Positions 1-64,000 of a stretch of DNA of 64,000 nucleotides are shown one piece after another. The notes under the pieces were generated by a model. It saw nothing but the letters and a program-made list of their open reading frames with translations. It did not search any database and had not been told where the DNA came from. The DNA lies in assembly GCF_030408635.1 (NCBI RefSeq), contig NZ_CP047198.1, positions 558,001 to 622,000 on the forward strand. The letters run 5' to 3'. The DNA is from Corynebacterium coyleae (GTDB lineage Bacteria; Actinomycetota; Actinomycetes; Mycobacteriales; Mycobacteriaceae). Made by a program: the position numbers and the translations under genes. Position 1 is the stretch's first letter. Each line of letters starts with the position of its first letter.

Positions 1-1
1 C

Positions 2-1993
2 GCATCCGTGACGGTGAACCAGCCGAACGGTGCCCGTCCGACGAACATTCAGCCGTCGAAGAAGCTTCCGGAGCTCAAGTACGGCGAAATGCCACGCGGC
101 TCCCGCAACGACCTGCTCGAGCTCGGCCCGACAAAGTGGGCTGAAAAGATCCGCAATCAGACCGCTCTGGGTGTCACCGAGACCACGTTCCGTGACGCTC
201 ACCAGTCACTTTTGGCAACCCGTATTCGCACCAACACCCTTGTGGCTGCCGCGAAGCATGTGGGTCACCTGACCCCGGAGTTGACCTCCGTTGAGGCATG
301 GGGCGGCGCTACCTTCGATGTGGGCATGCGCTTCCTCCACGAGTCGCCGTGGATGCGTCTCGACGAGCTGCGCGAGGCGATGCCGAACGTCAACATTCAG
401 ATGCTGCTGCGTGGCCGCAACACTGTTGGCTACACCCCGTACCCGGACAACGTGACCAAGGCGTTCGTCCAGGAAGCAGCCTCGTCCGGTATTGACATCT
501 TCCGAATCTTCGACGCGCTGAATGACGTCTCCCAGATGCGCCCGGCGATCGACGCAGTGCTGGAAACCAACACCACCGTCGCCGAGGTTGCGATGGCGTA
601 CTCCGGCAACCTGATGGATCCGAATGAGGATCTGTACACGCTGGACTACTACCTGAAGCTCGCCGAGGAGATCGTCGAGGCTGGCGCCCACGTCCTGGCG
701 ATTAAGGACATGGCTGGCCTGATGCGTCCGGCAGCAGCCGCCAAGCTGGTGAAGGCGCTGCGTGAGCGCTTCGACCTGCCGGTGCACGTCCACACCCACG
801 ACACTGCGGGCGGTCAGCTCTCGACCTACCTTGCGGCTGCCAACGCCGGTGCCGACATCGTCGACGTTGCATCCGCTCCGCTGGCAGGCACCACCTCCCA
901 GCCGTCGATGTCCGCCCTCGTCGCAGCGTTTGAGAACACCGAGCGCGACACCGGCATCGACCTGCAGGCCGTCTTCGATATGGAGCCGTACTGGGAAGCC
1001 GTGCGCCAGGTCTACGCACCGTTCGAGTCCGGCATCCCGGGCCCGACCGGCCGTGTGTACAAGCACGAGATTCCGGGCGGTCAGCTCTCCAACCTTCGCA
1101 CCCAGGCGAAGGCGCTTGGCCTGGAAGACCGCTTCGAGCTCATCGAGGACTACTACGCAGGCGTAAACGAGATCCTCGGCCGCCCGACCAAGGTCACCCC
1201 GTCCTCCAAGGTTGTCGGCGACCTGGCACTGCAGCTCGTCGGCCAGGGCGTTAGCCCGCAGGAGTTCGCAGAGAACCCGCGCAAGTACGACATTCCGGAA
1301 TCCGTCATCGGCTTCCTGCAGGGCGAGCTGGGCACCCCTCCGGGTGGCTGGCCGCTGCTGCGCGAAAAGGCGCTGGAGAACCGTTCCGAGGTCGACCACA
1401 CCGTCCAGGTGCCGGCAGAGCTCGAGCCGGATCTGCAGTCCGACGACCACAGTGTGCGTCGTGCGGCGCTGGATCAGCTGCTGTTCCCGAAGCAGTACGC
1501 CGAGTACCAGGAGCACCTGCGCACCTACGGCATCACCGACCAGTTGGGTGACAAGACCTTCTTCTACGGCCTTGAAGAGGGCGTGGAGACCATGATCTAC
1601 TACGGCGAGATCGACGAAAACCGTCCGCCGCTGGTGGTCAGCCTCGACGCTGTCGGCGAGCCGGATGAGAAGGGCATGCGCCAGGTCATCCTGACCGTCA
1701 ATGGCCAGGTCCGCCCGGTTGCCGTCCGCGACGAGAACGTCGAGTCCACCGTTGCCGAGGTGGAGAAGGCCGACGCCTCCAACCCGGGCCACGTGGCCGC
1801 ACCGTTCGCTGGTGCCGTCACCGTCACGGTGAAGGAAGGCGACGAGGTCAAGGAAGGCGACCCGGTCGCAACCATCGAGGCTATGAAGATGGAGGCCGCG
1901 ATCTCCGCACCGAAGTCGGGCGTGATCGAGCGCATCGCGCTGACCAAGCCGACCAAGGTGGAAGGCGGCGACCTCGTGGTAGTTATCGCCTAA
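2..1993 (+). CDS. pyc: Pyruvate carboxylase, C-terminal part (5' end outside window)
   Basis: Cytoplasmic anaplerotic enzyme that carboxylates pyruvate to oxaloacetate using biotin and ATP. The frame is open to the window edge, so about 660 residues of a protein that is usually about 1140 are visible; the biotin carboxylase domain lies upstream. Visible are the carboxyltransferase barrel (TFRDAHQSLLATR near the start, HVHTHDTAGG metal-ligand region), the conserved PYC domain, and a biotinyl domain whose EAMKM lysine sits about 34 residues from the end. The GTG at 8 is internal, not the true start. The stop is followed at once by a strong hairpin terminator. The last codons lie inside a 111-bp sequence repeated beyond the restriction island. 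Confidence 0.96.
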   Translation, partial: ASVTVNQPNGARPTNIQPSKKLPELKYGEMPRGSRNDLLELGPTKWAEKIRNQTALGVTETTFRDAHQSLLATRIRTNTLVAAAKHVGHLTPELTSVEAWGGATFDVGMRFLHESPWMRLDELREAMPNVNIQMLLRGRNTVGYTPYPDNVTKAFVQEAASSGIDIFRIFDALNDVSQMRPAIDAVLETNTTVAEVAMAYSGNLMDPNEDLYTLDYYLKLAEEIVEAGAHVLAIKDMAGLMRPAAAAKLVKALRERFDLPVHVHTHDTAGGQLSTYLAAANAGADIVDVASAPLAGTTSQPSMSALVAAFENTERDTGIDLQAVFDMEPYWEAVRQVYAPFESGIPGPTGRVYKHEIPGGQLSNLRTQAKALGLEDRFELIEDYYAGVNEILGRPTKVTPSSKVVGDLALQLVGQGVSPQEFAENPRKYDIPESVIGFLQGELGTPPGGWPLLREKALENRSEVDHTVQVPAELEPDLQSDDHSVRRAALDQLLFPKQYAEYQEHLRTYGITDQLGDKTFFYGLEEGVETMIYYGEIDENRPPLVVSLDAVGEPDEKGMRQVILTVNGQVRPVAVRDENVESTVAEVEKADASNPGHVAAPFAGAVTVTVKEGDEVKEGDPVATIEAMKMEAAISAPKSGVIERIALTKPTKVEGGDLVVVIA

Positions 1994-2062
1994 TGCTTAG
2001 GCGGTGAAGCCCTTCACGTCGACGGCCATGACATTGTCGTGGCCGTCGACGTTTTTAAATCC
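1952..2062. repeat. Left copy of 111-bp direct repeat flanking the restriction-modification island
   Basis: This stretch holds the last codons of pyc, the terminator hairpin and the last codons (reverse strand) of the acetyltransferase gene. A second copy lies at 7804-7914, the same length, with 4 differences by my count. Two differences are synonymous changes in the terminal pyc codons. The 5.7 kb between the copies is the restriction-modification island, so the repeat marks its boundaries. Confidence 0.93.
2016..2056 (+). terminator. Rho-independent terminator of pyc
   Basis: A perfect 13-bp stem (ACGTCGACGGCCA with TGGCCGTCGACGT, 2016-2028 and 2040-2052) with an 11-nt loop, followed by TTTTT. 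It is duplicated at 7868-7908, where the stem also encodes the C-terminus of the acetyltransferase on the other strand. The T-run is only on the plus-strand side, so it should mainly stop pyc transcription. Confidence 0.88.
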
Positions 2063-2076
2063 CGTTAAGGCCAGGA

Positions 2077-3300
2077 TTATGGGTGAGCGGTCAGAAGATC
2101 CAGGGCGCTTATAGGTTGAGCTTCACCATAACGCGGAAATGCTTGGATGAGATTCGATAGGTCTACAGAAGGAAGTTCGGATTGTAAATTCTGAAAGCGA
2201 GGGGTTATGAAATCACGCGTCGTTTCAAAGGAACGTTCAACGACAATCCAGTTCCGCCTATGACGGGCTGCTGCCTCCATAGTGGTTCCACTTCCTGCAA
2301 AAAAATCCATGACGATATCCCCTTCATCAGTGGCGATTTGGACGATGCGTTCAAGTAATTCGACCGGTTTCGGAGTGTCAAACGGAATCTCGGTGTGAAA
2401 TGTCTTGATGAGTTTTCGTTTCGCTGATTCCGTTGTTCCCACTTCATCTGCAAACCAAAGTGTTTTCGGCACGAGACCTTTAAGTTCCCAACTAAAACGC
2501 TTCAATCGAGGGCTGCCGTTTCCGTTCTTGGGAAACCAAATGCGGTTATCCTGCATGAGTTCATGGAACCGATCTTCTGCTGTGTACCAGGATCGCCCTT
2601 TAGGCGGGAGTTTTCTTTCGCCTGTTGGTGTCACGATCGGATACTGTTGCCCATCTCTATAACCTGGGGCGGTGAACGGGGCGTCAGCCCAACTGCCCCG
2701 TGGATCATTATCAGGGTTTTTCAGCTGGTCTTGTCTGCGGGGAATCAAATTCCTCTTCAACTTCCATTTCTGGGGGCCAGCAGGGGAATAAATGAGGATG
2801 GTATCGTGAGCGGAGCTTAGCGCCGATCGCGATTCCCTGGATGTCCTTTTTTCCCAAATGATGGACCCGACGTAAGCTTTCTCTCCGAAAATCTCATCGA
2901 GAACGAAACGAGCGTGGTGAAGCTCTGAATCGTCGAGATGCACCCATACAGATCCGTCATTTTTCAGTAGAGGAGCGGTCGCAACCAGTCTGTCCTTGAA
3001 CATTGAGAGCCATTCTTCATGGCTAAGACGGTCTGCGTAGGACTGGAATGTTTTTTGAGTGTTGAAGGGCGGGTCAATGTAGATCAGCGATACGCTTTGC
3101 TTTCCATAGTGGGCCTTTAGCCATTCGGCACAGTCTAAAACATCTCCTACAACAATTGAGTTTTCAGAATGAGTTGATCGCGGACGCTTCTCGTACATGA
3201 CACCCACCTTCTCCGGGGGGAGCGGCCCATCAACCCATCGGTAGCCAATCGAACCATCCGCTAGAAGAGTAAGATCTTTGTTCTTCCAAGTTAATTGCAA
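2077..3300 (-). CDS. Site-specific DNA methyltransferase, beta-class amino-methyltransferase
   Basis: A 407-residue protein predicted to methylate an exocyclic amino group of adenine or cytosine in DNA. The catalytic motif DPPF is at residues 76-79 and the AdoMet-binding motif DFFAGSGTT at 332-340. This order, catalytic before AdoMet motif, defines the beta class (type III Mod-like and many N4-cytosine or N6-adenine enzymes). Residues between them presumably include the target-recognition region. It is transcribed divergently from the second methyltransferase and the McrB/McrC-like genes, so it probably protects one strand of the site they cleave. The gene is AT-rich relative to its surroundings, which suggests transfer. 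The exact base modified cannot be told from sequence. Confidence 0.9.
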   Translation of the reverse strand: MQLTWKNKDLTLLADGSIGYRWVDGPLPPEKVGVMYEKRPRSTHSENSIVVGDVLDCAEWLKAHYGKQSVSLIYIDPPFNTQKTFQSYADRLSHEEWLSMFKDRLVATAPLLKNDGSVWVHLDDSELHHARFVLDEIFGEKAYVGSIIWEKRTSRESRSALSSAHDTILIYSPAGPQKWKLKRNLIPRRQDQLKNPDNDPRGSWADAPFTAPGYRDGQQYPIVTPTGERKLPPKGRSWYTAEDRFHELMQDNRIWFPKNGNGSPRLKRFSWELKGLVPKTLWFADEVGTTESAKRKLIKTFHTEIPFDTPKPVELLERIVQIATDEGDIVMDFFAGSGTTMEAAARHRRNWIVVERSFETTRDFITPRFQNLQSELPSVDLSNLIQAFPRYGEAQPISALDLLTAHP

Positions 3301-3397
3301 TTTTCACCCTCGTTACTAAGAATCGCATGATTAAGAGGCAAAGAGAGTATATGGCTTGTTACGATTCTGTCGTGCAAGCTTGAGAGGTTTATCGAAT
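3301..3397. promoter_or_regulatory. Divergent promoter region of the restriction-modification genes
   Basis: A 97-bp AT-rich gap between two divergently transcribed methyltransferase genes. Both promoters must lie here or within the 5' coding ends. I cannot assign -35 and -10 boxes with confidence. No separate controller (C-protein) gene is present, so expression timing may be set by this shared region. Confidence 0.5.
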
Positions 3398-4273
3398 ATG
3401 AGTGCTAATGGGGAGATTTCCACCCGTGTGAAACCCCTCGTTCGATGGGCGGGAGGGAAATCGCGTCTTCTTTCAAAGATTCTTCCCGCTGTACCATCTG
3501 CGATTCAGGACTATTATGAACCATTCTTGGGGGGCGGTGCAGTCTACCTCACGCTTTACAAAAGGGTGGAGGGGTGTGCCTACCTGTCGGATGTAAACCC
3601 TCATTTGATTGCGGGTTGGCGAGGTTATGCGAATCCTACAGATCGCTTTCTAGCAACGTTGTCAAATTTTGAAAAGCAAGATTCCGAAGAATTCTATTAC
3701 GAGATGCGGTCTCAGTCGCCTACAGACCCGTTTGATATGGCTGCCAGATTTGCATACCTAAATGCGACGTCTTGGAACCATTTATGGCGAGAGAATTCCA
3801 AAACTGGTGCAATGAATGCTCCATGGGGAAAGAGGGCGTTTAAGATGCCGTCGAATGAAAGACTTGCAGAGTTTAAGAACGCGGTGAAGGGGGCGAGTAT
3901 AAGCGTGCAGGATTTTAGAGTTGCGCTTCAGTCGGCGCAGGCAGGAGATTTCGTATACCTAGACCCACCTTATCTTCCTATCTGGACCAATCAGGAGGAA
4001 AAAGAACCTACCAGCAAATTTAATCGGTACAACGCTAAAACGTTTGAATTGCCAGATCTTGAAGATCTCGCTGATTGTTGTCGAGATCTTGACCAAAAAG
4101 GGGTGGCGTGGCTTCTGTCCAACCGGGATACTGAACAGGTTCGTGAGCTATTCTCTTTCGCAAAGATACAAACCTTCACAACCACTCGATCAGTGGCAGC
4201 TCAATCTAAGCGTTCAGTAGAGTCACGGAAGTCTCCCGAGGTCCTGATATTAGGAGCAAATCTTGGCATATAA
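3398..4273 (+). CDS. Dam-family N6-adenine DNA methyltransferase
   Basis: A 291-residue alpha-class enzyme of the Dam/MboIA type that transfers methyl from AdoMet to adenine N6. Motifs seen: WAGGK at residues 17-21, YEPFLGGGA around 40-48 (AdoMet-binding motif I), and DPPY at 189-192 (catalytic motif IV). I chose the ATG at 3398 because GAGAGG lies just upstream; an in-frame TTG at 3356 would add 14 residues without family character. The stop overlaps the TTG start of the McrB-like gene by 11 nt, indicating translational coupling. Pairing a Dam-type with a beta-class methyltransferase suggests an asymmetric target with a different enzyme for each strand (inference). Confidence 0.9.
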   Translation: MSANGEISTRVKPLVRWAGGKSRLLSKILPAVPSAIQDYYEPFLGGGAVYLTLYKRVEGCAYLSDVNPHLIAGWRGYANPTDRFLATLSNFEKQDSEEFYYEMRSQSPTDPFDMAARFAYLNATSWNHLWRENSKTGAMNAPWGKRAFKMPSNERLAEFKNAVKGASISVQDFRVALQSAQAGDFVYLDPPYLPIWTNQEEKEPTSKFNRYNAKTFELPDLEDLADCCRDLDQKGVAWLLSNRDTEQVRELFSFAKIQTFTTTRSVAAQSKRSVESRKSPEVLILGANLGI

Positions 4274-6008
4274 AGAAATCCGAGGTTTGTTAGTTTACCG
4301 ACTCAACAAATCTGCATATAAAGCTCTCTATGGACGGGGGCTGAGAAACCGAGATGGTAGCCTTGACTCCTCGTATTCGAAGGACTATTTGCAGCTTTCT
4401 CAGGATCCGGAGGAATATCGCAAAATAGCTGAATTGCTGGGGGTGGACGAGAGTGAAAACATTCCGGTTACATATTCGTGGCCAGGTGGTACAGCGGTAG
4501 GAAGCGTTGTGGAGAAATCAGCTGACCGACCACATCTGAAATGGGCGACTAATAAAGCGCCGCAACCGTGGCGGCTGGTGCTAGATCCCACGCAAGAATC
4601 TGTCGAAACAATACCAGGAAATCCAGATTTTCAATTGGGGGAAGAAGCTTCACGCCAGTTTGATGACATCTTAAAAAGCTGTGGAGATATTTTTCTCATT
4701 GCTGTTGCATTGGCGGATGAGATATCGACCCTCCATCTGCGTGTCTGCATGACATCTCCCCCAGTGGGGCTCGAATGGGCAAAAATAGATAATTTGCCCT
4801 CCCGAATATGCAGCATCATTGAATCGATGCCAGCGCGAACAACTTCTAAAATCGAGATATTCACACAAGGAATGAACCATAATCGGTCAAACCTAGAAGA
4901 ACTGATCGATAAACTCTCGAGTAATCCAAATCAACTTTTAGTAGGACCGCCTGGTACCGGAAAGTCCATGTTGCTTAGGCAGCTTGCGATGTTCGTCGAA
5001 AAGCCTACGCTGCTCGATGAAGTTCGGTTCGATCCCGAAAAGAAAGCCTATAACTGGGCTACATTTGAAGTAGACAATGATACTCCCGGCAAGGTTATGT
5101 CCCTGACTTTGCATCCTAGCTTTAGTTATGAGGATCTGGTGATTGGGTTACGGCCAGAACCGTCTGAACATGGGACCCGTATCAAAGCAACTCCGGGGCC
5201 GTTAGTGAACATGGCTCATTTTGCAGCGACTCACGATGCAGTGGCATTGTTGATTCTGGATGAGTTTAATCGCGCGAACACACCTGCGGTTTTTGGTGAT
5301 ACTCTTTCATTGTTGGATGCCGGTCAGCGCGGTACTTCTGTGGTTCGTCTTCCCTATAGTGATCTAGAAGCCGAGATTCCTAGTGAGTTTTTAGGCAGCA
5401 ATCAGCGACAAATCGCAGGATTCCTTGAATCCTTCACATTGCCACCTAACCTGTGGATTGTGGGTGCCATGAACACTGCGGACAGATCGATTGCTCCGCT
5501 AGATGCGGCGATGCGACGACGTTTTACCATTACCGAAATAATGCCGGATTATTCCCTTTTACAGCAGCACTTACGTAATTCGGCGATCGGCGGTCTCCAG
5601 CAATCAATGGTCCAGCTGGCAGATGTTGCAGCGGCGCTTCTTCAGAGCTTGAACGATCGGATTAGTTCGGTTGTCGGGAACGATTTTCAATTGGGGCACT
5701 CAAATTTTTGGGGACTTCGAATGGATTCAGAAGAAGCTTTCTGGAGGAGCATCGCCGAGGCATTTGATAGTAATGTGGCTCAATCTTTGAAGCTTGAACT
5801 TCAAGGCGACGATGACTCGTTAGCCGCCATCTTGCTTGCAGATGAAGTTTTATCGGCTGGACAGGGAGCAAAGGTGGCCGCGCGGTGGAAAGAACCTCCG
5901 CCATCCGTTGGGATGAAAGGCTTGCGCCGACTGGAGATTATGCGTCTGGGTGATCTAACGCAAGAGGAGATCAAGCGGGAAATAGAACGGCAAATGGGTG
6001 GGGTTTAG
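4263..6008 (+). CDS. McrB-like AAA+ NTPase, restriction motor subunit
   Basis: A 581-residue protein with an N-terminal region of about 200 residues that I do not recognise (likely the DNA- or site-recognition part) and a C-terminal AAA+ module. Walker A GPPGTGKS is at residues 228-235, Walker B LLILDEFNRAN around 329-339, and the McrB-type signature MNTADRS at 403-409, followed by an MRRRF sensor region. In McrBC-type systems this subunit hydrolyses GTP, translocates DNA and drives the McrC nuclease. The start is TTG at 4263, supported by TTAGGAG seven bases upstream and overlap with the methyltransferase stop. The McrC-like gene follows after 6 nt. Confidence 0.9.
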   Translation: MAYKEIRGLLVYRLNKSAYKALYGRGLRNRDGSLDSSYSKDYLQLSQDPEEYRKIAELLGVDESENIPVTYSWPGGTAVGSVVEKSADRPHLKWATNKAPQPWRLVLDPTQESVETIPGNPDFQLGEEASRQFDDILKSCGDIFLIAVALADEISTLHLRVCMTSPPVGLEWAKIDNLPSRICSIIESMPARTTSKIEIFTQGMNHNRSNLEELIDKLSSNPNQLLVGPPGTGKSMLLRQLAMFVEKPTLLDEVRFDPEKKAYNWATFEVDNDTPGKVMSLTLHPSFSYEDLVIGLRPEPSEHGTRIKATPGPLVNMAHFAATHDAVALLILDEFNRANTPAVFGDTLSLLDAGQRGTSVVRLPYSDLEAEIPSEFLGSNQRQIAGFLESFTLPPNLWIVGAMNTADRSIAPLDAAMRRRFTITEIMPDYSLLQQHLRNSAIGGLQQSMVQLADVAAALLQSLNDRISSVVGNDFQLGHSNFWGLRMDSEEAFWRSIAEAFDSNVAQSLKLELQGDDDSLAAILLADEVLSAGQGAKVAARWKEPPPSVGMKGLRRLEIMRLGDLTQEEIKREIERQMGGV

Positions 6009-6014
6009 CCCCAA

Positions 6015-7271
6015 ATGTATCAATTTCAGGAGAATCTGCCTGCGCGTGTACAGGAAAAAGACTTAATTGCATTTTCGCGCCTGCTAGAAGGGGCGACCGA
6101 CACGCTTCGACCAACCATATCTTTGGGGGTGGTTAGTCTCACTGAAGGTACGGTCACCTTTAATAATCTCATTGGCGAAGGGGTAGCGCCCGGGGGAGCT
6201 AGATTTACGATTTGTCCAAAGGGAGTAGTTGGTGAGAAATGGATTTACAACGTCTCGCAGTTTTTCACTAGCAATACGCGGTTCTACCTGTCTCCAGTTC
6301 CCTCTGGTAGTGAAGCAGCGCTTCCGTATTTGCCGGCGGCAGATGCCATAGCTTTAGAATTTGCTGCGGAATTGGAGCTAGCCTTTAAAGTATCTGGGCC
6401 GATCATTGCACACAGTTTCAGTGATAGGTCGTTAAAGTCATTGAAAGGGAAACTAAATGTTTCTAAATGGGTGATTGATCACCCTATCCGTCCCACATCC
6501 TTCCCCGTTTTCGCAAGTGAAGTTGATGCCGAAAATATCTATAACCGAGTTTTCTCTCTTGCTATTCAAACGGTTTTACGAAAGGTTTCTGGGCATACCG
6601 CTGCAAGCGCGCTTAAGCGGGCAAGCAGGACAGTAGCTCTGCCTCCCGTTGCTGAATCGTTCACCCTCCCAGTGGTACGTTTGCCTCGCTTGCCTGTGCA
6701 GTGGGCTGCTTACAGTGGGGCGTGGGAACTGGCGGAGATGATTCTTCGACAAAGGGTCGGTGAAGCTGGCGGAAGAAACAAATTAGGTGTCTCTTTCTTA
6801 GTTGAACCATGGAGATTGCTTGAGAATGCTCTTGAGCGACTCATGGCGGTGATAGCGGGTCTGGCGGGAGACGTCGTGCCTCAAGTACAGGCGCAGTTGC
6901 CATTTCTAAATTGGAAAGGTAAGCCAACCAATCGGGGGCGATCTGTCATTCCGGATGGAATGCTGATTTTTAAAAACGGCGTTCGAGCCAGTTTTGAATG
7001 CAAGTATTCACTGCTTTCCGAGAACAGTCTCCCTAACAGGGAGCACTCTTTCCAAGCGCTTGCGACAGCAAACACTGTTGGCGCGCAGGTTGCCTTCTTG
7101 ATACTCCCTGGATCGCTTCCCCTACGAGAGATTGAACTGTATGGTCGTTTCGAGGAGCAAATACGCTTTTTTGTACTTGGGATCGACCTCTTCAACGACA
7201 ATGTTGGAAACCAAATCGAGATCTTAGCAGCAAGAATCCTTCACATTTGTAGGCAGGTGGAGGTGAAGTAA
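6015..7271 (+). CDS. McrC-like endonuclease subunit with PD-(D/E)xK site
   Basis: A 418-residue protein immediately downstream of the McrB-like motor. The catalytic signature is visible as IPDGM (Asp314) followed by ECK (Glu328, Lys330), the usual PD-(D/E)xK arrangement. An EN-rich helix around residues 172-185 recalls the conserved McrC segment. In McrBC and in LlaJI-type systems McrC cleaves DNA after McrB translocation. Here the presence of two cognate-looking methyltransferases argues for restriction of unmodified DNA rather than modification-dependent cleavage, as in LlaJI. Its base composition is as AT-rich as the rest of the island. Confidence 0.86.
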   Translation: MYQFQENLPARVQEKDLIAFSRLLEGATDTLRPTISLGVVSLTEGTVTFNNLIGEGVAPGGARFTICPKGVVGEKWIYNVSQFFTSNTRFYLSPVPSGSEAALPYLPAADAIALEFAAELELAFKVSGPIIAHSFSDRSLKSLKGKLNVSKWVIDHPIRPTSFPVFASEVDAENIYNRVFSLAIQTVLRKVSGHTAASALKRASRTVALPPVAESFTLPVVRLPRLPVQWAAYSGAWELAEMILRQRVGEAGGRNKLGVSFLVEPWRLLENALERLMAVIAGLAGDVVPQVQAQLPFLNWKGKPTNRGRSVIPDGMLIFKNGVRASFECKYSLLSENSLPNREHSFQALATANTVGAQVAFLILPGSLPLREIELYGRFEEQIRFFVLGIDLFNDNVGNQIEILAARILHICRQVEVK

Positions 7272-7331
7272 CCTTCATCGATTTCAGAGGTCAGGAGCTG
7301 TCAGTTAGGGAGAAGAAACGGGAGCGGTGTA

Positions 7332-7493
7332 GTGAGTGTCTGGAAGGGCCTCAGTGAGCATCCGGTAGCGTTCTTTGCAGCAATGGTCTACGCCGTCGAT
7401 CCTCGGCGCATCGAATCTTCCCGAAAATCAATCCCGCACCCCGCAGCAGGAAGCTACACCAATACCCTTAATCCAGACGGAAGTATTCGCTAG
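7332..7493 (+). CDS. Possible 53-residue protein of unknown function
   Basis: A GTG-started frame preceded by GGGAG at suitable distance, ending in TAG at 7491-7493. The peptide begins VSVWKGLSEHP and ends NPDGSIR. It resembles no family I know. It lies between the McrC-like gene and the right boundary repeat and could be a genuine small gene, a fragment of a deleted gene, or chance. Confidence 0.25.
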   Translation: MSVWKGLSEHPVAFFAAMVYAVDPRRIESSRKSIPHPAAGSYTNTLNPDGSIR

Positions 7494-7803
7494 CGTTCGC
7501 CCCGCCCGAGGATTAAATTCTGCGCTGCGTAGCGTTCTGCTACCGTGCCAAGACACAATTCAGCGCAGCTAGCCGATACTTACTGAAGCACTACCGGAAA
7601 GTCATGCCGTCGTTACCAGATACGACTGCAAAACACTCAGGGAGCGACACACCGAAAACCTGCATGGGGAACTACTGCCAGAATGAGCCTTGTCAGATGC
7701 CTGCTCAAACAGGGGCGAATGCTCACCAGGCATCCGCCATTTTCTTCTTTCTGAAACACAGGTCGAGCGCAGTCGGGTTATTATTCGGTGCTACCGCATT
7801 CTT
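7494..7803. other. Right end of the island without recognisable genes
   Basis: About 310 bp of non-coding-looking DNA between the small open frame and the right boundary repeat. There is an imperfect inverted repeat (CTGCGCTG near 7525 and CAGCGCAG near 7562). I see no integrase, transposase, tRNA or clear terminator. The longest open frame runs into the boundary repeat and is not convincing. Confidence 0.5.
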
Positions 7804-7914
7804 ACCAAGGTGGAAGGCGGCGACCTCGTAGTGGTTATCGCCTAACGCTTAGGCGGTGAAGTCCTTCACGTCGACGGCCATGACATTGTCGTGGCCGTCG
7901 ACGTTTTTAAATCC
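7804..7914. repeat. Right copy of 111-bp direct repeat flanking the restriction-modification island
   Basis: Contains a remnant of the pyc C-terminus (…EGGDLVVVIA then stop), the terminator hairpin (stem 7868-7880 and 7892-7904) and the true 3' end of the acetyltransferase gene. It matches 1952-2062 at all but 4 positions by my count. The pyc remnant has no intact upstream gene, which shows that the island separated or duplicated a former pyc/acetyltransferase junction. Confidence 0.93.
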
Positions 7915-8352
7915 GAAAGTTTCGTAGCGGTGGCGGGCACGCTCGTTGTTCGGGTCCACCCATAGCGCCACCTTCGGCGCACCCTGCTTCGCGGCCAACT
8001 CCACCGCGGCAGCGAGGAGCCGTACGGCGAGTTTGTGCCCTGCGTAGCGGCGTTCCACCGCAATCGCGATTTCCGGAATATCGTTGCCCAGGTTCGCCCA
8101 GCCCTGCTCGGGCGTCGACCAGTAGCGCAGCCACACACCGCCCGCCGGCACGCGGAACTGATCGAACGCGAGAACGCCGCCCTCGGCTTCCGGATCCCAG
8201 TTTCCGACGTAGTCGTCAGACCCTTCAGCTTCCTCTTGGCCGATCTCGCCGTGCTCGTCACCGAACACGTCGGTAAGAAAGTTCAGCCGGCGCAGGTACG
8301 TCCGGTCAGACTCGGTTGCTTCACGTAGTTCGAACTGAGGTGTGTAATCCAT
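7849..8352 (-). CDS. GNAT-family N-acetyltransferase
   Basis: A 167-residue cytoplasmic protein. The segment AIAVERRYAGHKLAVRLLAAAVELA corresponds to the acetyl-CoA-binding loop and helix of GNAT enzymes, followed by VALWVDPNNERARHRYETFGF, a typical C-terminal GNAT pattern. The substrate is unknown. I chose the ATG at 8352 (MDYTPQ); the frame extends to 8412 but that part runs into the divergent protease gene and looks non-coding. The 3' end overlaps the duplicated pyc terminator. Before island entry this gene was presumably directly convergent with pyc. Confidence 0.85.
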   Translation of the reverse strand: MDYTPQFELREATESDRTYLRRLNFLTDVFGDEHGEIGQEEAEGSDDYVGNWDPEAEGGVLAFDQFRVPAGGVWLRYWSTPEQGWANLGNDIPEIAIAVERRYAGHKLAVRLLAAAVELAAKQGAPKVALWVDPNNERARHRYETFGFKNVDGHDNVMAVDVKDFTA

Positions 8353-8375
8353 GCGCACCACGTTAATCTTTTCCC

Positions 8376-9209
8376 ATGCTTCGACGCATATTCCTATCGA
8401 CGACCACGGCAACCACCCTTGCCCTCACCCCCATCGCCAACGCCGAGGTTCCGGTGGTGGAGCAGGGCGCCCGCGTGGTAGTCGTCGATAAGGGCATTTG
8501 CTCCATCGGATTCAACGACCCCAACCAACGGATTAGCTACACCGCCGGACACTGTGGCGACCACGGCAGCCGCGCCGCCGTGGGTCAGGCGAACGGAACG
8601 TTCTATCCCTCCACGGAGTTTGGTAGGTCTGCGACCGGCAACGACTGGGGCATCATCCGCTGGGACGACGGTGTCCAACTGGGCGCGAACACCATCACCA
8701 CCGACGCCGTGGTGGACCTCGAGGATCTTCACCCCAACGACGAGATCTGCCTGCTCAGCCGGGGACAGCAGCAGTGTGGTGCGTACACCGGCCGTGTGGG
8801 CAACAACGTCTACTGGGACGCCGGCGCTGGCGTGAAGGGCGACTCCGGGGCACCCGTCTGGGCGCCCGGTAGGGGACTGGTGGCGGTCTACTCAGGCGTG
8901 AGCACAGTCTCGAACCGGAAAAGCGAGTCGGCCTCCTTGAACCGTGCCTCGAAGCCGCTCAACGGGCCAGGCGTGACGGAGGCGCAGGAGATCGAGCTGA
9001 TCAGCGCCACGAAACCGATTGGTACGCCCGTTACCCACGACGCCGAGACCCCCGAGTCGCCCGCGACCAATGTGGCTCACTCTGGCTCGAGCGCTTCTCC
9101 GGAGGCCATCGCCACGATTGTTGTGGCGGTCGCCGTTGTGTTGGGCTTCCTCGTGCCGTTTATCGGACCTGTGCTGGAGCAGTTCGCCGTTTCCGTAGGT
9201 CTGCCCTGA
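8376..9209 (+). CDS. Secreted, membrane-anchored trypsin-like serine protease
   Basis: A 277-residue protein starting with a signal peptide (LALTPIANAEV). The catalytic triad is visible: His in TAGHC (about residue 58), Asp in NDWGI (about 88) and Ser in GDSGAP (about 157). Two cysteine pairs could form disulfides. After a Ser/Pro/Glu-rich linker there is a C-terminal hydrophobic segment (residues about 246-266), so the protease is probably held on the outer face of the membrane. It is divergent from the acetyltransferase with only 23 bp between starts. The stop codon lies inside a 14-bp hairpin shared with convergent accBC. The target is unknown. Confidence 0.85.
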   Translation: MLRRIFLSTTTATTLALTPIANAEVPVVEQGARVVVVDKGICSIGFNDPNQRISYTAGHCGDHGSRAAVGQANGTFYPSTEFGRSATGNDWGIIRWDDGVQLGANTITTDAVVDLEDLHPNDEICLLSRGQQQCGAYTGRVGNNVYWDAGAGVKGDSGAPVWAPGRGLVAVYSGVSTVSNRKSESASLNRASKPLNGPGVTEAQEIELISATKPIGTPVTHDAETPESPATNVAHSGSSASPEAIATIVVAVAVVLGFLVPFIGPVLEQFAVSVGLP

Positions 9210-9235
9210 CAGATTCTGCAAAATCTGTCAGGGCA
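9202..9235. terminator. Bidirectional hairpin between the protease and accBC
   Basis: A perfect 14-bp stem (TGCCCTGACAGATT at 9202-9215, AATCTGTCAGGGCA at 9222-9235) with a 6-nt loop. It begins within the last protease codons. There is no long T-run on either side, so termination strength is uncertain, but its place between convergent genes supports the role. Confidence 0.65.
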
Positions 9236-9267
9236 ATGGGTGGGACAAGCGCCACCGAAGCAACCAG

Positions 9268-11052
9268 CTACTTCAGCTCCATAAGCACGGCGCCCTTGGA
9301 CACCTGGCCGCCAGCCTCGGCGGCGAGGCCCGTGACGGTGCCGGCCTTGTGTGCCTTGACCGGGTTCTCCATCTTCATGGCCTCGAGGACCAGCAGGACG
9401 TCGCCTTCAGCAACCTCGTCGCCTTCGGAGACGTTGACCTTGATCACGGAACCCTGCATGGGGGAGGCGACGGCGTCACCGGAGACAGCAGCCTTGCCTG
9501 CGCGGCGCTTCTTCGGCTTGCGCTTGGCGGGGCCTGCGGCGACGAGTTCCTCGGGTAGGGCGACTTCGATGCGGCGGCCGTCGATTTCAACGGCAAAGGT
9601 GCGACGGGTCGGCAGGTCGGTGTCGGCGTCGTCGATAGATGCATCGGCGCTGGACGCGGGCAGTTCACCGTCCCACTCTTCCTCGATCCAGCGGGTGTAC
9701 ACGTCGAAGCCCTCTTCGGTGCCGACGAATGCCGGGTTATCCAGGATGGCCTGGTGGAAGGGGATGACGGTGGGGAAGCCGGTGACCACGTATTCTCCAA
9801 GCGTGCGGCGGGCACGCTGGATGGCCTCTTGACGGGTGGCGCCGTAGACGATCAGTTTCGCCAGCATGGAGTCGAACTGGCCGCCGATGACGGAGCCTGC
9901 GCGCACGCCGGAATCGACACGCACGCCGGGGCCGGTGGGCTCAGCGTATGCAACGACGGTGCCCGGTGCCGGCATGAAGTTTGCGGCGGCGTCTTCGCCG
10001 TTGATGCGGAACTCAATAGCGTGGCCACGCGGAGCCGGGTCTTCGGTCAGCTGCAGTTCCTCGCCGCGGGCGATACGGAACTGCTCGCGCACGAGGTCGA
10101 TGCCGGCGGTGACCTCGGTGACGGGGTGTTCGACCTGCAGGCGGGTGTTGACCTCCAAAAACGAGATCAGCCCGTCAGAGCCCACGAGGTACTCCACGGT
10201 GCCGGCGCCGTAGTAACCTGCTTCGCGGCAGATGGCCTTGGCAGAGGAATGGATGCGCTCGCGCTGCTCGTCGGTGAGGAAGGGCGCTGGGGCTTCTTCG
10301 ACAAGTTTTTGGAAGCGACGCTGCAAGGAGCAATCGCGCGTACCGACGACGACAACGTTGCCGTGCTGATCAGCCAACACCTGCGCTTCAACGTGGCGGG
10401 CCTTGTCCAGGTAGCGCTCCACGAAGCACTCGCCACGACCGAACGCTGCGGTGGCTTCGCGGGTGGCGGACTCAAACAGTTCCGGAATCTCTTCGCGGGT
10501 GTAGGCGACCTTCATGCCGCGACCGCCACCGCCGAAAGCTGCCTTGATGGCAACGGGCAGGCCGTGCTCGTCGGCAAACGCAACGACCTCGTCAGCGTTG
10601 GCCACGGGGTCCTTAGTGCCGGGCGCCATGGGGGCGTCGGCGGCTTCAGCGATGTGGCGGGCGGTGACCTTGTCACCGAGTGCCGCGATGGCCTCCGGCG
10701 ACGGGCCGATCCAGGTCAGGCCAGCGTCGATGACCTTCTGCGCGAACTCGGCGTTCTCCGAGAGGAAGCCGTAGCCCGGGTGGATAGCGTCGGCGCCGGA
10801 CTTCTGCGCGGCGTCGATGACCTTGTCCATGTCCAGGTAAGACTCGGCGGCGGTGGTGCCGCCGAGGGCGAAGGCTTCGTCGGCAAGAGCGACGAACGGC
10901 GCATCGACATCAGGGTCTGCATACACCGCGACCGACGCAACACCTTCGTCCTGGCACGCGCGGATGACGCGCACGGCAATCTCGCCGCGATTAGCGACGA
11001 GCACCTTGCTCAGGCTGCGGGGCAGATCAGTATTCGGTGCGGTGGTGGACAC
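9268..11052 (-). CDS. accBC: Acyl-CoA carboxylase alpha subunit (biotin carboxylase + biotin carrier)
   Basis: A 594-residue fused subunit that carboxylates its own biotin with ATP and bicarbonate, then hands CO2 to AccD beta subunits to make malonyl-CoA or the carboxylated acyl-CoA for mycolate synthesis. Seen: the N-terminal [16 protein letters not shown], the ATP-grasp glycine loop GGGGRGMKV, the [14 protein letters not shown] active-site segment, and the C-terminal biotinyl motif EAMKMENPV. Length matches corynebacterial AccBC. Its partners AccE and an AccD2-like subunit are encoded at 16.3-18 kb and the biotin ligase at 19.6 kb. The thiosulfate sulfurtransferase gene lies 60 bp upstream on the same strand. 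Confidence 0.95.
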
Positions 11053-11112
11053 GAAGCAATCCCGTCCTTCAATCGGAAATACGAACCGTCAGAAAATCGG
11101 ACAAATGTCGTT

Positions 11113-11997
11113 CTATGTTACAGCCCCACCACGGGAATCCCCTTTAGCCACGGGGACGCGGACCATGTTGCCCCACTCGGCCCAGGAACCGTCGTACAGC
11201 GCAACGTCCTCGAAACCGAGAATATTGTTCAGGACGTACCAGGTGTGCGACGCGCTTTCGCCCAACTGGCAGTACACCACTGTGCGCTTCTTCGGATCGA
11301 AATCCTTGTAGATCTCGCGGATGTCCTCCAACGGGCGGAAGCGCGCGTTCGGGTGCACGGAACGGCCCCACGGGACGCTAAACGCGCCCGGAATGTGGCC
11401 CTGGCGCAGCGTCGGTACTTGGGGTTGCACAGGGGCGGTGCCGTCGCCGCGGTAAGCGGGGGCTGGGCGGGCGTCGATAAGCTGCTCCGGCGGATTATCC
11501 AGCAGCTCGGAGGCGAAGGTGCGAACTGCGGTGTCCTTGCGCTCCACCACGGGGTAGTCAGACTCGGGGTAGGAGGGAACGACGAAGGACGTGTCGCGCT
11601 CCTCACCCATCCACGCGTCGCGTCCGCCATCGAGCAAGCGCACGTCGGGGTGGCCGAACAGCTCGAACACCCAGGCGGTGTAGGCAGCCCACCAGTTGGC
11701 GTGGTCGCCGTAGACCACCACCGTGTCGTCGCGGCTGATGCCGCGGGACCGCATGAGTTTGGCAAAGGCTTCGCCGTCGATGAAGTCGCGGTTGAGCTCG
11801 TCGTTAAGATCGCTCTTCCAGTCAATGCGCACCGCGCCCGGAATGTGGCCGATGTCGTAGAGGAACGCATCCTCATCACTTTCGACAACCTTCAGACCAT
11901 CCACGCCGAGCCGCGCCGAAAGCCACGCGGCGGTGACAAACTTCTCAGGATGTGCGTAGTCCTTGAACTGGGGATTGTCGTCGAGTTCGATACCCAC
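11113..11997 (-). CDS. thtR: Thiosulfate sulfurtransferase (two-domain rhodanese)
   Basis: A 294-residue protein with two rhodanese domains. The C-terminal one carries the active-site cysteine loop VYCQLGESA, the N-terminal one an inactive loop (VVYGDHANWW). It transfers sulfane sulfur from thiosulfate to thiol acceptors or cyanide in the cytoplasm. I chose the GTG at 11997 (VGIELDD) with GAAAGG upstream; the open frame reaches 12048. Position next to accBC is the order I recall for C. glutamicum, where it may help remove sulfite or thiosulfate formed in sulfur metabolism. Confidence 0.88.
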   Translation of the reverse strand: MGIELDDNPQFKDYAHPEKFVTAAWLSARLGVDGLKVVESDEDAFLYDIGHIPGAVRIDWKSDLNDELNRDFIDGEAFAKLMRSRGISRDDTVVVYGDHANWWAAYTAWVFELFGHPDVRLLDGGRDAWMGEERDTSFVVPSYPESDYPVVERKDTAVRTFASELLDNPPEQLIDARPAPAYRGDGTAPVQPQVPTLRQGHIPGAFSVPWGRSVHPNARFRPLEDIREIYKDFDPKKRTVVYCQLGESASHTWYVLNNILGFEDVALYDGSWAEWGNMVRVPVAKGDSRGGAVT

Positions 11998-12299
11998 GTC
12001 AGCTGCCTTTCGTCTCTGCGGCCCCCGCCGGAATAGGCGAGTGAACAATCACCGACAAGGATACAGGTAGTACCAGCAAATCCCGGCCGGAATCGGCGAG
12101 AAACCTCGCCTCGCCACAACAGGTGTGAACTTGCACACTATCAATTCTGCCGCCCTGTGTGGGTCGCTTTAAGCCGATAGAGTCAGAGACGGAACACGAC
12201 GGCTACGGCTGAGATGTTTCGCGAGTTTTTACCTACCCCGCCGATGCATGCGCTGACCGCATTCACACGCTGCGGGACAACATCATGAAAGGGATCACC
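11998..12299. other. Divergent intergenic region thtR / ATP-grasp-like gene
   Basis: About 300 bp without a credible gene. It must hold the promoters of the sulfurtransferase gene and of the divergent gene starting at 12300. A TTGCAC hexamer at 12131 could be a -35 element, but I see no matching -10 box at standard spacing, so no promoter is assigned. Confidence 0.4.
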
Positions 12300-13361
12300 G
12301 TGCACAAGGCGATTGTTGTCTTCGAGGTTGAGGGCGGCTCCGACAAGTACATTGACGGCCACCGCAAGGACACCATGCCCATTGTCAACGCCATCAAGGA
12401 AAAGGGCTGGCACGCAGAGGTTGTCTACTTTCGTCCGGAGTGGGCCGACGACCTGTTCACGTACGTCTCCGAGAACTTCGACGGCTACATCTCGCGTGTG
12501 AACCCGGGCAACATCCCGGGCGGCGAAAAGGGCTACTTTGACCTGCTTACCCGCCTGTCCGAGGCCGGCCTGGTCGGCATGTCCACCCCGCAGGAGATGA
12601 TCTCCTACGGTGCGAAGGATGCCCTGGTGAAGCTGAACAAGACCGACCTTGTGCCGGAAGATACCGCCGCGTACTACGAGGTTGAGGACTTCCACAACAC
12701 CTTCCCGACCTCCCTGTCCTACGGCGAGCGCGTGCTCAAGCAGAACCGCGGCTCCACCGGCTCCGGCATCTGGCGCGTGCGCCTTGCCGACGAAGCCCTG
12801 GCCGACTCCGTCGAACCGGGCACCGCCCTGCCGCTGGACACCAAGCTCAAGTGCACCGAGGCCGTGGACAACCACACTGAGGAGCGCGAGCTCGGCGAGT
12901 TCATGGACTTCTGTGACCAGTACATCGAAGGCGACAACGGCATGCTGGTGGACATGCGCTTCATGCCGCGCATCGTCGAGGGCGAGATCCGCATTCTGCT
13001 GGTCGGCCCGCACCCGGTGTTCGTCGTACACAAGAAGCCGGCTGAGGGCGGCGACGCGTTCTCCGCAACCTTGTTCTCCGGCGCGAAGTACACCTACCAG
13101 AAGCCGGAGGAGTGGCAGGAGCTCGTCGACATGTTCGCCGAGGCCCGCCCGGTCATCGCCGAGAACCTCGGTGGCGACAACATTCCGCTGATCTGGACCG
13201 CGGACTTCATGCTTGCCGATGACGACGAGACCGGGGAGGACACCTACGTCCTCGGCGAGATCAACTGCTCCTGCGTCGGCTTCACCTCGGAGCTCGACAT
13301 GGGCATCCAGGAGATGGTGGCCGAGGAGGCCATCAAGCGCGTGGAGGCGAAGCACGCGTAA
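12300..13361 (+). CDS. Cj0069-family protein, ATP-grasp-like
   Basis: A 353-residue protein similar in character to the Cj0069 family. The N-terminal half reads like an ATP-grasp preATP domain, followed by YGAKDALVKLNKTDLVPEDT, KQNRGSTGSGIWRVR (nucleotide-binding loop) and LGEINCSCVGF near the end, which resembles the metal-binding E-x-N of ATP-grasp ligases. The substrate is unknown. The GTG at 12300 follows AAAGGGA by 5 nt; an ATG at 12285 is possible but leaves no ribosome site. The base composition is typical of the host. A clear terminator follows at 13387. Confidence 0.75.
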   Translation: MHKAIVVFEVEGGSDKYIDGHRKDTMPIVNAIKEKGWHAEVVYFRPEWADDLFTYVSENFDGYISRVNPGNIPGGEKGYFDLLTRLSEAGLVGMSTPQEMISYGAKDALVKLNKTDLVPEDTAAYYEVEDFHNTFPTSLSYGERVLKQNRGSTGSGIWRVRLADEALADSVEPGTALPLDTKLKCTEAVDNHTEERELGEFMDFCDQYIEGDNGMLVDMRFMPRIVEGEIRILLVGPHPVFVVHKKPAEGGDAFSATLFSGAKYTYQKPEEWQELVDMFAEARPVIAENLGGDNIPLIWTADFMLADDDETGEDTYVLGEINCSCVGFTSELDMGIQEMVAEEAIKRVEAKHA

Positions 13362-13386
13362 GCGCTGGCTTTTCGGCGACACCAAC

Positions 13387-13415
13387 GCCCCGGCCCGAAA
13401 ATCCCGTGCCGGGGC
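13387..13415 (+). terminator. Hairpin terminator after the Cj0069-like gene
   Basis: An 8-bp GC stem (GCCCCGGC, 13387-13394, with GCCGGGGC, 13408-13415), a 13-nt loop, then TTCTT. It lies 26 bp after the stop codon. Confidence 0.75.
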
Positions 13416-13458
13416 TTCTTGTCTGTCGTGACCCGGTTTTCGCCGACCGGGAATGCGA

Positions 13459-13492
13459 ATCGTCTAGTTGCATTTCGGAGCTGCTAGACGAT
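13459..13492. repeat. Palindromic repeat R1 (first half of doublet 1)
   Basis: Inverted arms ATCGTCTAG and CTAGACGAT around 16 nt. Flanking bases extend the stem to 16 positions with one mismatch (13452-13467 with 13484-13499). Exactly 60 nt separate its end from the start of R2. The spacer itself has internal complementarity (GCATTT…AAATGC and TGATAT…ATATCA). Confidence 0.88.
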
Positions 13493-13549
13493 CCGCATTT
13501 TATTGATATCTGTTTTCAATATCACCTGGGGAAATGCATCCGGGGACTC

Positions 13550-13564
13550 GTGATCGTCTAGTGC
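13550..13564. repeat. Target-site duplication, left, and left arm of palindrome R2
   Basis: The 15-mer GTGATCGTCTAGTGC directly precedes the insertion sequence and is repeated exactly at 15223-15237. It contains the left arm (13553-13561) of the second palindrome of doublet 1, so the element inserted into the palindrome. Confidence 0.9.
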
Positions 13565-15222
13565 TGTCATGTCTCGTGACTTATTGGACAAGGAGTCCAG
13601 TCACTTATTGGACACGATGTCCACACACTTTTTGGACAGCGTGCGGGTGGAATGGGCGGATGGCTATTTCATCGCACAAGCGCAGAAAGATCGCGGATTT
13701 TGATCCGGTCCGCGACGGCAAGACCATCACGCAGTTTTGTAAAGAAGAACAGATCTCACGCCAGACGTTTCACAACGTGAAAAACCGCATCACCGAACGT
13801 GGACGGTCCGGCATTCTGCCGGATAGCACTGCTCCGAAAAACCCTGCCCGCAAATACACAGACGCTGACTACCAGGCTGTCATTAACGCACGGTTCGATC
13901 TGCAAGAGCAGGGATTGGACTGCGGCCCGTTGTCGATCTACTACCGCTTGTACGACGCAGTTGGCCCAGAGTGCACTCCATCGCGCACAACAATTGCGAC
14001 CTGGCTGCACAACGCTGGTTTGGTCGATGTCAACGCGCGTAAGCGTCCACGCAGTTCTTATAAGCGTTTCGCCCGCGATTTTGTCTGCGAGTTGTGGCAG
14101 ATCGACGCTTTGGTCTACCGCCTGTTCGATGTTGACCACACCCAGGCCACGATCTATCAGGTCATCGATGACGCCAGCAGATTCGACGTAGGAACGAAAG
14201 CGTTTATGCGTCCTGAAAACGGCGAAGACGCTCGCACCACGTTGGCGGCAGCCTTTGATAACTACCGCAAACCACAAGAACTCTTATCGGACAACAGTGA
14301 AGCATTTGCCACCTACCACCGTGGGCGTTTGTCAGCAACGGAAATATGGCTGGCTGAACAAGGCGTCGTCGCGATCGCTGGGTTTGCTCCCACAACGCAA
14401 GGCAAAGACGAACGCTCCCATCGCACCTTGGTGCAGTTTCTTGATGCGCGCACACCAACAACGTTTAACGAGTTGCAAGCAGCGATCGTGGCCTACCGTG
14501 AGGTGTACAACACTCACCGGAGGCATCAAAGCCTGCTTGTCGGCAAAATGCACATCACACCGCAACAGGCTTGGGAGACGTTCCCGCAGGCTGAATCACC
14601 AACAGATCCGCTGGATCCTGAAGTGATATGGCAACGCGTTGTTGACTACAACCTTGCCAACAACCCGCATGCACAGCCGAAGCCTGCGGATGTAAAAGAT
14701 CCTGGGGAAGCTGCCACTTCGCCCAGGTTCAAAACCGTTCCTGTAATCACCACACCAGGTGCATCACACACGGATATAACCAGCATAGACGAGCTGGAGA
14801 AACTCGAATACGAATACATCGATGTGCCACTGGAGCTTCGCATCAACCGTCACGGTGTCGTTGCCGTTTGCGGCTACTCGCTCTATGTCGGTCTTCGCTT
14901 TGCAGACAGAGATATCTTTAGTCACGTCACCGTCGATAATGTCGCCGAGTTCTACACCGCTCACGACGGAGAATTCCTGTTTAGTTTTCCGTTGCCGATC
15001 AAGCTCAAACACCGCCCCACCGGTGGACAGATCAACATCAACCACGTCGAAGGTATGACGCACCGTCGTCCACCGAAGCTACGTCATGACCTATCCAAAC
15101 CCAGACCAAAGCGAGCCAAACCCACCCGGAAAAACTACGGCTAGGACGTGTCCAGAAAGTGACCGGACTCCTTGTCCAATAAGTGACTGGACTCCTTGTC
15201 CAAAAACTCTATGGACATAACA
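13565..15222 (+). mobile_element. IS481-type insertion sequence, complete
   Basis: A 1658-bp element bounded by TG…CA ends, 74-bp imperfect terminal inverted repeats (13565-13638 and 15149-15222; about 60 of 74 positions agree by my count) and a 15-bp exact target duplication. Each end contains three copies of a 24-bp unit with TTATTGGACA, presumably transposase-binding sites; the middle unit is identical at both ends. One intact transposase gene lies within. Intact ends, gene and duplication suggest a recent, potentially active insertion. Confidence 0.92.
13660..15144 (+). CDS. IS481-family DDE transposase
   Basis: A 494-residue transposase. An N-terminal helix-turn-helix region (TITQFCKEEQISRQTFHNVKN) precedes a retroviral-integrase-like core with Asp149 (WQIDAL), Asp211 (LLSDNSEAF) and Glu251 (GKDERSHRTL), the expected DDE triad. 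The C-terminal 130 residues carry a beta-rich domain common in long IS481-type transposases. I chose ATG 13660; the open frame upstream reads through the terminal repeat. No frameshift is seen, so the enzyme is probably functional. Confidence 0.92.
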   Translation: MAISSHKRRKIADFDPVRDGKTITQFCKEEQISRQTFHNVKNRITERGRSGILPDSTAPKNPARKYTDADYQAVINARFDLQEQGLDCGPLSIYYRLYDAVGPECTPSRTTIATWLHNAGLVDVNARKRPRSSYKRFARDFVCELWQIDALVYRLFDVDHTQATIYQVIDDASRFDVGTKAFMRPENGEDARTTLAAAFDNYRKPQELLSDNSEAFATYHRGRLSATEIWLAEQGVVAIAGFAPTTQGKDERSHRTLVQFLDARTPTTFNELQAAIVAYREVYNTHRRHQSLLVGKMHITPQQAWETFPQAESPTDPLDPEVIWQRVVDYNLANNPHAQPKPADVKDPGEAATSPRFKTVPVITTPGASHTDITSIDELEKLEYEYIDVPLELRINRHGVVAVCGYSLYVGLRFADRDIFSHVTVDNVAEFYTAHDGEFLFSFPLPIKLKHRPTGGQININHVEGMTHRRPPKLRHDLSKPRPKRAKPTRKNYG

Positions 15223-15237
15223 GTGATCGTCTAGTGC
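15223..15237. repeat. Target-site duplication, right
   Basis: Exact copy of the 15-mer at 13550-13564, directly after the CA end of the insertion sequence. Fifteen base pairs is within the range known for IS481-type elements. Confidence 0.9.
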
Positions 15238-15260
15238 CCCCTCACAGGCAGCTAGACGAT
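15226..15260. repeat. Palindromic repeat R2 (second half of doublet 1, split by the IS)
   Basis: Arms ATCGTCTAG (15226-15234) and CTAGACGAT (15252-15260) around 17 nt; the inner TGCC/GGCA extends the stem. Removing the insertion sequence and one 15-mer restores a 35-nt palindrome exactly 60 nt after R1. Confidence 0.88.
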
Positions 15261-15273
15261 CTGCTTTTGACGC

Positions 15274-15672
15274 CTACCCCAGCAGCTCCTTTACGCTAGC
15301 CGGGTCGGCATCGGAGAGCATTTGGCGGCAGCGGTCGTACTCGGCGTCGTCGCCAATCGCCTTGGAGGTCAGCGCGAGCATCGCGATGGCTTTGAGCACA
15401 CCGCGGTTCGGCTCGTGGGACGCCGGGACCGGACCCCAGCCCTTCCAACCGTTGGCGCGCAGGCGGTCCAGGGAGCGGTGGTAGCCGGTGCGGGCGTAGG
15501 CGTAAGCGATGAGTTTGTCGCCGGATTCGAGTTCACGCTCGGCGCGGGTGGCCCAGACGGCGGGGGAGTCGGGGTGGGCGAGCGCGGTGTCGTCGGCAAG
15601 GAGGTCCTTGCCGGTGGCCGGGTCTGCGGGAAGTTCGATGGGCTTCGGTGCGAGCATGTCGTTGATTTCCAT
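15274..15672 (-). CDS. DUF3151 family protein
   Basis: A 132-residue cytoplasmic protein beginning MEINDMLAPKP. The central block AYAYARTGYHRSLDRLRANGWKGWGPVPASHEPNRG is the hallmark of the actinobacterial DUF3151 family, whose function is unknown. The ATG at 15672 is chosen because upstream frame content (Arg/His-rich) looks non-coding. It lies 26 bp downstream of maf on the same strand and probably belongs to the accD-accE-maf operon. Confidence 0.85.
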   Translation of the reverse strand: MEINDMLAPKPIELPADPATGKDLLADDTALAHPDSPAVWATRAERELESGDKLIAYAYARTGYHRSLDRLRANGWKGWGPVPASHEPNRGVLKAIAMLALTSKAIGDDAEYDRCRQMLSDADPASVKELLG

Positions 15673-15698
15673 GATGGCCAGGCTACCCACAACGTGCG

Positions 15699-16292
15699 CT
15701 ACGCGGTCCAGAAGTCGGAGGCGTCCAGTCCGAATCGGTACAGGCAGCGGCGAAGCAGCGGCATGGATAGGCCGATGACGCTGGTGGGGTCGCCGTCGAT
15801 GGAGTCGATGAACCAGGAGCCGAGCGCCTCGAGTGTGAACGCGCCGGCGCACTCCAGTGGCTGACCGGAGCGGGCGTAGGCCTCGATGTCGGCATCGGAC
15901 ACGTCACCGAAGCGGATTGCGGTGGTGATGGTATCGACGACCCATTCGCCGCCGAACCACACCGCATGCCCGGTGAGCAGGTGGGCTTCCTTGCCGCGCT
16001 GTGCTTTCCACCGGCGGATTGTTTCGTCGACGGTGTGGGGTTTGCCCAGCAAGGTGTCGTCGAGAAGCAGCATGCTGTCGCAGCCAACAACAACGTCGTC
16101 GGGGAATTCCGCAATTGCGGTCTCGGCTTTTGCGCGGGCGAGGGTGGCCACGGTGGTGGCGGGTGGGACGTCGCCAAGTACAGCGATCACCGCATCCTCA
16201 TCGATGTGCGCGGGGCGCAGCACCGGGGTGACGCCGCCTTGTTCGAGCAGCATGCGTCGCGACGGCGACTGCGACGCCAACACCAACCGCAT
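15699..16292 (-). CDS. maf: Maf-like nucleotide pyrophosphatase
   Basis: A 197-residue protein of the Maf/HAM1 superfamily, which hydrolyses non-canonical or methylated nucleoside triphosphates and is linked to septum control. Visible: N-terminal LVLASQSPSRRMLL, the catalytic VVGCDSMLLL, GKP, and the C-terminal IDGDPTSVIGLSMPLL. Length is normal. Its ATG overlaps the stop of accE by one base (TAATG), showing translational coupling within the acyl-CoA carboxylase operon, as in related actinobacteria. Confidence 0.92.
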   Translation of the reverse strand: MRLVLASQSPSRRMLLEQGGVTPVLRPAHIDEDAVIAVLGDVPPATTVATLARAKAETAIAEFPDDVVVGCDSMLLLDDTLLGKPHTVDETIRRWKAQRGKEAHLLTGHAVWFGGEWVVDTITTAIRFGDVSDADIEAYARSGQPLECAGAFTLEALGSWFIDSIDGDPTSVIGLSMPLLRRCLYRFGLDASDFWTA

Positions 16293-16477
16293 TAGAAATA
16301 CGCCGCCGAATCGAACGCGTGCGGATTAAACGCAGTCGCCGGGTGGGACGCACCCCACATGTTGGCGTCCGGCTGCACCCCGGACTGCTTGCGTTCGCGC
16401 TGGAGCTGCAGCAACACCTCGGTCAGCGCCTGCAGTTCCGCCTCGGTGGGGTTGCCTTTAACTACCTGAATATCCAC
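16292..16477 (-). CDS. accE: Acyl-CoA carboxylase epsilon subunit
   Basis: A 61-residue protein beginning MDIQVVKGNPTEAELQALTEVL, the conserved opening of actinobacterial AccE/PccE subunits, and ending with an aromatic-rich tail typical of the family. It bridges alpha (AccBC) and beta (AccD) subunits and stimulates carboxylase activity. It lies 10 bp after the beta-subunit gene and overlaps maf by one base. Confidence 0.88.
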   Translation of the reverse strand: MDIQVVKGNPTEAELQALTEVLLQLQRERKQSGVQPDANMWGASHPATAFNPHAFDSAAYF

Positions 16478-16487
16478 GTCAGCCTCC

Positions 16488-18011
16488 TTACAGCGGGATG
16501 TTGCCGTGCTTCTTCTGGGCCGGGTAGGTCACCTTGCGCTCAAGCAGGCGCAGACCCTCGAGGACGCGGGCGCGGGTGGTGGACGGTTCGATGACGGCGT
16601 CGACCATTCCGCGCTCAGTGGCCACGTACGGGTTGAGGTTGTCCGCGGCGTACTGCTCCTCGTCGGTGCCGATCGCCTCGGCGGCGGTGGTGGCGTCTGC
16701 CAGTGCGATCTGTGCGGTCGGCCAAGCGAACACCAGGTCCGCGCCCAGGCCCTTCGAGCCGAGCAGCGCGTACGACGGACCGAACGCCTTGCGGGTGACC
16801 ACGGTGATCGTGCCCACCTGGGCCTCTGCAAACGCGTAGGCGAGTGCGGCGGCGGCTGCGGCGGACCCGGAGCGCTCCTCCTCGACCGACGGGAGGAAGC
16901 CGGGGGAGTCCACGAACTGCACGATCGGCAGGTTAAACGCGTCGCAGGTGCGGATGAAGCGTGCGGCCTTGCGTGCGGCGTCGCGGGTCAGGCAGCCAGC
17001 CAAAACACTCGGCTGCGTTGCGACGACACCAACCGCGCGCCCGCCCACGTGCGCAAAACCGGTGACCACGGAACCTGCGAAGCCAGCGGAGAGTTCCAGA
17101 ACGTCGCCGTCGGTGACCGAAGCCAGGATGTCGGTGACGTCGTAGGGCTGGTTGTCGTCGTCAGGTATGAATGTGTCGAGGTCGGCCTCCGTCGCAGGGG
17201 CCTCGGCGTTGTCGGCACCCAGCGGGGAAGCGGCCTTGTTATTCAGCGGCAGGTAGCTGACCACGGTACGGGCCAGGTCCACCGCTTCCGTATCGGTCGC
17301 GGCGACGAGCTGCGCCAGGCCAGTCTCCGCGGCGTGGACGGCGGTGCCGCCAAGCTCATCGGAAGTCGTTTCAGCGCCGGAGACCTTGGTCACGATGTCC
17401 GCCGTGGTCACGTGCAGGGACGCGCCCTCGGCCATCACGGTGATATCCGCAAGCGGGACCGTGGTGGCAGCGAGCGAGGCGACATCCCCGGCCACGACCG
17501 CGATCTGCGGAATCAAACCCGACGCACGGGTTGCCGCACGCAGGATCTGTGCCTGCATATGCGCGGTGACAATGCCTTCCTTCCAACGCGGGCCAGTCGA
17601 GTCATAAATACCGATCAGCGGCACGCCGGTCTTGGTTGCCAAGTCGTAGATCTTGAGGATCTTCTCGCAGTACACCTCACCGACCTGGCCGTCGAAAATC
17701 GTCGGGTCTTGGGAGAAGACGCAGACACGACGGCCGTCGATCAGCCCGTAGCCCGTAATCACACCGTCGGTGGAAGGCTTGGACTTGTCCATCTTGTATG
17801 CCTCGACGCGGTGCTTGGCCAGGGCGTCGGTCTCCACGAACGTGCCGTCGTCGAGAAGCGAAAGCACGCGCTCGCGGGCAGTGGTGCCACCAGCCTCATG
17901 GACAGCATCGATCGCGTCCTGACCGACCGGCGCCTGCGCCTCATCCAGGCGATTGCGCAGATCCTGAATGCGGCCAGCCGTCGTGGTCATGTCGGGTTTA
18001 GATGAACTCAT
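16488..18011 (-). CDS. accD2: Acyl-CoA carboxylase beta subunit, AccD2-like, divergent active site
   Basis: A 507-residue carboxyltransferase-fold protein. The N-terminus (KPDMTTTAGRIQDLRNRLDEAQAP as seen around residues 5-28) and the KKHGNIPL end resemble C. glutamicum DtsR2/AccD2 as I recall it. The usual active-site glycine loops are altered: where family members have GAGAR, GACAGG and GGAYCVMGS, this protein has DSTGPR (about 138-142), GDVASL (about 175-180) and GPSYALLGS. It may therefore act as a structural partner in a hetero-oligomer with another AccD, as in the mycolate carboxylase. ATG 18011 is chosen. The neighbouring dtsR1 gene known from C. glutamicum is absent. Confidence 0.82.
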   Translation of the reverse strand: MSSSKPDMTTTAGRIQDLRNRLDEAQAPVGQDAIDAVHEAGGTTARERVLSLLDDGTFVETDALAKHRVEAYKMDKSKPSTDGVITGYGLIDGRRVCVFSQDPTIFDGQVGEVYCEKILKIYDLATKTGVPLIGIYDSTGPRWKEGIVTAHMQAQILRAATRASGLIPQIAVVAGDVASLAATTVPLADITVMAEGASLHVTTADIVTKVSGAETTSDELGGTAVHAAETGLAQLVAATDTEAVDLARTVVSYLPLNNKAASPLGADNAEAPATEADLDTFIPDDDNQPYDVTDILASVTDGDVLELSAGFAGSVVTGFAHVGGRAVGVVATQPSVLAGCLTRDAARKAARFIRTCDAFNLPIVQFVDSPGFLPSVEEERSGSAAAAAALAYAFAEAQVGTITVVTRKAFGPSYALLGSKGLGADLVFAWPTAQIALADATTAAEAIGTDEEQYAADNLNPYVATERGMVDAVIEPSTTRARVLEGLRLLERKVTYPAQKKHGNIPL

Positions 18012-18161
18012 AACGCCCCAGTCTAGATTCCGAGATTGTTCCTGCCACATTGCCTATCGACGGCGCGTCGCCGGACGTTTCGCAGCGTAGGTGTAACCGG
18101 GGCGCGTGGTTGGGGTGTGCTTCCGGGGGCTTGCGAGGGCGAGGGTGAGGAAACGGGAACA

Positions 18162-19409
18162 CTAATTGCTGAGAAGCGCGAGAGGCATAACGATCACACC
18201 GTCACGTCGTACATAAGCCTGTTTCCCCGTGGTAAGGACCATGAGGTTGGTGACGCGGTCTGGAATACGTTCGCGCAACCATAGGAGGTGTCGGACGTCG
18301 GCGTCGTCGATATGAGGCTTCAGCTTGACCTCCACCCCGAGTACCTCCCGTTCAGCGCCCTCAATGATGAAGTCGACTTCTCGCTCTCCCGCGTTCGACC
18401 TGAGGTGGTAGACCTTGGCCCTGTTTGCTTGGGCCAGTACACGCAGGGTGAGCGCACACAGAGACTCGAAAAGCGGCCCGAACATGTGCGCAGCACGGTT
18501 ACTCAAGAGGCCAGATGGGGATATTCCAAGAAACCTGGCAGCGAGTGCAGGGTCAGCCAAGTGATGCTTTGGGCCTTGCTGCAGGCGTTTGAACTCATTG
18601 TTTTCTGGAACCCAACCAGGAACTGGATCAAGCAGCCAAATCTTTGCAAGGTGCTCACGATATGCGAGTGTGGTCTTCTGATTTGGTTGTTCAGTCTGAC
18701 CGCCGGTGGTCGCATCAAGCAGCCTGGAGTAAGCGGTGGTAGTGGCTGTTGCAGCAGCGTATGCGCGCAACCAGCTTCGAAGCGATTCCGGCCGTCTCAC
18801 CTCGTATCCTGCATCGGGAATATCACGATCGATGATTCGCTCAATGTAGGAATCCAGCAGTGTGACCTGGATGAGCGGATTCGCGGAAGCGATGGCGGGG
18901 AATCCGCTTCCGGTGATGAGGCGTGCGTAGTCGTCGAGCCTACAGTCAGAAGAACCAGATACATCGGTGTTTCCGGCCAAGATCCCGGCGAAGCTGCATG
19001 TGGGGTTGGCGACGCCGCGTTCATGAACTGCCATTGGCCGCATTCTCAATGAGACGATGCGTCCGGCCCCAGAGTGTGAGCCCTTCGGGTCAACTGGGGT
19101 AGCAGAGCCGGTGAGGAGGAAGCGCCCGGGCCCAGCGCCCTGATCTACTTGACGGCGGACAGAATCCCAGATCTGGGGAAGATGCTGCCACTCATCTAGT
19201 AGAAGAGTTCCATCTGGTGCGGAGGAGAGCGAGAAATCTGCCTCGGCAACGTTCCTCATATCGGGATCGTCGAGATACCAAGCAGCGTCGGCTCGGCGCC
19301 TTGCAGTGTCGGTCTTGCCCACACCTTTTGGTCCGTCAATTGCGATTGCGGGCAGGTGAGGCATAAGGAGATCAAGCTCGTCATCAAGCGTGCGCCGAAG
19401 ATATGACAT
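18162..19409 (-). CDS. AAA ATPase with DUF4143 domain
   Basis: A 415-residue protein. Walker A GPKGVGKT lies near residue 26, followed by a Walker B-like GTLLLDEW and the sensor LLTGSAT, typical of the AAA_14/DUF4143 group. The C-terminal part has VDFIIEGAEREVLGVEVK, a PD-(D/E)xK-like pattern found in the DUF4143 domain. Function is unknown; relatives often occur in genomic islands and are sometimes linked to defence or regulation. It sits between accD2 and birA, where dtsR1 lies in C. glutamicum. Codon use looks less GC-biased than its neighbours. The ATG at 19409 has no evident ribosome site; iterated repeats lie upstream. Confidence 0.85.
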   Translation of the reverse strand: MSYLRRTLDDELDLLMPHLPAIAIDGPKGVGKTDTARRRADAAWYLDDPDMRNVAEADFSLSSAPDGTLLLDEWQHLPQIWDSVRRQVDQGAGPGRFLLTGSATPVDPKGSHSGAGRIVSLRMRPMAVHERGVANPTCSFAGILAGNTDVSGSSDCRLDDYARLITGSGFPAIASANPLIQVTLLDSYIERIIDRDIPDAGYEVRRPESLRSWLRAYAAATATTTAYSRLLDATTGGQTEQPNQKTTLAYREHLAKIWLLDPVPGWVPENNEFKRLQQGPKHHLADPALAARFLGISPSGLLSNRAAHMFGPLFESLCALTLRVLAQANRAKVYHLRSNAGEREVDFIIEGAEREVLGVEVKLKPHIDDADVRHLLWLRERIPDRVTNLMVLTTGKQAYVRRDGVIVMPLALLSN

Positions 19410-19436
19410 ACGGGTAGTGTACAGCATGAATAGTTC

Positions 19437-19500
19437 CTACTACCCGTTTTTCAGAAGGACTACTACCGGATTTTCAGGACTCTTACTACCCGATTTTCAG
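19437..19500. repeat. Three 18-bp direct repeats at 23-bp period upstream of the DUF4143 gene
   Basis: Units at 19437-19454, 19460-19477 and 19483-19500 share the pattern ACTACCCGATTTTCAG with one or two changes. Starts are exactly 23 bp apart. A reverse half-unit CGGGTAGTG lies at 19411-19419 next to the gene start, and a degenerate fourth unit near 19528. This looks like an operator array for a regulator, possibly autoregulatory. Confidence 0.8.
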
Positions 19501-19629
19501 AAATGGGATGCCTCTCCGGAGAAGCGTGCTACCCGACGTTTTTCGACGACGGGCCGTGGTTCGCGAGGGCCCGCGAGCGCGCCCCCACCTTCCCACCCCG
19601 ACACCCCGCCGCCTACTACGCTCGTGACC

Positions 19630-20361
19630 ATGAGTGTCAAGGACGTGCAGGCAATTCAGGACAAGGTGGCCGAATACTGGACTGACGTGCGGTGGGTCGA
19701 GTCCACCGGGTCGACGAACGCGGACCTGCTCAAGGACGGTTCCGCGCCGGGCACGGTGCTCATCGCAGACGAGCAAACCGCTGGCAAGGGCCGCTTGGGC
19801 CGCCATTGGGTGTCGCCGAAGGGCTCGCAGTTGGCCATGAGCATGGTCATCGACGTGACCGATACCCCGCCGCCGTTCGGGTTGCTGTCTATCGCGCCGG
19901 GTGTGGCGGTGACGGATGTGGTGCCGCAGGCGCAGTTGAAGTGGCCGAACGATGTGCAGATTTGCGGCAAGAAGATCGCTGGCATCCTCTCGGCGTTGGA
20001 TATGCCGCGGGTGATTGTGGGCATCGGCATTAACGTTGCTATGCGTCCGGAGGATCTGCCTGTGGAGACCGCCACCGCCTTGAACCTTGAGGGCATTGAT
20101 GTGGATTTCGACGAGTTCACCGCCGACATCCTCGCCGCGATGGGTCGTCGTTTGAAGCAGTGGCAGGAGCGCGACCCGCAGTTGTTGGAGGATTACCGCA
20201 AGGTCTGTTCGACCATCGGCCAGCAGGTTCGCCTGGAGTTACGCGAGGGGGAGGAGACGGTGCGCGGCCTGGTCACGGGCATTAATGATGAGGGCGAGGT
20301 GCTTATCGACGACACCCCGTTCTCCGTCGGCGATGTCCACCACCTCCGCCCGACCCAGTAG
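19630..20361 (+). CDS. birA: Biotin-[acetyl-CoA-carboxylase] ligase, monofunctional
   Basis: A 243-residue enzyme that activates biotin as biotinyl-AMP and attaches it to the biotinyl domains of AccBC and Pyc. Motifs: STGSTNADLL, the biotin/ATP loop GKGRLGRHW, LKWPNDV and KKIAGIL. No N-terminal helix-turn-helix is present, so it cannot act as the biotin repressor known from E. coli. ATG 19630 is chosen; the frame stays open far upstream through the repeat region. The position beside the carboxylase genes fits its role. Confidence 0.92.
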   Translation: MSVKDVQAIQDKVAEYWTDVRWVESTGSTNADLLKDGSAPGTVLIADEQTAGKGRLGRHWVSPKGSQLAMSMVIDVTDTPPPFGLLSIAPGVAVTDVVPQAQLKWPNDVQICGKKIAGILSALDMPRVIVGIGINVAMRPEDLPVETATALNLEGIDVDFDEFTADILAAMGRRLKQWQERDPQLLEDYRKVCSTIGQQVRLELREGEETVRGLVTGINDEGEVLIDDTPFSVGDVHHLRPTQ

Positions 20362-20383
20362 GCGTGCAGTAACCTAGCCGGTC

Positions 20384-20839
20384 ATGGCTAACAAAGCGGT
20401 GTTTCGTATCGGCGAGGACGAGGTGGTCCTCGCCGATGTGTGTGCGCCGCTTTCTTCGTTGACGTTCCCGTTGCTGGAGTTGGTGGCGCTCACCGGTGTT
20501 GCCTGGATGGCGATTGGGTGGATGGATGTGACCCCACATATCGATCCGGGGATGCGCAACATTGTGGTGCTGATCTGGGCGATTCTTGCGCTGTGGCGGT
20601 TTGTGTTGCCGTTGGTGTCGTCGCGACGCAGGCGCTTCGTGGTCACCGACAAGCGCGTCCTGGCGCGGGGGCGGCGTGGCGCGGTGGATTCGATCCCGCT
20701 GCGCCAGATCCATTCGGTGCGCCGGGAGCGCGGGGGCTTGTGGATCGCGCTGTACGGCTATGCCCAGCCGGTGCGGTTTGACCGGGTGGGCAAGACACGC
20801 GCGGTGGAGAAGGTGCTGCAGTCGCAGCTGCGCGGCTAG
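20384..20839 (+). CDS. PH-domain (bPH2) membrane protein
   Basis: A 151-residue protein with two hydrophobic helices (about 28-46 and 57-78) followed by a basic bacterial PH-type domain: RFVVTDKRVLARGRRGAVDSIPLRQIHSVRRERG. It lies 22 bp after birA, likely in the same operon. Related corynebacterial genes occupy the same place next to birA. Function is unknown. Confidence 0.8.
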   Translation: MANKAVFRIGEDEVVLADVCAPLSSLTFPLLELVALTGVAWMAIGWMDVTPHIDPGMRNIVVLIWAILALWRFVLPLVSSRRRRFVVTDKRVLARGRRGAVDSIPLRQIHSVRRERGGLWIALYGYAQPVRFDRVGKTRAVEKVLQSQLRG

Positions 20840-21564
20840 TCCTTGACTTCCGTGGTGTGGAGCTGCTCGTCGAGGTCCTCAGGCGAGAGGTGCCCGCCGA
20901 GGAATTCGGCGGTGACGGGCAGGTGCAGTTCCATGTCGGTGCCGGGGCACAGTTCGATGACGGCGTCGTCGACGGTGTAGTCGAGGACGTGGCCGCCGCG
21001 CGTGTGGTCGTCGTCAATGAAATGCACGTGGCAGCCGGGCACACCGATGCCTTTGGCGTACATGGGGGTGCGGAATCCGCCGATGACGCCTTCGACGTCG
21101 GTGAAGATGTGTTCGGCGTCGTCGGAGACCGCCTCGGACATTGGGGGATAGGGCTTTTCTTGTTTGGTCACGGTGCGCACGCGGACTTCTTTGAAGCGGC
21201 CGGTGATTTTGACGGCGGTGAAGAAGTTGTGGCTGGGTTCGGCGTCGTCGATAAATTTGGCGAGTTCGGCGCGGACCATGCCGGCGGGTGCGTCGAAACG
21301 TAGGCGGGGTACGAAGTTGGTCACCACGGTAAATGGGGTGCGTTGGTCAAGGTCAGCGACGCGGGCTTTGCCGTCGGAGGTGAGTTGGTGGCATACGCCG
21401 TCGAGGATGAGCATCTCGCCGTCGAGGGCGTCGAAGGTGCCGAGGCCGAAGTTGCCTTTGCTCAGGATGTCGCTGATGGTGAGCTCGCCGTCGTAGATGC
21501 CGTCGAGAAGTGCGGTCATGAGAGAGTTTTGGAAAATGGTGTGGCGGGCGATGGTTTCAGACAT
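20836..21564 (-). CDS. budA: Alpha-acetolactate decarboxylase
   Basis: A 242-residue enzyme converting 2-acetolactate to acetoin, diverting carbon from branched-chain amino acid synthesis or into overflow metabolism. The zinc-binding cluster GCHVHFIDDDHTRGGHV gives the three histidine ligands, and LDGVCHQLTSDG with TPFTVVTNF match the family's N-terminal half. Length is normal. ATG 21564 is chosen. The gene is convergent with the PH-domain gene (4-bp overlap) and divergent from purK. Confidence 0.9.
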   Translation of the reverse strand: MSETIARHTIFQNSLMTALLDGIYDGELTISDILSKGNFGLGTFDALDGEMLILDGVCHQLTSDGKARVADLDQRTPFTVVTNFVPRLRFDAPAGMVRAELAKFIDDAEPSHNFFTAVKITGRFKEVRVRTVTKQEKPYPPMSEAVSDDAEHIFTDVEGVIGGFRTPMYAKGIGVPGCHVHFIDDDHTRGGHVLDYTVDDAVIELCPGTDMELHLPVTAEFLGGHLSPEDLDEQLHTTEVKD

Positions 21565-21604
21565 GGCTGCGATGCTAGTCGGTTGGCCGACTACAGTGTG
21601 GGGC

Positions 21605-22786
21605 GTGAGTAACGCGTATGGGATGCCTGTTGTCGCCGTGCTTGGCGACGGCCAATTGGCACGAATGATGCAAACAGAAGCTATCGAGCTCGGCGTGGAC
21701 ACTCGCGTGCTCGCGTCGAGTAAGGACAAGTCGGCGGCGCAAGTCTTCGGCGATGTCCGCATCGGCGACTACACCAACCTTGAGGATCTGCGCGCGATTG
21801 TTGAGGGCGCGGACGCGGTCACGTTTGATCACGAGCATGTGCCGAACGAGTTCGCGCAGTTGCTTATTGACGACGGCGTCGCCGTCGAACCCCGCCCCGA
21901 AGCCCTCATCTACGCTCAGGACAAACTCGAGCAGCGCCGCCGCCTTGCAGAAGCCGGCCTGCCGGTGCCGCCGTTCGCAGCCATCACATCGGCTGCGGAC
22001 GCGGAGGCGTTCTGGGACGAGACCGACGGTCAGGTCTGCCTGAAGGCGACGCGGGGTGGGTATGACGGGCATGGGGTGTGGTTCCCGTCGTCGAGAAGCG
22101 AGTGCGCGGAACTCGTCGAGGACCTGCTTGGCCGCGACCTGCCGCTGATGACGGAGAAGAAGGTTGCCTTCACCCGTGAGTTGTCCGCCATGGTGGCGCG
22201 CAACCGCTCCGGCGACGTGCGTGCGTGGCCGGTGGTGGAATCGCGCCAGGACGACGGTATTTGCCGCGTGGCCATCGCGCCCGCGCCGAACATGTCGGAC
22301 GAGTTGGCTAAGCACTGCGAAGACCTCGCCGTGCGTGTCGCCGAAGGCTTGGGTGTGACCGGCGTGCTGGCGGTGGAACTGTTCGAGTTTGAGGGTCCGA
22401 ACGGCCCGGAGGTGGCCGTCAACGAGTTGGCCATGCGCCCGCACAACACTGGCCACTGGACCCAGGACGGCTGCCTGACCTCCCAGTTTGAGCAGCACAT
22501 CCGTGCGGTGTTGGACTGGCCGCTCGGTGCCGTGGACACGCTCGCGCCGGCGACTGTCATGGTGAACACCCTTGGCGGCGACGAGGACCCGGATACCCCG
22601 ATGGCCGAGCGCGTCGTCGCGGTGATGCGCAAGTACCCGCAGGCCAAGGTGCACCTCTACGGCAAGGACCACCGACCGGGCCGCAAGATGGGCCACGTCA
22701 ACGTGTGCGCCGACACCGTCGAGGAGGCACTCGCGATCGCCGAGGACGCCGCGCACTACATCATCCACGCAACCTGGAAGGACTAA
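21605..22786 (+). CDS. purK: 5-(carboxyamino)imidazole ribonucleotide synthase
   Basis: A 393-residue ATP-grasp enzyme that converts AIR, ATP and bicarbonate to N5-CAIR in purine synthesis. Signs: [39 protein letters not shown], and [17 protein letters not shown] 21605 is the best start; the frame runs upstream into the budA promoter. purE follows after 4 nt, forming the usual purK-purE unit. Confidence 0.94.
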
Positions 22787-22790
22787 GCAG

Positions 22791-23294
22791 ATGGCACAGC
22801 CGCAAGTTGGCATCATCATGGGCTCGGACTCGGACTGGGACACCGTCGCCCCGGCCGCCGAGGTACTCGCCGAGTTTGGCATCCCGTTCGAGGTCGGCGT
22901 GGTCTCCGCCCACCGCACCCCGGACAAAATGCTCGCCTACGCCAAGGAAGCACACGCCCGTGACCTGCAGGTGATCATCGCCTGCGCGGGCGGTGCCGCA
23001 CACCTGCCGGGCATGGTCGCCGCGGCCACGCCGCTGCCGGTCATCGGTATCCCGCGCGCGCTGGACACACTCGACGGCATGGATTCGCTGCTGTCCATCG
23101 TGCAGATGCCGGGTGGTGTTCCAGTGGCCACGGTCTCCATCGGTGGTGCGAAGAACGCCGGCCTGCTCGCCGCCCGCATCCTGGGTGCCGCCGACCCGGC
23201 CGTGCAGCGCAAGATGGTGGACTACCAGGCACGCATGGCAGCCGAGGTGGAACGCAAGGACGAGGCGCTGCGTCAGCGCCTGATGGGTGAGTAA
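22791..23294 (+). CDS. purE: N5-CAIR mutase
   Basis: A 167-residue enzyme that rearranges N5-CAIR to CAIR, the step after PurK. The N-terminal [12 protein letters not shown], the histidine region [10 protein letters not shown] and [15 protein letters not shown] are diagnostic. AAGGA precedes the ATG at a suitable distance. Its stop overlaps the GTG start of the next gene by 8 nt. Confidence 0.95.
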
Positions 23295-23754
23295 CCCAAT
23301 CGTTGTGTTGGGCGCCCGGATTGTGGACGGGCGCCCTTCTCGCATGCTCGAGCACCGTCTGCACAAAGCGCTCGAGGTGTGGCGTGGGAATCCGGCGCCG
23401 ATCGTGGTGTCCGGCGACGGGGAGGCCGACATCATGGCGGCCTGGCTTATTGCCCACGGTGTGCCTGCCGGGGCGGTGGTGCTCGAGCCGCATGCGCGGT
23501 CCACGAACGAAAACCTGGAGCGCTCCCGAGCGCTGTTCCCCGACGCGGCGTACCTCACCGTGGTGACCAGCGGTTTCCACGTCCCCCGTACCCGCGTGTG
23601 GGCGTGGCACCTGGGCATCCCAGTGCACATGGTTGCGGCGACGACGCCTGAAACGTCGCGGAAGAAGAACTACGCGCGCGAAGTGTTCGCCGTGCCGCAC
23701 TCCATTGCTCGCGTTGCTTGGCGACGACTCGCCCGCCGCCTCTTCGGCCGCTGA
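23287..23754 (+). CDS. YdcF/DUF218-family protein
   Basis: A 155-residue protein with [33 protein letters not shown], the motif STNENLERS and [10 protein letters not shown], the typical blocks of the YdcF (DUF218) family, which binds AdoMet in one studied member and may act on envelope components. Here there is no membrane segment. It is translationally coupled to purE. Confidence 0.82.
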
Positions 23755-23803
23755 GCCATGCAACACGTGCCGGGCGGCGTCGGCCAGCACGGCGGCGCCG
23801 GGA

Positions 23804-24127
23804 CTAGCGGGGGAGGCCCGGCAGGTTGATGCCGAAGTGCGGGGCGGCGAAGTACAGGCCTGCTGCGCCGAGGGTGGCGATGATCGCAGCCGCACCGACC
23901 AGCAGCGCGACGAAGCGCCCTGCGTTATCCACTTCGTCCTGGGTGTACTCGGAGCTACCCGGGCCGGTGGCCATCTTCTTGTCTTTCGGAGTGGTGTTTG
24001 TGTTCTCGGTTTCGGTCTGAGCCGTGGTCTCAGCCTGGGCCGGGGCGACAGTTGCGGTGGCGAGGCTGACGGTCAGTGCGGGGGCGAGAGCCAGCGCACC
24101 AGCGCGGCGGATCAGCGTGCGGGACAT
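23804..24127 (-). CDS. Small exported protein with C-terminal membrane segment
   Basis: A 107-residue protein with a signal peptide (cleavage probably after APAQA), a short Thr/Glu/Lys-rich outer segment and one hydrophobic helix (about 72-95). I do not recognise a family. It is probably a surface-associated corynebacterial protein with the N-terminal mature part outside. Confidence 0.7.
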   Translation of the reverse strand: MSRTLIRRAGALALAPALTVSLATATVAPAQAETTAQTETENTNTTPKDKKMATGPGSSEYTQDEVDNAGRFVALLVGAAAIIATLGAAGLYFAAPHFGINLPGLPR

Positions 24128-24200
24128 GCCGGATTCCCTTCATCAATGCGGGTAGTGTCCGGCACAGCTTAGCCCAGGAGTGCAGGGGTAACAGTCATGA

Positions 24201-24857
24201 CTACTGGATACGGCGCGTGACGTTCTCAGCGGCGGAGATCTCCTGGAGCCGTTCATCGGATACCGAACCCGTGACGACGACCACGGATCCACCAGCGGCC
24301 AGCGGTACCATCACCGACATCGTGAAGTCATCGGTGCCACGCCAATCTGGGGCGAGGTAGCGTTCGGCCTCAACGCCTGGCTGGGCGAAGGTGGACAGGT
24401 CTGGGCTGTTGCCGAAGTAGTCGTCGCCGTAGAAGCGCACGGTGGGGCCGAAGTCCACGGTGCCGGGCGGGATGGTGCCACCGGCTTCCTCGACGCCGCG
24501 GCCGAACGGGTCGTCGGAGACAAGGACGCACTCGGTGGCGTCGGTCCAGTTTTCGGCGCGTTCCGGGGTGGTGAAGACGATATCGGGGGCGGTGGGGTGG
24601 TCGTCGATTAGCGGAGCGCGCGAAGAGTTGAACGTGCCCACCGCAATCACCGCAGCCTGCCAGGAGACGGGCAGGTCGATGACGATGCTCGCGTCGAGGG
24701 GGAGGTCGAATTCCTCGTCGAGCATGTTGGCTACTTTGCTGGCCCAGTTGTCCAGCGTTTGGGCGGAGAAATCCATGCGTAATCCCCGCGCATCGTCGTA
24801 AATGGTGAAGCGCGGGGATGCGGGATCTGCGGCGAGAAGTGGGGCAAGCATGCTCAT
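24201..24857 (-). CDS. TIGR03089 family protein
   Basis: A 218-residue protein resembling the actinobacterial TIGR03089 family, which looks like a truncated AMP-binding (acyl-CoA synthetase-like) N-terminal domain. Seen: RGLRMDFSAQTLDNWASKVANML and the repeated nucleotide-fold strands (IVIDLPVSWQAAVIAVGTF). It lacks the full adenylate-forming motifs, so catalysis is doubtful. In other actinobacteria it is found near lcpA/wbbL, as here about 5 kb away. Confidence 0.8.
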   Translation of the reverse strand: MSMLAPLLAADPASPRFTIYDDARGLRMDFSAQTLDNWASKVANMLDEEFDLPLDASIVIDLPVSWQAAVIAVGTFNSSRAPLIDDHPTAPDIVFTTPERAENWTDATECVLVSDDPFGRGVEEAGGTIPPGTVDFGPTVRFYGDDYFGNSPDLSTFAQPGVEAERYLAPDWRGTDDFTMSVMVPLAAGGSVVVVTGSVSDERLQEISAAENVTRRIQ

Positions 24858-24875
24858 GCTCGCCCAGTGTAGGCA

Positions 24876-26495
24876 CTACAGGAAGATGGCAGCGCCGGGG
24901 CCGAGTGGCAGGTCGAAGATGTACCAGATGAACAGCAGGGCAGCCCAGGACACCCAGAACGGAACCACGAACACGATCAGGCGCGACATCAGCGTGCCCA
25001 GACCCGCGTTGGGCTCGTATCGACGAAGCAACGTCAGGATCACGATGATGTACGGGTTCAGCGGGGTGATGATCTGGGTAGCGGAGTCGCCGACACGGAA
25101 CGCAGCCTGCGTGAAGGCGGGCTCGAAGCCGATCAGGGCGAACATTGGGACGAACACGGCCGCCATCAGGGTCCACATCGCGGAGCCGGAAATAACCAAC
25201 AGGTTCAGGCACGACGCCAGGATGATGAACGCGAGGATGGCCGCGAAGCCGGTGATGCCAGCCGCCTCGAGCATCTCTGCGCCCTTGACGGCGGAGAAGG
25301 TGCCGATGCCGGACCAGCTAAACAGGGAGATGAACTGGCCGAGGATGAACGCGAGAACGAGGAAGCCGAGCATGTCGCCCATCGCCTTGGTCATCATGTC
25401 CACGACGTCCTTGATGTTCTTTACTGTGCCGGCGACCTTGCCGTAGACGATGCCGAGGACCATGAAGTAGGTGAAGACGATGAACACGATCGACTGCAGC
25501 AGCGGGGATTTCGGCAGGAAGCCACCTTCTTCGTTGCGCCACGGGGAATCCGGGATGAGTACTGCGAACAGGATGATTGCCGTGACGATAAGCGTGGCGA
25601 CGCCCGCCCACATCAGGCCGCGGCGTTCCGGCTTGGTCAGTTCGACGGAGATCTCGTTGCCGTCGGCGTCGCGGTTCATGCCGTCGTCGCCCTCGACCAT
25701 CTCCTGGGGGACGTCGAGTTTGTGCATGCGGGGCTCGAGGATCCTGTCGATGATGAAGCCACACGCTAGGCCCAGGATGATGGAGGCGGCGATGTTGAAG
25801 TAGTAGTTGGACACCGGGTTGACCTCGGTGGCGTCCATGCTCGGCAGGGTTTCCATCACGGCGTTGGTGATGCCGGCGAACAGGGCGTCCAGCGACGTTG
25901 GCACCAGTGCGGTGGAGTAGCCAGCGCCGACGGCGGCGAAACCACCGAGCAGGCCTGCGACCGGGTGGCGGCCAGCGGCCTTGAACACCATCGCGGCCAG
26001 CGGCGGGATGACCACGAACGCGGCGTCCGCCATGATCGAGCCGGTCACGCCAATGATGCCAACCGCGTACGGCAGAACCGAGCGGTTAGCGGAGCCGAAG
26101 AGCTTGCGGATGAGCGCGGAGAGCATGCCGGAGCGCTCGGAAACGCCCACGGCGAGCATGATTGGCAGGACCGTGACCAGTGGCGGGAAGCCGAGGTAGT
26201 TCTGGCCGAGGGTAGTGGTGAACCAGGCCAGGCCTTCACCGGTGAAGAAGCCCTTGATCTTCACACTTTCGTCCTCGCCGGGCACTGCGACTTCGGCCCC
26301 GAAGTACGCCATCACGGTGGAGATCACCGCGGTGATGAGGAACAGGATGAGGAAGAGCGTGAACGGCTCCGGAAGTTTGTTGCCTACCGACTCGATGGTG
26401 CCGAGGAGGCGATCCATTGCGGTTTTCTTCTGTGGTGGGCTGCTGTCGGCAGAGCGCTCGAGCTCGGCGCTCTCTGTGGCTTTTCGCGTACTCAT
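24876..26495 (-). CDS. AbgT-family transporter (first copy)
   Basis: A 539-residue inner-membrane protein with about a dozen hydrophobic segments. The AbgT hallmarks NKLPEPFTLF, GFPPLVTVLPIMLAVGVSERSGMLSALIR and ITPLNPYIIVIL are visible. Family members import p-aminobenzoyl-glutamate or export sulfonamides. A paralogue lies at 27967-29649 and an M20 amidohydrolase between them on the other strand, so substrate uptake with cleavage is plausible. Confidence 0.92.
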   Translation of the reverse strand: MSTRKATESAELERSADSSPPQKKTAMDRLLGTIESVGNKLPEPFTLFLILFLITAVISTVMAYFGAEVAVPGEDESVKIKGFFTGEGLAWFTTTLGQNYLGFPPLVTVLPIMLAVGVSERSGMLSALIRKLFGSANRSVLPYAVGIIGVTGSIMADAAFVVIPPLAAMVFKAAGRHPVAGLLGGFAAVGAGYSTALVPTSLDALFAGITNAVMETLPSMDATEVNPVSNYYFNIAASIILGLACGFIIDRILEPRMHKLDVPQEMVEGDDGMNRDADGNEISVELTKPERRGLMWAGVATLIVTAIILFAVLIPDSPWRNEEGGFLPKSPLLQSIVFIVFTYFMVLGIVYGKVAGTVKNIKDVVDMMTKAMGDMLGFLVLAFILGQFISLFSWSGIGTFSAVKGAEMLEAAGITGFAAILAFIILASCLNLLVISGSAMWTLMAAVFVPMFALIGFEPAFTQAAFRVGDSATQIITPLNPYIIVILTLLRRYEPNAGLGTLMSRLIVFVVPFWVSWAALLFIWYIFDLPLGPGAAIFL

Positions 26496-26577
26496 GCGTA
26501 TATGTTGTACCAGTCACATTAATTCTGCGCTAGGGTTTTGTAGAAACGTAATCCGATCGACGGAGAGTGAGCGGACC

Positions 26578-27936
26578 GTGAGCGAAACGCATCCAAACCG
26601 CCCGACCAGTCCAACCCCACCGAACCCTGCCTTCCTGCAGCGCATGGACGCAGTGGTGCGAGATGAGATCGCCGCTGCGTCGCCGCAGTTCCCGATTGAG
26701 CCGGGCTATCCGGACCGTGACGCGGTGTGGGGGAAGGTTGAACGCAACGTCGAAGCCGTCCGGGCCGACCTGGAACACATCATGCGTGACCTGCACGCGA
26801 ACCCGGAGGAGGCGTTTCAGGAATTCCACGCGCAGGCTGTGATTGCGAAGGTGCTTGAGGGGCAGGGGTTCGTCGTCAAGCAAGGGGCGCATGGCGTGGA
26901 AACAGCGCTGCGTGCGGAGTGGCAAAGCGACGATTTTGACCCGAGCACACATCCGACGGTGGCGGTGATGTCTGAGTACGACGCGCTGCCGGGTATTGGA
27001 CATGCGTGCGGGCACAACGTGATCGCCGCGTCCGGGGTGGGTGGTTTCCTCGGTGCGGTAGGTTCGGGTTCGGGCCGCATCGTGTTTCTTGGCACCCCGG
27101 CGGAGGAGGGCCACACGGGCAAGGAGTACATGATCCGCGGAGGCATGCTCGACGGCGTGGATTGTGCGGTGATGATTCACCCGTTCTGCTACGACCTGGT
27201 GTCGCACGCGTGGACGGGGCGCCGCTCGCTTACCGCAACGTTTGCCGGCGTTGCTGCGCACGCGTCGATGCAGCCGTATATGGGGCGCAATGCGCTAGAT
27301 GCTGCGACGCTTGCGTACCAAGCCATGGGGTTGTTGCGCCAGCAGATGCCGCCGTCGGATCGCCTACACGCAATCATCTCGGACGGCGGCGCGAGGGCAT
27401 CGATCATTCCGGAGACGGCCACGCTGAGCCTCTACGTGCGTTCGCTCTACACCGAAACACTCATGGATTTGAGCAAGCGTATCGACGACATCCTTACCGG
27501 CGCCGCCCTCATGACCGGCACCGGCGTGGATGTGCAGTGGGATAACCACCCCATGTCGCTTCCTGTCCGCAACAACGAAACCTTGGCGGCGCGCTGGGGA
27601 GCGACCCAGCAGGCGCGGGGTAGGGAAGTGTTGCCGGGTGGGATCTTGCCGGACTCGCAGGCGGCGTCGACAGATTTTGGCAACGTCTCGCAGCTCGTTC
27701 CGGGAATCCACCCGCTGGTCAAGATCGCGCCGGAGGGCACGGCGCTACACACGACCAAGTTCGCCGATGCGGCGATCACCCCGGCCGCGATGGACGGTGT
27801 GATCGACTCCGCAGTGGGGCTCGGCCAGGTCATCGCTGACGTACTCAATGACCCGGTGCTGTTGCAGCGCGCTCGCGAGGAGTTCGAAGCGGCGGGCGGG
27901 GCGATCTCCGTGGAGGCGCTGCTAGATGAGGCCTAG
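26578..27936 (+). CDS. M20-family amidohydrolase (AbgA/AbgB-like)
   Basis: A 452-residue metallo-amidohydrolase. Visible are MSEYDALPGIGHACGHN, GTPAEEG, the GVAAHASMQPYMGRNALDA dimerisation segment and a late HTTKFADAA motif with a metal ligand. Family members split p-aminobenzoyl-glutamate or N-acyl amino acids. GTG 26578 is preceded by GGAGAG. It lies between two AbgT transporters, which supports a role in hydrolysing the imported conjugate; the real substrate is unknown. Confidence 0.88.
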   Translation: MSETHPNRPTSPTPPNPAFLQRMDAVVRDEIAAASPQFPIEPGYPDRDAVWGKVERNVEAVRADLEHIMRDLHANPEEAFQEFHAQAVIAKVLEGQGFVVKQGAHGVETALRAEWQSDDFDPSTHPTVAVMSEYDALPGIGHACGHNVIAASGVGGFLGAVGSGSGRIVFLGTPAEEGHTGKEYMIRGGMLDGVDCAVMIHPFCYDLVSHAWTGRRSLTATFAGVAAHASMQPYMGRNALDAATLAYQAMGLLRQQMPPSDRLHAIISDGGARASIIPETATLSLYVRSLYTETLMDLSKRIDDILTGAALMTGTGVDVQWDNHPMSLPVRNNETLAARWGATQQARGREVLPGGILPDSQAASTDFGNVSQLVPGIHPLVKIAPEGTALHTTKFADAAITPAAMDGVIDSAVGLGQVIADVLNDPVLLQRAREEFEAAGGAISVEALLDEA

Positions 27937-27966
27937 ATGACGCGTAACTGACGCCTGAATGGCGTG

Positions 27967-29649
27967 CTACAGGAAGATGACAGCACCCGGGCCGAGCGGC
28001 AGGTCGAAGGTGTACCAAATGAACAGCATTGCCATCCAGAAGATCCAGAACGGAACCGTGAACATGATCAGGCGCGACATGAGCGTGCCCACGCCAGCCT
28101 TCGGTTCGTAGCGGCGCAGCTGCGTCAGGATCACGATGATGTACGGGTTCAGCGGGGTGATGATCTGGGTGGCGGAATCGCCGACGCGGAACGCTGCCTG
28201 GATGAAGGCCGGGTCGAAACCGATCAGGGCGAACATGGGCACGAACACGGCTGCCATCAGGGTCCACAGTGCGGAGCCGGAGATGATCAGCAGGTTCAGG
28301 CACGACGCCAACACGGCGAACGCGAAGATAGCGGCGAAACCGGTGATGCCTGCGGACTCGAGCGCGTTGGCTCCCTTCACGGCGGTGAAGGTGCCGATGC
28401 CAGACCAGTTAAACAGGGCGATGAACTGGCCCAGAATGAACGCGAGGATGAGGAAGTTCACCATGTCCTTCATGGCGCCAGCCATCATGTCTGCGACATC
28501 GGGTACGCGTTTGATCGTGCCCGCAACCATGCCGAAGACCAGGCCCATGACTACGAAGTAGAGCACCACGATGAACACCGTGGACTGCATCAACGGCGAG
28601 TCTGGCAGGAAGTTGCCTTCCTCGTTGCGCCACGGCGAGTTCGGGATCAGTACGACGATCGTGCACACCACGGTCAGCAGCAGGGTGGCCCACAGAGTGG
28701 CGCGCAGGCCGCGGGACTCGGCGTCGGTGGGATCTGCGGAGATTTCCTTGCCGTCGCGGTCGCGGGTCATGCCGTCATCGCCAGCAACCATCTTGTTCGG
28801 TACACCGAGCTTGTTTAAGCGGGGCTCGAGGACCTTATCGATGATGAAGCCGGCCAGAAGTCCCAGCACGATTGCGGAGACAAGGTTGAACCAGTAGTTA
28901 GAGACCACGGTGACCTCAGGGGCGTCGAGGCTTGGTAGCGCCTCCATCACGGAATTCGTGATGCCAGCGAACAGCGCATCGAGCGAGCCCGGCAACAGCG
29001 ACGTGGCGTACCCCGCGCCCACGGACGCGAAGCCACCGAGCAGACCCGCCACCGGGTGACGGCCAGCAGCCTGGAACACCATGGCAGCAAGTGGCGGGAT
29101 GACGATGAACGCCGGGTCGGCGATCAGTGAACCGGACACACCAATCAGGCCCACCGCATACGGCAGCACCGAGGTATTCGCGGAAGAGAACAGCCGGCGG
29201 ATCAGCGCCGACAACATGCCCGAGCGCTCCGCGATACCGACCGCCAAAATGATCGGCAGCACGTACACCAACGGCGGGAAGCCAACGTAGTTCTTGCCCA
29301 AGTTCACGGTGAACCAGGCAAGGCCTTCCCTGGTGAAGAAGCCCTTGATGGGGCGGACCTCGTCGTCGCCAGGCACCTGCACCTGCAGGCCCGCCCAGGC
29401 CATCACCGTGGAAATGACCGCTGTGATCAGGAAGAGCAACAGGAAGAGCGTGAACGGTTCCGGAAGTTTGTTACCTACCCGCTCAATAAAAGAGAGGAGC
29501 CGGTCTACGGCTCCTCTTGGTGTCTGATCTCGTTCGGTCCCATCGTCCGGTCCCGGGTCGGGAACCGTGCCTGATGTGGCCTCCTGAGGTGCTACCGAAG
29601 TGGAGCCCTGGGCGGCGTGGTGGACAGAATGATTCTTTGCAATGTTCAT
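27967..29649 (-). CDS. AbgT-family transporter (second copy)
   Basis: A 560-residue paralogue of the transporter at 24876-26495, clearly similar also at DNA level near the 3' end. It has the same family segments plus a longer, polar N-terminal tail (about 45 residues). The copy probably arose by duplication around the amidohydrolase. A terminator-like hairpin lies within its early coding part. Substrate could differ from the first copy. Confidence 0.92.
   Translation of the reverse strand: MNIAKNHSVHHAAQGSTSVAPQEATSGTVPDPGPDDGTERDQTPRGAVDRLLSFIERVGNKLPEPFTLFLLLFLITAVISTVMAWAGLQVQVPGDDEVRPIKGFFTREGLAWFTVNLGKNYVGFPPLVYVLPIILAVGIAERSGMLSALIRRLFSSANTSVLPYAVGLIGVSGSLIADPAFIVIPPLAAMVFQAAGRHPVAGLLGGFASVGAGYATSLLPGSLDALFAGITNSVMEALPSLDAPEVTVVSNYWFNLVSAIVLGLLAGFIIDKVLEPRLNKLGVPNKMVAGDDGMTRDRDGKEISADPTDAESRGLRATLWATLLLTVVCTIVVLIPNSPWRNEEGNFLPDSPLMQSTVFIVVLYFVVMGLVFGMVAGTIKRVPDVADMMAGAMKDMVNFLILAFILGQFIALFNWSGIGTFTAVKGANALESAGITGFAAIFAFAVLASCLNLLIISGSALWTLMAAVFVPMFALIGFDPAFIQAAFRVGDSATQIITPLNPYIIVILTQLRRYEPKAGVGTLMSRLIMFTVPFWIFWMAMLFIWYTFDLPLGPGAVIFL
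29482..29517 (-). promoter_or_regulatory. Terminator-like hairpin inside the second AbgT gene
   Basis: On the minus strand a perfect 10-bp stem AGAGGAGCCG/CGGCTCCTCT with a 5-nt loop is followed by CTTTTATT. It encodes about residues 45-55. It could act as an attenuator or be a by-product of coding. Confidence 0.4.
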
Positions 29650-29700
29650 GCAAAGAGGTTTTACCTGTCGCCGATTCGAATTTCAGGCGATTGGGGGATA

Positions 29701-31284
29701 TTAATTCACGCAGCGCGGGCTGTCCTCGCCAGCTGAGAGCTCAGGGGCAGGCTCGTTGGCACCGAAATCTTCACCTGGCGTGCCCACAGGAGCAACCTGT
29801 TCTGCCTCGTCAGCATCCATCGCGCCGGGCCCGTTGTAGTCGTCCGCGACGACGGCAATGACCGTGTTCGGCTCCACGCTGGCGTTGGCCACGACGGGCA
29901 CTCCGCCGAGCAGCTGGGCCAGCTCCTGGGCGGCCGGGTCGTTCTCGTCTGCGGCTAGCACTTGGGTAGCTGTGTAGAGGCCTTCCATGGCGTTGGACAC
30001 GCTTGTCACCGTCAGGCCGTCGCCGTTGAGTATCTCAGCAACACGCCCAGCCTGTCCGGGGACGCTGCCGGCGTTGAGCACGACTGCTTCGTAGCCGTTG
30101 AACGCCTCGCGTGGGGCGCTGGTGGCGGAGTCCGAACCGTCAGAACCCTCAGTGCCGTCCGTGTTGTCCTCCTCAGGCTTAATCGCTTCTGCCATGAACT
30201 TCTGCACCTGCGGTAGATCCACGGTGACGATGGACTCGCCATAGTCACCGACACCATTGACGGAGGTCACAGGGATGGTGGTGAAGGTGACGTTGCCACC
30301 AGCCAGGCCGGAAAGTTGCTGGGCCAAGCCCACAATGTCCCAACCCTTATCCAGTGTCACGGAGCGTTCCGCAGCGTTAGACAGTTCGCGCAGTTTCGCC
30401 GGGTTGGTCAGGGTGCCTGCGGAAAGCATCGACTGTACGAGCGAAGCCATGTAGGCCTGCTGGCGCACGATGCGGTCTAGGTCGCCGCGCGGCAGGTCGT
30501 GGCGTTGGCGCACAAACGACAGGGCTTGCGCACCGTCGAGGGTCTGCTCGCCGGCGGGGAACTTTGCGCCGGAAAGTGGCTCGTCCACGGGATTATTCAG
30601 GCACACTTTGACGCCGCCGACAGCGTCGGTGAGCAGCACGAAGCCAAGGAGACCGACCTGGGCGAAGTGGTCGACTTCGACACCGGTGAGGTCCGCGACG
30701 GCGTCGATCAGTCCCTCTTGTCCTGCGCGAGCAACCTGCTGTTCGAGCGCCGGGCCTTCGCTCATGCCGGATTCGATCAGTTCTTCGCGTTTTGCGGCAG
30801 CGTGTGCGCCGTAGACGCCATTGATTTTCAGGTTGCCGTAGTCGTCCGTATGCACATAGGTATCGCGTGGGATGGACACTGCGGTCGCGCGTGAGCCGTC
30901 CTCCGGGATGCGGATAACCATGATGGTGTCGGTGTTGATCTCACCGTCCGCGATACCGGCGTTCAGACGGGAAAGTTCCTGCTCACTTAAGGGGTTGCCC
31001 TGCGCGTCCGTGCGCGAATCGGAGCCCACCAGCAGGATGTCCATTGCGCCGTCCAGGGCGTTGCCGTCTTTGCCTTTGCTTTGCGACGACACCTTTAAGT
31101 CCGACGCGCTCAACTGCCCGCCAAGCCGCCCAACGGCGAAATACCCGACGCCCGACAGGGCGATCGCGGCGGCGGAGACAATGGCAAGGGTGGTTCGCAG
31201 TGCGGGGTGGCCAGATTGCGAAACATCCCGCACCCGGGACGGGGCAGGTTTGATATCGCGGGCTTGCCGCCTGGGCTCAGTCAC
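29701..31284 (-). CDS. lcpA: LytR-CpsA-Psr family arabinogalactan ligase
   Basis: A 527-residue membrane-anchored enzyme that attaches arabinogalactan to peptidoglycan. After a short cytoplasmic part there is one membrane helix (about 31-50), then the LCP domain with DILLVGSDSRTD, VSIPRDTYV and FVRQRHDLPRGDLDRIVRQQ (the pyrophosphate and metal-binding arginines and aspartates), and a C-terminal LytR_C domain (about 395-480). It is divergent from wbbL, as in C. glutamicum and M. tuberculosis (Rv3267 region). Confidence 0.92.
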   Translation of the reverse strand: MTEPRRQARDIKPAPSRVRDVSQSGHPALRTTLAIVSAAAIALSGVGYFAVGRLGGQLSASDLKVSSQSKGKDGNALDGAMDILLVGSDSRTDAQGNPLSEQELSRLNAGIADGEINTDTIMVIRIPEDGSRATAVSIPRDTYVHTDDYGNLKINGVYGAHAAAKREELIESGMSEGPALEQQVARAGQEGLIDAVADLTGVEVDHFAQVGLLGFVLLTDAVGGVKVCLNNPVDEPLSGAKFPAGEQTLDGAQALSFVRQRHDLPRGDLDRIVRQQAYMASLVQSMLSAGTLTNPAKLRELSNAAERSVTLDKGWDIVGLAQQLSGLAGGNVTFTTIPVTSVNGVGDYGESIVTVDLPQVQKFMAEAIKPEEDNTDGTEGSDGSDSATSAPREAFNGYEAVVLNAGSVPGQAGRVAEILNGDGLTVTSVSNAMEGLYTATQVLAADENDPAAQELAQLLGGVPVVANASVEPNTVIAVVADDYNGPGAMDADEAEQVAPVGTPGEDFGANEPAPELSAGEDSPRCVN

Positions 31285-31352
31285 GCCGGGAATTATACGA
31301 CATTCCCCGGCTCGCCCTGTGCCGTGCGCCGGAATTGGAGGTCATGGTGGGT

Positions 31353-32309
31353 ATGCTGTCCAACATTGTGAAAGACACAGAGCATCATCCTGACGCTCAT
31401 CAGGCGCCACTCGCGGTGATCACCGTGACGTATTCGCCTGGGGAGCACTTGGCGCAGCTCATCGCCTCCTTGGAGAAGGCGACGACGCGCCCCGTTGTGC
31501 TGCTTTGCGCCGACAACGGCTCCAAGGACGGCGTGCCGCAGCAGGCCGCACGCGAGCACGAGCACGTGGAGTTTTTCCCCACTGGTGGAAACATCGGTTA
31601 CGGAGCCGCGATTAATGCGGCTGCTCGGCAGTTGGGGGATCGTCGAAAAGCAGGTGCGGTGCGCGGCGACTACTTCCTTATTGTGAACCCCGACGTGGAG
31701 TTCACCCCGGGGAGCATCGACGAGTTGATCCACTGCGCCGACGACGCGCCGAAGGCTGGAGCTGCCGGGCCCAGGATTGAAGAGGCCGACGGCTCCGCAT
31801 ACCCCAGCGCGCGCGAGGTGCCCAGCCTGGCCATGGGGATCGGGCACGCGCTGCTGTACGACTACTGGCCGTCCAACCCGTTTTCCCGCGCGTACCAAGC
31901 CGGGGCGAATATGGAGGTGCAACGCACCGCAGGCTGGCTGTCCGGCGCGTGCCTCCTTGTGCGGTGGGATGCGTTCGACCAGATCGGCGGGTTCGACGAG
32001 CGCTACTTCATGTACCTGGAAGACATCGACTTCGGTGACCGTCTTACCCGTGCAGGCTGGGACAATTTGTACTGCCCGAGTTCCGTGATCTTGCACGATC
32101 AGGGCCATGTTGCGGACCGACACAGGGGAGTTACGGTGCCTGCGCACCACGCCTCGGCGTATCGGTTCCAGCGCGACCGCCATCCGCATGCGTGGCAAGC
32201 TCCCATCCGCTGGGCGTTGTGGCTCGGCCTCCGAGTGAGGGGTGCGCTGCAGTTGGGTAGGGCGAAACCTGCACGCAGGGCTGGCACCGGCCGTGGGGAA
32301 GTGAACTGA
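31353..32309 (+). CDS. wbbL: Decaprenyl-diphospho-GlcNAc rhamnosyltransferase
   Basis: A family-2 glycosyltransferase of about 318 residues that adds rhamnose to lipid-linked GlcNAc to form the arabinogalactan linker. Signs: VITVTYSPGEHL, the nucleotide-sugar ADNGSKDG, the DxD-like NPDVEF, and ERYFMYLEDIDFGDR. GGAGG at 31337 allows starts at GTG 31347 or ATG 31353; ATG 31344 is too close. The gene order lcpA-wbbL-GDP-mannose pyrophosphorylase-whiB2 is conserved in actinobacteria. Confidence 0.9.
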   Translation: MLSNIVKDTEHHPDAHQAPLAVITVTYSPGEHLAQLIASLEKATTRPVVLLCADNGSKDGVPQQAAREHEHVEFFPTGGNIGYGAAINAAARQLGDRRKAGAVRGDYFLIVNPDVEFTPGSIDELIHCADDAPKAGAAGPRIEEADGSAYPSAREVPSLAMGIGHALLYDYWPSNPFSRAYQAGANMEVQRTAGWLSGACLLVRWDAFDQIGGFDERYFMYLEDIDFGDRLTRAGWDNLYCPSSVILHDQGHVADRHRGVTVPAHHASAYRFQRDRHPHAWQAPIRWALWLGLRVRGALQLGRAKPARRAGTGRGEVN

Positions 32310-32331
32310 CAACAAGATGAAGGATCTAGCA

Positions 32332-33453
32332 ATGGCTCAGACAGCCTCCACCGAAATCACCGAGTCTGCTGAAATTGCAGAAATCACAGAAATGGATGCG
32401 GTGATTCTCGTCGGCGGGCGTGGCACACGCCTTCGTCCGCTGACTGTCTCTACACCCAAGCCGATGTTGCCGACGGCAGGTTTCCCGTTCTTGGCACATC
32501 TGCTTGCCCGCATCCGTGAGGCTGGCATGCGTCACGTGGTGCTGGGGACGTCCTATAAGGCAGAGGTGTTTGAGGAGTACTTCGGCGACGGCTCCGAGTT
32601 CGGTCTAGAGATCGAATACGTCGTGGAGGAAGAAGCGCTTGGCACCGGCGGTGGCATCCGCAACGTCTACGAGAAGCTCCGCTACGACAACGTGATGGTC
32701 TTCAACGGTGATGTGCTTTCTGGCGCGGACCTGTCGGCGATTGCGCACACGCACGTGGATAAGGATGCGGATGTCACACTGCACCTGGTGCGGGTGCCGG
32801 ATCCGCGCGCGTTCGGCTCGGTGCCGACGGATGAGGACGGCAATGTGCTGGCCTTTTTGGAAAAGACCGAGGATCCGCCGACCGACCAGATCAACGCTGG
32901 CTGCTACGTGTTTAAGCGTTCGGTGATCGAGCAGATCCCGGCAGGACGTGTGGTTTCCGTAGAGCGCGAAACCTTCCCGGGCCTGCTTGAGCAGGGAGCG
33001 AAGGTCGTCGGCCATGTGGATTCGTCGTACTGGCGCGACATGGGCCGCCCGGACGATTTCGTCCAGGGCTCCTCGGATGTGGTGCGCGGCATTGCGTACT
33101 CGCCGCTGTTGAAAGGGCGTACGGGCGAATCTGTGGTGGATCCGTCTGCCGGTGTTGCGCACGGCGTGATTCTGATGGGCGGCACAACGGTTGGCCGTGG
33201 CTGTGAGATTGGGGCGGGCTCGCGTATCGACGACTCTGTGATCTTCGATGGCGTGACCATCGAGCCTGGCGCAATGGTGCGCAATTCCATCATTGCTGCC
33301 GGAGCCACGATTGGAGCGAATGCGCGCTTGGTTGATTGTGTGATCGGTGAAGGCGCCCAGATTGGTGCGCGCTGCGAGCTGCAGGGTGGCATGCGTGTGT
33401 GGCCGGGTGTTGTGATCCCAGATTCGGGAGTGCGTTTCTCCCCAGACGCGTAA
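32332..33453 (+). CDS. Mannose-1-phosphate guanylyltransferase (GDP-mannose pyrophosphorylase)
   Basis: A 373-residue cytoplasmic enzyme making GDP-mannose from mannose-1-phosphate and GTP for mannosylation of lipids and glycans. The N-terminal VILVGGRGTRLRPLT and PKPMLP are the nucleotide-binding signature, NGDVLSG the metal site; the C-terminus has left-handed beta-helix hexapeptide repeats (GVILMGGTTVGRGCEIGAG…). ATG 32332 follows AAGGA by 7 nt. It corresponds to Rv3264c by context. Together with manA and manB it completes the GDP-mannose pathway. Confidence 0.9.
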   Translation: MAQTASTEITESAEIAEITEMDAVILVGGRGTRLRPLTVSTPKPMLPTAGFPFLAHLLARIREAGMRHVVLGTSYKAEVFEEYFGDGSEFGLEIEYVVEEEALGTGGGIRNVYEKLRYDNVMVFNGDVLSGADLSAIAHTHVDKDADVTLHLVRVPDPRAFGSVPTDEDGNVLAFLEKTEDPPTDQINAGCYVFKRSVIEQIPAGRVVSVERETFPGLLEQGAKVVGHVDSSYWRDMGRPDDFVQGSSDVVRGIAYSPLLKGRTGESVVDPSAGVAHGVILMGGTTVGRGCEIGAGSRIDDSVIFDGVTIEPGAMVRNSIIAAGATIGANARLVDCVIGEGAQIGARCELQGGMRVWPGVVIPDSGVRFSPDA

Positions 33454-33740
33454 CCGACACGCCAACACGGCCAAATAGTCGCGCTTTTTAGTCCCGACAC
33501 TACATGTAGTACCCCCGAAGTCCACCCCCATTGCAGCTATACTGTGACAGTTGTGACTGGTGTGAAAGTTGACGTGGGGAATGCCTGAAAAAGGCGCGCT
33601 CGGCTCACATTTTGGTTGCGACTATTTAGTGCCTCGGTGTGTAATCACAGAAGTGTTATTTCCGCATCCGCAACCAGCGGGTGCATCACTCTTCGAACGA
33701 CCACCGAAAAGATCAACTAAGCAACAGGGAAGGTAATGGC
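33454..33740 (+). promoter_or_regulatory. Regulatory region upstream of whcD
   Basis: A 287-bp leader without another gene. A TATACT -10-like box is at 33538-33543 and three TGTGA units follow at 33543, 33552 and 33561, a 9-bp period. The units overlap or follow the putative start of transcription, which suits a repressor or dual regulator of the whiB2-type gene. The identity of the regulator is not clear. Confidence 0.5.
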
Positions 33741-34037
33741 GTGGAAAATCAAGCGGACGCCATCCTCCGCGGCGCTGCTGCGGGAGGGATGACCCTCGAC
33801 GAGTTGTTTGGCGCTGTCGAGCAGGAGTGGCAGGACCAGGCGCTGTGTGCGCAGACTGACCCCGAGGCCTTCTTTCCTGAAAAAGGCGGCTCAACTCGTG
33901 AGGCCAAACGAATCTGCAAGGCATGCGCAGTGCGCGATGAGTGCCTCGAGTACGCACTCGAGCACGATGAGCGCTTCGGTATTTGGGGTGGGCTGTCCGA
34001 TCGTGAGCGTCGCCGTCTGAAGAAGCAGATCGGCTAA
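33741..34037 (+). CDS. whcD: WhiB2-type iron-sulfur regulator
   Basis: A 98-residue WhiB-family protein expected to bind a [4Fe-4S] cluster and partner with the principal sigma factor to control cell division and septation. The four cysteines appear in ALCAQTDP and CKACAVRDEC, followed by the GIWGGLSDRERR turn and a basic tail. GTG 33741 is preceded by GGGAAGG; the longer frame from 33681 is unlikely. Position after GDP-mannose pyrophosphorylase matches whiB2 (Rv3260c). Confidence 0.9.
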   Translation: MENQADAILRGAAAGGMTLDELFGAVEQEWQDQALCAQTDPEAFFPEKGGSTREAKRICKACAVRDECLEYALEHDERFGIWGGLSDRERRRLKKQIG

Positions 34038-34063
34038 CAACTCCCGAGATCTACAGGGTGGAT

Positions 34064-34552
34064 CTACCAGGGAAAATCGGGATTCACAGTGCGTGGATCC
34101 AAATTTAAATGGTTTGCTACCAGCGCGGTGAGCACCCACGTGAGCAACTCTGCACGCTCCTGGGTGGTCACCGCGCGGTGTTCTATCGGCATGCGAAACA
34201 CGACAAAGCGCGCACGGGTGGGGTTGCCGTGCTGATCTACGCCTGCCTGGAGCACCCGTCCGAGAGGGACCGGGCCGTCGGCGATGATCTCGTCCGGCAA
34301 GATCGTCATATCTGCGTGCAGGCGCATGCGTGGGATCGTGTCCACCGCCAAATCCACGCTTGCCAGCTGCTCAAAGTACGCGTTGTGGAGCGGGGCGTAG
34401 GCTTCCATGACAAGTGCGTCGAATGCGTCGTTGCGCGAGCGATAGCGGGGCACCCCAACGGGCAGGAGCGGGCCACGGGCACCTCGCCCGTGGCGGTCGC
34501 GTGCGGCGCGGACGTGCGAGGGGCCGACGCCGGGCCTGGAAGGGGTTTGCAT
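34064..34552 (-). CDS. Rv3259-like zincin-fold protein without HExxH
   Basis: A 162-residue protein similar to Rv3259 as recalled: GPLLPVGVPRYRSRNDAFDALVMEAY, DTIPRM, DEIIADGPVPLGRVLQAGVDQHGNPTRARFVVFRMPIE and a late TWVLTALVANHLNLDP. Zincin relatives have HExxH where this protein has VANHL, so peptidase activity is unlikely. It is convergent with whcD and divergent from the DUF3499 gene. Confidence 0.78.
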   Translation of the reverse strand: MQTPSRPGVGPSHVRAARDRHGRGARGPLLPVGVPRYRSRNDAFDALVMEAYAPLHNAYFEQLASVDLAVDTIPRMRLHADMTILPDEIIADGPVPLGRVLQAGVDQHGNPTRARFVVFRMPIEHRAVTTQERAELLTWVLTALVANHLNLDPRTVNPDFPW

Positions 34553-34644
34553 GACGGCAATCCTAAGGTGGAAACAGGCAGGTGTGGAGGGGGCGCGCCG
34601 CGCCGCAGTACAAAAACCTCAAGAAGGGGTTTAGACTGTCCGCC

Positions 34645-35118
34645 GTGAATGTCTTCCGTCGTTGTTGTCGCCCGGGTTGCGGCAGGCCCGCTGTGGCCAC
34701 GCTGATTTACGCGTACGCGGACTCGACGGCAGTGATCGGTCCGCTCGCCCCGGTAGCAGATCCGCATGCGTGGGACTTGTGTGAGCGCCATTCCGCCCAC
34801 ATCACCGCGCCCGTTGGTTGGGAAATGGTCCGTGTAGAGCACGTCGAGTTAGAAGGCGATGAGGATGACGATCCGGAAGCCTCCGACATCACCGCCTTGG
34901 CTGAGGCCGTGCGTGAGGCGGGTCGACTGACCACTGGTTTGGTCGATTCTTCGCAGGACCCAATCGAGTACGAGGCCTCGCACGACTTCAACGACCCGGA
35001 TACCTCGAACCACCCGGTGCATCGCACGAAGCGGGTGGAAGAGCAGATTGCTGCGCATAAGGCGGCGCGCCGTTCGCATTTGCGCATCGTGCCGGATCCT
35101 TCGGCTGAGCAGGAATAG
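34645..35118 (+). CDS. DUF3499 family protein, zinc-ribbon-like
   Basis: A 157-residue actinobacterial protein (Rv3258c-like). The N-terminus has FRRCCRPGCGRPAVATL and WDLCERHSAH, a likely zinc-binding C-C-C-H set, followed by an acidic and variable tail. GTG 34645 is chosen. It sits in the whiB2-manB interval, where it is conserved. Function is unknown. Confidence 0.85.
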   Translation: MNVFRRCCRPGCGRPAVATLIYAYADSTAVIGPLAPVADPHAWDLCERHSAHITAPVGWEMVRVEHVELEGDEDDDPEASDITALAEAVREAGRLTTGLVDSSQDPIEYEASHDFNDPDTSNHPVHRTKRVEEQIAAHKAARRSHLRIVPDPSAEQE

Positions 35119-35174
35119 CGAAACCACAGCAGCCGGGGAGGGGTCGTGTCGCGTGGCGCACTAAGATGGCCTGC

Positions 35175-36545
35175 ATGGCTATCCAGCACACACGTGAGAC
35201 TCTGAGCAGCGTTATTAAGGCCTACGACGTTCGAGGCGTTGTCGGCGAGCACATCGACGAGGACTTTGTCCGCACCGCCGGCGCTGCCTTCGCCCACATT
35301 CTGCGCGAGGAGGGTGAGACCCGTATCGCTGTCGGCCACGACATGCGTCCGTCGTCGCCGGCGCTGGCCGCGGCGTTCGCCGAGGGAGCTGCCTCCCAGG
35401 GGCTTAATGTCACCGACTTGGGGCTGACGTCGACTGACGAGCTCTACTTCGTTGCCGGCTCCCAGCGTTGCGCTGGTGCGATGTTTACCGCCTCGCACAA
35501 TCCGGCTCAGTACAACGGCATCAAACTCTGCCGCGCGGGCGCGACCCCGGTGTCTACAGATACCGGTTTGTCGGAAATCGGCCGCATGATTCTTGAGGGC
35601 GTGCCGGAGTTTGAGGGGGAACGTGGTGTCGTCGAGAAGCAAGATGCGCTCGAGGCATACGCGAAGTATGTGCGTGATCTGGTGCCGGTGCCTACGCGGC
35701 GCAAGCTGGTCGTGGCAGTGGATGCCGCAAACGGCATGGCTGGGCTGACGGTTCCGGCGGCGTTGGGGGATATGGATATTCGCCCGCTGTACTTCGAGTT
35801 AGACGGAACTTTCCCGAACCATGAGGCGAACCCGCTCGACCCGAAGAATTTGGTTGACCTGCAGAAGTTCACTGTTGAGCAGGGTGCGGACATCGGGTTG
35901 GCGTTTGATGGGGATGCGGATCGTTGCTTTGTTGTCGACGAGCGGGGCGAGGCCGTCTCGCCCTCCGCCATCACTGCGCTGATTGCCACGCGCACCCTTG
36001 CGGAGAACCCCGGTGCGACGATCATCCACAACCTGATTACCTCGCGTGCAGTGCCGGAGATGATCGACGAATGTGGTGGCACCGCCGTACGCACCCGTGT
36101 GGGCCACTCTTACATCAAGGCCAAGATGGCCGAGCACAACGCGCTATTCGGCGGTGAGCACTCCGCGCACTACTACTTTGCTGAGTTCTTCAACGCGGAC
36201 TCTGGCTTGGTCGCTGCGCTCCACGTTTTGGCGGCGCTGGCAGAGCAGGACAAGCCGCTGAGTGAACTGATGGCGCAATACGAGCGCTACGTCGCATCTG
36301 GTGAGATCAACTCGGAAGTTGCCGACCAGGAAGCGGCGACGAAGCGTGTGGTGGATGCGTTCGCGGATCGTGCGGAATCGGTAGACACCCTCGACGGTGT
36401 GACTGTGCAGTTGAAGGACTCCAAGGCGTGGTTCAACGTGCGTGCATCCAACACGGAGCCGCTGCTGCGTCTTAACGCGGAAGCGCCGACCCGGGAAGAG
36501 GTCGACGCGCTGGTCAACGAGATTCTTGGCCTGATTCGTTCCTAG
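35175..36545 (+). CDS. manB: Phosphomannomutase
   Basis: A 456-residue enzyme converting mannose-6-phosphate to mannose-1-phosphate. Motifs: phosphoserine loop TASHNP (FTASHNPAQYNG), metal site DGDADR, GEHSAHYYF sugar loop, and the phosphate-binding RASNTEPLLRLN. ATG 35175 (MAIQHTRE) is favoured because TAAGAT, a good -10 box, lies just 7 nt upstream and implies a leaderless mRNA; ATG 35166 would overlap that box. It acts between ManA and the pyrophosphorylase. Confidence 0.93.
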   Translation: MAIQHTRETLSSVIKAYDVRGVVGEHIDEDFVRTAGAAFAHILREEGETRIAVGHDMRPSSPALAAAFAEGAASQGLNVTDLGLTSTDELYFVAGSQRCAGAMFTASHNPAQYNGIKLCRAGATPVSTDTGLSEIGRMILEGVPEFEGERGVVEKQDALEAYAKYVRDLVPVPTRRKLVVAVDAANGMAGLTVPAALGDMDIRPLYFELDGTFPNHEANPLDPKNLVDLQKFTVEQGADIGLAFDGDADRCFVVDERGEAVSPSAITALIATRTLAENPGATIIHNLITSRAVPEMIDECGGTAVRTRVGHSYIKAKMAEHNALFGGEHSAHYYFAEFFNADSGLVAALHVLAALAEQDKPLSELMAQYERYVASGEINSEVADQEAATKRVVDAFADRAESVDTLDGVTVQLKDSKAWFNVRASNTEPLLRLNAEAPTREEVDALVNEILGLIRS

Positions 36546-36628
36546 GCACCGAATTCTTGTAACTCGAACGGGGAGCGTGGGACTGCTATTTTGGACGTTT
36601 GCGCTCACGCAGAACCAAAGGAGGCCAC

Positions 36629-37822
36629 ATGGAGCGATTGGATGGGGTACTGCGACCCTACCCATGGGGGTCGCGGACGCTGCTCGCACAGCTGAGGGGG
36701 ACGCCCTCGCCGAGCGAGAAGCCCGAGGCCGAACTGTGGTTTGGTGCCCACCCTGCCGCCCCAGCGACCATTGACGGACGTGGCCTCGACGAGATCATCG
36801 CCGAGGACCCCCAGGCAGCATTGGGCGACCGCGTGATTGCCCATTATGGCGAGCAACTGCCGTTTTTGGTGAAGTTGCTCGCGGCGGATTCCCCGCTGAG
36901 TATCCAAGCGCACCCGTCGCGCGAGCAGGCCGTTGCTGGCTTCGAACGGGAAAACGCTGAGGGCATCAGCCTCAACAGCCCGCAGCGCAACTACAAGGAC
37001 TCGAACCCGAAGCCGGAACTTATCGTCGCGTTGACTACGTTCCGTGCGATGGCGGGGTTCCGCCCTGTGGAGCAGATGACCGAGTTGTTCGAGGCGTTTT
37101 CCTCCCCAGCCTGGGACCGTTACGCAGCACTACTGCCAGCGGCCGGCGGTGCAGGGGACATGCGGGTGCTGTTTACTACCCTGGTGTCGTTGCCCAGGCC
37201 CGCACTGACGGAGGTGCTCGACGCCGTCGGACATAGTGCCCGCACGATCGCCGATGGAGGCACCGCAGCCCACCCTGCGTGGGTTGTGGAAGCAGCCGAG
37301 GTATTCCTTGAACTAGCGCAGCGTTACCCAGGCGACGCTGGTGCGTTTGCGGCTCTGCTGCTCAACATTGTCACCCTCAAGCCGGGTGAGGCGGCGTTCC
37401 TCGGCGCAGGTCAACTGCATGCCTACCTCAGCGGTCTCGGCGTGGAGGTCATGGAAAACTCCGACAACGTTCTGCGCGGTGGCCTGACCACCAAGCACGT
37501 AGATGTGCCAGAGCTCGTGCGTGTACTCGACTTTTCTTCGTTGGAATCGCCGCGCGCAGACACCGAGGAGGTGGCTGGTGGGAAGCGATTCGTGCTGCCG
37601 GTGGAGAGTTTCACCGTGAGCATGCACGAGCTTGATCAGGGCGAGTTGCGTATCGACGAAGACGGCCCCGCAATCGCACTCTGCACCGCGGGCACCGCCA
37701 CGGACGGGACAATGTCAATCGCCGCTGGGGAGGCTGTGTGGATTCCCGCAAGCGATGGTGCGGTGACCCTGCGGCCTGCAACGGATGGGGAACCCACCCA
37801 GGTGTTTGTGGCTACCGTGTAA
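36629..37822 (+). CDS. manA: Mannose-6-phosphate isomerase, class I
   Basis: A 397-residue zinc enzyme interconverting fructose-6-phosphate and mannose-6-phosphate, the entry to GDP-mannose. The zinc-site region LSIQAHPSREQA, KPELIVAL, and LGAGQLHAYLSGLGVEVMENSDNVLRGGLTTKHVDV are diagnostic. The ribosome site AAAGGAGG lies 4 nt upstream of ATG 36629. The 3' end overlaps the convergent Pro/Ser-rich gene by 11 nt. Confidence 0.94.
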   Translation: MERLDGVLRPYPWGSRTLLAQLRGTPSPSEKPEAELWFGAHPAAPATIDGRGLDEIIAEDPQAALGDRVIAHYGEQLPFLVKLLAADSPLSIQAHPSREQAVAGFERENAEGISLNSPQRNYKDSNPKPELIVALTTFRAMAGFRPVEQMTELFEAFSSPAWDRYAALLPAAGGAGDMRVLFTTLVSLPRPALTEVLDAVGHSARTIADGGTAAHPAWVVEAAEVFLELAQRYPGDAGAFAALLLNIVTLKPGEAAFLGAGQLHAYLSGLGVEVMENSDNVLRGGLTTKHVDVPELVRVLDFSSLESPRADTEEVAGGKRFVLPVESFTVSMHELDQGELRIDEDGPAIALCTAGTATDGTMSIAAGEAVWIPASDGAVTLRPATDGEPTQVFVATV

Positions 37823-38825
37823 CGCTTCGCGCGATCTGGTCAAGCGCCTCGCGGGGGCTAAAGCCCTCATCCGGCTGGGGGTATCCGGCCACGTCCTCCT
37901 TGCCCGGCACACGCGCCCGGGCAGTTGTGGGCGCAGATGCCTGCGACTGCAGTTGAGCCTCCAGCTGGTCTGCAGGAATCGCCTTGTTGTTTTCGGGGTG
38001 CTCATCGCGATCGTTCTCACGCGAGGTTGGCTCGGCGGGGGAGGAGCCGGGTGCGGGTTTGCCGTCCTTGATCTTCGGCTCGTTGTCCGCAGATGTGCCG
38101 GGGCCGCGCTCGGGCTCGGATGGTGCCGTGGGGATCCCGGAGGTGCCTGCCGAGTCGGTCTCAGTCGGCGTTTGTGCAGACGTGCCAGGCGTGTCCGGTG
38201 TGGACGGGTGCGACGCCTCAGGCGTTGGCTGCGGCCTGGACTCCGACGGGGACTCAGGCGTTGTCTCGGGGCGGTTCGGCCGTTCTTCGCTCGTTGTTCC
38301 AGACGGCCGGGTCGACTGTGAGGCCGACTGCGGCCCCGATCGCTGTGATTGCGGTGCCTGCTGGGCCGACTGGGCCGACTGGGCCGACTGCGCCGACTGG
38401 GCCGGTGGCGGCACAACGATGTTGGTCGGGCGGTACACCTTGGTCGGCTGCGCCGGATCCGCCTGGCCCACCACTGCGTGCGGTGGCAGGTATGGATCGT
38501 TCTGCGCCGCATAGTTCGGGTTGACGTGGTGCGTGCCACCCTGCATGCCGTGTTGTGCGCTGTAGTCCTGGTCTACCGGTGCATCGTTTCCGTCAGTGCG
38601 CCCATCTGCAGAGGTTTCTGTTGTCGACGAGTTGGTCGCTGTGCGGGAACTCGACGTGCTTGAGGTTGTCGAGTGCGCGCTGGTGGTGTCTGCTGCCTCG
38701 GCGGAAAAGCCTGCGTGGTCCGAAGGCCCGGTGGACGATGACGCCCATACGGTCCAACCGGTCAGGCCAGCAAGCCCGAGGCCTGCAGCAAAAAGAGCAG
38801 CGGTACGGCGGTTGGTCGGTTTCAC
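37812..38825 (-). CDS. Pro/Ser/Thr-rich anchored surface protein
   Basis: A 337-residue protein with one N-terminal membrane or signal helix (about 8-28) and a long low-complexity exterior: Ser/Thr-rich, then a Pro-rich region, AlaGlnSer repeats and a Glu/Pro-rich stalk. The repeats come from a 9-bp tandem array at about 38362-38404, likely variable in copy number. No enzymatic domain is seen. It may be a wall-spanning stalk. It is a confident coding frame by codon pattern, though unidentified. Confidence 0.7.
   Translation of the reverse strand: MKPTNRRTAALFAAGLGLAGLTGWTVWASSSTGPSDHAGFSAEAADTTSAHSTTSSTSSSRTATNSSTTETSADGRTDGNDAPVDQDYSAQHGMQGGTHHVNPNYAAQNDPYLPPHAVVGQADPAQPTKVYRPTNIVVPPPAQSAQSAQSAQSAQQAPQSQRSGPQSASQSTRPSGTTSEERPNRPETTPESPSESRPQPTPEASHPSTPDTPGTSAQTPTETDSAGTSGIPTAPSEPERGPGTSADNEPKIKDGKPAPGSSPAEPTSRENDRDEHPENNKAIPADQLEAQLQSQASAPTTARARVPGKEDVAGYPQPDEGFSPREALDQIARSVTR
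38362..38404. repeat. 9-bp tandem repeat, about five units
   Basis: Units of TGGGCCGAC (one variant TGCGCCGAC) in direct tandem encode (Ala-Gln-Ser)n on the minus strand. The unit length keeps the frame, so slippage would change the length of the surface stalk only. Confidence 0.85.
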
Positions 38826-39011
38826 GTCCCCGCTCCTTCCACGGTCGGCGCGCAGCCCTTACATCACGAATTGGTAACAGTATGGTGGTGTAGGAATGTT
38901 TATAGCACGTCGTACGGCGAAGGTGTACCCCCATAAGGTGCAAGTGCCGTATATAAAGACGTAATAGATACCGTGTTTGCAGCACTCGATACAGACGGAA
39001 GGAGCGTCACA

Positions 39012-39365
39012 GTGACGACCTGGGACGAGCAGATTTTCACCATTGACACCAATGCAGATTTCCTCGACGAGATCTCTGACCTGGATACCGACGAGATTGT
39101 GGAAGCAGTGCGTGACGCCGTGCTCCTCGCCGCAAATGGGGATTCCGCAAGCGAAGATGAGATCCTCAACGGCCAGGCTGCGGCGACGATCGCTGCAATT
39201 TGGTCGGGTGCACCTTTTTCTGCCGGTGATGTGGCAGAGGCGTACCCGTTCATCCGTCTGCGCCCGGACGAGATCGACGAGAAGCTCGTCGAGGCTGCTG
39301 CTGCGGTGCTGGAAGCAGTGGAGACCGAGGCGGACCTTGAGCAGTTCCTCGAGGCGCTGGCCTAA
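39012..39365 (+). CDS. DUF4259-like protein
   Basis: A 117-residue acidic cytoplasmic protein beginning TTWDEQIFTIDTNADFLDEI. The pattern of a tryptophan-containing start followed by helical Asp/Glu-rich segments resembles DUF4259. GTG 39012 follows GGAAGGAG by 7 nt. It is 12 bp upstream of tmk and probably cotranscribed. Function is unknown. Confidence 0.75.
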   Translation: MTTWDEQIFTIDTNADFLDEISDLDTDEIVEAVRDAVLLAANGDSASEDEILNGQAAATIAAIWSGAPFSAGDVAEAYPFIRLRPDEIDEKLVEAAAAVLEAVETEADLEQFLEALA

Positions 39366-39377
39366 CGGTTTGCGGCC

Positions 39378-39983
39378 ATGATTATTGCGTTTGAAGGTAT
39401 CGATGGCGCGGGCAAGAACACGCTTGTCACCGCGATCAAGAAGGAACTCAACGCCGACACGCTTGCGTTTCCGCGTTACGAGGACTCCATTCACGCCCAG
39501 CTCGCACAAGACGCGCTGCACGGGCGCATGGGGGATGTGACGGATTCCGCGTTTGCGATGGCGACACTGTTCGCACTTGACCGTCATGGGGCGAAGGCGC
39601 TTCTCGACGAGTACGTCGACGATCCGTCCCGCGTCCTCATCCTGGACCGCTACGTGGCCTCTAACGCCGCGTACACCACTGCGCGCACCGGTGACGATGC
39701 CGCCTTGCGCTGGGTGGAAGACCTGGAGTTTGGGCGTTTGGGGTTGCCGAGGCCGGACTTGCAGGTGCTCGTCGATACGAGCCCTGAGCTTGCGCGGGAA
39801 CGCGCAGCGAAGCGCGAGACGCAGGACGCAACGCGTGCGCGCGATCGCTACGAACGCGATGGTGGCCTGCAGGCCGCAACGTATGCGATGTACGGACGGC
39901 TGGCGGAAATGTCGTGGGGTGGGCCGTGGGTACGCGGTTCGGATCCTGCGGTTATCATTCAGGCAATACGCGACCTGGCATAA
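39378..39983 (+). CDS. tmk: Thymidylate kinase
   Basis: A 201-residue P-loop kinase forming dTDP from dTMP. P-loop FEGIDGAGKNTL, LDRYVASNAAY (the DR-Y motif) and the lid region RAAKRETQDATRARDRYE are visible. In actinobacteria tmk commonly precedes mtrA, as here. Confidence 0.94.
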   Translation: MIIAFEGIDGAGKNTLVTAIKKELNADTLAFPRYEDSIHAQLAQDALHGRMGDVTDSAFAMATLFALDRHGAKALLDEYVDDPSRVLILDRYVASNAAYTTARTGDDAALRWVEDLEFGRLGLPRPDLQVLVDTSPELARERAAKRETQDATRARDRYERDGGLQAATYAMYGRLAEMSWGGPWVRGSDPAVIIQAIRDLA

Positions 39984-40029
39984 GCCTCGTCATTTCAACC
40001 CCCATAAAAGCCCTGACAAAGGAGTACAT

Positions 40030-40713
40030 GTGGCCCACAAGATCCTGGTCGTGGACGATGACCCGGCGATCAACGAGATGCTCACCATCGTGCTTGAGGC
40101 CGAGGGGTTTGAGACGAGTTCCGTCACCGATGGCGCTGAGGCCGTTGGCGCGTGGCGCAGCTTTGATCCGGATCTGATCCTGCTCGACCTGATGCTGCCA
40201 GGCGTCAACGGCATTGATATTTGCCGCGAGATCCGCAAGCAGTCCGCCGTGCCGATTGTCATGCTGACAGCGAAGACCGACACGGTGGACGTGGTGCTTG
40301 GACTGGAGTCTGGTGCGGACGACTACATCACCAAACCCTTCAAGCCGAAGGAACTGGTCGCCCGAATCCGCGCGCGTCTGCGTCGTACTGACGACGAGCC
40401 GGCGGAAATCTACGAGGTTGGCGATCTGACCATTGACGTTCCGCAGCACACCGTGACTCGCGGCGGCCAGGAAATTCAGCTGACCCCGCTCGAGTTTGAC
40501 CTTTTGCTGGAGATGGCGCAGAAGCCGAATCAGGTGCACACCCGCGAGGAGCTGCTGGAGTCCGTGTGGGGCTACCGCAACGCTTCGGATACGCGCCTGG
40601 TTAACGTGCATGTCCAGCGTCTGCGCTCCAAGATTGAGCACGACCCGGAGAACCCGGAGATCATCCTCACCGTGCGTGGTGTGGGCTATAAGACCGGCAA
40701 GCCGGGGGTGTAG
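40030..40713 (+). CDS. mtrA: Response regulator MtrA
   Basis: A 227-residue OmpR-type regulator controlling wall metabolism, osmoprotection and cell division genes. Receiver domain: ILVVDDDPAINEML with phosphorylated Asp in ILLDLMLPG and conserved Lys in YITKPFKPKEL; winged-helix domain: LTPLEFDLLLEMA and RLRSKIE, ending VRGVGYK. GTG 40030 follows AAAGGAG by 5 nt. The sensor MtrB and lipoprotein LpqB follow. Confidence 0.96.
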   Translation: MAHKILVVDDDPAINEMLTIVLEAEGFETSSVTDGAEAVGAWRSFDPDLILLDLMLPGVNGIDICREIRKQSAVPIVMLTAKTDTVDVVLGLESGADDYITKPFKPKELVARIRARLRRTDDEPAEIYEVGDLTIDVPQHTVTRGGQEIQLTPLEFDLLLEMAQKPNQVHTREELLESVWGYRNASDTRLVNVHVQRLRSKIEHDPENPEIILTVRGVGYKTGKPGV

Positions 40714-40716
40714 TCG

Positions 40717-42414
40717 CTGAATGCGCTCAAACGCGCACGCGAACGCGTAGCGCACGCATGGTCGACCTCGTTGCAGGTGAGGTTCGTGGGCACGGTACTC
40801 ATCGTGTCCGCCATCGTGATGTCCGTGCTTGGGTTTGTGCTGGCGTCGGTGGTCACTAGCCGCATCACCGAGGCGAAGCTGGAAACCGCGAGTGTGGAGA
40901 TCGAGCGCGCACGCGCCACCGTCGAATACCAGCTAGACAACAGCGGCAGTTCGGCCTCGCTGCAGGCGCGCTTGAACTCAGCCCGTGCAGGTTTGACCCA
41001 GCGCGCACAGGAAAACTCGGACACGTCGAGCTTTTACGAGCCGGTCCTGGTGGCGGAAAGCGGTGGCGGGGTGGTGACCTCGTCGCCGGAGTCGTACCAG
41101 ATCCCAGAGCGCTTAGCGCAGTTCGTCAACGACGGAAATGTGGCCTACCAATTCGCCACTGTGGAACGGCCGGATGCGACGTTGTATGACGCGTTAATCG
41201 TCGGTACGCCAACGAATGCGGATATCCCGAATCTGCAGCTCTACCTGGTCATGAATATGGAGAGCGAAACCACCACCGTTGCACTGATGCGTGGCATTTT
41301 GGCTATCGCTGCGGTGATCGTCGTGGTGCTTTTGATGGGCATTGCGTGGCTTGCGTCGCAGCAGATTGTGGCGCCGGTGCGCTCGGCGTCGAGAACTGCC
41401 CAGCGTTTCGCGTCCGGTCACCTGCGCGAGCGCATGCCGGTCGATGGCGAAGACGAAATGGCAGTGCTGGCCATGTCCTTCAACAACATGGCGGACACGC
41501 TGTCTAAGCAGATCAACAACCTGGAGGAATACGGTGACCTTCAGCGCCAGTTCACCTCCGATGTCTCCCACGAGTTGCGCACGCCGCTGACTACGGTGCG
41601 TATGGCCGCAGACATGATCGCCGCGAACGAGGATTCGCTCGAACCGTCGACCAAGCGCGCTTCCCAGTTGATGATCAAGGAACTCGACCGCTTCGAGGCG
41701 CTGCTCAATGATTTGCTGGAAATTTCGCGTCACGACGCCGGCGTGGCCGAACTCTCCACCACCAGCATGGATGCTCGCGGGCCGGTGGAGTCTGCATGGC
41801 AGCAAACCCAGCACCTTGCCGACGAGTTGGATGTGGAAGTCGACTTTGACATCCCGGAGGAACCACAGACGATCGAGGGTGACCCACGGCGTATCGAGCG
41901 CATCGTGCGCAACCTGGTGGCCAACGCCATCGACCACTCGGAGGGCAACCCGGTGAAGGTTGTGATGCGTTCCAACGACGAGGCCGTGGCAATCACCGTC
42001 ACCGACCGCGGTGTTGGGCTGAAGGAAGGCCAAGACGAGTTAGTGTTCAACCGCTTCTGGCGCGCGGACAAGTCCCGCAAGCGCCACTCGGGCGGCACCG
42101 GCCTGGGCCTGGCTATTGCGCGCGAGGATGCGCTATTGCACGGCGGCATCCTCGACGCCGCTGGCACGCACGGCGTGGGTTCCCAATTCCGCCTGGTGTT
42201 GCCGAGAGAAGTCGGGGCGAAAATCAACGTCGCCCCGTTGGACTTGGTCGCGCCGGGACAGAATGCTGCCGAGATCGAAGGGGCTCCTGTTGTCACCGAA
42301 GCGGTTGGAGTTACCGATGCTGACACCAGCGGGGGAGATGATCCGGCCACCGATAGTGGGGCCGGTGTAGTAGCGCTGGATCCGCAGCCTGAAGTCCAGG
42401 AGGAACATCGATGA
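40717..42414 (+). CDS. mtrB: Sensor histidine kinase MtrB
   Basis: A membrane kinase of about 565 residues partnering MtrA. Two membrane helices (about 23-45 and 183-203) flank an extracytoplasmic sensor, then HAMP, the phosphoacceptor SHELRTPLT, and the HATPase boxes (NLVANAIDH, DRGVGL, GGTGLGLAI). In this frame the only early start candidates are CTG 40717, just after the mtrA stop with GGGGGTG upstream, and TTG 40771. The 18 residues between (LNALKRARERVAHAWSTS) look like a normal kinase N-terminus, so I use the CTG start with caution. The C-terminal tail is Asp/Ala-rich and variable. The stop overlaps lpqB (ATGA). Confidence 0.9.
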   Translation: MNALKRARERVAHAWSTSLQVRFVGTVLIVSAIVMSVLGFVLASVVTSRITEAKLETASVEIERARATVEYQLDNSGSSASLQARLNSARAGLTQRAQENSDTSSFYEPVLVAESGGGVVTSSPESYQIPERLAQFVNDGNVAYQFATVERPDATLYDALIVGTPTNADIPNLQLYLVMNMESETTTVALMRGILAIAAVIVVVLLMGIAWLASQQIVAPVRSASRTAQRFASGHLRERMPVDGEDEMAVLAMSFNNMADTLSKQINNLEEYGDLQRQFTSDVSHELRTPLTTVRMAADMIAANEDSLEPSTKRASQLMIKELDRFEALLNDLLEISRHDAGVAELSTTSMDARGPVESAWQQTQHLADELDVEVDFDIPEEPQTIEGDPRRIERIVRNLVANAIDHSEGNPVKVVMRSNDEAVAITVTDRGVGLKEGQDELVFNRFWRADKSRKRHSGGTGLGLAIAREDALLHGGILDAAGTHGVGSQFRLVLPREVGAKINVAPLDLVAPGQNAAEIEGAPVVTEAVGVTDADTSGGDDPATDSGAGVVALDPQPEVQEEHR

Positions 42415-44135
42415 GGACGAATAAAGCTGCATCGTTGGCGCTGTCGGCCGTGGCCACGTTGACTGCGATGTCCCTGCTGTCGGGGTGCGCAACGCTGCCA
42501 ACCAACTCGGCACCTCACGTGCTGCGTCCGTTTACGCCGGCGGAGTCTCCGACGCCGGATGCTGGTCCCGCGGAGGATGAGGAGCCAGACTTGCTGCTGC
42601 GTGGGTTCTACGCAGCATCGGCGATTCCGGACAGCGACTACGAAATGGCGCGTGCTTACCTGACGGAGAGCGCTGCCCAGGCGTGGGATCCAAGCGGGCA
42701 GAAGCTGATCGTGGACAGCTTCGGCGTGACCACGCTGCCGGGGGCCTCGGCAGGGAAGCGTCGCTTTGCGGTTCACGGAAACGTAGTTGGTGCGGTGCAC
42801 ACCGGGGGATCGTTTGCTCCGGAGCGCGGCAAATACGAGGCAGAAATCGAGCTGGACATGATCGATGGGCAGTGGCGTATTTCGTCGCTACCCGCGGGTG
42901 TGGTTATGGAGCGAACTGAGCTGCGTAACCAGTATCAGCCGTATAACCTGTACTTCTTTGATGCCGACGACCGTGAGTTGGTCACCGACCGCCGTTGGGT
43001 TCACTCGCGTCGCGAGGCCCTGGCGGGTGACTTAATCGGGTTGCTTATGGAGGGCCCTGCGGAGCGTTTGCGTCCAGCGTTGCCCAATGCGTTGCCGTCG
43101 AAAGTGGCCTATACGGGGTTCAAAGATGGCGCGTTTACCTTTACTGGTTTCAGCGAAGTCGACGCCGCACGCCGCACGCAGTTTGCTGCCCAAGTGGTGT
43201 GGACCCTTGCCACCGCCGGCATCACAGGTCCGTATCGTTTGGAAGCCGACGGCAGCCCCCTTATCGAAGGCGCTGACGCACTTGGTACCGACGACTTTGC
43301 GGATGAGAGCCCACTGGTGGAAACCGCGGGGGAAAGCACGCTCTACGCGCTCGTCGATGGGCGCATTTTGCGTGTCGACGGCCGCACCACCCAGGCCGTC
43401 GACGGCAGCCTCGGCAGCTCTGGCCAGATCACTTCAGCCGACCTGGCCAAGGGTGGCCAATGGGCTGCTGTCTTCGGCAAACCAGACGATGACAAGGACG
43501 ATGTGCTTCGCGTGGGCAAATTCGGTGCCCGCGAGGAAGAGGTTATGCGGGCGCGTACATTCACACGCCCGAGCTTCGAAGCGAACGCGGCGGCGGTGTG
43601 GTCGGTTGCAGACGGCAAGCGGATCCTGCGCACAGTCCAATCCGCAGCCAGTGGCGAATTGTCCACCGGCGAGGTGCACGTCGACCTGCCAGAAGGCGTG
43701 GACGGCAACATTTCTGTGCTGCGCCTGTCGCGCAGTGGCACCCGCGTGGTCATGGTGATCGACGGAAAGCTCTACACGGGCATTGTCCAGCGTGGCGCTT
43801 CCGGCGAACGCTCTATTGTCAACGTGCTCGAGTATGCCCAGGAGCTCGGTGGCAGTGTCGTATCCGCCGAGTGGCGTGCGGACGGTTCGCTCATCGTCGG
43901 TACCTCCGCCCCGTCGCCAGTGCTGCGTGTGGAGCAGGACGGCTCGTCTATGACCGCGCTGTCGGCGGGCAATATTTCGGCTCCGGTGGTGGCAGTGGCG
44001 GCGTCGCCAAGCATGCTCTACGTCACTGACGTCAATGCTGTATTGCAAGTGCCGGCCTCAGGTGCGGATAACCCCATCTGGCGTGAGGTGCCAGGTCTGG
44101 AAGGTATGCGCGCGCTACCGATCATCGCGCGGTAG
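42411..44135 (+). CDS. lpqB: Lipoprotein LpqB
   Basis: A 574-residue lipoprotein with lipobox LLSGC, a sporulation-type GerMN domain (about 150-290) and a C-terminal beta-propeller-like half. LpqB modulates MtrB sensing in actinobacteria. It overlaps mtrB by 4 nt and lies 11 nt before the comF-like gene, so the mtrA-mtrB-lpqB-comF operon is intact. Confidence 0.93.
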   Translation: MRTNKAASLALSAVATLTAMSLLSGCATLPTNSAPHVLRPFTPAESPTPDAGPAEDEEPDLLLRGFYAASAIPDSDYEMARAYLTESAAQAWDPSGQKLIVDSFGVTTLPGASAGKRRFAVHGNVVGAVHTGGSFAPERGKYEAEIELDMIDGQWRISSLPAGVVMERTELRNQYQPYNLYFFDADDRELVTDRRWVHSRREALAGDLIGLLMEGPAERLRPALPNALPSKVAYTGFKDGAFTFTGFSEVDAARRTQFAAQVVWTLATAGITGPYRLEADGSPLIEGADALGTDDFADESPLVETAGESTLYALVDGRILRVDGRTTQAVDGSLGSSGQITSADLAKGGQWAAVFGKPDDDKDDVLRVGKFGAREEEVMRARTFTRPSFEANAAAVWSVADGKRILRTVQSAASGELSTGEVHVDLPEGVDGNISVLRLSRSGTRVVMVIDGKLYTGIVQRGASGERSIVNVLEYAQELGGSVVSAEWRADGSLIVGTSAPSPVLRVEQDGSSMTALSAGNISAPVVAVAASPSMLYVTDVNAVLQVPASGADNPIWREVPGLEGMRALPIIAR

Positions 44136-44146
44136 GAGAGTCAGGG

Positions 44147-44764
44147 ATGCTGGGGGATATCGGGGAGTTGCTGCTACCGCGCAAGTGTGCCGGATGTGGC
44201 GTGCCGGGTCCGTTGTTGTGCGCCACCTGCCGGATGGAGTTGGCGCACCCGCCGCAGCGCGTGTTTCCTAACACCACACCGATGGTGCCGGTGTTCGCAT
44301 TAGGTGCCTATGCGGGTGCGCACCGTGGGGTGGTGTTGGCAATGAAGGAACGTAACCACCTTGCTGTGCGTCGCCACGTTGGTGCGGTACTCAACGCCGG
44401 TCTGGACTACTTGGAGGCGCGCGGCGATATCGCAGTCGGCGCGGTGCTGGTTCCCGCACCGACGAAGGTGTCCTCGGCACGAGCCCGCGGCGGCGACCCC
44501 GTGGAAGCTATTTGCCGCGCCACCCAGCGCAGTGTCGCACCCGCGTTGCTACTCGACGCCAGCGCTGCCGATCAGTCGAACCTTGACGAGTCTTCGCGCC
44601 GCACAAACCTGTCCGGAGCAGTACGGCTTGCCGCCATCCCTGCAGGTCCCGTGGTTCTTATCGACGATGTCGTAACCACCGGCGCAACCCTCCAGGCCAG
44701 TGTGTCCGTGCTGCTCGCCCACGGGGTTGACGTGAGTGCGTGCGTGACCGTGTGCGCAGCGTAA
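44147..44764 (+). CDS. ComF-family phosphoribosyltransferase-like protein
   Basis: A 205-residue protein with an N-terminal zinc-finger (CAGCGVPGPLLCATC), the segment VLAMKERNHLAVRRHVG and the PRPP-binding loop VVLIDDVVTTGATL. In competent bacteria ComF supports DNA uptake. In corynebacteria the role is unknown; a salvage or DNA-related role is possible. Confidence 0.88.
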   Translation: MLGDIGELLLPRKCAGCGVPGPLLCATCRMELAHPPQRVFPNTTPMVPVFALGAYAGAHRGVVLAMKERNHLAVRRHVGAVLNAGLDYLEARGDIAVGAVLVPAPTKVSSARARGGDPVEAICRATQRSVAPALLLDASAADQSNLDESSRRTNLSGAVRLAAIPAGPVVLIDDVVTTGATLQASVSVLLAHGVDVSACVTVCAA

Positions 44765-44812
44765 CCGCAGGCCAAATATGTGTTTTTGCAGGTGTCCAGT
44801 AGGGTCACAGGA

Positions 44813-45208
44813 ATGAAATTGCGTCTTCTTCCACTCGTGTGTGCCCCGGTTCTCGCGTTGGTCGGTTGCTCGACTGCAGAGATCACCCCACTTCATGAGG
44901 CCCGTGTTCAGGAGGTCTCCGAAATCCGTGACGCCCTTGCCGGCACGGACTTCGACTGCACCAACTGGCAGGAGTTGAAGCAGGAAGAGGGCGTGTGCAT
45001 GCAGAAGGAAAAGGGCCAGATCAAATTCAAGCTCGACGGCACGCCTGAGGATTATGCGCGCTACCTCATGGAGGAGCAGTTCCCGTACGCAAAGGAAGTC
45101 ATCGTCGGCGAGAACTGGGTTGGCCGCTGCGATAACACTGATGAGGGCACCTGCCAGACCATCGCTGAAGGTCTCGGTGCAAACGTGAAGCAGAGCACCC
45201 GCAGCTAA
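44813..45208 (+). CDS. Putative lipoprotein
   Basis: A 131-residue protein with a lipoprotein signal (LALVGC lipobox at Cys19) and an exterior domain with four further cysteines (DCTNW, VCMQK, GRCDN, GTCQT). I do not recognise a family. ATG 44813 is chosen. It sits between comF and hpf. Confidence 0.72.
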   Translation: MKLRLLPLVCAPVLALVGCSTAEITPLHEARVQEVSEIRDALAGTDFDCTNWQELKQEEGVCMQKEKGQIKFKLDGTPEDYARYLMEEQFPYAKEVIVGENWVGRCDNTDEGTCQTIAEGLGANVKQSTRS

Positions 45209-45298
45209 GCATCCGCTGCTCAACACCCGGCAGCGTAGCTCTCAGTAAGCTCATAGCGAACATTTTGAGAACCCCCGTGTATTGGTCATAACCAGTTG

Positions 45299-45345
45299 TA
45301 TAGTGGTGATGGACACAGTTCCTACTACCCACAGGGAGGAAGCAC
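45299..45345 (+). promoter_or_regulatory. Promoter -10 and ribosome site of hpf
   Basis: TATAGT at 45299-45304 fits a -10 box, and CAGGGAGGAAG precedes the ATG at 45346. No good -35 box is apparent at 17 bp, which is common in corynebacteria. Confidence 0.5.
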
Positions 45346-46065
45346 ATGACTTCTGCAGACCAGAATGCCGTACAGGGTGGCGCACAGGGGGAGGGTCTCG
45401 GACCCGATGTGGTGTTGACCATCACCGGCCGCAACGTTGAGGTTCCGGAGCACTTCCAGGAACGCGTAAGCGGCAAGTTGGCAAAGATTGCGAAGCTCGA
45501 TCCGACTCTGAATTCCTTCCACGTTGAGCTCAAGCATGAGCCGAATCCGCGTCGTGAACAGGAAGCGGAACGCATCCAGATCACCGCAACTGGCTCGGGC
45601 CACCTCGCACGCGCTGAGGCGAAGGAAGACACCTTCTACAACGCCTTGGATGCCGCAGTGGCAAAGCTGGAGCGTTCGCTGCGCAAGGTCAAGGCTCGTC
45701 GCACCACTCCGATGTCTGGCCACCGTGCACCGAAGGGCGCCGGCAAGCTTGCTGCTGAGCTTGAGGCTGAGCAGAAGGCAGCGCAGGCTCGCGAGGCTGC
45801 TGCGCAGGGTCCGTACGATGTTGACCCGTACGAGGATCAGGTTGAGGATCTGACTCCGGGCCAGGTCGTTCGTACCAAGGTGCACTCCAACGCTCCACGT
45901 AGCGTGGATGATGCGCTCAGCGAGATGGAGCTGGTTGGACACGATTTCTACCTCTTCATCAACGAGGAGACGAACCGTCCGGCTGTGGTCTACCGCCGTC
46001 ACGCGTTTGATTACGGTTTGATCGAACTGGCTGATGAGGCGGAAGCCGAAGCAGGCGAGAAGTAG
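45346..46065 (+). CDS. hpf: Ribosome hibernation promoting factor, long form
   Basis: A 239-residue protein that binds the 30S decoding site and dimerises 70S ribosomes in stationary phase. N-terminal RaiA-type domain (VVLTITGRNVEVPEHFQERVSGKLAKIAKLD, ALDAAVAKLERSLRKVKAR) and a C-terminal dimerisation domain (VRTKVHSNAPRSVDDALSEMELVGHDFYLFINEETNRPAVVYRR). A terminator follows. Confidence 0.94.
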   Translation: MTSADQNAVQGGAQGEGLGPDVVLTITGRNVEVPEHFQERVSGKLAKIAKLDPTLNSFHVELKHEPNPRREQEAERIQITATGSGHLARAEAKEDTFYNALDAAVAKLERSLRKVKARRTTPMSGHRAPKGAGKLAAELEAEQKAAQAREAAAQGPYDVDPYEDQVEDLTPGQVVRTKVHSNAPRSVDDALSEMELVGHDFYLFINEETNRPAVVYRRHAFDYGLIELADEAEAEAGEK

Positions 46066-46077
46066 CGCTTGCGCTGT

Positions 46078-46115
46078 TACCCGCACGGTCCTGTGAAAGG
46101 GGCCGGGCGGGTTTT
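46078..46115 (+). terminator. Terminator of hpf
   Basis: A GC-rich imperfect hairpin (CCCGCACGGTCC pairing with GGGGCCGGGCGGG) followed by TTTTG, 12 bp after the stop. Confidence 0.7.
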
Positions 46116-46222
46116 GTCGTCGATTAGCAACGCCGGGTTGTTCTCTGCAACGTGGGCGTGCGTACAATGGCGGGTTGTTACACCTTGGCCCTGCCTACTC
46201 CAGTAGTAAAGGATTTTCTCAC

Positions 46223-48790
<2,568 letters not shown>

Positions 48791-48840
48791 AACCGCCGCT
48801 GAACCCACTGTTTGGGGCCACTGTTTGGGCCAGTGCGGTC

Positions 48841-49356
48841 TCACACTGAGGGCAACGCCCTGGTGAGGGCGTGAGGAGCCGTCTGCGACGTGTTGCGCGC
48901 AGGCGGCTCCAGTATTTTGAACGACTGCAGTTTGCCGTCCGCCATCTTCGCGGCAAAGGCGAGGCGTCGCCCGCCTTTCTCCACGGTGCCGTAGAACTCG
49001 CCGGCCTCACCAGAGTGGCAGGTGATCACCCGGACGTGCTGGGTGGGCAGGACTGCGGTGTTGCGGGTGTGGGCGCGGAGTTGGAGCTGGGCTCGTCGAT
49101 ACGCACGGATGTGTGTGCGCACCGACGTACTGAACCGCGAGGCTGTCATCACAGTCGGGTCGTAGCCTCCGAACGCAGCACTGATGGCCTGGCGCACGAG
49201 AGGGTCGACGCGTTGATTGGTCTGTGGTGTGGCGCTGAGCGCCACGTCCGGCTCGAGCACCGACGGCGCCGGTTTCGGCGCGGGCGTGCGGCGCTCAGGT
49301 GCGAGGAGTTGAATGTGCTGGTGGCCGGGAACGCTGTAGTACCTGGTTGCGGGCAT
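48841..49356 (-). CDS. Rv3235-family protein
   Basis: A 171-residue protein starting MPATRYYSVPGH. The blocks VRQAISAAFGGYDPTVM, EFYGTVEKGGRRLAFAAKM and LQSFKILEPP fit the actinobacterial Rv3235 family, normally found beside secA. GGAGG lies 7 nt before the ATG at 49356. Function is unknown. Confidence 0.82.
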   Translation of the reverse strand: MPATRYYSVPGHQHIQLLAPERRTPAPKPAPSVLEPDVALSATPQTNQRVDPLVRQAISAAFGGYDPTVMTASRFSTSVRTHIRAYRRAQLQLRAHTRNTAVLPTQHVRVITCHSGEAGEFYGTVEKGGRRLAFAAKMADGKLQSFKILEPPARNTSQTAPHALTRALPSV

Positions 49357-49509
49357 GTGGGAATCCTCCGTCACGGGAGGGGGTGGGCGCGGCGCGGGGT
49401 AGGTATCATTGTTCACGATTGGCGCAATGAAATAAAGAGTGTGCGCACTAAAATACGCATCACGTACGCGAAATACGCAGCTAACGAAAGCTAACGAAAG
49501 AAGGCCGAA

Positions 49510-49923
49510 GTGCAGGGTTTGATCATCGACTACGCAGGTGTGCTGGACACGGGCGCTGAAGACCAGAGCCGCTGGAAGACCCTTATCGAGGAAGCCAAGA
49601 AGAAGGACGTCTCCGTGGCCATCCTGTCCAACGAGGCAGCTGAGGGCGAGATTGCGGACGCGATCCGCGAGTGGGAGTTCAAGGGCGTTGTCGACGCGGT
49701 TGTGCTCTCCGGCGAGATCGGTGTGGAAAAACCGGAGCGTGCAGCGTTCCAGGCGGCAGCCGACGCGATCGGCCTGGATATGAACGAGTGCGTGATGATC
49801 GACGATGACATCATGAACATCCGCGCCGCAGTGGAATACAACCTCATTGGCATCCTGCACACCGCGCTGGACCGCACTGCGGTAGAGATCCAGTCCCTGT
49901 TCGACATTGAGGGCGAGTTCTAG
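49510..49923 (+). CDS. HAD-like protein with altered motif I
   Basis: A 137-residue HAD-fold protein. Motif I reads DYAGVL (nucleophile Asp7), motif II ILSN, motif III KPERAAFQ and motif IV MIDDD. The Asp normally two residues after the nucleophile is Ala, as in phosphonatase-type HADs, so it may not be a common phosphatase. There is almost no cap domain. GTG 49510 has AGAAGG upstream. Its stop overlaps the next gene's start (TAGTG). Confidence 0.8.
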   Translation: MQGLIIDYAGVLDTGAEDQSRWKTLIEEAKKKDVSVAILSNEAAEGEIADAIREWEFKGVVDAVVLSGEIGVEKPERAAFQAAADAIGLDMNECVMIDDDIMNIRAAVEYNLIGILHTALDRTAVEIQSLFDIEGEF

Positions 49924-50417
49924 TGCGCGTCTACATCCCGGCAACCTTTGGCATGCTGCAAGCGCTGCAGGACAACGGTCTGTTGCATGCGCGCAGCGGG
50001 TGGGGTTTTTCTGCGACGAAGGCGTTGCAGGAATTCTTCACCTCGGGTGATCTCGAAGAGATCGAAGATGTGGCGTTCGATGACGCAGCGTTGGCGTCGC
50101 TACGCCTGCTCGCCATTGGGGACGAGGAGCGCTTCCCGCACCGCCGAGTGGTCATCTCCGTGGACGTGGACGCGACCGAAGCACCCGATATGGGCGAGTC
50201 TGTGGTGAAACTGTCCGGCCCGGTGAATCTTGAGGACGTCGCGGCGATCCACGTGGACATCAAGGAATCCGAAGAAGCCACCGCGAAGGCCATCGAGGTG
50301 GTCGATGCCGCGGATCTTGGCGACGAAGACGCGGAGCTGACCGTCGGCGACGCCCAAGACAACTACATGGCGTTCTATCACCCAGACGAGTTAGCGTTCC
50401 TCCTCGAGCTGCTTTAA
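49923..50417 (+). CDS. DUF6912-like conserved protein
   Basis: A 164-residue acidic protein starting VRVYIPATFGMLQALQDNG, a recognisable opening of a conserved actinobacterial family of unknown function. Asp/Glu-rich throughout. Translationally coupled to the HAD-like gene. Its 3' end overlaps the convergent rsgA 3' end by 27 nt. Confidence 0.72.
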   Translation: MRVYIPATFGMLQALQDNGLLHARSGWGFSATKALQEFFTSGDLEEIEDVAFDDAALASLRLLAIGDEERFPHRRVVISVDVDATEAPDMGESVVKLSGPVNLEDVAAIHVDIKESEEATAKAIEVVDAADLGDEDAELTVGDAQDNYMAFYHPDELAFLLELL

Positions 50418-51416
50418 CTCCCACTCGTTATTGCTGTGTAGAGCCTCCAGCAGGTGGCGCACAGCCAGCGCGCGGCGCCCGATAGGGGATTCGGCGTCGA
50501 GCGTGTCCCAGGCACACTCCGGGTCCGCAGGCGGACCCAAGTGGGTGCAGCCGCGGGAGCAGCCTTCGGCGGCCTCGGCGAGATCGGGGAAGACCTGCAC
50601 GATTTGTTCCGGGGCGACGTGTGCGAGGCCGAAGGAGCGGATACCGGGGGTGTCGATAATCCAGCCACCGCCGGGTACCTCCAACGCCACGGACTGGGTG
50701 GAGGTGTGGCGGCCCTTGCCCACGCCGGAGACCTCGCCAGTTTCGCGGTCCGCGTCCGGGACGATGCGGTTGACCAGGGTGGATTTGCCCACTCCGGAAT
50801 GGCCGATCAGCGCAGAAACGCGGTCGTGGATGTGTGTGAGCAGTTCCGCGATGTCGTCGTCGACGCCGGTGCGCAGCACCTCCACACCAAGGTCAGCGAG
50901 TTCACGCTCGAAATCGGTAGGGTCGGCCAAATCAGACTTGGTCACGCACACCACCGGGGTCACGCCGCCGACAAAGGCGGCAACGAGGGCACGCTCCACA
51001 AAACCGGTGCGCGGTGGGGGATCGGCGGCGGCAACCACGATGAGCAACAGCTCAGCGTTGGCGACGATGATGCGCTCGTACGGGTCCGTATCGTCAGCCG
51101 TGCGGCGCAGGACAGAGGAACGCTCCTCGCGCTTCACAATGCGCGCCAGCGTGTCCTTCGCGCCGGAGGTGTCACCGACGACGCCGACACGGTCGCCGAC
51201 CTCGATCGAGGTGCGCTTTAAGTCCCGGGCGCGGGTGCATTGCAGGCGCGTGGCGTCGTCGTCAAGCACGACGCCCCAACGCCCACGATCCTTAGCCACG
51301 ACCAAACCGAACTTGGCATTATCGTGCGACGGGCGGTTCTTCGAGCGTGGCCGTGAGCCCTTGCCGGGGCGGACGCGGACGTCGGATTCGTCGTAATCGG
51401 AAAACTTGCGGCGCAT
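50391..51416 (-). CDS. rsgA: Ribosome small-subunit GTPase RsgA
   Basis: A 341-residue circularly permuted GTPase that checks late 30S maturation. Order of motifs: G4 TKSDL, then G1 GHSGVGKSTL, G3 DTPGI, and the zinc-binding C-terminal CSRGCTHLGPPADPEC. An N-terminal OB-fold precedes. ATG 51416 overlaps the aroA stop (TAATG), so it is coupled to aroA, as in related genomes. Confidence 0.93.
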   Translation of the reverse strand: MRRKFSDYDESDVRVRPGKGSRPRSKNRPSHDNAKFGLVVAKDRGRWGVVLDDDATRLQCTRARDLKRTSIEVGDRVGVVGDTSGAKDTLARIVKREERSSVLRRTADDTDPYERIIVANAELLLIVVAAADPPPRTGFVERALVAAFVGGVTPVVCVTKSDLADPTDFERELADLGVEVLRTGVDDDIAELLTHIHDRVSALIGHSGVGKSTLVNRIVPDADRETGEVSGVGKGRHTSTQSVALEVPGGGWIIDTPGIRSFGLAHVAPEQIVQVFPDLAEAAEGCSRGCTHLGPPADPECAWDTLDAESPIGRRALAVRHLLEALHSNNEWELKQLEEER

Positions 51417-52687
51417 TACTTGGAAACCATCTCCAACCACATGTCCTCAAACCCAGGAAGCGTCTTCGCGGTGGTTGCAATGTTTTCCACCTGGACGCCC
51501 TCCACAACCAGACCGATGATGGCGCCGGCGGTGGCCATGCGGTGATCGTCGTAGGAACGCCACGTCCCGCCATGCATCTCGTTGGGAGTGATACGCAGGC
51601 CGTCGCCGAGTTCCTCGCAGTTGCCGCCGACGTTGTTGATCTCGTTGGTCAGCGCCGCCAGGCGATCCGTCTCGTGGCCGCGCAGGTGCGCAATGCCAGT
51701 TAGCTCGCTCGGGGTGGAGGCGCACGCCGCGATGGCGGCGACGGTGGGGGCCAGCTCGCCGATATCGCTCATGTCGAGTCGAATGCCCTTTAGCGTGCCA
51801 GGCTTCGGGCCGCGCACGCGCAGGGTCTGGGTGGAGCCGTCGGCGATGAGTTCGACCTCGCAGCCCATGCGCTCCAAGACGGTACGGATCACTGCACCCG
51901 GCTGGGTGGTGCGCAGTGGCCAGTTCGGGATGCGCACCTCGCCGCCAGTGACAGCTGCCGCGGCGAGGAAGGGTGCTGCGTTGGACAGGTCGGGCTCGAT
52001 CACCCAGTTAGTGCCGCGGATCGGCTGCGGGTCAACGTCCCAGGTGTCACGGGTACCGGTGACCTTCACGCCAGCCTCTGCGAGCATGGCCACCGTCATC
52101 TCAATGTGCGGCATCGACGGCAACATGCCACCCGTGTGGCGGATGGACACGCCACGCTCGAACCGGGGCGCAGACAGAAGCAGGCCCGATACGAACTGGG
52201 AGGAACCAGAAGCGTCAATCTCCACCGGGCCGCCGTCAGCCTTGCCGGTGCCGTGGACGGTAAACGGCATCCCGTCACCCGCCACGGACACGCCGAGGGT
52301 GCGAAGGGCGTCGAGGATAACCGCGATGGGGCGGTTGCGGGCGTGAGGGTCGCCGTCGAAAAGCACAGGCCCCTGAGCAAACGCCGCAACCGGCGGCACA
52401 AACCGCATCACGGTGCCAGCAAGACCGCAATCAACCTCCGCGCCGCGCAACTCGCCCGGGGTCACACGGATGACGTCGCCGTCGTGCTCGAAGCCAGTGC
52501 CCATGGACGCCAGAGCGGCCTCCATAAGATCCGTATCGCGCGAGCGCAGCGCCCCAGTCATCGTCGACGGACCAGCGGCAAGTGCCGCCAGCACGTAGGC
52601 GCGGTTAGTCATGGACTTTGACCCCGGCACCCGCTGCGTGTGGGTGATCGGGGCCGGATGGAACGGTGCGGGCCACATGTTCGTCAT
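51416..52687 (-). CDS. aroA: 3-phosphoshikimate 1-carboxyvinyltransferase (EPSP synthase)
   Basis: A protein of about 423 residues joining shikimate-3-phosphate and PEP in aromatic amino acid synthesis. Signature [12 protein letters not shown] near the N-terminus, [27 protein letters not shown], and the late [12 protein letters not shown]. Several nearby ATGs (52711, 52696, 52687) are possible; none has a good ribosome site. It is divergent from the HMCES-like gene and coupled to rsgA. Confidence 0.93.
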
Positions 52688-52709
52688 GAACGTCATAATA
52701 ATGGAGCGC

Positions 52710-53366
52710 ATGTGCGGACGATTCGTTCTTTTCACTACTGGCGACGAGCTCCTCTCCGAGGTAGCCACCCTGCCCGGCATCAACCATGTCGAAGCGCCCG
52801 ACGGCACCCCGCCGTCGCGCTACAACATCGCGCCGACAAACCAGGTGCCGCTCATCCGGGTCGCAGAGCAGACTGCGCGTATCGACGCCGCCCGCTGGGG
52901 CCTCCTCCCAACCTGGAAGAAAGACGACACCGGCATGCCTCTGTTCAACGCACGCGGAGAGACGGTGGCGGAGAAGCCCTCGTTCCGCAGCGCGTTCAAA
53001 GCGCGGCGCGGGCTGATGGTGCTCGACGGCTACTACGAGTGGAAGCAAACCGAATCCGGCAAGCAGCCCTACTACGTGCGCCCCGCAGAGGGCTTGCTGT
53101 ACGCGGCGGCACTGTGGGAGACCGGGCTGGACCGGCTATCCACCACCATGATCACCACCGACGCGACCGACAACATGGCCTGGCTCCACCACCGCCTACC
53201 GCTCTTTCTGCGTGACGATGAAATCCGCCAGTGGGTCGACGGCACCCCAGAGGAAGCACTAGAACTCGTGCACCCCTCGCGCGTGGCCGACACGTTGCAG
53301 TGGAACGAGGCCGCAAAGGAAGTAGGCAACGTGCGCAACGACTACGCGGAGTTGATCTCGGGCTAG
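52710..53366 (+). CDS. SRAP/HMCES (YedK)-family abasic-site protein
   Basis: A 218-residue protein that crosslinks to abasic sites in single-stranded DNA through Cys2. The start MCGRF places the catalytic cysteine immediately after Met, which decides the start at ATG 52710 over upstream ATGs. Conserved [29 protein letters not shown] and a late WLHHRLP (active-site His) are seen. The DNA-repair role comes from established family data. Confidence 0.92.
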
Positions 53367-53373
53367 TCCAGGG

Positions 53374-53838
53374 CTATTCAGTCCCGATAGGCGCGAACTT
53401 CGCGTTGGTCAGCTCCGCCAGGTCGGTAGGCGACAGCGCAATAGAAAGGCCCCGTTGGCCGGCGGAGACGGTGATGGTTTCGAGGTCGGCGACGGAGTCG
53501 TCGATAAGCGTAGGCATGCGCTTGGTGGTGCCCAGCGGGGAGATCCCGCCCACGACATAGCCGGTCGCACGCTGCGCCTGAGCAGGATCGGTCATCTCCG
53601 CACGCTTCCAACCCAGCGCTTTCGCCGCCGCCTTGAGCGAAAGGTGGCCGGCGACGGGCACGCAACAGATCGCCATGTCGCGTTCGTGATGGATCACCAA
53701 AGTCTTCAGCACCGTGTGGGGGTCACGGCCCAACTCAGCAGCAGAATGTGCGCCGAAATGATCCTTGCTCGGGGTGTATTCGAGCACCTCATGAGGGGTT
53801 TGAGAAAGGGCGCTCAGTGCGCGAGTCTTAGCAGCCAT
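53374..53838 (-). CDS. ybaK: Cys-tRNA(Pro) deacylase YbaK/EbsC
   Basis: A 154-residue editing-domain protein that hydrolyses misacylated Cys-tRNA(Pro). Visible: VLKTLVIHHE, VAGHLSLKAAAKALG, the GYVVGGISPLG loop with the key glycines, and a late ITVSAGQRGLSIALSPTDL. It is convergent with the HMCES-like gene and divergent from sigH. Confidence 0.9.
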   Translation of the reverse strand: MAAKTRALSALSQTPHEVLEYTPSKDHFGAHSAAELGRDPHTVLKTLVIHHERDMAICCVPVAGHLSLKAAAKALGWKRAEMTDPAQAQRATGYVVGGISPLGTTKRMPTLIDDSVADLETITVSAGQRGLSIALSPTDLAELTNAKFAPIGTE

Positions 53839-53872
53839 GGGGCGATTTTAGCGCTGACCTACAATAGCGAGC

Positions 53873-54493
53873 ATGCCCGAAACCGAGCTTGATCAAGAAG
53901 CAAAGGCACGCTTCGCCGAAGAAGCCATGCCGCTGCTCGACCAACTCTACGGCGGAGCCCTGCGCATGACCCGCAACCCGCAAGACGCCGAAGACCTGGT
54001 GCAAGAGACCTACCTCAAGGCGTACAAAAACTTCGACAGCTTCACGCCCGGTACCAATCTCAAGGCGTGGCTGTACCGGATCATGACCAACACCTACATC
54101 AACTCGTACCGCAAGAAACAGCGCCGGCCGCTGGAAACCTCCGCGGACGAAGTGACGGATTACCAGTTGTACTCCTCGAGCTCGCACGACTCGACGGGAC
54201 TGGAATCCGCCGAGGTTGAAGCGCTCAAGGCAATGCCAAACTCGCGGATCTCCGAGGCGCTCAACGCGTTGAACGAGGACTACCGCATGGTGGTCTACTA
54301 CGCCGACGTTGAAGGGCTGGCGTACAAGGAAATCGCCGAAGTGCTGGACATCCCCATGGGCACTGTCATGAGCCGACTGCACCGTGGAAGAAAACAACTG
54401 CGCGCCATGTTGAAAGACGTGGCGAAGGAACGAGGCATTGGCCTCGACCACGCGGACATGCAGGACACCGACACTGCGGCGAAGGAGAAGTAA
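53873..54493 (+). CDS. sigH: ECF sigma factor SigH
   Basis: A 206-residue sigma factor of heat and thiol-oxidative stress. Region 2: [19 protein letters not shown]; region 4: [41 protein letters not shown]. It is coupled to the anti-sigma gene by TAATG overlap, the classic sigH-rshA pair. It likely controls thioredoxin, proteolysis and mycothiol genes. Confidence 0.94.
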
Positions 54494-54744
54494 TGGCTAC
54501 GGGACACGGATGCGAAGCGACATACCGCCTGCTGTGCGAACTTTTCGACGAAGAAACTTCCCCACAGCGCCGCGAGGAAATCACCTCCGAGATCGCGCAA
54601 TGTCCGGAGTGTCGCAGTATTGCCGAGTCTGAGCGGGCCGTGCGTGCGATCGTGCGGGATTGCTGCAAACCGACAAAGGCTCCTGAGCCGCTGCGCGAGC
54701 GCATCATCACCACCATCTCCTACACCGAAGTCACGTGGCACTAG
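54493..54744 (+). CDS. rshA: Mycothiol-system anti-sigma factor RshA
   Basis: An 83-residue zinc anti-sigma factor. Ligand-type cysteines and histidine are seen in HGCEATYRLLC and CPECRS, forming the redox switch that releases SigH. A further CC pair lies near residue 57. Its start overlaps the sigH stop. Confidence 0.9.
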   Translation: MATGHGCEATYRLLCELFDEETSPQRREEITSEIAQCPECRSIAESERAVRAIVRDCCKPTKAPEPLRERIITTISYTEVTWH

Positions 54745-54800
54745 GGCGCTTTTAGGGGGTTTTAGGGGGAGTTCGGGAGCTGGTTGTTGCGGCCTTTCTC

Positions 54801-54835
54801 ATCGTCTAGCCGGGCTTGTGATGTTGCTAGACGAT
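54801..54835. repeat. Palindromic repeat R3 (doublet 2)
   Basis: Arms ATCGTCTAG (54801-54809) and CTAGACGAT (54827-54835) around 17 nt. It begins 56 bp after the rshA stop. Exactly 60 nt separate it from R4. Confidence 0.9.
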
Positions 54836-54895
54836 CTCGTTTCGGCCTCTGTGTTTGCCCTGGTGGTGTTGGGGTTGTTTGTCGTTATGGGGCTG

Positions 54896-54929
54896 ATCGT
54901 CTAGCTGGTGTTTCGGGGTGCTAGACGAT
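54896..54929. repeat. Palindromic repeat R4 (doublet 2)
   Basis: Arms ATCGTCTAG (54896-54904) and CTAGACGAT (54921-54929) around 16 nt. Together with R3 it forms a 129-bp element in the same orientation as doublet 3, judged by loop lengths 17 then 16. Confidence 0.9.
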
Positions 54930-55500
54930 GAGCGTTGGGGTGGTGGACTGGTGTGTTCGTGGGGTTGAAACACGGTGTTTTCGTGTCTTGAGGCCTGTTA
55001 TGGCGTGTGCGCTCGGAAAACGGGGGTAATTTGCGGGGGTAAGCAGGTGGTGCAGATTGCTGAACAATCCGCACGTCACACCCATTTCGAGCCGTTTTCA
55101 CAGTCGTTGAACAATCCTTCCGACCGTTTTAGGGCTGTTTTGAAGTGCTGTTCCGGCATTTCCCCAGGTCGCGATCCGGCAGGGCGGGTGTTGGCTGAAA
55201 ACACCCTTAAACCGCATACTATGCATGTATAAAGATTGTTCAACGAAGTGCACCCAAGGCAAATCAGATCGTTCAACAACCCTTCGCGTCAGTGGTGTTT
55301 GCGGGTTGGATTGGTGAACAATCCGGACGTTAACCAGGGTGAAAGCGTTGAACAATCCAGAAAAAACGTTGAACAATCCCGCCAAAAACTCGTAGCACCG
55401 GCACACGTTTTACCTGCGCATACAAACTGCATAACCTTGATTGTGTCAGGAAGAACAGGTCCTGATCAGCGAAACAAGAAATCACCAAGGAGCACCACCA
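54930..55500 (+). promoter_or_regulatory. Upstream region of the metalloprotease gene with seven 12-bp iterons
   Basis: About 570 bp without a credible gene. Seven copies of GTTGAACAATCC or close variants lie at 55059, 55106, 55313, 55347 and 55368 on the plus strand and at 55233 and 55266 on the minus strand (AGATTGTTCAAC, AGATCGTTCAAC). Three are exact and the rest differ by one or two bases. Some spacings recur (47, 33-34 and 21 bp). They are probably operators for a DNA-binding protein governing the downstream gene. TATAAA at about 55228 may belong to a promoter. Confidence 0.85.
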
Positions 55501-56841
55501 ATGCGAAACGCAATCCGCAACACCATCGCAGCAGCACTGACTGCCACCATGGCCATTGCCGGTATCACCCCCGCCAATGCGTGCGACGCTTGCGATGAGC
55601 AAGCATTGATCGCCCCGGTTGATTTCGGCGCTGGGCTCGACCTAGTTGACTCTGACGGCGACGGTCTTCCCGACGTATGGGAACAACACGGTGTCATCTT
55701 GTCTGACGGCACTGCAGTTCCCCTTCCCGGTTATGGGGCTGATGTGAATCGTCCGGATCTGTTTTTGCAACTGAACTGGATGGCGTCCGAATACCGCAGC
55801 CTTGGCTGCGACGACAATTACGTTGACGCTTGTGATTTCGCTGACAAGCGCAACCTTGGCCCATCGGCACAGATGCTGCAGGAGATGGTCGACCTGTTTA
55901 ACGACCACGGCATTAACCTGCACATCGACGCAGGCGAGTTGTTTACCAACATCCCCAACTACACCCCACAAGGCGGGGAAACCGTCGACTACAACCGCTA
56001 CTACTTCAAAGATGAAATCCAGGCGTACAAACTGCTCGACAACATCGACGAGTTCTTAGGTGAGCGTGACAACATCTTCCGCATCGGGGTTATCGGTGAT
56101 CAGATTGATCAAGGTAACTACGCCTCGGGTATTTCCTTGGTTGGCGATAACTCGCTTTTCATCGCCAATAACCGCCTGATGGGATCAGATGCAAAACTGC
56201 GCAACACCATCCTCCACGAGTTAGGCCACACTCTAGATCTTCGCCACTGGGGTGCCAACGACACCGTCGGTGACCTTATTAAGGGTGTTTCGCTTCCGAT
56301 GGCGCCGGAGTATGACTCGGTGATGAACTACCTGTACCAGTTTGGCAAGTTCAACTACTCGGAAAAGCCATACCTGCTTGAAACCCCCAACGGCAACGCA
56401 GTTGTCCCCGCCGACTGGGACGTACTGAAAATCAATACTCCGCGTATTGCTGCTGACAACCTTGAAATCGGTAACTTCAGTGCCATGGCAGGTGCCATCA
56501 TCGACAACAAACCAGAAGCACCCGCCAAGGAAGAAAACAAGGCAGAAGCACCCGCCGCCGACAAAGCAGACGACAAAGCAGAAGCACCAGCACAGGTCGA
56601 AGCAGAAGCAGAAGCCCCGGCCAAGGCTAATGACAAGGCTAACGACAAGGCCGAGGAGAAGGTACAAGACCAGGCAGACGCTGAGCAGGAAGCACCGGCC
56701 AAGGTGGACAACGCCAACAAGCAGGCAGACAACAACAAGCCTGCAGGAGCAGACGTCAACATCGCCGCCATCGTCGCCCCGATCGTCGCCCTGCTGGCCA
56801 TCGTCGGAATCGGCATCGGCTTCGCCAACATGATGCTCTAA
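55501..56841 (+). CDS. Secreted, membrane-anchored zinc metalloprotease-like protein
   Basis: A 446-residue protein with a signal peptide (ITPANAC), a calcium-binding-like stretch DSDGDGLPDVWEQHG near residue 43, and the zinc motif HELGHTLDLRH (HExxHxxxxxH, about residues 239-249) with MNYL about 40 residues later as a possible Met-turn, typical of metzincin-like peptidases. Residues about 345-420 are Ala/Glu/Lys/Pro-rich repeats forming a stalk, and the end has a membrane helix with a very short tail. AAGGAG lies 8 nt before ATG 55501. It lies between two palindrome doublets and interrupts the usual rshA-whcE neighbourhood, so it is probably accessory. Substrate unknown. Confidence 0.85.
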   Translation: MRNAIRNTIAAALTATMAIAGITPANACDACDEQALIAPVDFGAGLDLVDSDGDGLPDVWEQHGVILSDGTAVPLPGYGADVNRPDLFLQLNWMASEYRSLGCDDNYVDACDFADKRNLGPSAQMLQEMVDLFNDHGINLHIDAGELFTNIPNYTPQGGETVDYNRYYFKDEIQAYKLLDNIDEFLGERDNIFRIGVIGDQIDQGNYASGISLVGDNSLFIANNRLMGSDAKLRNTILHELGHTLDLRHWGANDTVGDLIKGVSLPMAPEYDSVMNYLYQFGKFNYSEKPYLLETPNGNAVVPADWDVLKINTPRIAADNLEIGNFSAMAGAIIDNKPEAPAKEENKAEAPAADKADDKAEAPAQVEAEAEAPAKANDKANDKAEEKVQDQADAEQEAPAKVDNANKQADNNKPAGADVNIAAIVAPIVALLAIVGIGIGFANMML

Positions 56842-56858
56842 CCAAACACCCAAACTAC

Positions 56859-56891
56859 AAAGAGTGTGCCCCAATGAGGGCACACTCTTTT
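56859..56891 (+). terminator. Terminator of the metalloprotease gene
   Basis: A perfect 13-bp stem (AAAGAGTGTGCCC at 56859-56871, GGGCACACTCTTT at 56878-56890) with a 6-nt loop, then T's. It is symmetric and could work in both directions. Confidence 0.88.
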
Positions 56892-56905
56892 CGTTGCTAC
56901 ACCTG

Positions 56906-56940
56906 ATCGTCTAGCACGACCACAAATACAGCTAGACGGT
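56906..56940. repeat. Palindromic repeat R5 (doublet 3)
   Basis: Arms ATCGTCTAG (56906-56914) and CTAGACGGT (56932-56940; one mismatch) around 17 nt. Spacer to R6 is exactly 60 nt. Confidence 0.88.
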
Positions 56941-57000
56941 CTCGAAACCGCCTTCACAAACCCCCAGGTGATAACGAACACCATGGTCAACACGGAGCTC

Positions 57001-57034
57001 ATCGTCTGGTTCCACAACCACCGAGCTAGACGAC
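57001..57034. repeat. Palindromic repeat R6 (doublet 3)
   Basis: Arms ATCGTCTGG (57001-57009) and CTAGACGAC (57026-57034), the most diverged copy, around 16 nt. The 60-nt spacer before it matches the reverse complement of the doublet-1 spacer around CCCCAGGTGATA at the same relative position. Confidence 0.8.
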
Positions 57035-57142
57035 CAGCGGAAAACAGCAGGCCAGGGCCGTCGAGCAACACCCGAACAAGCACCGAACTTCGCGACCAAG
57101 ACAACCCGCTGAGTGCAAAAGTGCAGTGGCCCTGAGGGCAAA

Positions 57143-57184
57143 AGAAAACGCCCGGTACCTTCCCGAAAGGGGAGGTACCGGGCG
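57143..57184 (-). terminator. Terminator downstream of bL37 and whcE
   Basis: Minus-strand hairpin: 12 perfect pairs (CGCCCGGTACCT/AGGTACCGGGCG) extended by a TCCC/GGGG stem closed by a GAAA tetraloop, followed on the minus strand by TTTTCT. Confidence 0.88.
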
Positions 57185-57197
57185 CGGGCTTTAGCGC

Positions 57198-57272
57198 TTA
57201 AGAGTTAGCGCGCTTGCCGTGATTCGCCTTCTTCTTGCGGCGATCCTTGCGCTTACGACCACGCTTGCTCAT
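57198..57272 (-). CDS. Ribosomal protein bL37, 24 residues
   Basis: A very short basic protein, MSKRGRKRKDRRKKK followed by ANHGKRANS, matching the actinobacterial large-subunit protein bL37 (first seen in the mycobacterial ribosome structure, from memory). AAAGGAGA precedes the ATG at 57272. It lies 72 bp downstream of whcE and shares its terminator. Confidence 0.9.
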   Translation of the reverse strand: MSKRGRKRKDRRKKKANHGKRANS

Positions 57273-57344
57273 GAGGGTCTCCTTTATATATCTGTACCGG
57301 TTACAGACCTATCACTGTATCGCCTGCGATACCGGAGAGGAAAA

Positions 57345-57608
57345 TTAGGCGGACATGCGAGCGCGGTTGCGGGCGAGTGCCTTGTTGCGACGCTTCAGTG
57401 CGCGACGCTCTTCCTCAGACAGCCCACCCCACACGCCGGCGTCCTGGCCGGTCTCGAGTGCCCACTTCATGCACTGGGTGGTTACTGGGCAGCGATGGCA
57501 AACAAGCTTCGCCTGTGCGATCTGAGCGAGGGCGGGGCCGGAGTTACCAACCGGGAAGAACAGTTCCGGGTCTTCGTCGCGGCAAATTGCTTCGTGGCGC
57601 CAATCCAT
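57345..57608 (-). CDS. whcE: WhiB1-type iron-sulfur regulator
   Basis: An 87-residue WhiB protein starting MDWRHEAICRDEDPELFFPVG as in WhiB1. Four cysteines: ICRDED, CHRC and QC (C-x2-C-x5-C), then GVWGGLSEEERRALKRR. In M. tuberculosis WhiB1 is an essential nitric-oxide-sensitive partner of SigA; in C. glutamicum WhcE acts in oxidative and heat stress with SigH. It is near sigH-rshA, displaced by the metalloprotease module. Confidence 0.94.
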   Translation of the reverse strand: MDWRHEAICRDEDPELFFPVGNSGPALAQIAQAKLVCHRCPVTTQCMKWALETGQDAGVWGGLSEEERRALKRRNKALARNRARMSA

Positions 57609-58078
57609 GATGATGCTCCTTAAAAAATAAATCGGTACTGCGTGGTCGGTTTTCGTGCACCACTAAAACACCCAACGATGTAGGTGCGTTGCAAACAAAG
57701 TTTGGTTCCTGGCTCCGGGCGGTGCCTCTCGGTGGATTCGAGATCCCGTCTTCCGGTTTACCGGGCGTTAACCCCGTGGTGTCTGAGGGTTAAGGGCTGA
57801 GTTACCAGCCCGTTGTTTTTGCTACTTGTGAATAATGACATGTTCATGCAAAGCCCGCTAGGGTTCGAGGCCAAAATGTGCGCGGAATCACAGAATGTAT
57901 CTACGTCATCGCGGTCACATTTGCGCTTCTGGGCCGATCCGCAAGCCAATGGTCTACCCTCTGACCTGGGATGATAGTAAACTGGTGGTGGAGGTGCCCG
58001 GGTCAAATCGTGTTTTTCGGATTTCTGCCGGTTCGCTGGGGTTCATCTGCCGTATCGGTGGCGATAGACTGCTTTGTT
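57609..58078. other. Long divergent intergenic region whcE / membrane protein
   Basis: 470 bp without a credible gene. It must include the whcE promoter (minus) and the promoter of the gene at 58079 (plus). The stretch around 57835 (TGTGAATAATGACATG) only weakly resembles a GlxR/Crp site. A short imperfect GC hairpin lies near 57750. A small RNA here is possible but unsupported. Confidence 0.4.
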
Positions 58079-58570
58079 GTGACTACGAATCGGAATCAAT
58101 CCCACGCGCCCGTCCCAAATGACCCGGAGCAGCAGCCGTTCGCGGATGCTGAGGTCCCACCCCTGATGCGTTTCGGCGCGATGGTGGTGCTGGTGCAGTG
58201 CTTGGCGATCTTTGTTTATGTGGTGACGCTGATCCGTGATCAGTTCCTTGCTACCGAGCACACCCTGGAGTCCGACTCGCCGGTTGCTGGTTACGTCAAC
58301 ATCGGTACTGCGGTGTTTTTGCTGATCATTTTCGGCTACATCGCGTTTGTGTCGGTGGAGACTCTGCGCGGCCGTCCGCGTGCGACTGGCGCGGTGGTCC
58401 TCATTGAGGCGATTCTTGGCGGCGTGGCTATCTATATGTTCCGCGGCGGGGCGGTAACGCTCGGCGTGGCGACACTGATTTCGGTGGTGTTGGTGCTGGT
58501 CACCGTGTTCCACCCGCGTTCGAGGGCGTATAACGAGGCGCAGTATGAGGAGCGTAAGGCGCGCCGCTAA
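58079..58570 (+). CDS. Four-helix membrane protein
   Basis: A 163-residue protein with four hydrophobic helices (about 33-53, 77-99, 108-128, 131-150) and a basic C-terminus. Context and size resemble Rv3217c, an integral membrane protein near whiB1. GTG 58079 is chosen; a longer frame from 57971 looks non-coding. Function is unknown. Confidence 0.72.
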   Translation: MTTNRNQSHAPVPNDPEQQPFADAEVPPLMRFGAMVVLVQCLAIFVYVVTLIRDQFLATEHTLESDSPVAGYVNIGTAVFLLIIFGYIAFVSVETLRGRPRATGAVVLIEAILGGVAIYMFRGGAVTLGVATLISVVLVLVTVFHPRSRAYNEAQYEERKARR

Positions 58571-58600
58571 TCGACGACACCGCTCACCCCTCCGGCCTCG

Positions 58601-59812
58601 CTAAACCTTGGCGTCGAGGACGACGATGTCGTCGCCACGCTTTTCCACAATGGTTGCGCCGGCGGAGGAGATGTGGACGGGGCCGGTGTAGCCGCCGCGG
58701 TCGACGGGAATGATCTCGTCGACCGCGTTTTTGTCCCAATCCACAACTGCGATGCCGTCCTGGGAGGCGTAGAGCAGGCGGTCGCCGGCGGCGAAGCCGG
58801 TGCCGAGTGCGCCTTGGAACACGCCGGTGACGCCGAGCCCTGCCGGCTCCATGAGCAGGAGAGAGTCGTCCTGCCAGTAGGACATGTGGTGGGGGAGGTC
58901 GGCGACGGGGAGGACGGCGATGGTGCCGTCGAGACGCTGTGGCTCACCCATTGCTGGCACCGAGGAGGAGCTGGTGTTGTTGCCCTCCTTGTCGTAGGCC
59001 AGGACCTGCTTCTTTGACGGGTCGTAGACCGCGGCGGCGTCTTGGGAGACGGCGACGAGGTAGGCCTGCGGGTCGATCTCAATGTTGGCGTCGACTTCGG
59101 GTTCGCGGGAGTCTTCCGGGGTTGCCTTTTGGATGCGGAGGAAGGTGCCGTCCCCACACGTTTCGGTCAGCGCGACGAGTTCGGTGCGGGTGAGCGCGGA
59201 GGTGATCACGCAGCCTGGGTTGGGCTGCATGTCGGATTCTTGCGGGGCTTCGATGTAGCCGTATTCCATGGTGCGCACCATGTCGGAGCGCCATACTTCG
59301 ATGCGTTCGCTGGAGGCGTAGCCAATGCGGTCGTTCGAGGCCAGGCGCGTGACGTTTTCAGACGCCGGGGCGGATCGGGTGCCGGCGTATTGGCCGGTTT
59401 TCGCGTCGATGGCCACCACGTCGCCGCAGCCAGCGTTGTCGCGGTAGACAGCCACAACCTTGTCCCACGCCTGATCCATCAGGCACAGGTCGTTGGGGCG
59501 TTCGTACGTCCAGACGGTCTCGCCCTCAGGGTTCGTCGCGGTCAGCGTGTGATCGTTGTAAGTAATGATCAAGCCGTTGGCTACGAGCGGTTGCGCGCGT
59601 CCGGAGGTGTCGGTGAGCCGGAAGCCCTCGCTTAGCGACGACGGCACCACCGCCAACTGACCAAAATCCTCCTGAGCTTCGGCTGCTGGAGAGAGATCAG
59701 CCTGGCGCACCGGGGCGGTGAAAAAGGCGGTGCCGACAAGCAATGCCGAAACGCCGGCGATGACACCGGTGGCAATGAGGTCGCGGCGGGTGCGACGCAA
59801 AGGCTTACTCAA
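58601..59812 (-). CDS. Rv3212-like anchored beta-propeller protein
   Basis: A 403-residue protein with one N-terminal membrane helix (about 11-31) and an extracytoplasmic domain built of repeated beta strands (ending VVLDAKV) that suggests a beta-propeller. It overlaps the rhlE stop by 4 nt, the same pairing as Rv3211-Rv3212. Function is unknown. Confidence 0.8.
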   Translation of the reverse strand: MSKPLRRTRRDLIATGVIAGVSALLVGTAFFTAPVRQADLSPAAEAQEDFGQLAVVPSSLSEGFRLTDTSGRAQPLVANGLIITYNDHTLTATNPEGETVWTYERPNDLCLMDQAWDKVVAVYRDNAGCGDVVAIDAKTGQYAGTRSAPASENVTRLASNDRIGYASSERIEVWRSDMVRTMEYGYIEAPQESDMQPNPGCVITSALTRTELVALTETCGDGTFLRIQKATPEDSREPEVDANIEIDPQAYLVAVSQDAAAVYDPSKKQVLAYDKEGNNTSSSSVPAMGEPQRLDGTIAVLPVADLPHHMSYWQDDSLLLMEPAGLGVTGVFQGALGTGFAAGDRLLYASQDGIAVVDWDKNAVDEIIPVDRGGYTGPVHISSAGATIVEKRGDDIVVLDAKV

Positions 59813-61143
59813 CGCCGTTTCCTTCCTGAACGCTTGCCCGGAGCCGCCGGGCGGGATGGACGGTTTGGTCGTGCCCCGAGCACTTTACGCGGGCGTCCGA
59901 CATGGCCAGTAGCTGACTCCGGGAAACCGAACTCCTCCTGCAGTTCAGGGGAGGTGGAGAACCACTCGGGCAGGTTGGGTTTGCCCAGGTCGAGGTCGGT
60001 GTTGATCATGGACCACTTCGTCGCTTCGTCGTAGCCGACGAGGGTGACCGCCACGCCGGTGCGTCCTGCGCGGCCGGTTCGCCCGATGCGGTGGACATAC
60101 GTCATGGGGTCGTCCGGGGTTTGGTAGTTGATCACGTGGGTGACGTCGTCGACATCAATGCCGCGTGCCGCGACGTCGGTGGCGACGAGGATTTCCACGT
60201 CGCCTCGTCGAAAAGCATCAAGAGCTTTCTCGCGCGCAACCTGGCCGAGGTTGCCGTGGACCGCGCCGACGGCAAAGCCACGGCCAGCAAGATCCTCGGC
60301 GAGATCGGCCGCCGAGCGCTTCGTGCGGGCGAAGATAATGGTGCGCTCGCGACCCGGAGACTGCAGGATACGGGCGATGACCTCGGCTTTATCCATGCGG
60401 TGAGAGAGGAACGCAACCTGACGGGTGGTGGCGTGGGTAGCGGAGGCATCTTCGGATTCGGCGCGGATGTGCACCGGCTTGTTCATCTTCGAACGGGCAA
60501 GGGACAGGATCGGGCCCGGCATGGTGGCGGAAAAGAGCATGGTCTGCGTTGCGCCCACGGCGGACCAAAGCTTTTCGATGTCCGGAAGAAAGCCCATGTC
60601 AAGCATCTCGTCGGCCTCGTCAAGCACGAGGATGGCAACCTTATCCAGTACGAGCGCGCCACGGTCATGCAGGTCAATCAGGCGGCCAGGCGTGCCGACA
60701 ACAATGTCCGCGCCCGCTTCGAGTGCCTCGAGTTGTTCCTCGTAGGGGCGACCACCGTAGACCGTGGCCACGCGCACCGGCGTGTGTACGGCAAGGCGTT
60801 CGATGTCCTCGCCGACCTGCACCGCAAGTTCGCGCGTCGGGGCGATCAGCAGCGCGCGCGGGGTGCCGTCGAGTTCTGCAATGTCAGCGTCGTCAAAGAT
60901 GCGGTCTAGCACCGGCACACCGAAACCGAGCGTCTTGCCCATACCCGTGCGGGCTTGACCGATGATGTCGCGGCCGGCCAGCGCGATGGGCAACGTGAGC
61001 TCCTGAATGGAGAACGGATGGGTGATGCCGTGGTCCGCAAGCGCGTCCACAATTTCAGCCGCGACCCCCAACCCGGCAAACGTCGTTTTCTTCGGCGCAC
61101 GACGAGCAGCGCCACGTTGTTCACTCTCAGCTGCGTAGGGCAC
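59809..61143 (-). CDS. rhlE: DEAD-box RNA helicase
   Basis: A 444-residue ATP-dependent RNA helicase. Q-motif FSIQELTLPIA, Walker A ARTGMGKT, PTRELAVQ, DEAD (VLDEADEMLDMG), SAT, and HRIGRTGRAG in order. The basic Arg/Pro-rich tail is likely for RNA binding. The order rhlE-Rv3212 is conserved. Probably acts in ribosome assembly or mRNA decay in the cold. Confidence 0.93.
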   Translation of the reverse strand: MPYAAESEQRGAARRAPKKTTFAGLGVAAEIVDALADHGITHPFSIQELTLPIALAGRDIIGQARTGMGKTLGFGVPVLDRIFDDADIAELDGTPRALLIAPTRELAVQVGEDIERLAVHTPVRVATVYGGRPYEEQLEALEAGADIVVGTPGRLIDLHDRGALVLDKVAILVLDEADEMLDMGFLPDIEKLWSAVGATQTMLFSATMPGPILSLARSKMNKPVHIRAESEDASATHATTRQVAFLSHRMDKAEVIARILQSPGRERTIIFARTKRSAADLAEDLAGRGFAVGAVHGNLGQVAREKALDAFRRGDVEILVATDVAARGIDVDDVTHVINYQTPDDPMTYVHRIGRTGRAGRTGVAVTLVGYDEATKWSMINTDLDLGKPNLPEWFSTSPELQEEFGFPESATGHVGRPRKVLGARPNRPSRPAAPGKRSGRKRR

Positions 61144-61262
61144 GCGTTCATCTTAGCTACCGGCCGTTACAATGGGGCCGTCCGCCAGCAGGTGGTTACG
61201 TTTAGCTATTGCCCCTGCGGGCACACACAAAGCGCAATAAGAAAAGGACAGTGAGCGAGAAA

Positions 61263-61487
61263 ATGGATATCAAGATTGGTCTTGCAGACACCCCGCGCGA
61301 ACTAGCGATCAAGCTTCCGGAGGGCCAGGAAGACATCTTTTCCACCGTCGAGCAGGCGATTGCGAACGGTCAGGCAACCTTCAAGCTGGAGGATGCCAAG
61401 GGCCACTCCTACCTGATCCGCACTGACCGCGTCGTTTACGTCGAGCAGGGCAGCACCACGGCCCATAGCGTCGGCTTCATGCGCTAA
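61263..61487 (+). CDS. DUF3107 family protein
   Basis: A 74-residue protein starting MDIKIGLADTPRELAIKL, a conserved small actinobacterial family (ATP-binding suggested by the name of some members). GTG 61251 with AGG too close, or ATG 61263, are both possible starts; I use 61263 from family resemblance. Function is unknown. Confidence 0.82.
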   Translation: MDIKIGLADTPRELAIKLPEGQEDIFSTVEQAIANGQATFKLEDAKGHSYLIRTDRVVYVEQGSTTAHSVGFMR

Positions 61488-61498
61488 ATTACTCAGAC

Positions 61499-62530
61499 AT
61501 GGCACAACAGCAGGGCACTCCGTCTCACGGTGGGCGCCATAGTGAGCACCACGGGGGCGCTGAAGAGGACTTCGGCGACTGGTTTGATAGCTGGGGCATG
61601 GAGTCTGGCGACGACACCCCGCAGGGCACAAGCCGCGAAGAGGGACGTCTTGTCGCCTTTGCCCGCGAGTACGGGTGGCGCGCGTATGCAATCCCGGTGC
61701 TTGCGGTAATTACCGTGTTTGTCCTGCTGGACATGGTGCAAAACCCGGATGAGCAGGCGATCGGGACGGTCGCCGAGTCCGCGTCGGCTCCGGCCGGAGA
61801 AGCGGGCATGGCTGGTGCGGATGCGGATCAACCGAAGCCGCTGGAGCCTGCGAAGATCGCGGAAGGCATCTTTGACCCGCACGATCTGCCGCCGGGTGGC
61901 CCGTACACCACGACGGGTGAGGGCACGTTCTACGAGGTCGGCATCCCTGGTGCCAATGCGGGCCAGGGCACTGAGATTGTGGTGCGCTACATCGTCGAGG
62001 TCGAGCACGGCATCGACGCCTCCGGTTACGGCGGGGATCAGTCGTTTGCCCAGATGGTGGATGCAACGTTGATGGATCCGCGCGGGTGGACGAACGATCC
62101 GCGCTTCCGCTTCGAACACGTGTCGGCAGATCAGGATCCGACGCTGAAGATCCGTTTGACCTCTCTGGATACGACGGCGGAGCTCTGTGGTGCCGCGTTG
62201 GGTACGGAGACGAGTTGCCGTACTCGCATTACGGGCGAGGACACGGTGATTATTAACGAGTCGCGCTGGGTGCGCGGTGCCGTGCCGTTCCAGGGTGACA
62301 TCGGTTCGTACCGCCAGTACCTGATTAATCACGAGGTGGGCCACGCTGTGGGCTTTGCGGAGCACGTGCCGTGCCCGGAGGCGAATGCGCTTGCGCCGAT
62401 CATGATGCAGCAGACGCTGAGCCTGAACAATGCGCAGTTGCATGAGATGAGCCCGGAGGAGAACTACCCGAACAACGACGACACGTGCCGGCCGAACCCG
62501 TGGCCGTATCCGCGTCCGGCCGTGAATTAA
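61499..62530 (+). CDS. DUF3152 protein, membrane-anchored zincin-like
   Basis: A 343-residue protein with a cytoplasmic start, one membrane helix (about 62-80) and an extracytoplasmic DUF3152 domain with HEVGHAVGFAEH, a metalloprotease-like zinc motif, and two Cys pairs. Rv3207c-like. It is close behind DUF3107. Peptidase activity is inferred only. Confidence 0.85.
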   Translation: MAQQQGTPSHGGRHSEHHGGAEEDFGDWFDSWGMESGDDTPQGTSREEGRLVAFAREYGWRAYAIPVLAVITVFVLLDMVQNPDEQAIGTVAESASAPAGEAGMAGADADQPKPLEPAKIAEGIFDPHDLPPGGPYTTTGEGTFYEVGIPGANAGQGTEIVVRYIVEVEHGIDASGYGGDQSFAQMVDATLMDPRGWTNDPRFRFEHVSADQDPTLKIRLTSLDTTAELCGAALGTETSCRTRITGEDTVIINESRWVRGAVPFQGDIGSYRQYLINHEVGHAVGFAEHVPCPEANALAPIMMQQTLSLNNAQLHEMSPEENYPNNDDTCRPNPWPYPRPAVN

Positions 62531-62534
62531 GAAG

Positions 62535-63266
62535 GTGGTGTCGGTGGTTTCTTTGCTTAAGCCGATTCCGGCACATGTGCTTTCCGCATTCCAGATCGAC
62601 GACATTGAGCCGGTTGCGGTCCCGCAATTTTGGAACAATGGCCTGCGCTTCGGGCGTGTTGTGTTGTCGCATGCGCGTGAGACGTCCGCGTGGTCTGGAA
62701 AGGCTCGAGAGAAGGCAGTTCCGGGGGAGGGCCTGCGCATTTCGCGTCCTGTGCGTGCGACGGATGGTCGCTTGATCGTTGCGGGGTATTGCGCGACTGA
62801 GTTTGCCACCGGTGAGCCGCGCGAGCGTGTCGATGAGGCGGTTGCAGCAGCATTGCTTTACGACGACGCCGTGGCCGGCATCGAAGCCCCCTCCGGCGAG
62901 CGCACCGGGCTGGTTGCCAATGCTGACCGGGCGGTGTGGCGCGAGGAGCACCTCGGGTCTGAGGGCGTGGTCGCGCACCTGGATTTCTTGTCGCATTTGC
63001 TGTTCGATGGCCACGCTGAGCCTGTGCTGACCGAGTTCGATCCGTCCGTTGGGTTGCGCCCGCGTGGTTTTACGGCAGCGCTGGTGATCGTCGATGGTCT
63101 GCTGGCCGGTGCTGTGGATCCGGACATTGTGGCGCGTTGGTCGCATATCCCCAGGCTGGACTGGTTGTTGGAGAAGGCGATCGAGTACCGTCGACACACG
63201 ACTCGCGGGCTCGGTTCGGATGTATGTTCGATAGATGACGTTGTTGAGATTGTCGTGTCGTACTGA
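62535..63266 (+). CDS. TIGR02569 family protein
   Basis: A 243-residue actinobacterial protein (Rv3205c-like), starting PIPAHVLSAFQI and containing DGRLIVAGYCATEF, ANADRAVWREE, HLDFLSHLLFDG and GFTAALVIVDGLL, resembling a kinase-like aminoglycoside phosphotransferase fold without clear catalytic loop. It lies just upstream of adnA, as in mycobacteria. Function is unknown. Confidence 0.82.
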   Translation: MVSVVSLLKPIPAHVLSAFQIDDIEPVAVPQFWNNGLRFGRVVLSHARETSAWSGKAREKAVPGEGLRISRPVRATDGRLIVAGYCATEFATGEPRERVDEAVAAALLYDDAVAGIEAPSGERTGLVANADRAVWREEHLGSEGVVAHLDFLSHLLFDGHAEPVLTEFDPSVGLRPRGFTAALVIVDGLLAGAVDPDIVARWSHIPRLDWLLEKAIEYRRHTTRGLGSDVCSIDDVVEIVVSY

Positions 63267-63284
63267 ACTGGCACAATCTCCTTT

Positions 63285-64000
63285 ATGTTGTTTCCACACC
63301 CTTCACCAGTGCCTCCGGCAGCGTTAGAGCCGAAGGCGTACCTCGTGCCGCGCGAGCGCAACATCACCCCGCGGACCTGGGACAACCCGCTGCCTGAGGC
63401 CGGGTTGTGGAAGGTCACCGGCCGGCCCTCCTCAGGCGTGAGTAGTTTTCTTGTGGATACGGCGGCGGCCGCGGTGCGTCGTCACGCAGGCGCGGGGGAC
63501 CCGGGTGGCATTTTGGTGCTGACGGACTCGAAGGAAACCGCCGGACGGCTGCGCTCGCAGTTGTCGGACACGCTGGCGCAGTCGGGGTTTGTTACCGATG
63601 AGCCCATGGTGCGCTCCGTGCACTCGCTGGCCTTTGCCATTTTGCGCTCGCATGTGGACGAAGAAATCCGCCTGATCTCCGGCGCGGAGCAGGACGCAGT
63701 GATCCGCCAGTTGCTCCAAGGCCAAGATGAGGATGCTCGTGGCTCGTGGCCGGAGGATCTGCGCCCGGCGCTTCCACTGGTCGGCTTTGCCCGTCAGCTG
63801 CGTGACTTCCTGCTGCGTGCAGTGGAACGTGGTCTTGGCCCTGTCGAACTGGAGGAGCTGGGCAGCCGGCATGATGTGGGCATCTGGAGCGCGTCTGGCG
63901 AATTCTTGCGCGAGTACCAGCAGGTGATGGCGCTTTCGGGTGCGCGCAGGCTGTCCGCCTCGGAGCTGGTGGATCAGGCGGTGCGACTGCCGCTGCCGTG
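63285..64000 (+). CDS. adnA: AdnA-like helicase-nuclease subunit, N-terminal part (runs off window)
   Basis: The first 238 residues of what should be a protein of about 1000, a UvrD-like motor with a RecB-type nuclease, subunit of the AdnAB double-strand-break resection machine. Seen: YLVPRERNITPRTWDN, a P-loop-like segment GRPSSGVSSFL lacking the lysine, and VHSLAFAILRSH. The lost lysine fits the view that AdnA is the weak motor and AdnB the main one. Assigned by context after TIGR02569 and N-terminal pattern; the rest is outside. Confidence 0.78.
   Translation, partial: MLFPHPSPVPPAALEPKAYLVPRERNITPRTWDNPLPEAGLWKVTGRPSSGVSSFLVDTAAAAVRRHAGAGDPGGILVLTDSKETAGRLRSQLSDTLAQSGFVTDEPMVRSVHSLAFAILRSHVDEEIRLISGAEQDAVIRQLLQGQDEDARGSWPEDLRPALPLVGFARQLRDFLLRAVERGLGPVELEELGSRHDVGIWSASGEFLREYQQVMALSGARRLSASELVDQAVRLPLP

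Follow-up and report, generated by a model that had tools for sequence, protein, structure and literature searches.

We found that Corynebacterium coyleae carries a dispersed, directional family of doublets, each a 129-bp unit composed of a 35-nt palindrome, 60 nt and a 34-nt palindrome. The doublets have conserved half-sites and a conserved core, the arm types of their two palindromes usually match, their loops mostly change in steps, and they prefer convergent gene pairs, are randomly oriented to tandem genes, occupy loci shared between species and lie toward the replication origin. From these observations we propose, tentatively, that the doublets are selected bipartite sites in duplex DNA for a protein that, like its function, is putative.

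The window, which is the whole 64,000-nt stretch that was analysed, has a GC content of 61% (that of C. diphtheriae is near 53%) and contains ATCGTCTAG ten times where 0.27 occurrences are expected; none of 100 shuffles reached ten. Three doublets are present. Doublet 1 lies on the minus strand, with the second palindrome at 13459–13492 (34 nt, loop 16), the 60-nt spacer at 13493–13552 (core TTTCCCCAGGTGATATTG on the minus strand, 13517–13534) and the first palindrome interrupted by an insertion sequence. The part of the first palindrome left of the insertion (13553–13564) falls within the first copy of a target duplication (13550–13564), and the minus-strand stretch on the other side, 15223–15260, comprises the second copy (15223–15237) and the complete palindrome (15226–15260; 35 nt, loop 17). 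Doublet 2, on the plus strand, consists of a first palindrome at 54801–54835 (35 nt, loop 17), a 60-nt spacer at 54836–54895 (core 54854–54871) and a second palindrome at 54896–54929 (34 nt, loop 16). Doublet 3, also on the plus strand, is imperfect: its first palindrome (56906–56940, 35 nt) has one arm mismatch and its second (57001–57034, 34 nt) has two, with GACGGT at the end of one arm and the second palindrome reading ATCGTCTGG...GACGAC; the 60-nt spacer between them occupies 56941–57000 (core 56959–56976). The first-pass annotation had described pairs of 34–35-nt palindromes exactly 60 nt apart, with loops of 17 and then 16 nt giving a direction and one palindrome split by an insertion sequence. 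Every coordinate was confirmed, the gap is 60 nt in all three doublets, and the loop order holds in all three when they are read in the CCCCAGG orientation.

The insertion sequence is an invader, separate from the doublet family. It is of the IS481 type (13565–15222, plus strand, 1,658 bp) and is flanked by a 15-bp target duplication containing CTAG; its transposase reading frame (13660–15144, plus strand, 494 aa) matches Pfam rve_3, with rve and HTH_29 below their cut-offs and the NCBIfam IS481 model also below cut-off at 170 of 224 bits. This type of insertion sequence mostly duplicates 15 bp containing CTAG, and every ATCGTCTAG arm has CTAG, so its position inside a palindrome stands apart from the question of the family. 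In the window CTAG is scarce (57 occurrences vs 226 expected). Among the 15 examined of the 30 loci returned for this insertion sequence, 11 have a 15-bp target duplication, which contains CTAG in nine and lies in a doublet in three of these nine (one by eye); one other locus has a doubtful 18-bp repeat with CTAG and three have no duplication. The type occurs in 31 of 242 genomes, namely in five of the 14 doublet carriers and in 26 of the remaining 228. Given the CTAG targeting and this presence in non-carriers, there is no need to suppose that the insertion sequence seeks doublets as such.

The family extends beyond the window. A covariance model search of the own genome returned 20 doublets, two of them split by insertion sequences, and one half. 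The palindromes had been claimed to occur only in pairs, and this is true genome-wide for 14 of the 15 palindromes with exact 8-bp arms, three of which belong to the two split doublets; the remaining palindrome, which is the half returned by the model, stands alone at 2,223 kb. Doublets are present in 14 of 242 Corynebacterium genomes, including one single-contig carrier that is 77% complete (G078), and they are dispersed and intergenic, with up to about 20 copies found per carrier; in this genus search the list for each genome was limited to 12 scored candidates. Among 301 genomes sampled across 31 genera of the family, no doublet was found outside the own genome, and two doublets used as blastn queries gave no plasmid match. 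A viral origin was rejected, as the only exact-pattern locus on a viral contig (L158) has just one palindrome, set in AT-rich surroundings. No description of the family appeared among the literature matches listed for it and its analogues.

Within the own genome, the arms are 91–95% identical while the inner loops are 31–33% identical (33% is expected from composition) and the flanks 28%, in a comparison of eight of the 20 doublets, non-redundant and with standard loops. With loops and flanks at chance identity and the arms kept, the own-genome copies, except those carried with a repeated gene module, are, as judged from their divergence, not young. The conserved half-sites are 9 bp long, the dyad centre is unconstrained, and the 60-bp spacer has a conserved core, TTTYCCCAGKTSRTRWTG. 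The arm types include GTC, TGC and GTA, and several types occur within one genome. Both palindromes of a doublet have the same arm type in 97 of 114 doublets, compared with a mean of 46 and a maximum of 63 in 2,000 shuffles.

We surveyed 132 doublets, of which ten lacked the first palindrome and 12 the second. Where both were found, the spacer is 60 nt in 102 of 114 doublets and 61 nt in six; the exceptions are 63 nt in four, 93 nt in one and 97 nt in one, the last coinciding with a loop of 5. The first loop is 17 nt in 105 of 122 cases, 26–27 nt in seven and 7 nt in one, and the second is 16 nt in 89 of 120, 26–27 nt in 19 and 5–7 nt in four. Loops of 10–15 nt were read in three first and seven second palindromes; several of the loop and spacer exceptions are mis-registered arms, and those loop-10 cases that a second reading also covered give 16 there. 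Most loops are thus about 6, 16–17 or 27 nt long, which corresponds to steps of a helical turn, and the spacer stays constant at 60–61 nt. Changes in the arms are coupled: both members vary in 25 of 32 pairs (20.2 on average after shuffling; none of 500 shuffles as high) and the covariation score is 0.305 vs 0.155, although the 45 of 91 doublets aligned were picked for an exact length of 149 bp and the counts therefore lean to the standard geometry. Such compensatory changes are compatible with an RNA stem or with a duplex dyad.

After 15 doublets in insertion sequences or a gene module and one at an edge were set aside, 75 of the 91 doublets remained for the count of gene context. Forty of these lie between convergent genes, compared with 41 of 343 element-free gene pairs (12%). 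Between tandem genes the orientation is random (13 same, 16 opposite). Sixteen loci are common to at least two genomes and one locus is found in 11; this grouping leaves aside three C. haemomassiliense loci that duplicate those of G374, and four of its rows (G025 L170, G375 L231:1989, G060 L117 and G060 L119) are out of register. At shared loci the doublets of different species are often of another arm type, and the orientation is the same in 94 of 108 orthologous pairs. An inversion of the loop between sister species was suggested by one pair and is not supported.

The doublets are also concentrated toward the origin. Among the loci listed for seven genomes, 64 of 65 lie within 60% of the distance from dnaA to the terminus. 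The one-sided KS test gives p values of 0.001–0.018 in each of these genomes, which share loci and are therefore not independent. Judged by the Rayleigh test on its own, the bias is weaker, with p from 0.0026 to 0.12 and three of the seven genomes above 0.05. For this analysis nearby copies were merged by hand, reducing the own genome from 20 to 15 loci, and G078 and the multi-contig carriers were set aside; the three doublets of G078 lie at 0.43, 0.47 and 0.57 of the way from dnaA to the terminus. The seven genomes include G060, in which the contig begins 672 kb away from dnaA and the grouped loci are not shared with other genomes. Dispersed palindromic sites that are scarce near the terminus are also known for SlmA, Noc and RefZ, and the motif positions of RefZ are kept across a genus, according to the available parts of PMC4726725 and PMC6657595. 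Those palindromes have known proteins, whereas here paired 34/35-bp dyads with a putative protein occur in few species.

In the duplex-DNA reading, each dyad would be bound from a single face of the helix by a protein that recognises its sequence, probably as one dimer or as two. The dyads, 94–95 bp apart from centre to centre (nine turns), would be joined in a complex that includes or surrounds the core, perhaps with the help of a bending protein. In E. coli, the anatomy of the RIP includes an IHF site. By analogy with the SlmA, Noc and RefZ sites and with E. coli BIME/RIP, the complexes may mark the origin-proximal chromosome for its organisation, its segregation or the timing of division. 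Some observations count against this reading. Presence in only 14 of 242 genomes of the genus would be strange if the family served a core chromosome function. Some sites have been lost or interrupted by an insertion sequence, and a locus that has a doublet in one genome may lack it in a relative. The several arm types in one genome would require several binding specificities, a close pair of doublets in G060 points to recent copying, and the complementary arm changes fit a hairpin as well. A more far-reaching form, which we consider unlikely, assigns the doublets to a so far undescribed actinobacterial chromosome-marking system as its DNA half; in this system a candidate protein with changeable half-site specificity (GTC, TGC, GTA and others) would bind the origin-proximal twin dyads and report the origin side, as a functional stand-in for Noc/SlmA; the available part of a 2014 review recognises no Noc homologue in Corynebacterineae (PMC3989709). 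Our protein searches covered Y1_Tnp and the insertion sequence and gave no cognate protein.

The main rival is a real possibility: the doublets could be non-autonomous mobile elements (MITE-, REPIN- or BIME-like) moved by a non-RAYT enzyme that land beside resident doublets or replace them, most copies being old. The dispersed, multicopy distribution fits, and we retain this account on the strength of the G060 close pair, which occurs at two places and has spacers 90% identical (by eye, the first loops also agree in 16 of 17 and the right flanks are similar). TGC-type spacers reach an identity of 0.85 within G038 and within G341, and many have a common start. At a pyrophosphatase locus the presence of the doublet differs between relatives, at shared loci 5, 6 and 8 some species have a single doublet and others have two, which differ in type, and adjacent copies lie at 130 kb of the own genome. 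However, the 12 closest own-genome pairs shown all consist of copies carried with a repeated gene module, and below 0.75 the closest pair is at 0.68; the own-genome loops are at chance identity, no autonomous copy was met, and the largely constant orientation in orthologous pairs does not favour movement. Target duplications of doublets were inspected by eye, and no clean insertion boundaries were obtained, the flanks at the pyrophosphatase locus being too diverged.

The first-pass annotation had likened the family to a REPIN or a miniature mobile element. The dispersed, directional two-palindrome family stands, while membership among RAYT-type REPINs fails, as Y1_Tnp (PF01797) was found in five of 242 genus genomes (G018, G061, G088, G092 and G046) and in none of the 14 carriers, with carrier G078 77% complete; mobilisation by RAYT was therefore rejected. 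As in the REPINs and REP doublets described in the available part of PMC3116915, the palindromes are paired at a preferred distance, extragenic and dispersed, and the doublet is the unit; here, in contrast, at most about 20 copies were found, own-genome copies are old, positions are common to several species and loops step by about a helical turn. The BIME/RIP of E. coli, whose REPs are targets of insertion sequences (PMC1525189, in the part available), likewise have two palindromes around a conserved inner stretch and lie at 3' ends and between convergent genes, a placement that the doublets share, but the doublets have other sequences and an origin-proximal bias. CGTC-tagged repeats (PMC3733652) are also palindromic and without a known transposase, and the arm ATCGTC happens to contain CGTC; their tag is at one repeat end, whereas other arm types here lack CGTC and the unit is a 35-60-34 doublet. 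A word search of the available text of that paper found no corynebacteria. The Cod-1 stem-loop family of C. diphtheriae, listed with a length of 140 bp, 17(16) copies, the mark I and +++ for structure (PMC2267715), is similar by this description; the difference in GC content makes it probable that the window comes from another species.

It is quite improbable that the doublets are recombination sites, that is, joints for the insertion or exchange of gene modules. In the own genome the flanks of a module, a doublet with a leader on one side and a doublet on the other, are repeated at 130, 264 and 612 kb with 91–96% identity, related doublets lie at 912 and 2046–2049 kb, and at the counterparts of 130 and 2046–2049 kb the same outer genes enclose just one doublet in G016. 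However, the G016 doublet at the 130-kb counterpart is of a different arm type and in the opposite orientation, in up to 11 genomes the grouped doublets have no cargo and are similar in their left and right flanks, and ordinary homologous recombination between repeats would suffice.

Least probable, in our view, is that the doublets form a transcribed two-hairpin RNA, act as bidirectional terminators or contain a very short reading frame. The structured RNA with two hairpins suggested at first is unlikely given the random orientation, the helical-turn steps of the loops and the lack of an Rfam match in the stretches tested: window positions 54000–58000 gave no match and seven other loci gave one weak match to a miRNA family, far below cut-off and away from the doublet. 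Compensatory arm changes would suit an RNA, as would the one-sided changes on the oriented strand, where G-T exceeds A-C in the arms and inner loop (18:10, 41:22), but the outer pairs lean the opposite way (19:34). The location between convergent genes would also fit. Inspection by eye shows that the pyrophosphatase locus already has a hairpin with a T run, upstream of its doublet. For a reading frame, we examined 72 spacers, with five G060 rows and near-duplicates left out. Stops in the antisense frame are rare (two of 72 vs 13.1, sd 2.7; shuffles within arm type 10.3, sd 2.3, with none of 500 as low), the sense frame has a stop in four of 72 vs 8.2 expected (sd 2.4), phase entropies are 1.17, 1.21 and 1.08, and substitutions in 12 orthologous pairs fall 36, 28 and 16 by codon phase (p 0.02). 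In none of the six frames does the amino-acid similarity depart from the range obtained with shuffled columns. A coding spacer is not supported, although the antisense frame may yet be one.

If the doublets are bound sites, bait DNA would be a direct handle on a new DNA-binding protein and on the way in which the origin half of the chromosome is marked in some corynebacteria, which belong to a group without a recognised Noc/SlmA. Should the doublets be mobile DNA, they would be a REPIN-like family without a RAYT whose loci stay constant while the recognition sequence changes, and would make the maintenance and replacement of palindromic repeats accessible to study.

The three doublets of the window lie where the first-pass annotation had placed them (13459-15260 on the minus strand, 54801-54929 and 56906-57034 on the plus strand), as rechecking of the coordinates established. 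When oriented so that the core reads CCCCAGG, each consists of a 35-nt palindrome with a loop of 17, a spacer of 60 nt and a 34-nt palindrome with a loop of 16, and the claimed loop order and spacing were thus borne out in all three. The window contains the 9-mer ATCGTCTAG 10 times, where 0.27 occurrences would be expected. Arm mismatches are present in doublet 3. We also confirmed that doublet 1, on the minus strand, is split: an insertion sequence (IS) that occupies 13565-15222 and is flanked by a 15-bp target duplication interrupts its first palindrome. Between doublets 2 and 3 (54801-57034) lie a leader region that contains GAACAATCC-type repeats and, judged by eye, a gene for a secreted protein with a HELGH motif; the flanks are repeated at other genomic positions with 91-96% identity.

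A first covariance model, built from nine doublets, found 20 doublets and one half in the C. coyleae genome, a single contig of 2,508,772 bases that contains the window (558001-622000, 61% GC). The paired occurrence claimed for the window holds genome-wide, with 14 of the 15 palindromes having exact 8-bp arms belonging to doublets. Within Corynebacterium, 14 of 242 genomes carry the family according to a second model (45 doublets of several arm types, cut-off E 1e-5), the first model having found it in 9 of 151. Carriers hold 3 to 20 copies among the matches listed. In two family-wide samples, searched with stricter filters that lose weak matches, C. coyleae was the sole match (1 of 201 genomes in one, and 1 of 301 from 31 genera in the other). 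Plasmid records gave no match to two doublets, and the sole match in the viral-contig source was a lone palindrome, not a doublet. Copies with GAGGGCTAG arms in one genome (G372; loci L209 and L255) add one more arm type, on the margin of the family. No published description of the family was found among the papers listed by searches on it and on its analogues; the one lead is Cod-1 of C. diphtheriae, given in a table as 140 bp in 17 copies (PMC2267715), a possible match by size and copy number. The first-pass finding holds up, with more to it than was first described, and we class the doublets among paired palindromic intergenic elements.

A script located both palindromes in 114 doublets, of which 102 have a 60-nt spacer and six a 61-nt one. 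Among first loops, 105 of 122 measure 17, with lengths of 16 or 18 (six), 26-27 (seven), 7 (one) and other values (three) making up the rest; among second loops, 89 of 120 measure 16, the rest having lengths of 17 (one), 26-27 (19), 5-7 (four) and 10-15 (seven), several of the exceptions having been read as 16 in an earlier count of 91 doublets. Loop lengths therefore cluster near 6, 16.5 and 27, steps of one helical turn; the 27-bp loops are mostly confined to TGC-type doublets, so that we estimate perhaps five or six independent loop changes. The arms differ in type (ATCGTCTAG, ATCTGCTAG, ATCGTATAG, ATGGTCTAG, GCGGTATAG). The spacer core TTTYCCCAGKTSRTRWTG is conserved. Arm letters 4-6 are alike in both palindromes of 97 of the 114 doublets (shuffled mean 46, maximum 63). 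In 45 gap-free rows, 25 of 32 pairs changed on both sides, compared with a shuffled mean of 20.2 and none of 500 shuffles as high, and this covariation drops when the pairing partner is slid. By eye, L097, L089, L149, L127 and L143 carry extra half-sites in direct orientation 17-18 bp outside a palindrome.

With IS- and module-affected sites set aside and genes called by our codon-usage calls, convergent genes flank 40 of the 75 doublets, in contrast to 41 convergent pairs among 343 without an element (binomial p 5e-18, which assumes an independence of sites that does not hold). The remainder lie in tandem (29) and divergent (six) pairs, and orientation is random in tandem pairs (13 same, 16 opposite). 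Because the half-sites are conserved, the centre is free, the spacing is turn-wise and the orientation to genes is random, the data support the doublet acting as duplex DNA. One-sided changes favor G-T over A-C in the arms (18:10) and inner loop (41:22) and the reverse in the outer pairs (19:34), and are not decisive. Spacer codon-phase entropies are not coding-like, and six-frame amino-acid similarity of the spacers falls inside the column-shuffled range. Stop codons in the antisense spacer frame are rarer than in shuffles (2 of 72 doublets versus 10-13 expected), a shortage that comes without other clear coding signs. In the mechanism that we propose, the two dyads, nine turns apart, would be bound around the conserved core, one putative protein per arm type binding both in register.

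Flanking-gene comparison resolved 132 doublets into 49 loci, 16 of which are common to at least two genomes. The most widely shared, found in 11, lies upstream of a gene that we named glycerol kinase from its translation. Orientation is the same in 94 of 108 orthologous pairs (first 91 doublets), and the arm type differs in 64 of these 94. Spacer identity in same-orientation pairs of the same type is 0.69 versus 0.55 for unrelated ones, and in pairs of different type barely higher than unrelated (0.57 versus 0.53). At loci 5, 6 and 8 some species carry a pair of doublets that differ in type whereas others carry a single doublet, a pattern suggesting that one of the two was lost. Behind a pyrophosphatase gene (named by reading), a doublet is present in C. 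coyleae and G038; G375 keeps the C. coyleae neighbors with 154 rather than 280 bp between matches and has no doublet, and none was seen by eye in the stretches read from G016, G002, G374, G341, G372 and G049. Between genes that we read as DUF3073-like and as purM, C. coyleae has two doublets of its repeated module (2046-2049 kb, L091) and G016 one. At L089:3855-4922, the palindrome provides the stop codon of the adjacent gene (ATC GTC TAG).

Among eight C. coyleae doublets, arms are 91-95% and cores 82% identical, while inner loops (31-33%, with 33% expected from composition) and flanks (28%) are at low identity, indicating that the copies are old or that loops were never copied. The retention of the arms speaks in favor of their having a function. 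Old copies held by selection are countered by a pair in G060 with spacer identity 0.90, whose first loops are alike at 16 of 17 and right flanks similar by eye, and by values reaching 0.85 within G038 and within G341; elsewhere within-genome identity is at most 0.77, the repeated module of C. coyleae set aside. The G060 pair (L115 and L118, with 61-nt spacers and GTCGTCTAG arms) is possibly a recent copy. Some enzyme other than a RAYT could mobilize the family or could have done so earlier. The REPIN reading first suggested was not borne out in its RAYT sense, since REPINs are tied to RAYTs (PMC3116915) and Y1_Tnp, present in 5 of 242 genomes, was found in no carrier among the 14.

The IS transposase matches integrase-core models, the nearest NCBIfam model being IS481, below its cut-off. 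Of the 242 genomes, 31 contain relatives, and in 26 of these no doublets were detected; the three copies in C. haemomassiliense lie in or against doublets. Of 15 copies examined, 11 have a 15-bp duplication, one more shows an 18-bp repeat of doubtful status, and no duplication was seen for the other three. The 15-bp duplications contain CTAG in 9 of 11 cases, which indicates that CTAG is what the IS follows; the arms provide this tetranucleotide. In the window CTAG is depleted fourfold (57 versus about 226 expected from base composition); a complete GTC-type doublet has up to four despite this. By eye, sequence resembling IS481-type ends abuts doublets of other species at L131, L145, L115 and L133.

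Among the matches listed for seven genomes, 64 of 65 loci fall no further than 60% of the way from dnaA to the terminus. In six of these genomes, each a single contig, dnaA is at the contig start, and G060 has it at 672 kb. Per-genome tests gave p values of 0.001-0.018 (one-sided KS), 0.0014-0.021 (V-test) and 0.0026-0.12 (Rayleigh), on loci that genomes other than G060 have in common and that are hence non-independent. The five grouped loci of G060 are its own, one lying between dnaA and dnaN (named by reading); measured from the contig start instead of dnaA, this genome appears unbiased (p 0.44). In G078, outside the seven-genome test, three doublets lie at 0.43-0.57 of the distance. This chromosomal distribution is reminiscent of SlmA sites (24-52) and Noc sites (about 70), both under-represented toward the terminus (PMC4726725), and of RefZ motifs, which keep their positions relative to oriC throughout Bacillus (PMC6657595). 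According to PMC3989709, no Noc homologue is recognized in these bacteria. The strongest point against a chromosome-marking function is the narrow species range. By analogy with these systems, we hypothesize that the doublets may mark the chromosome in the manner of Noc, SlmA or RefZ sites.
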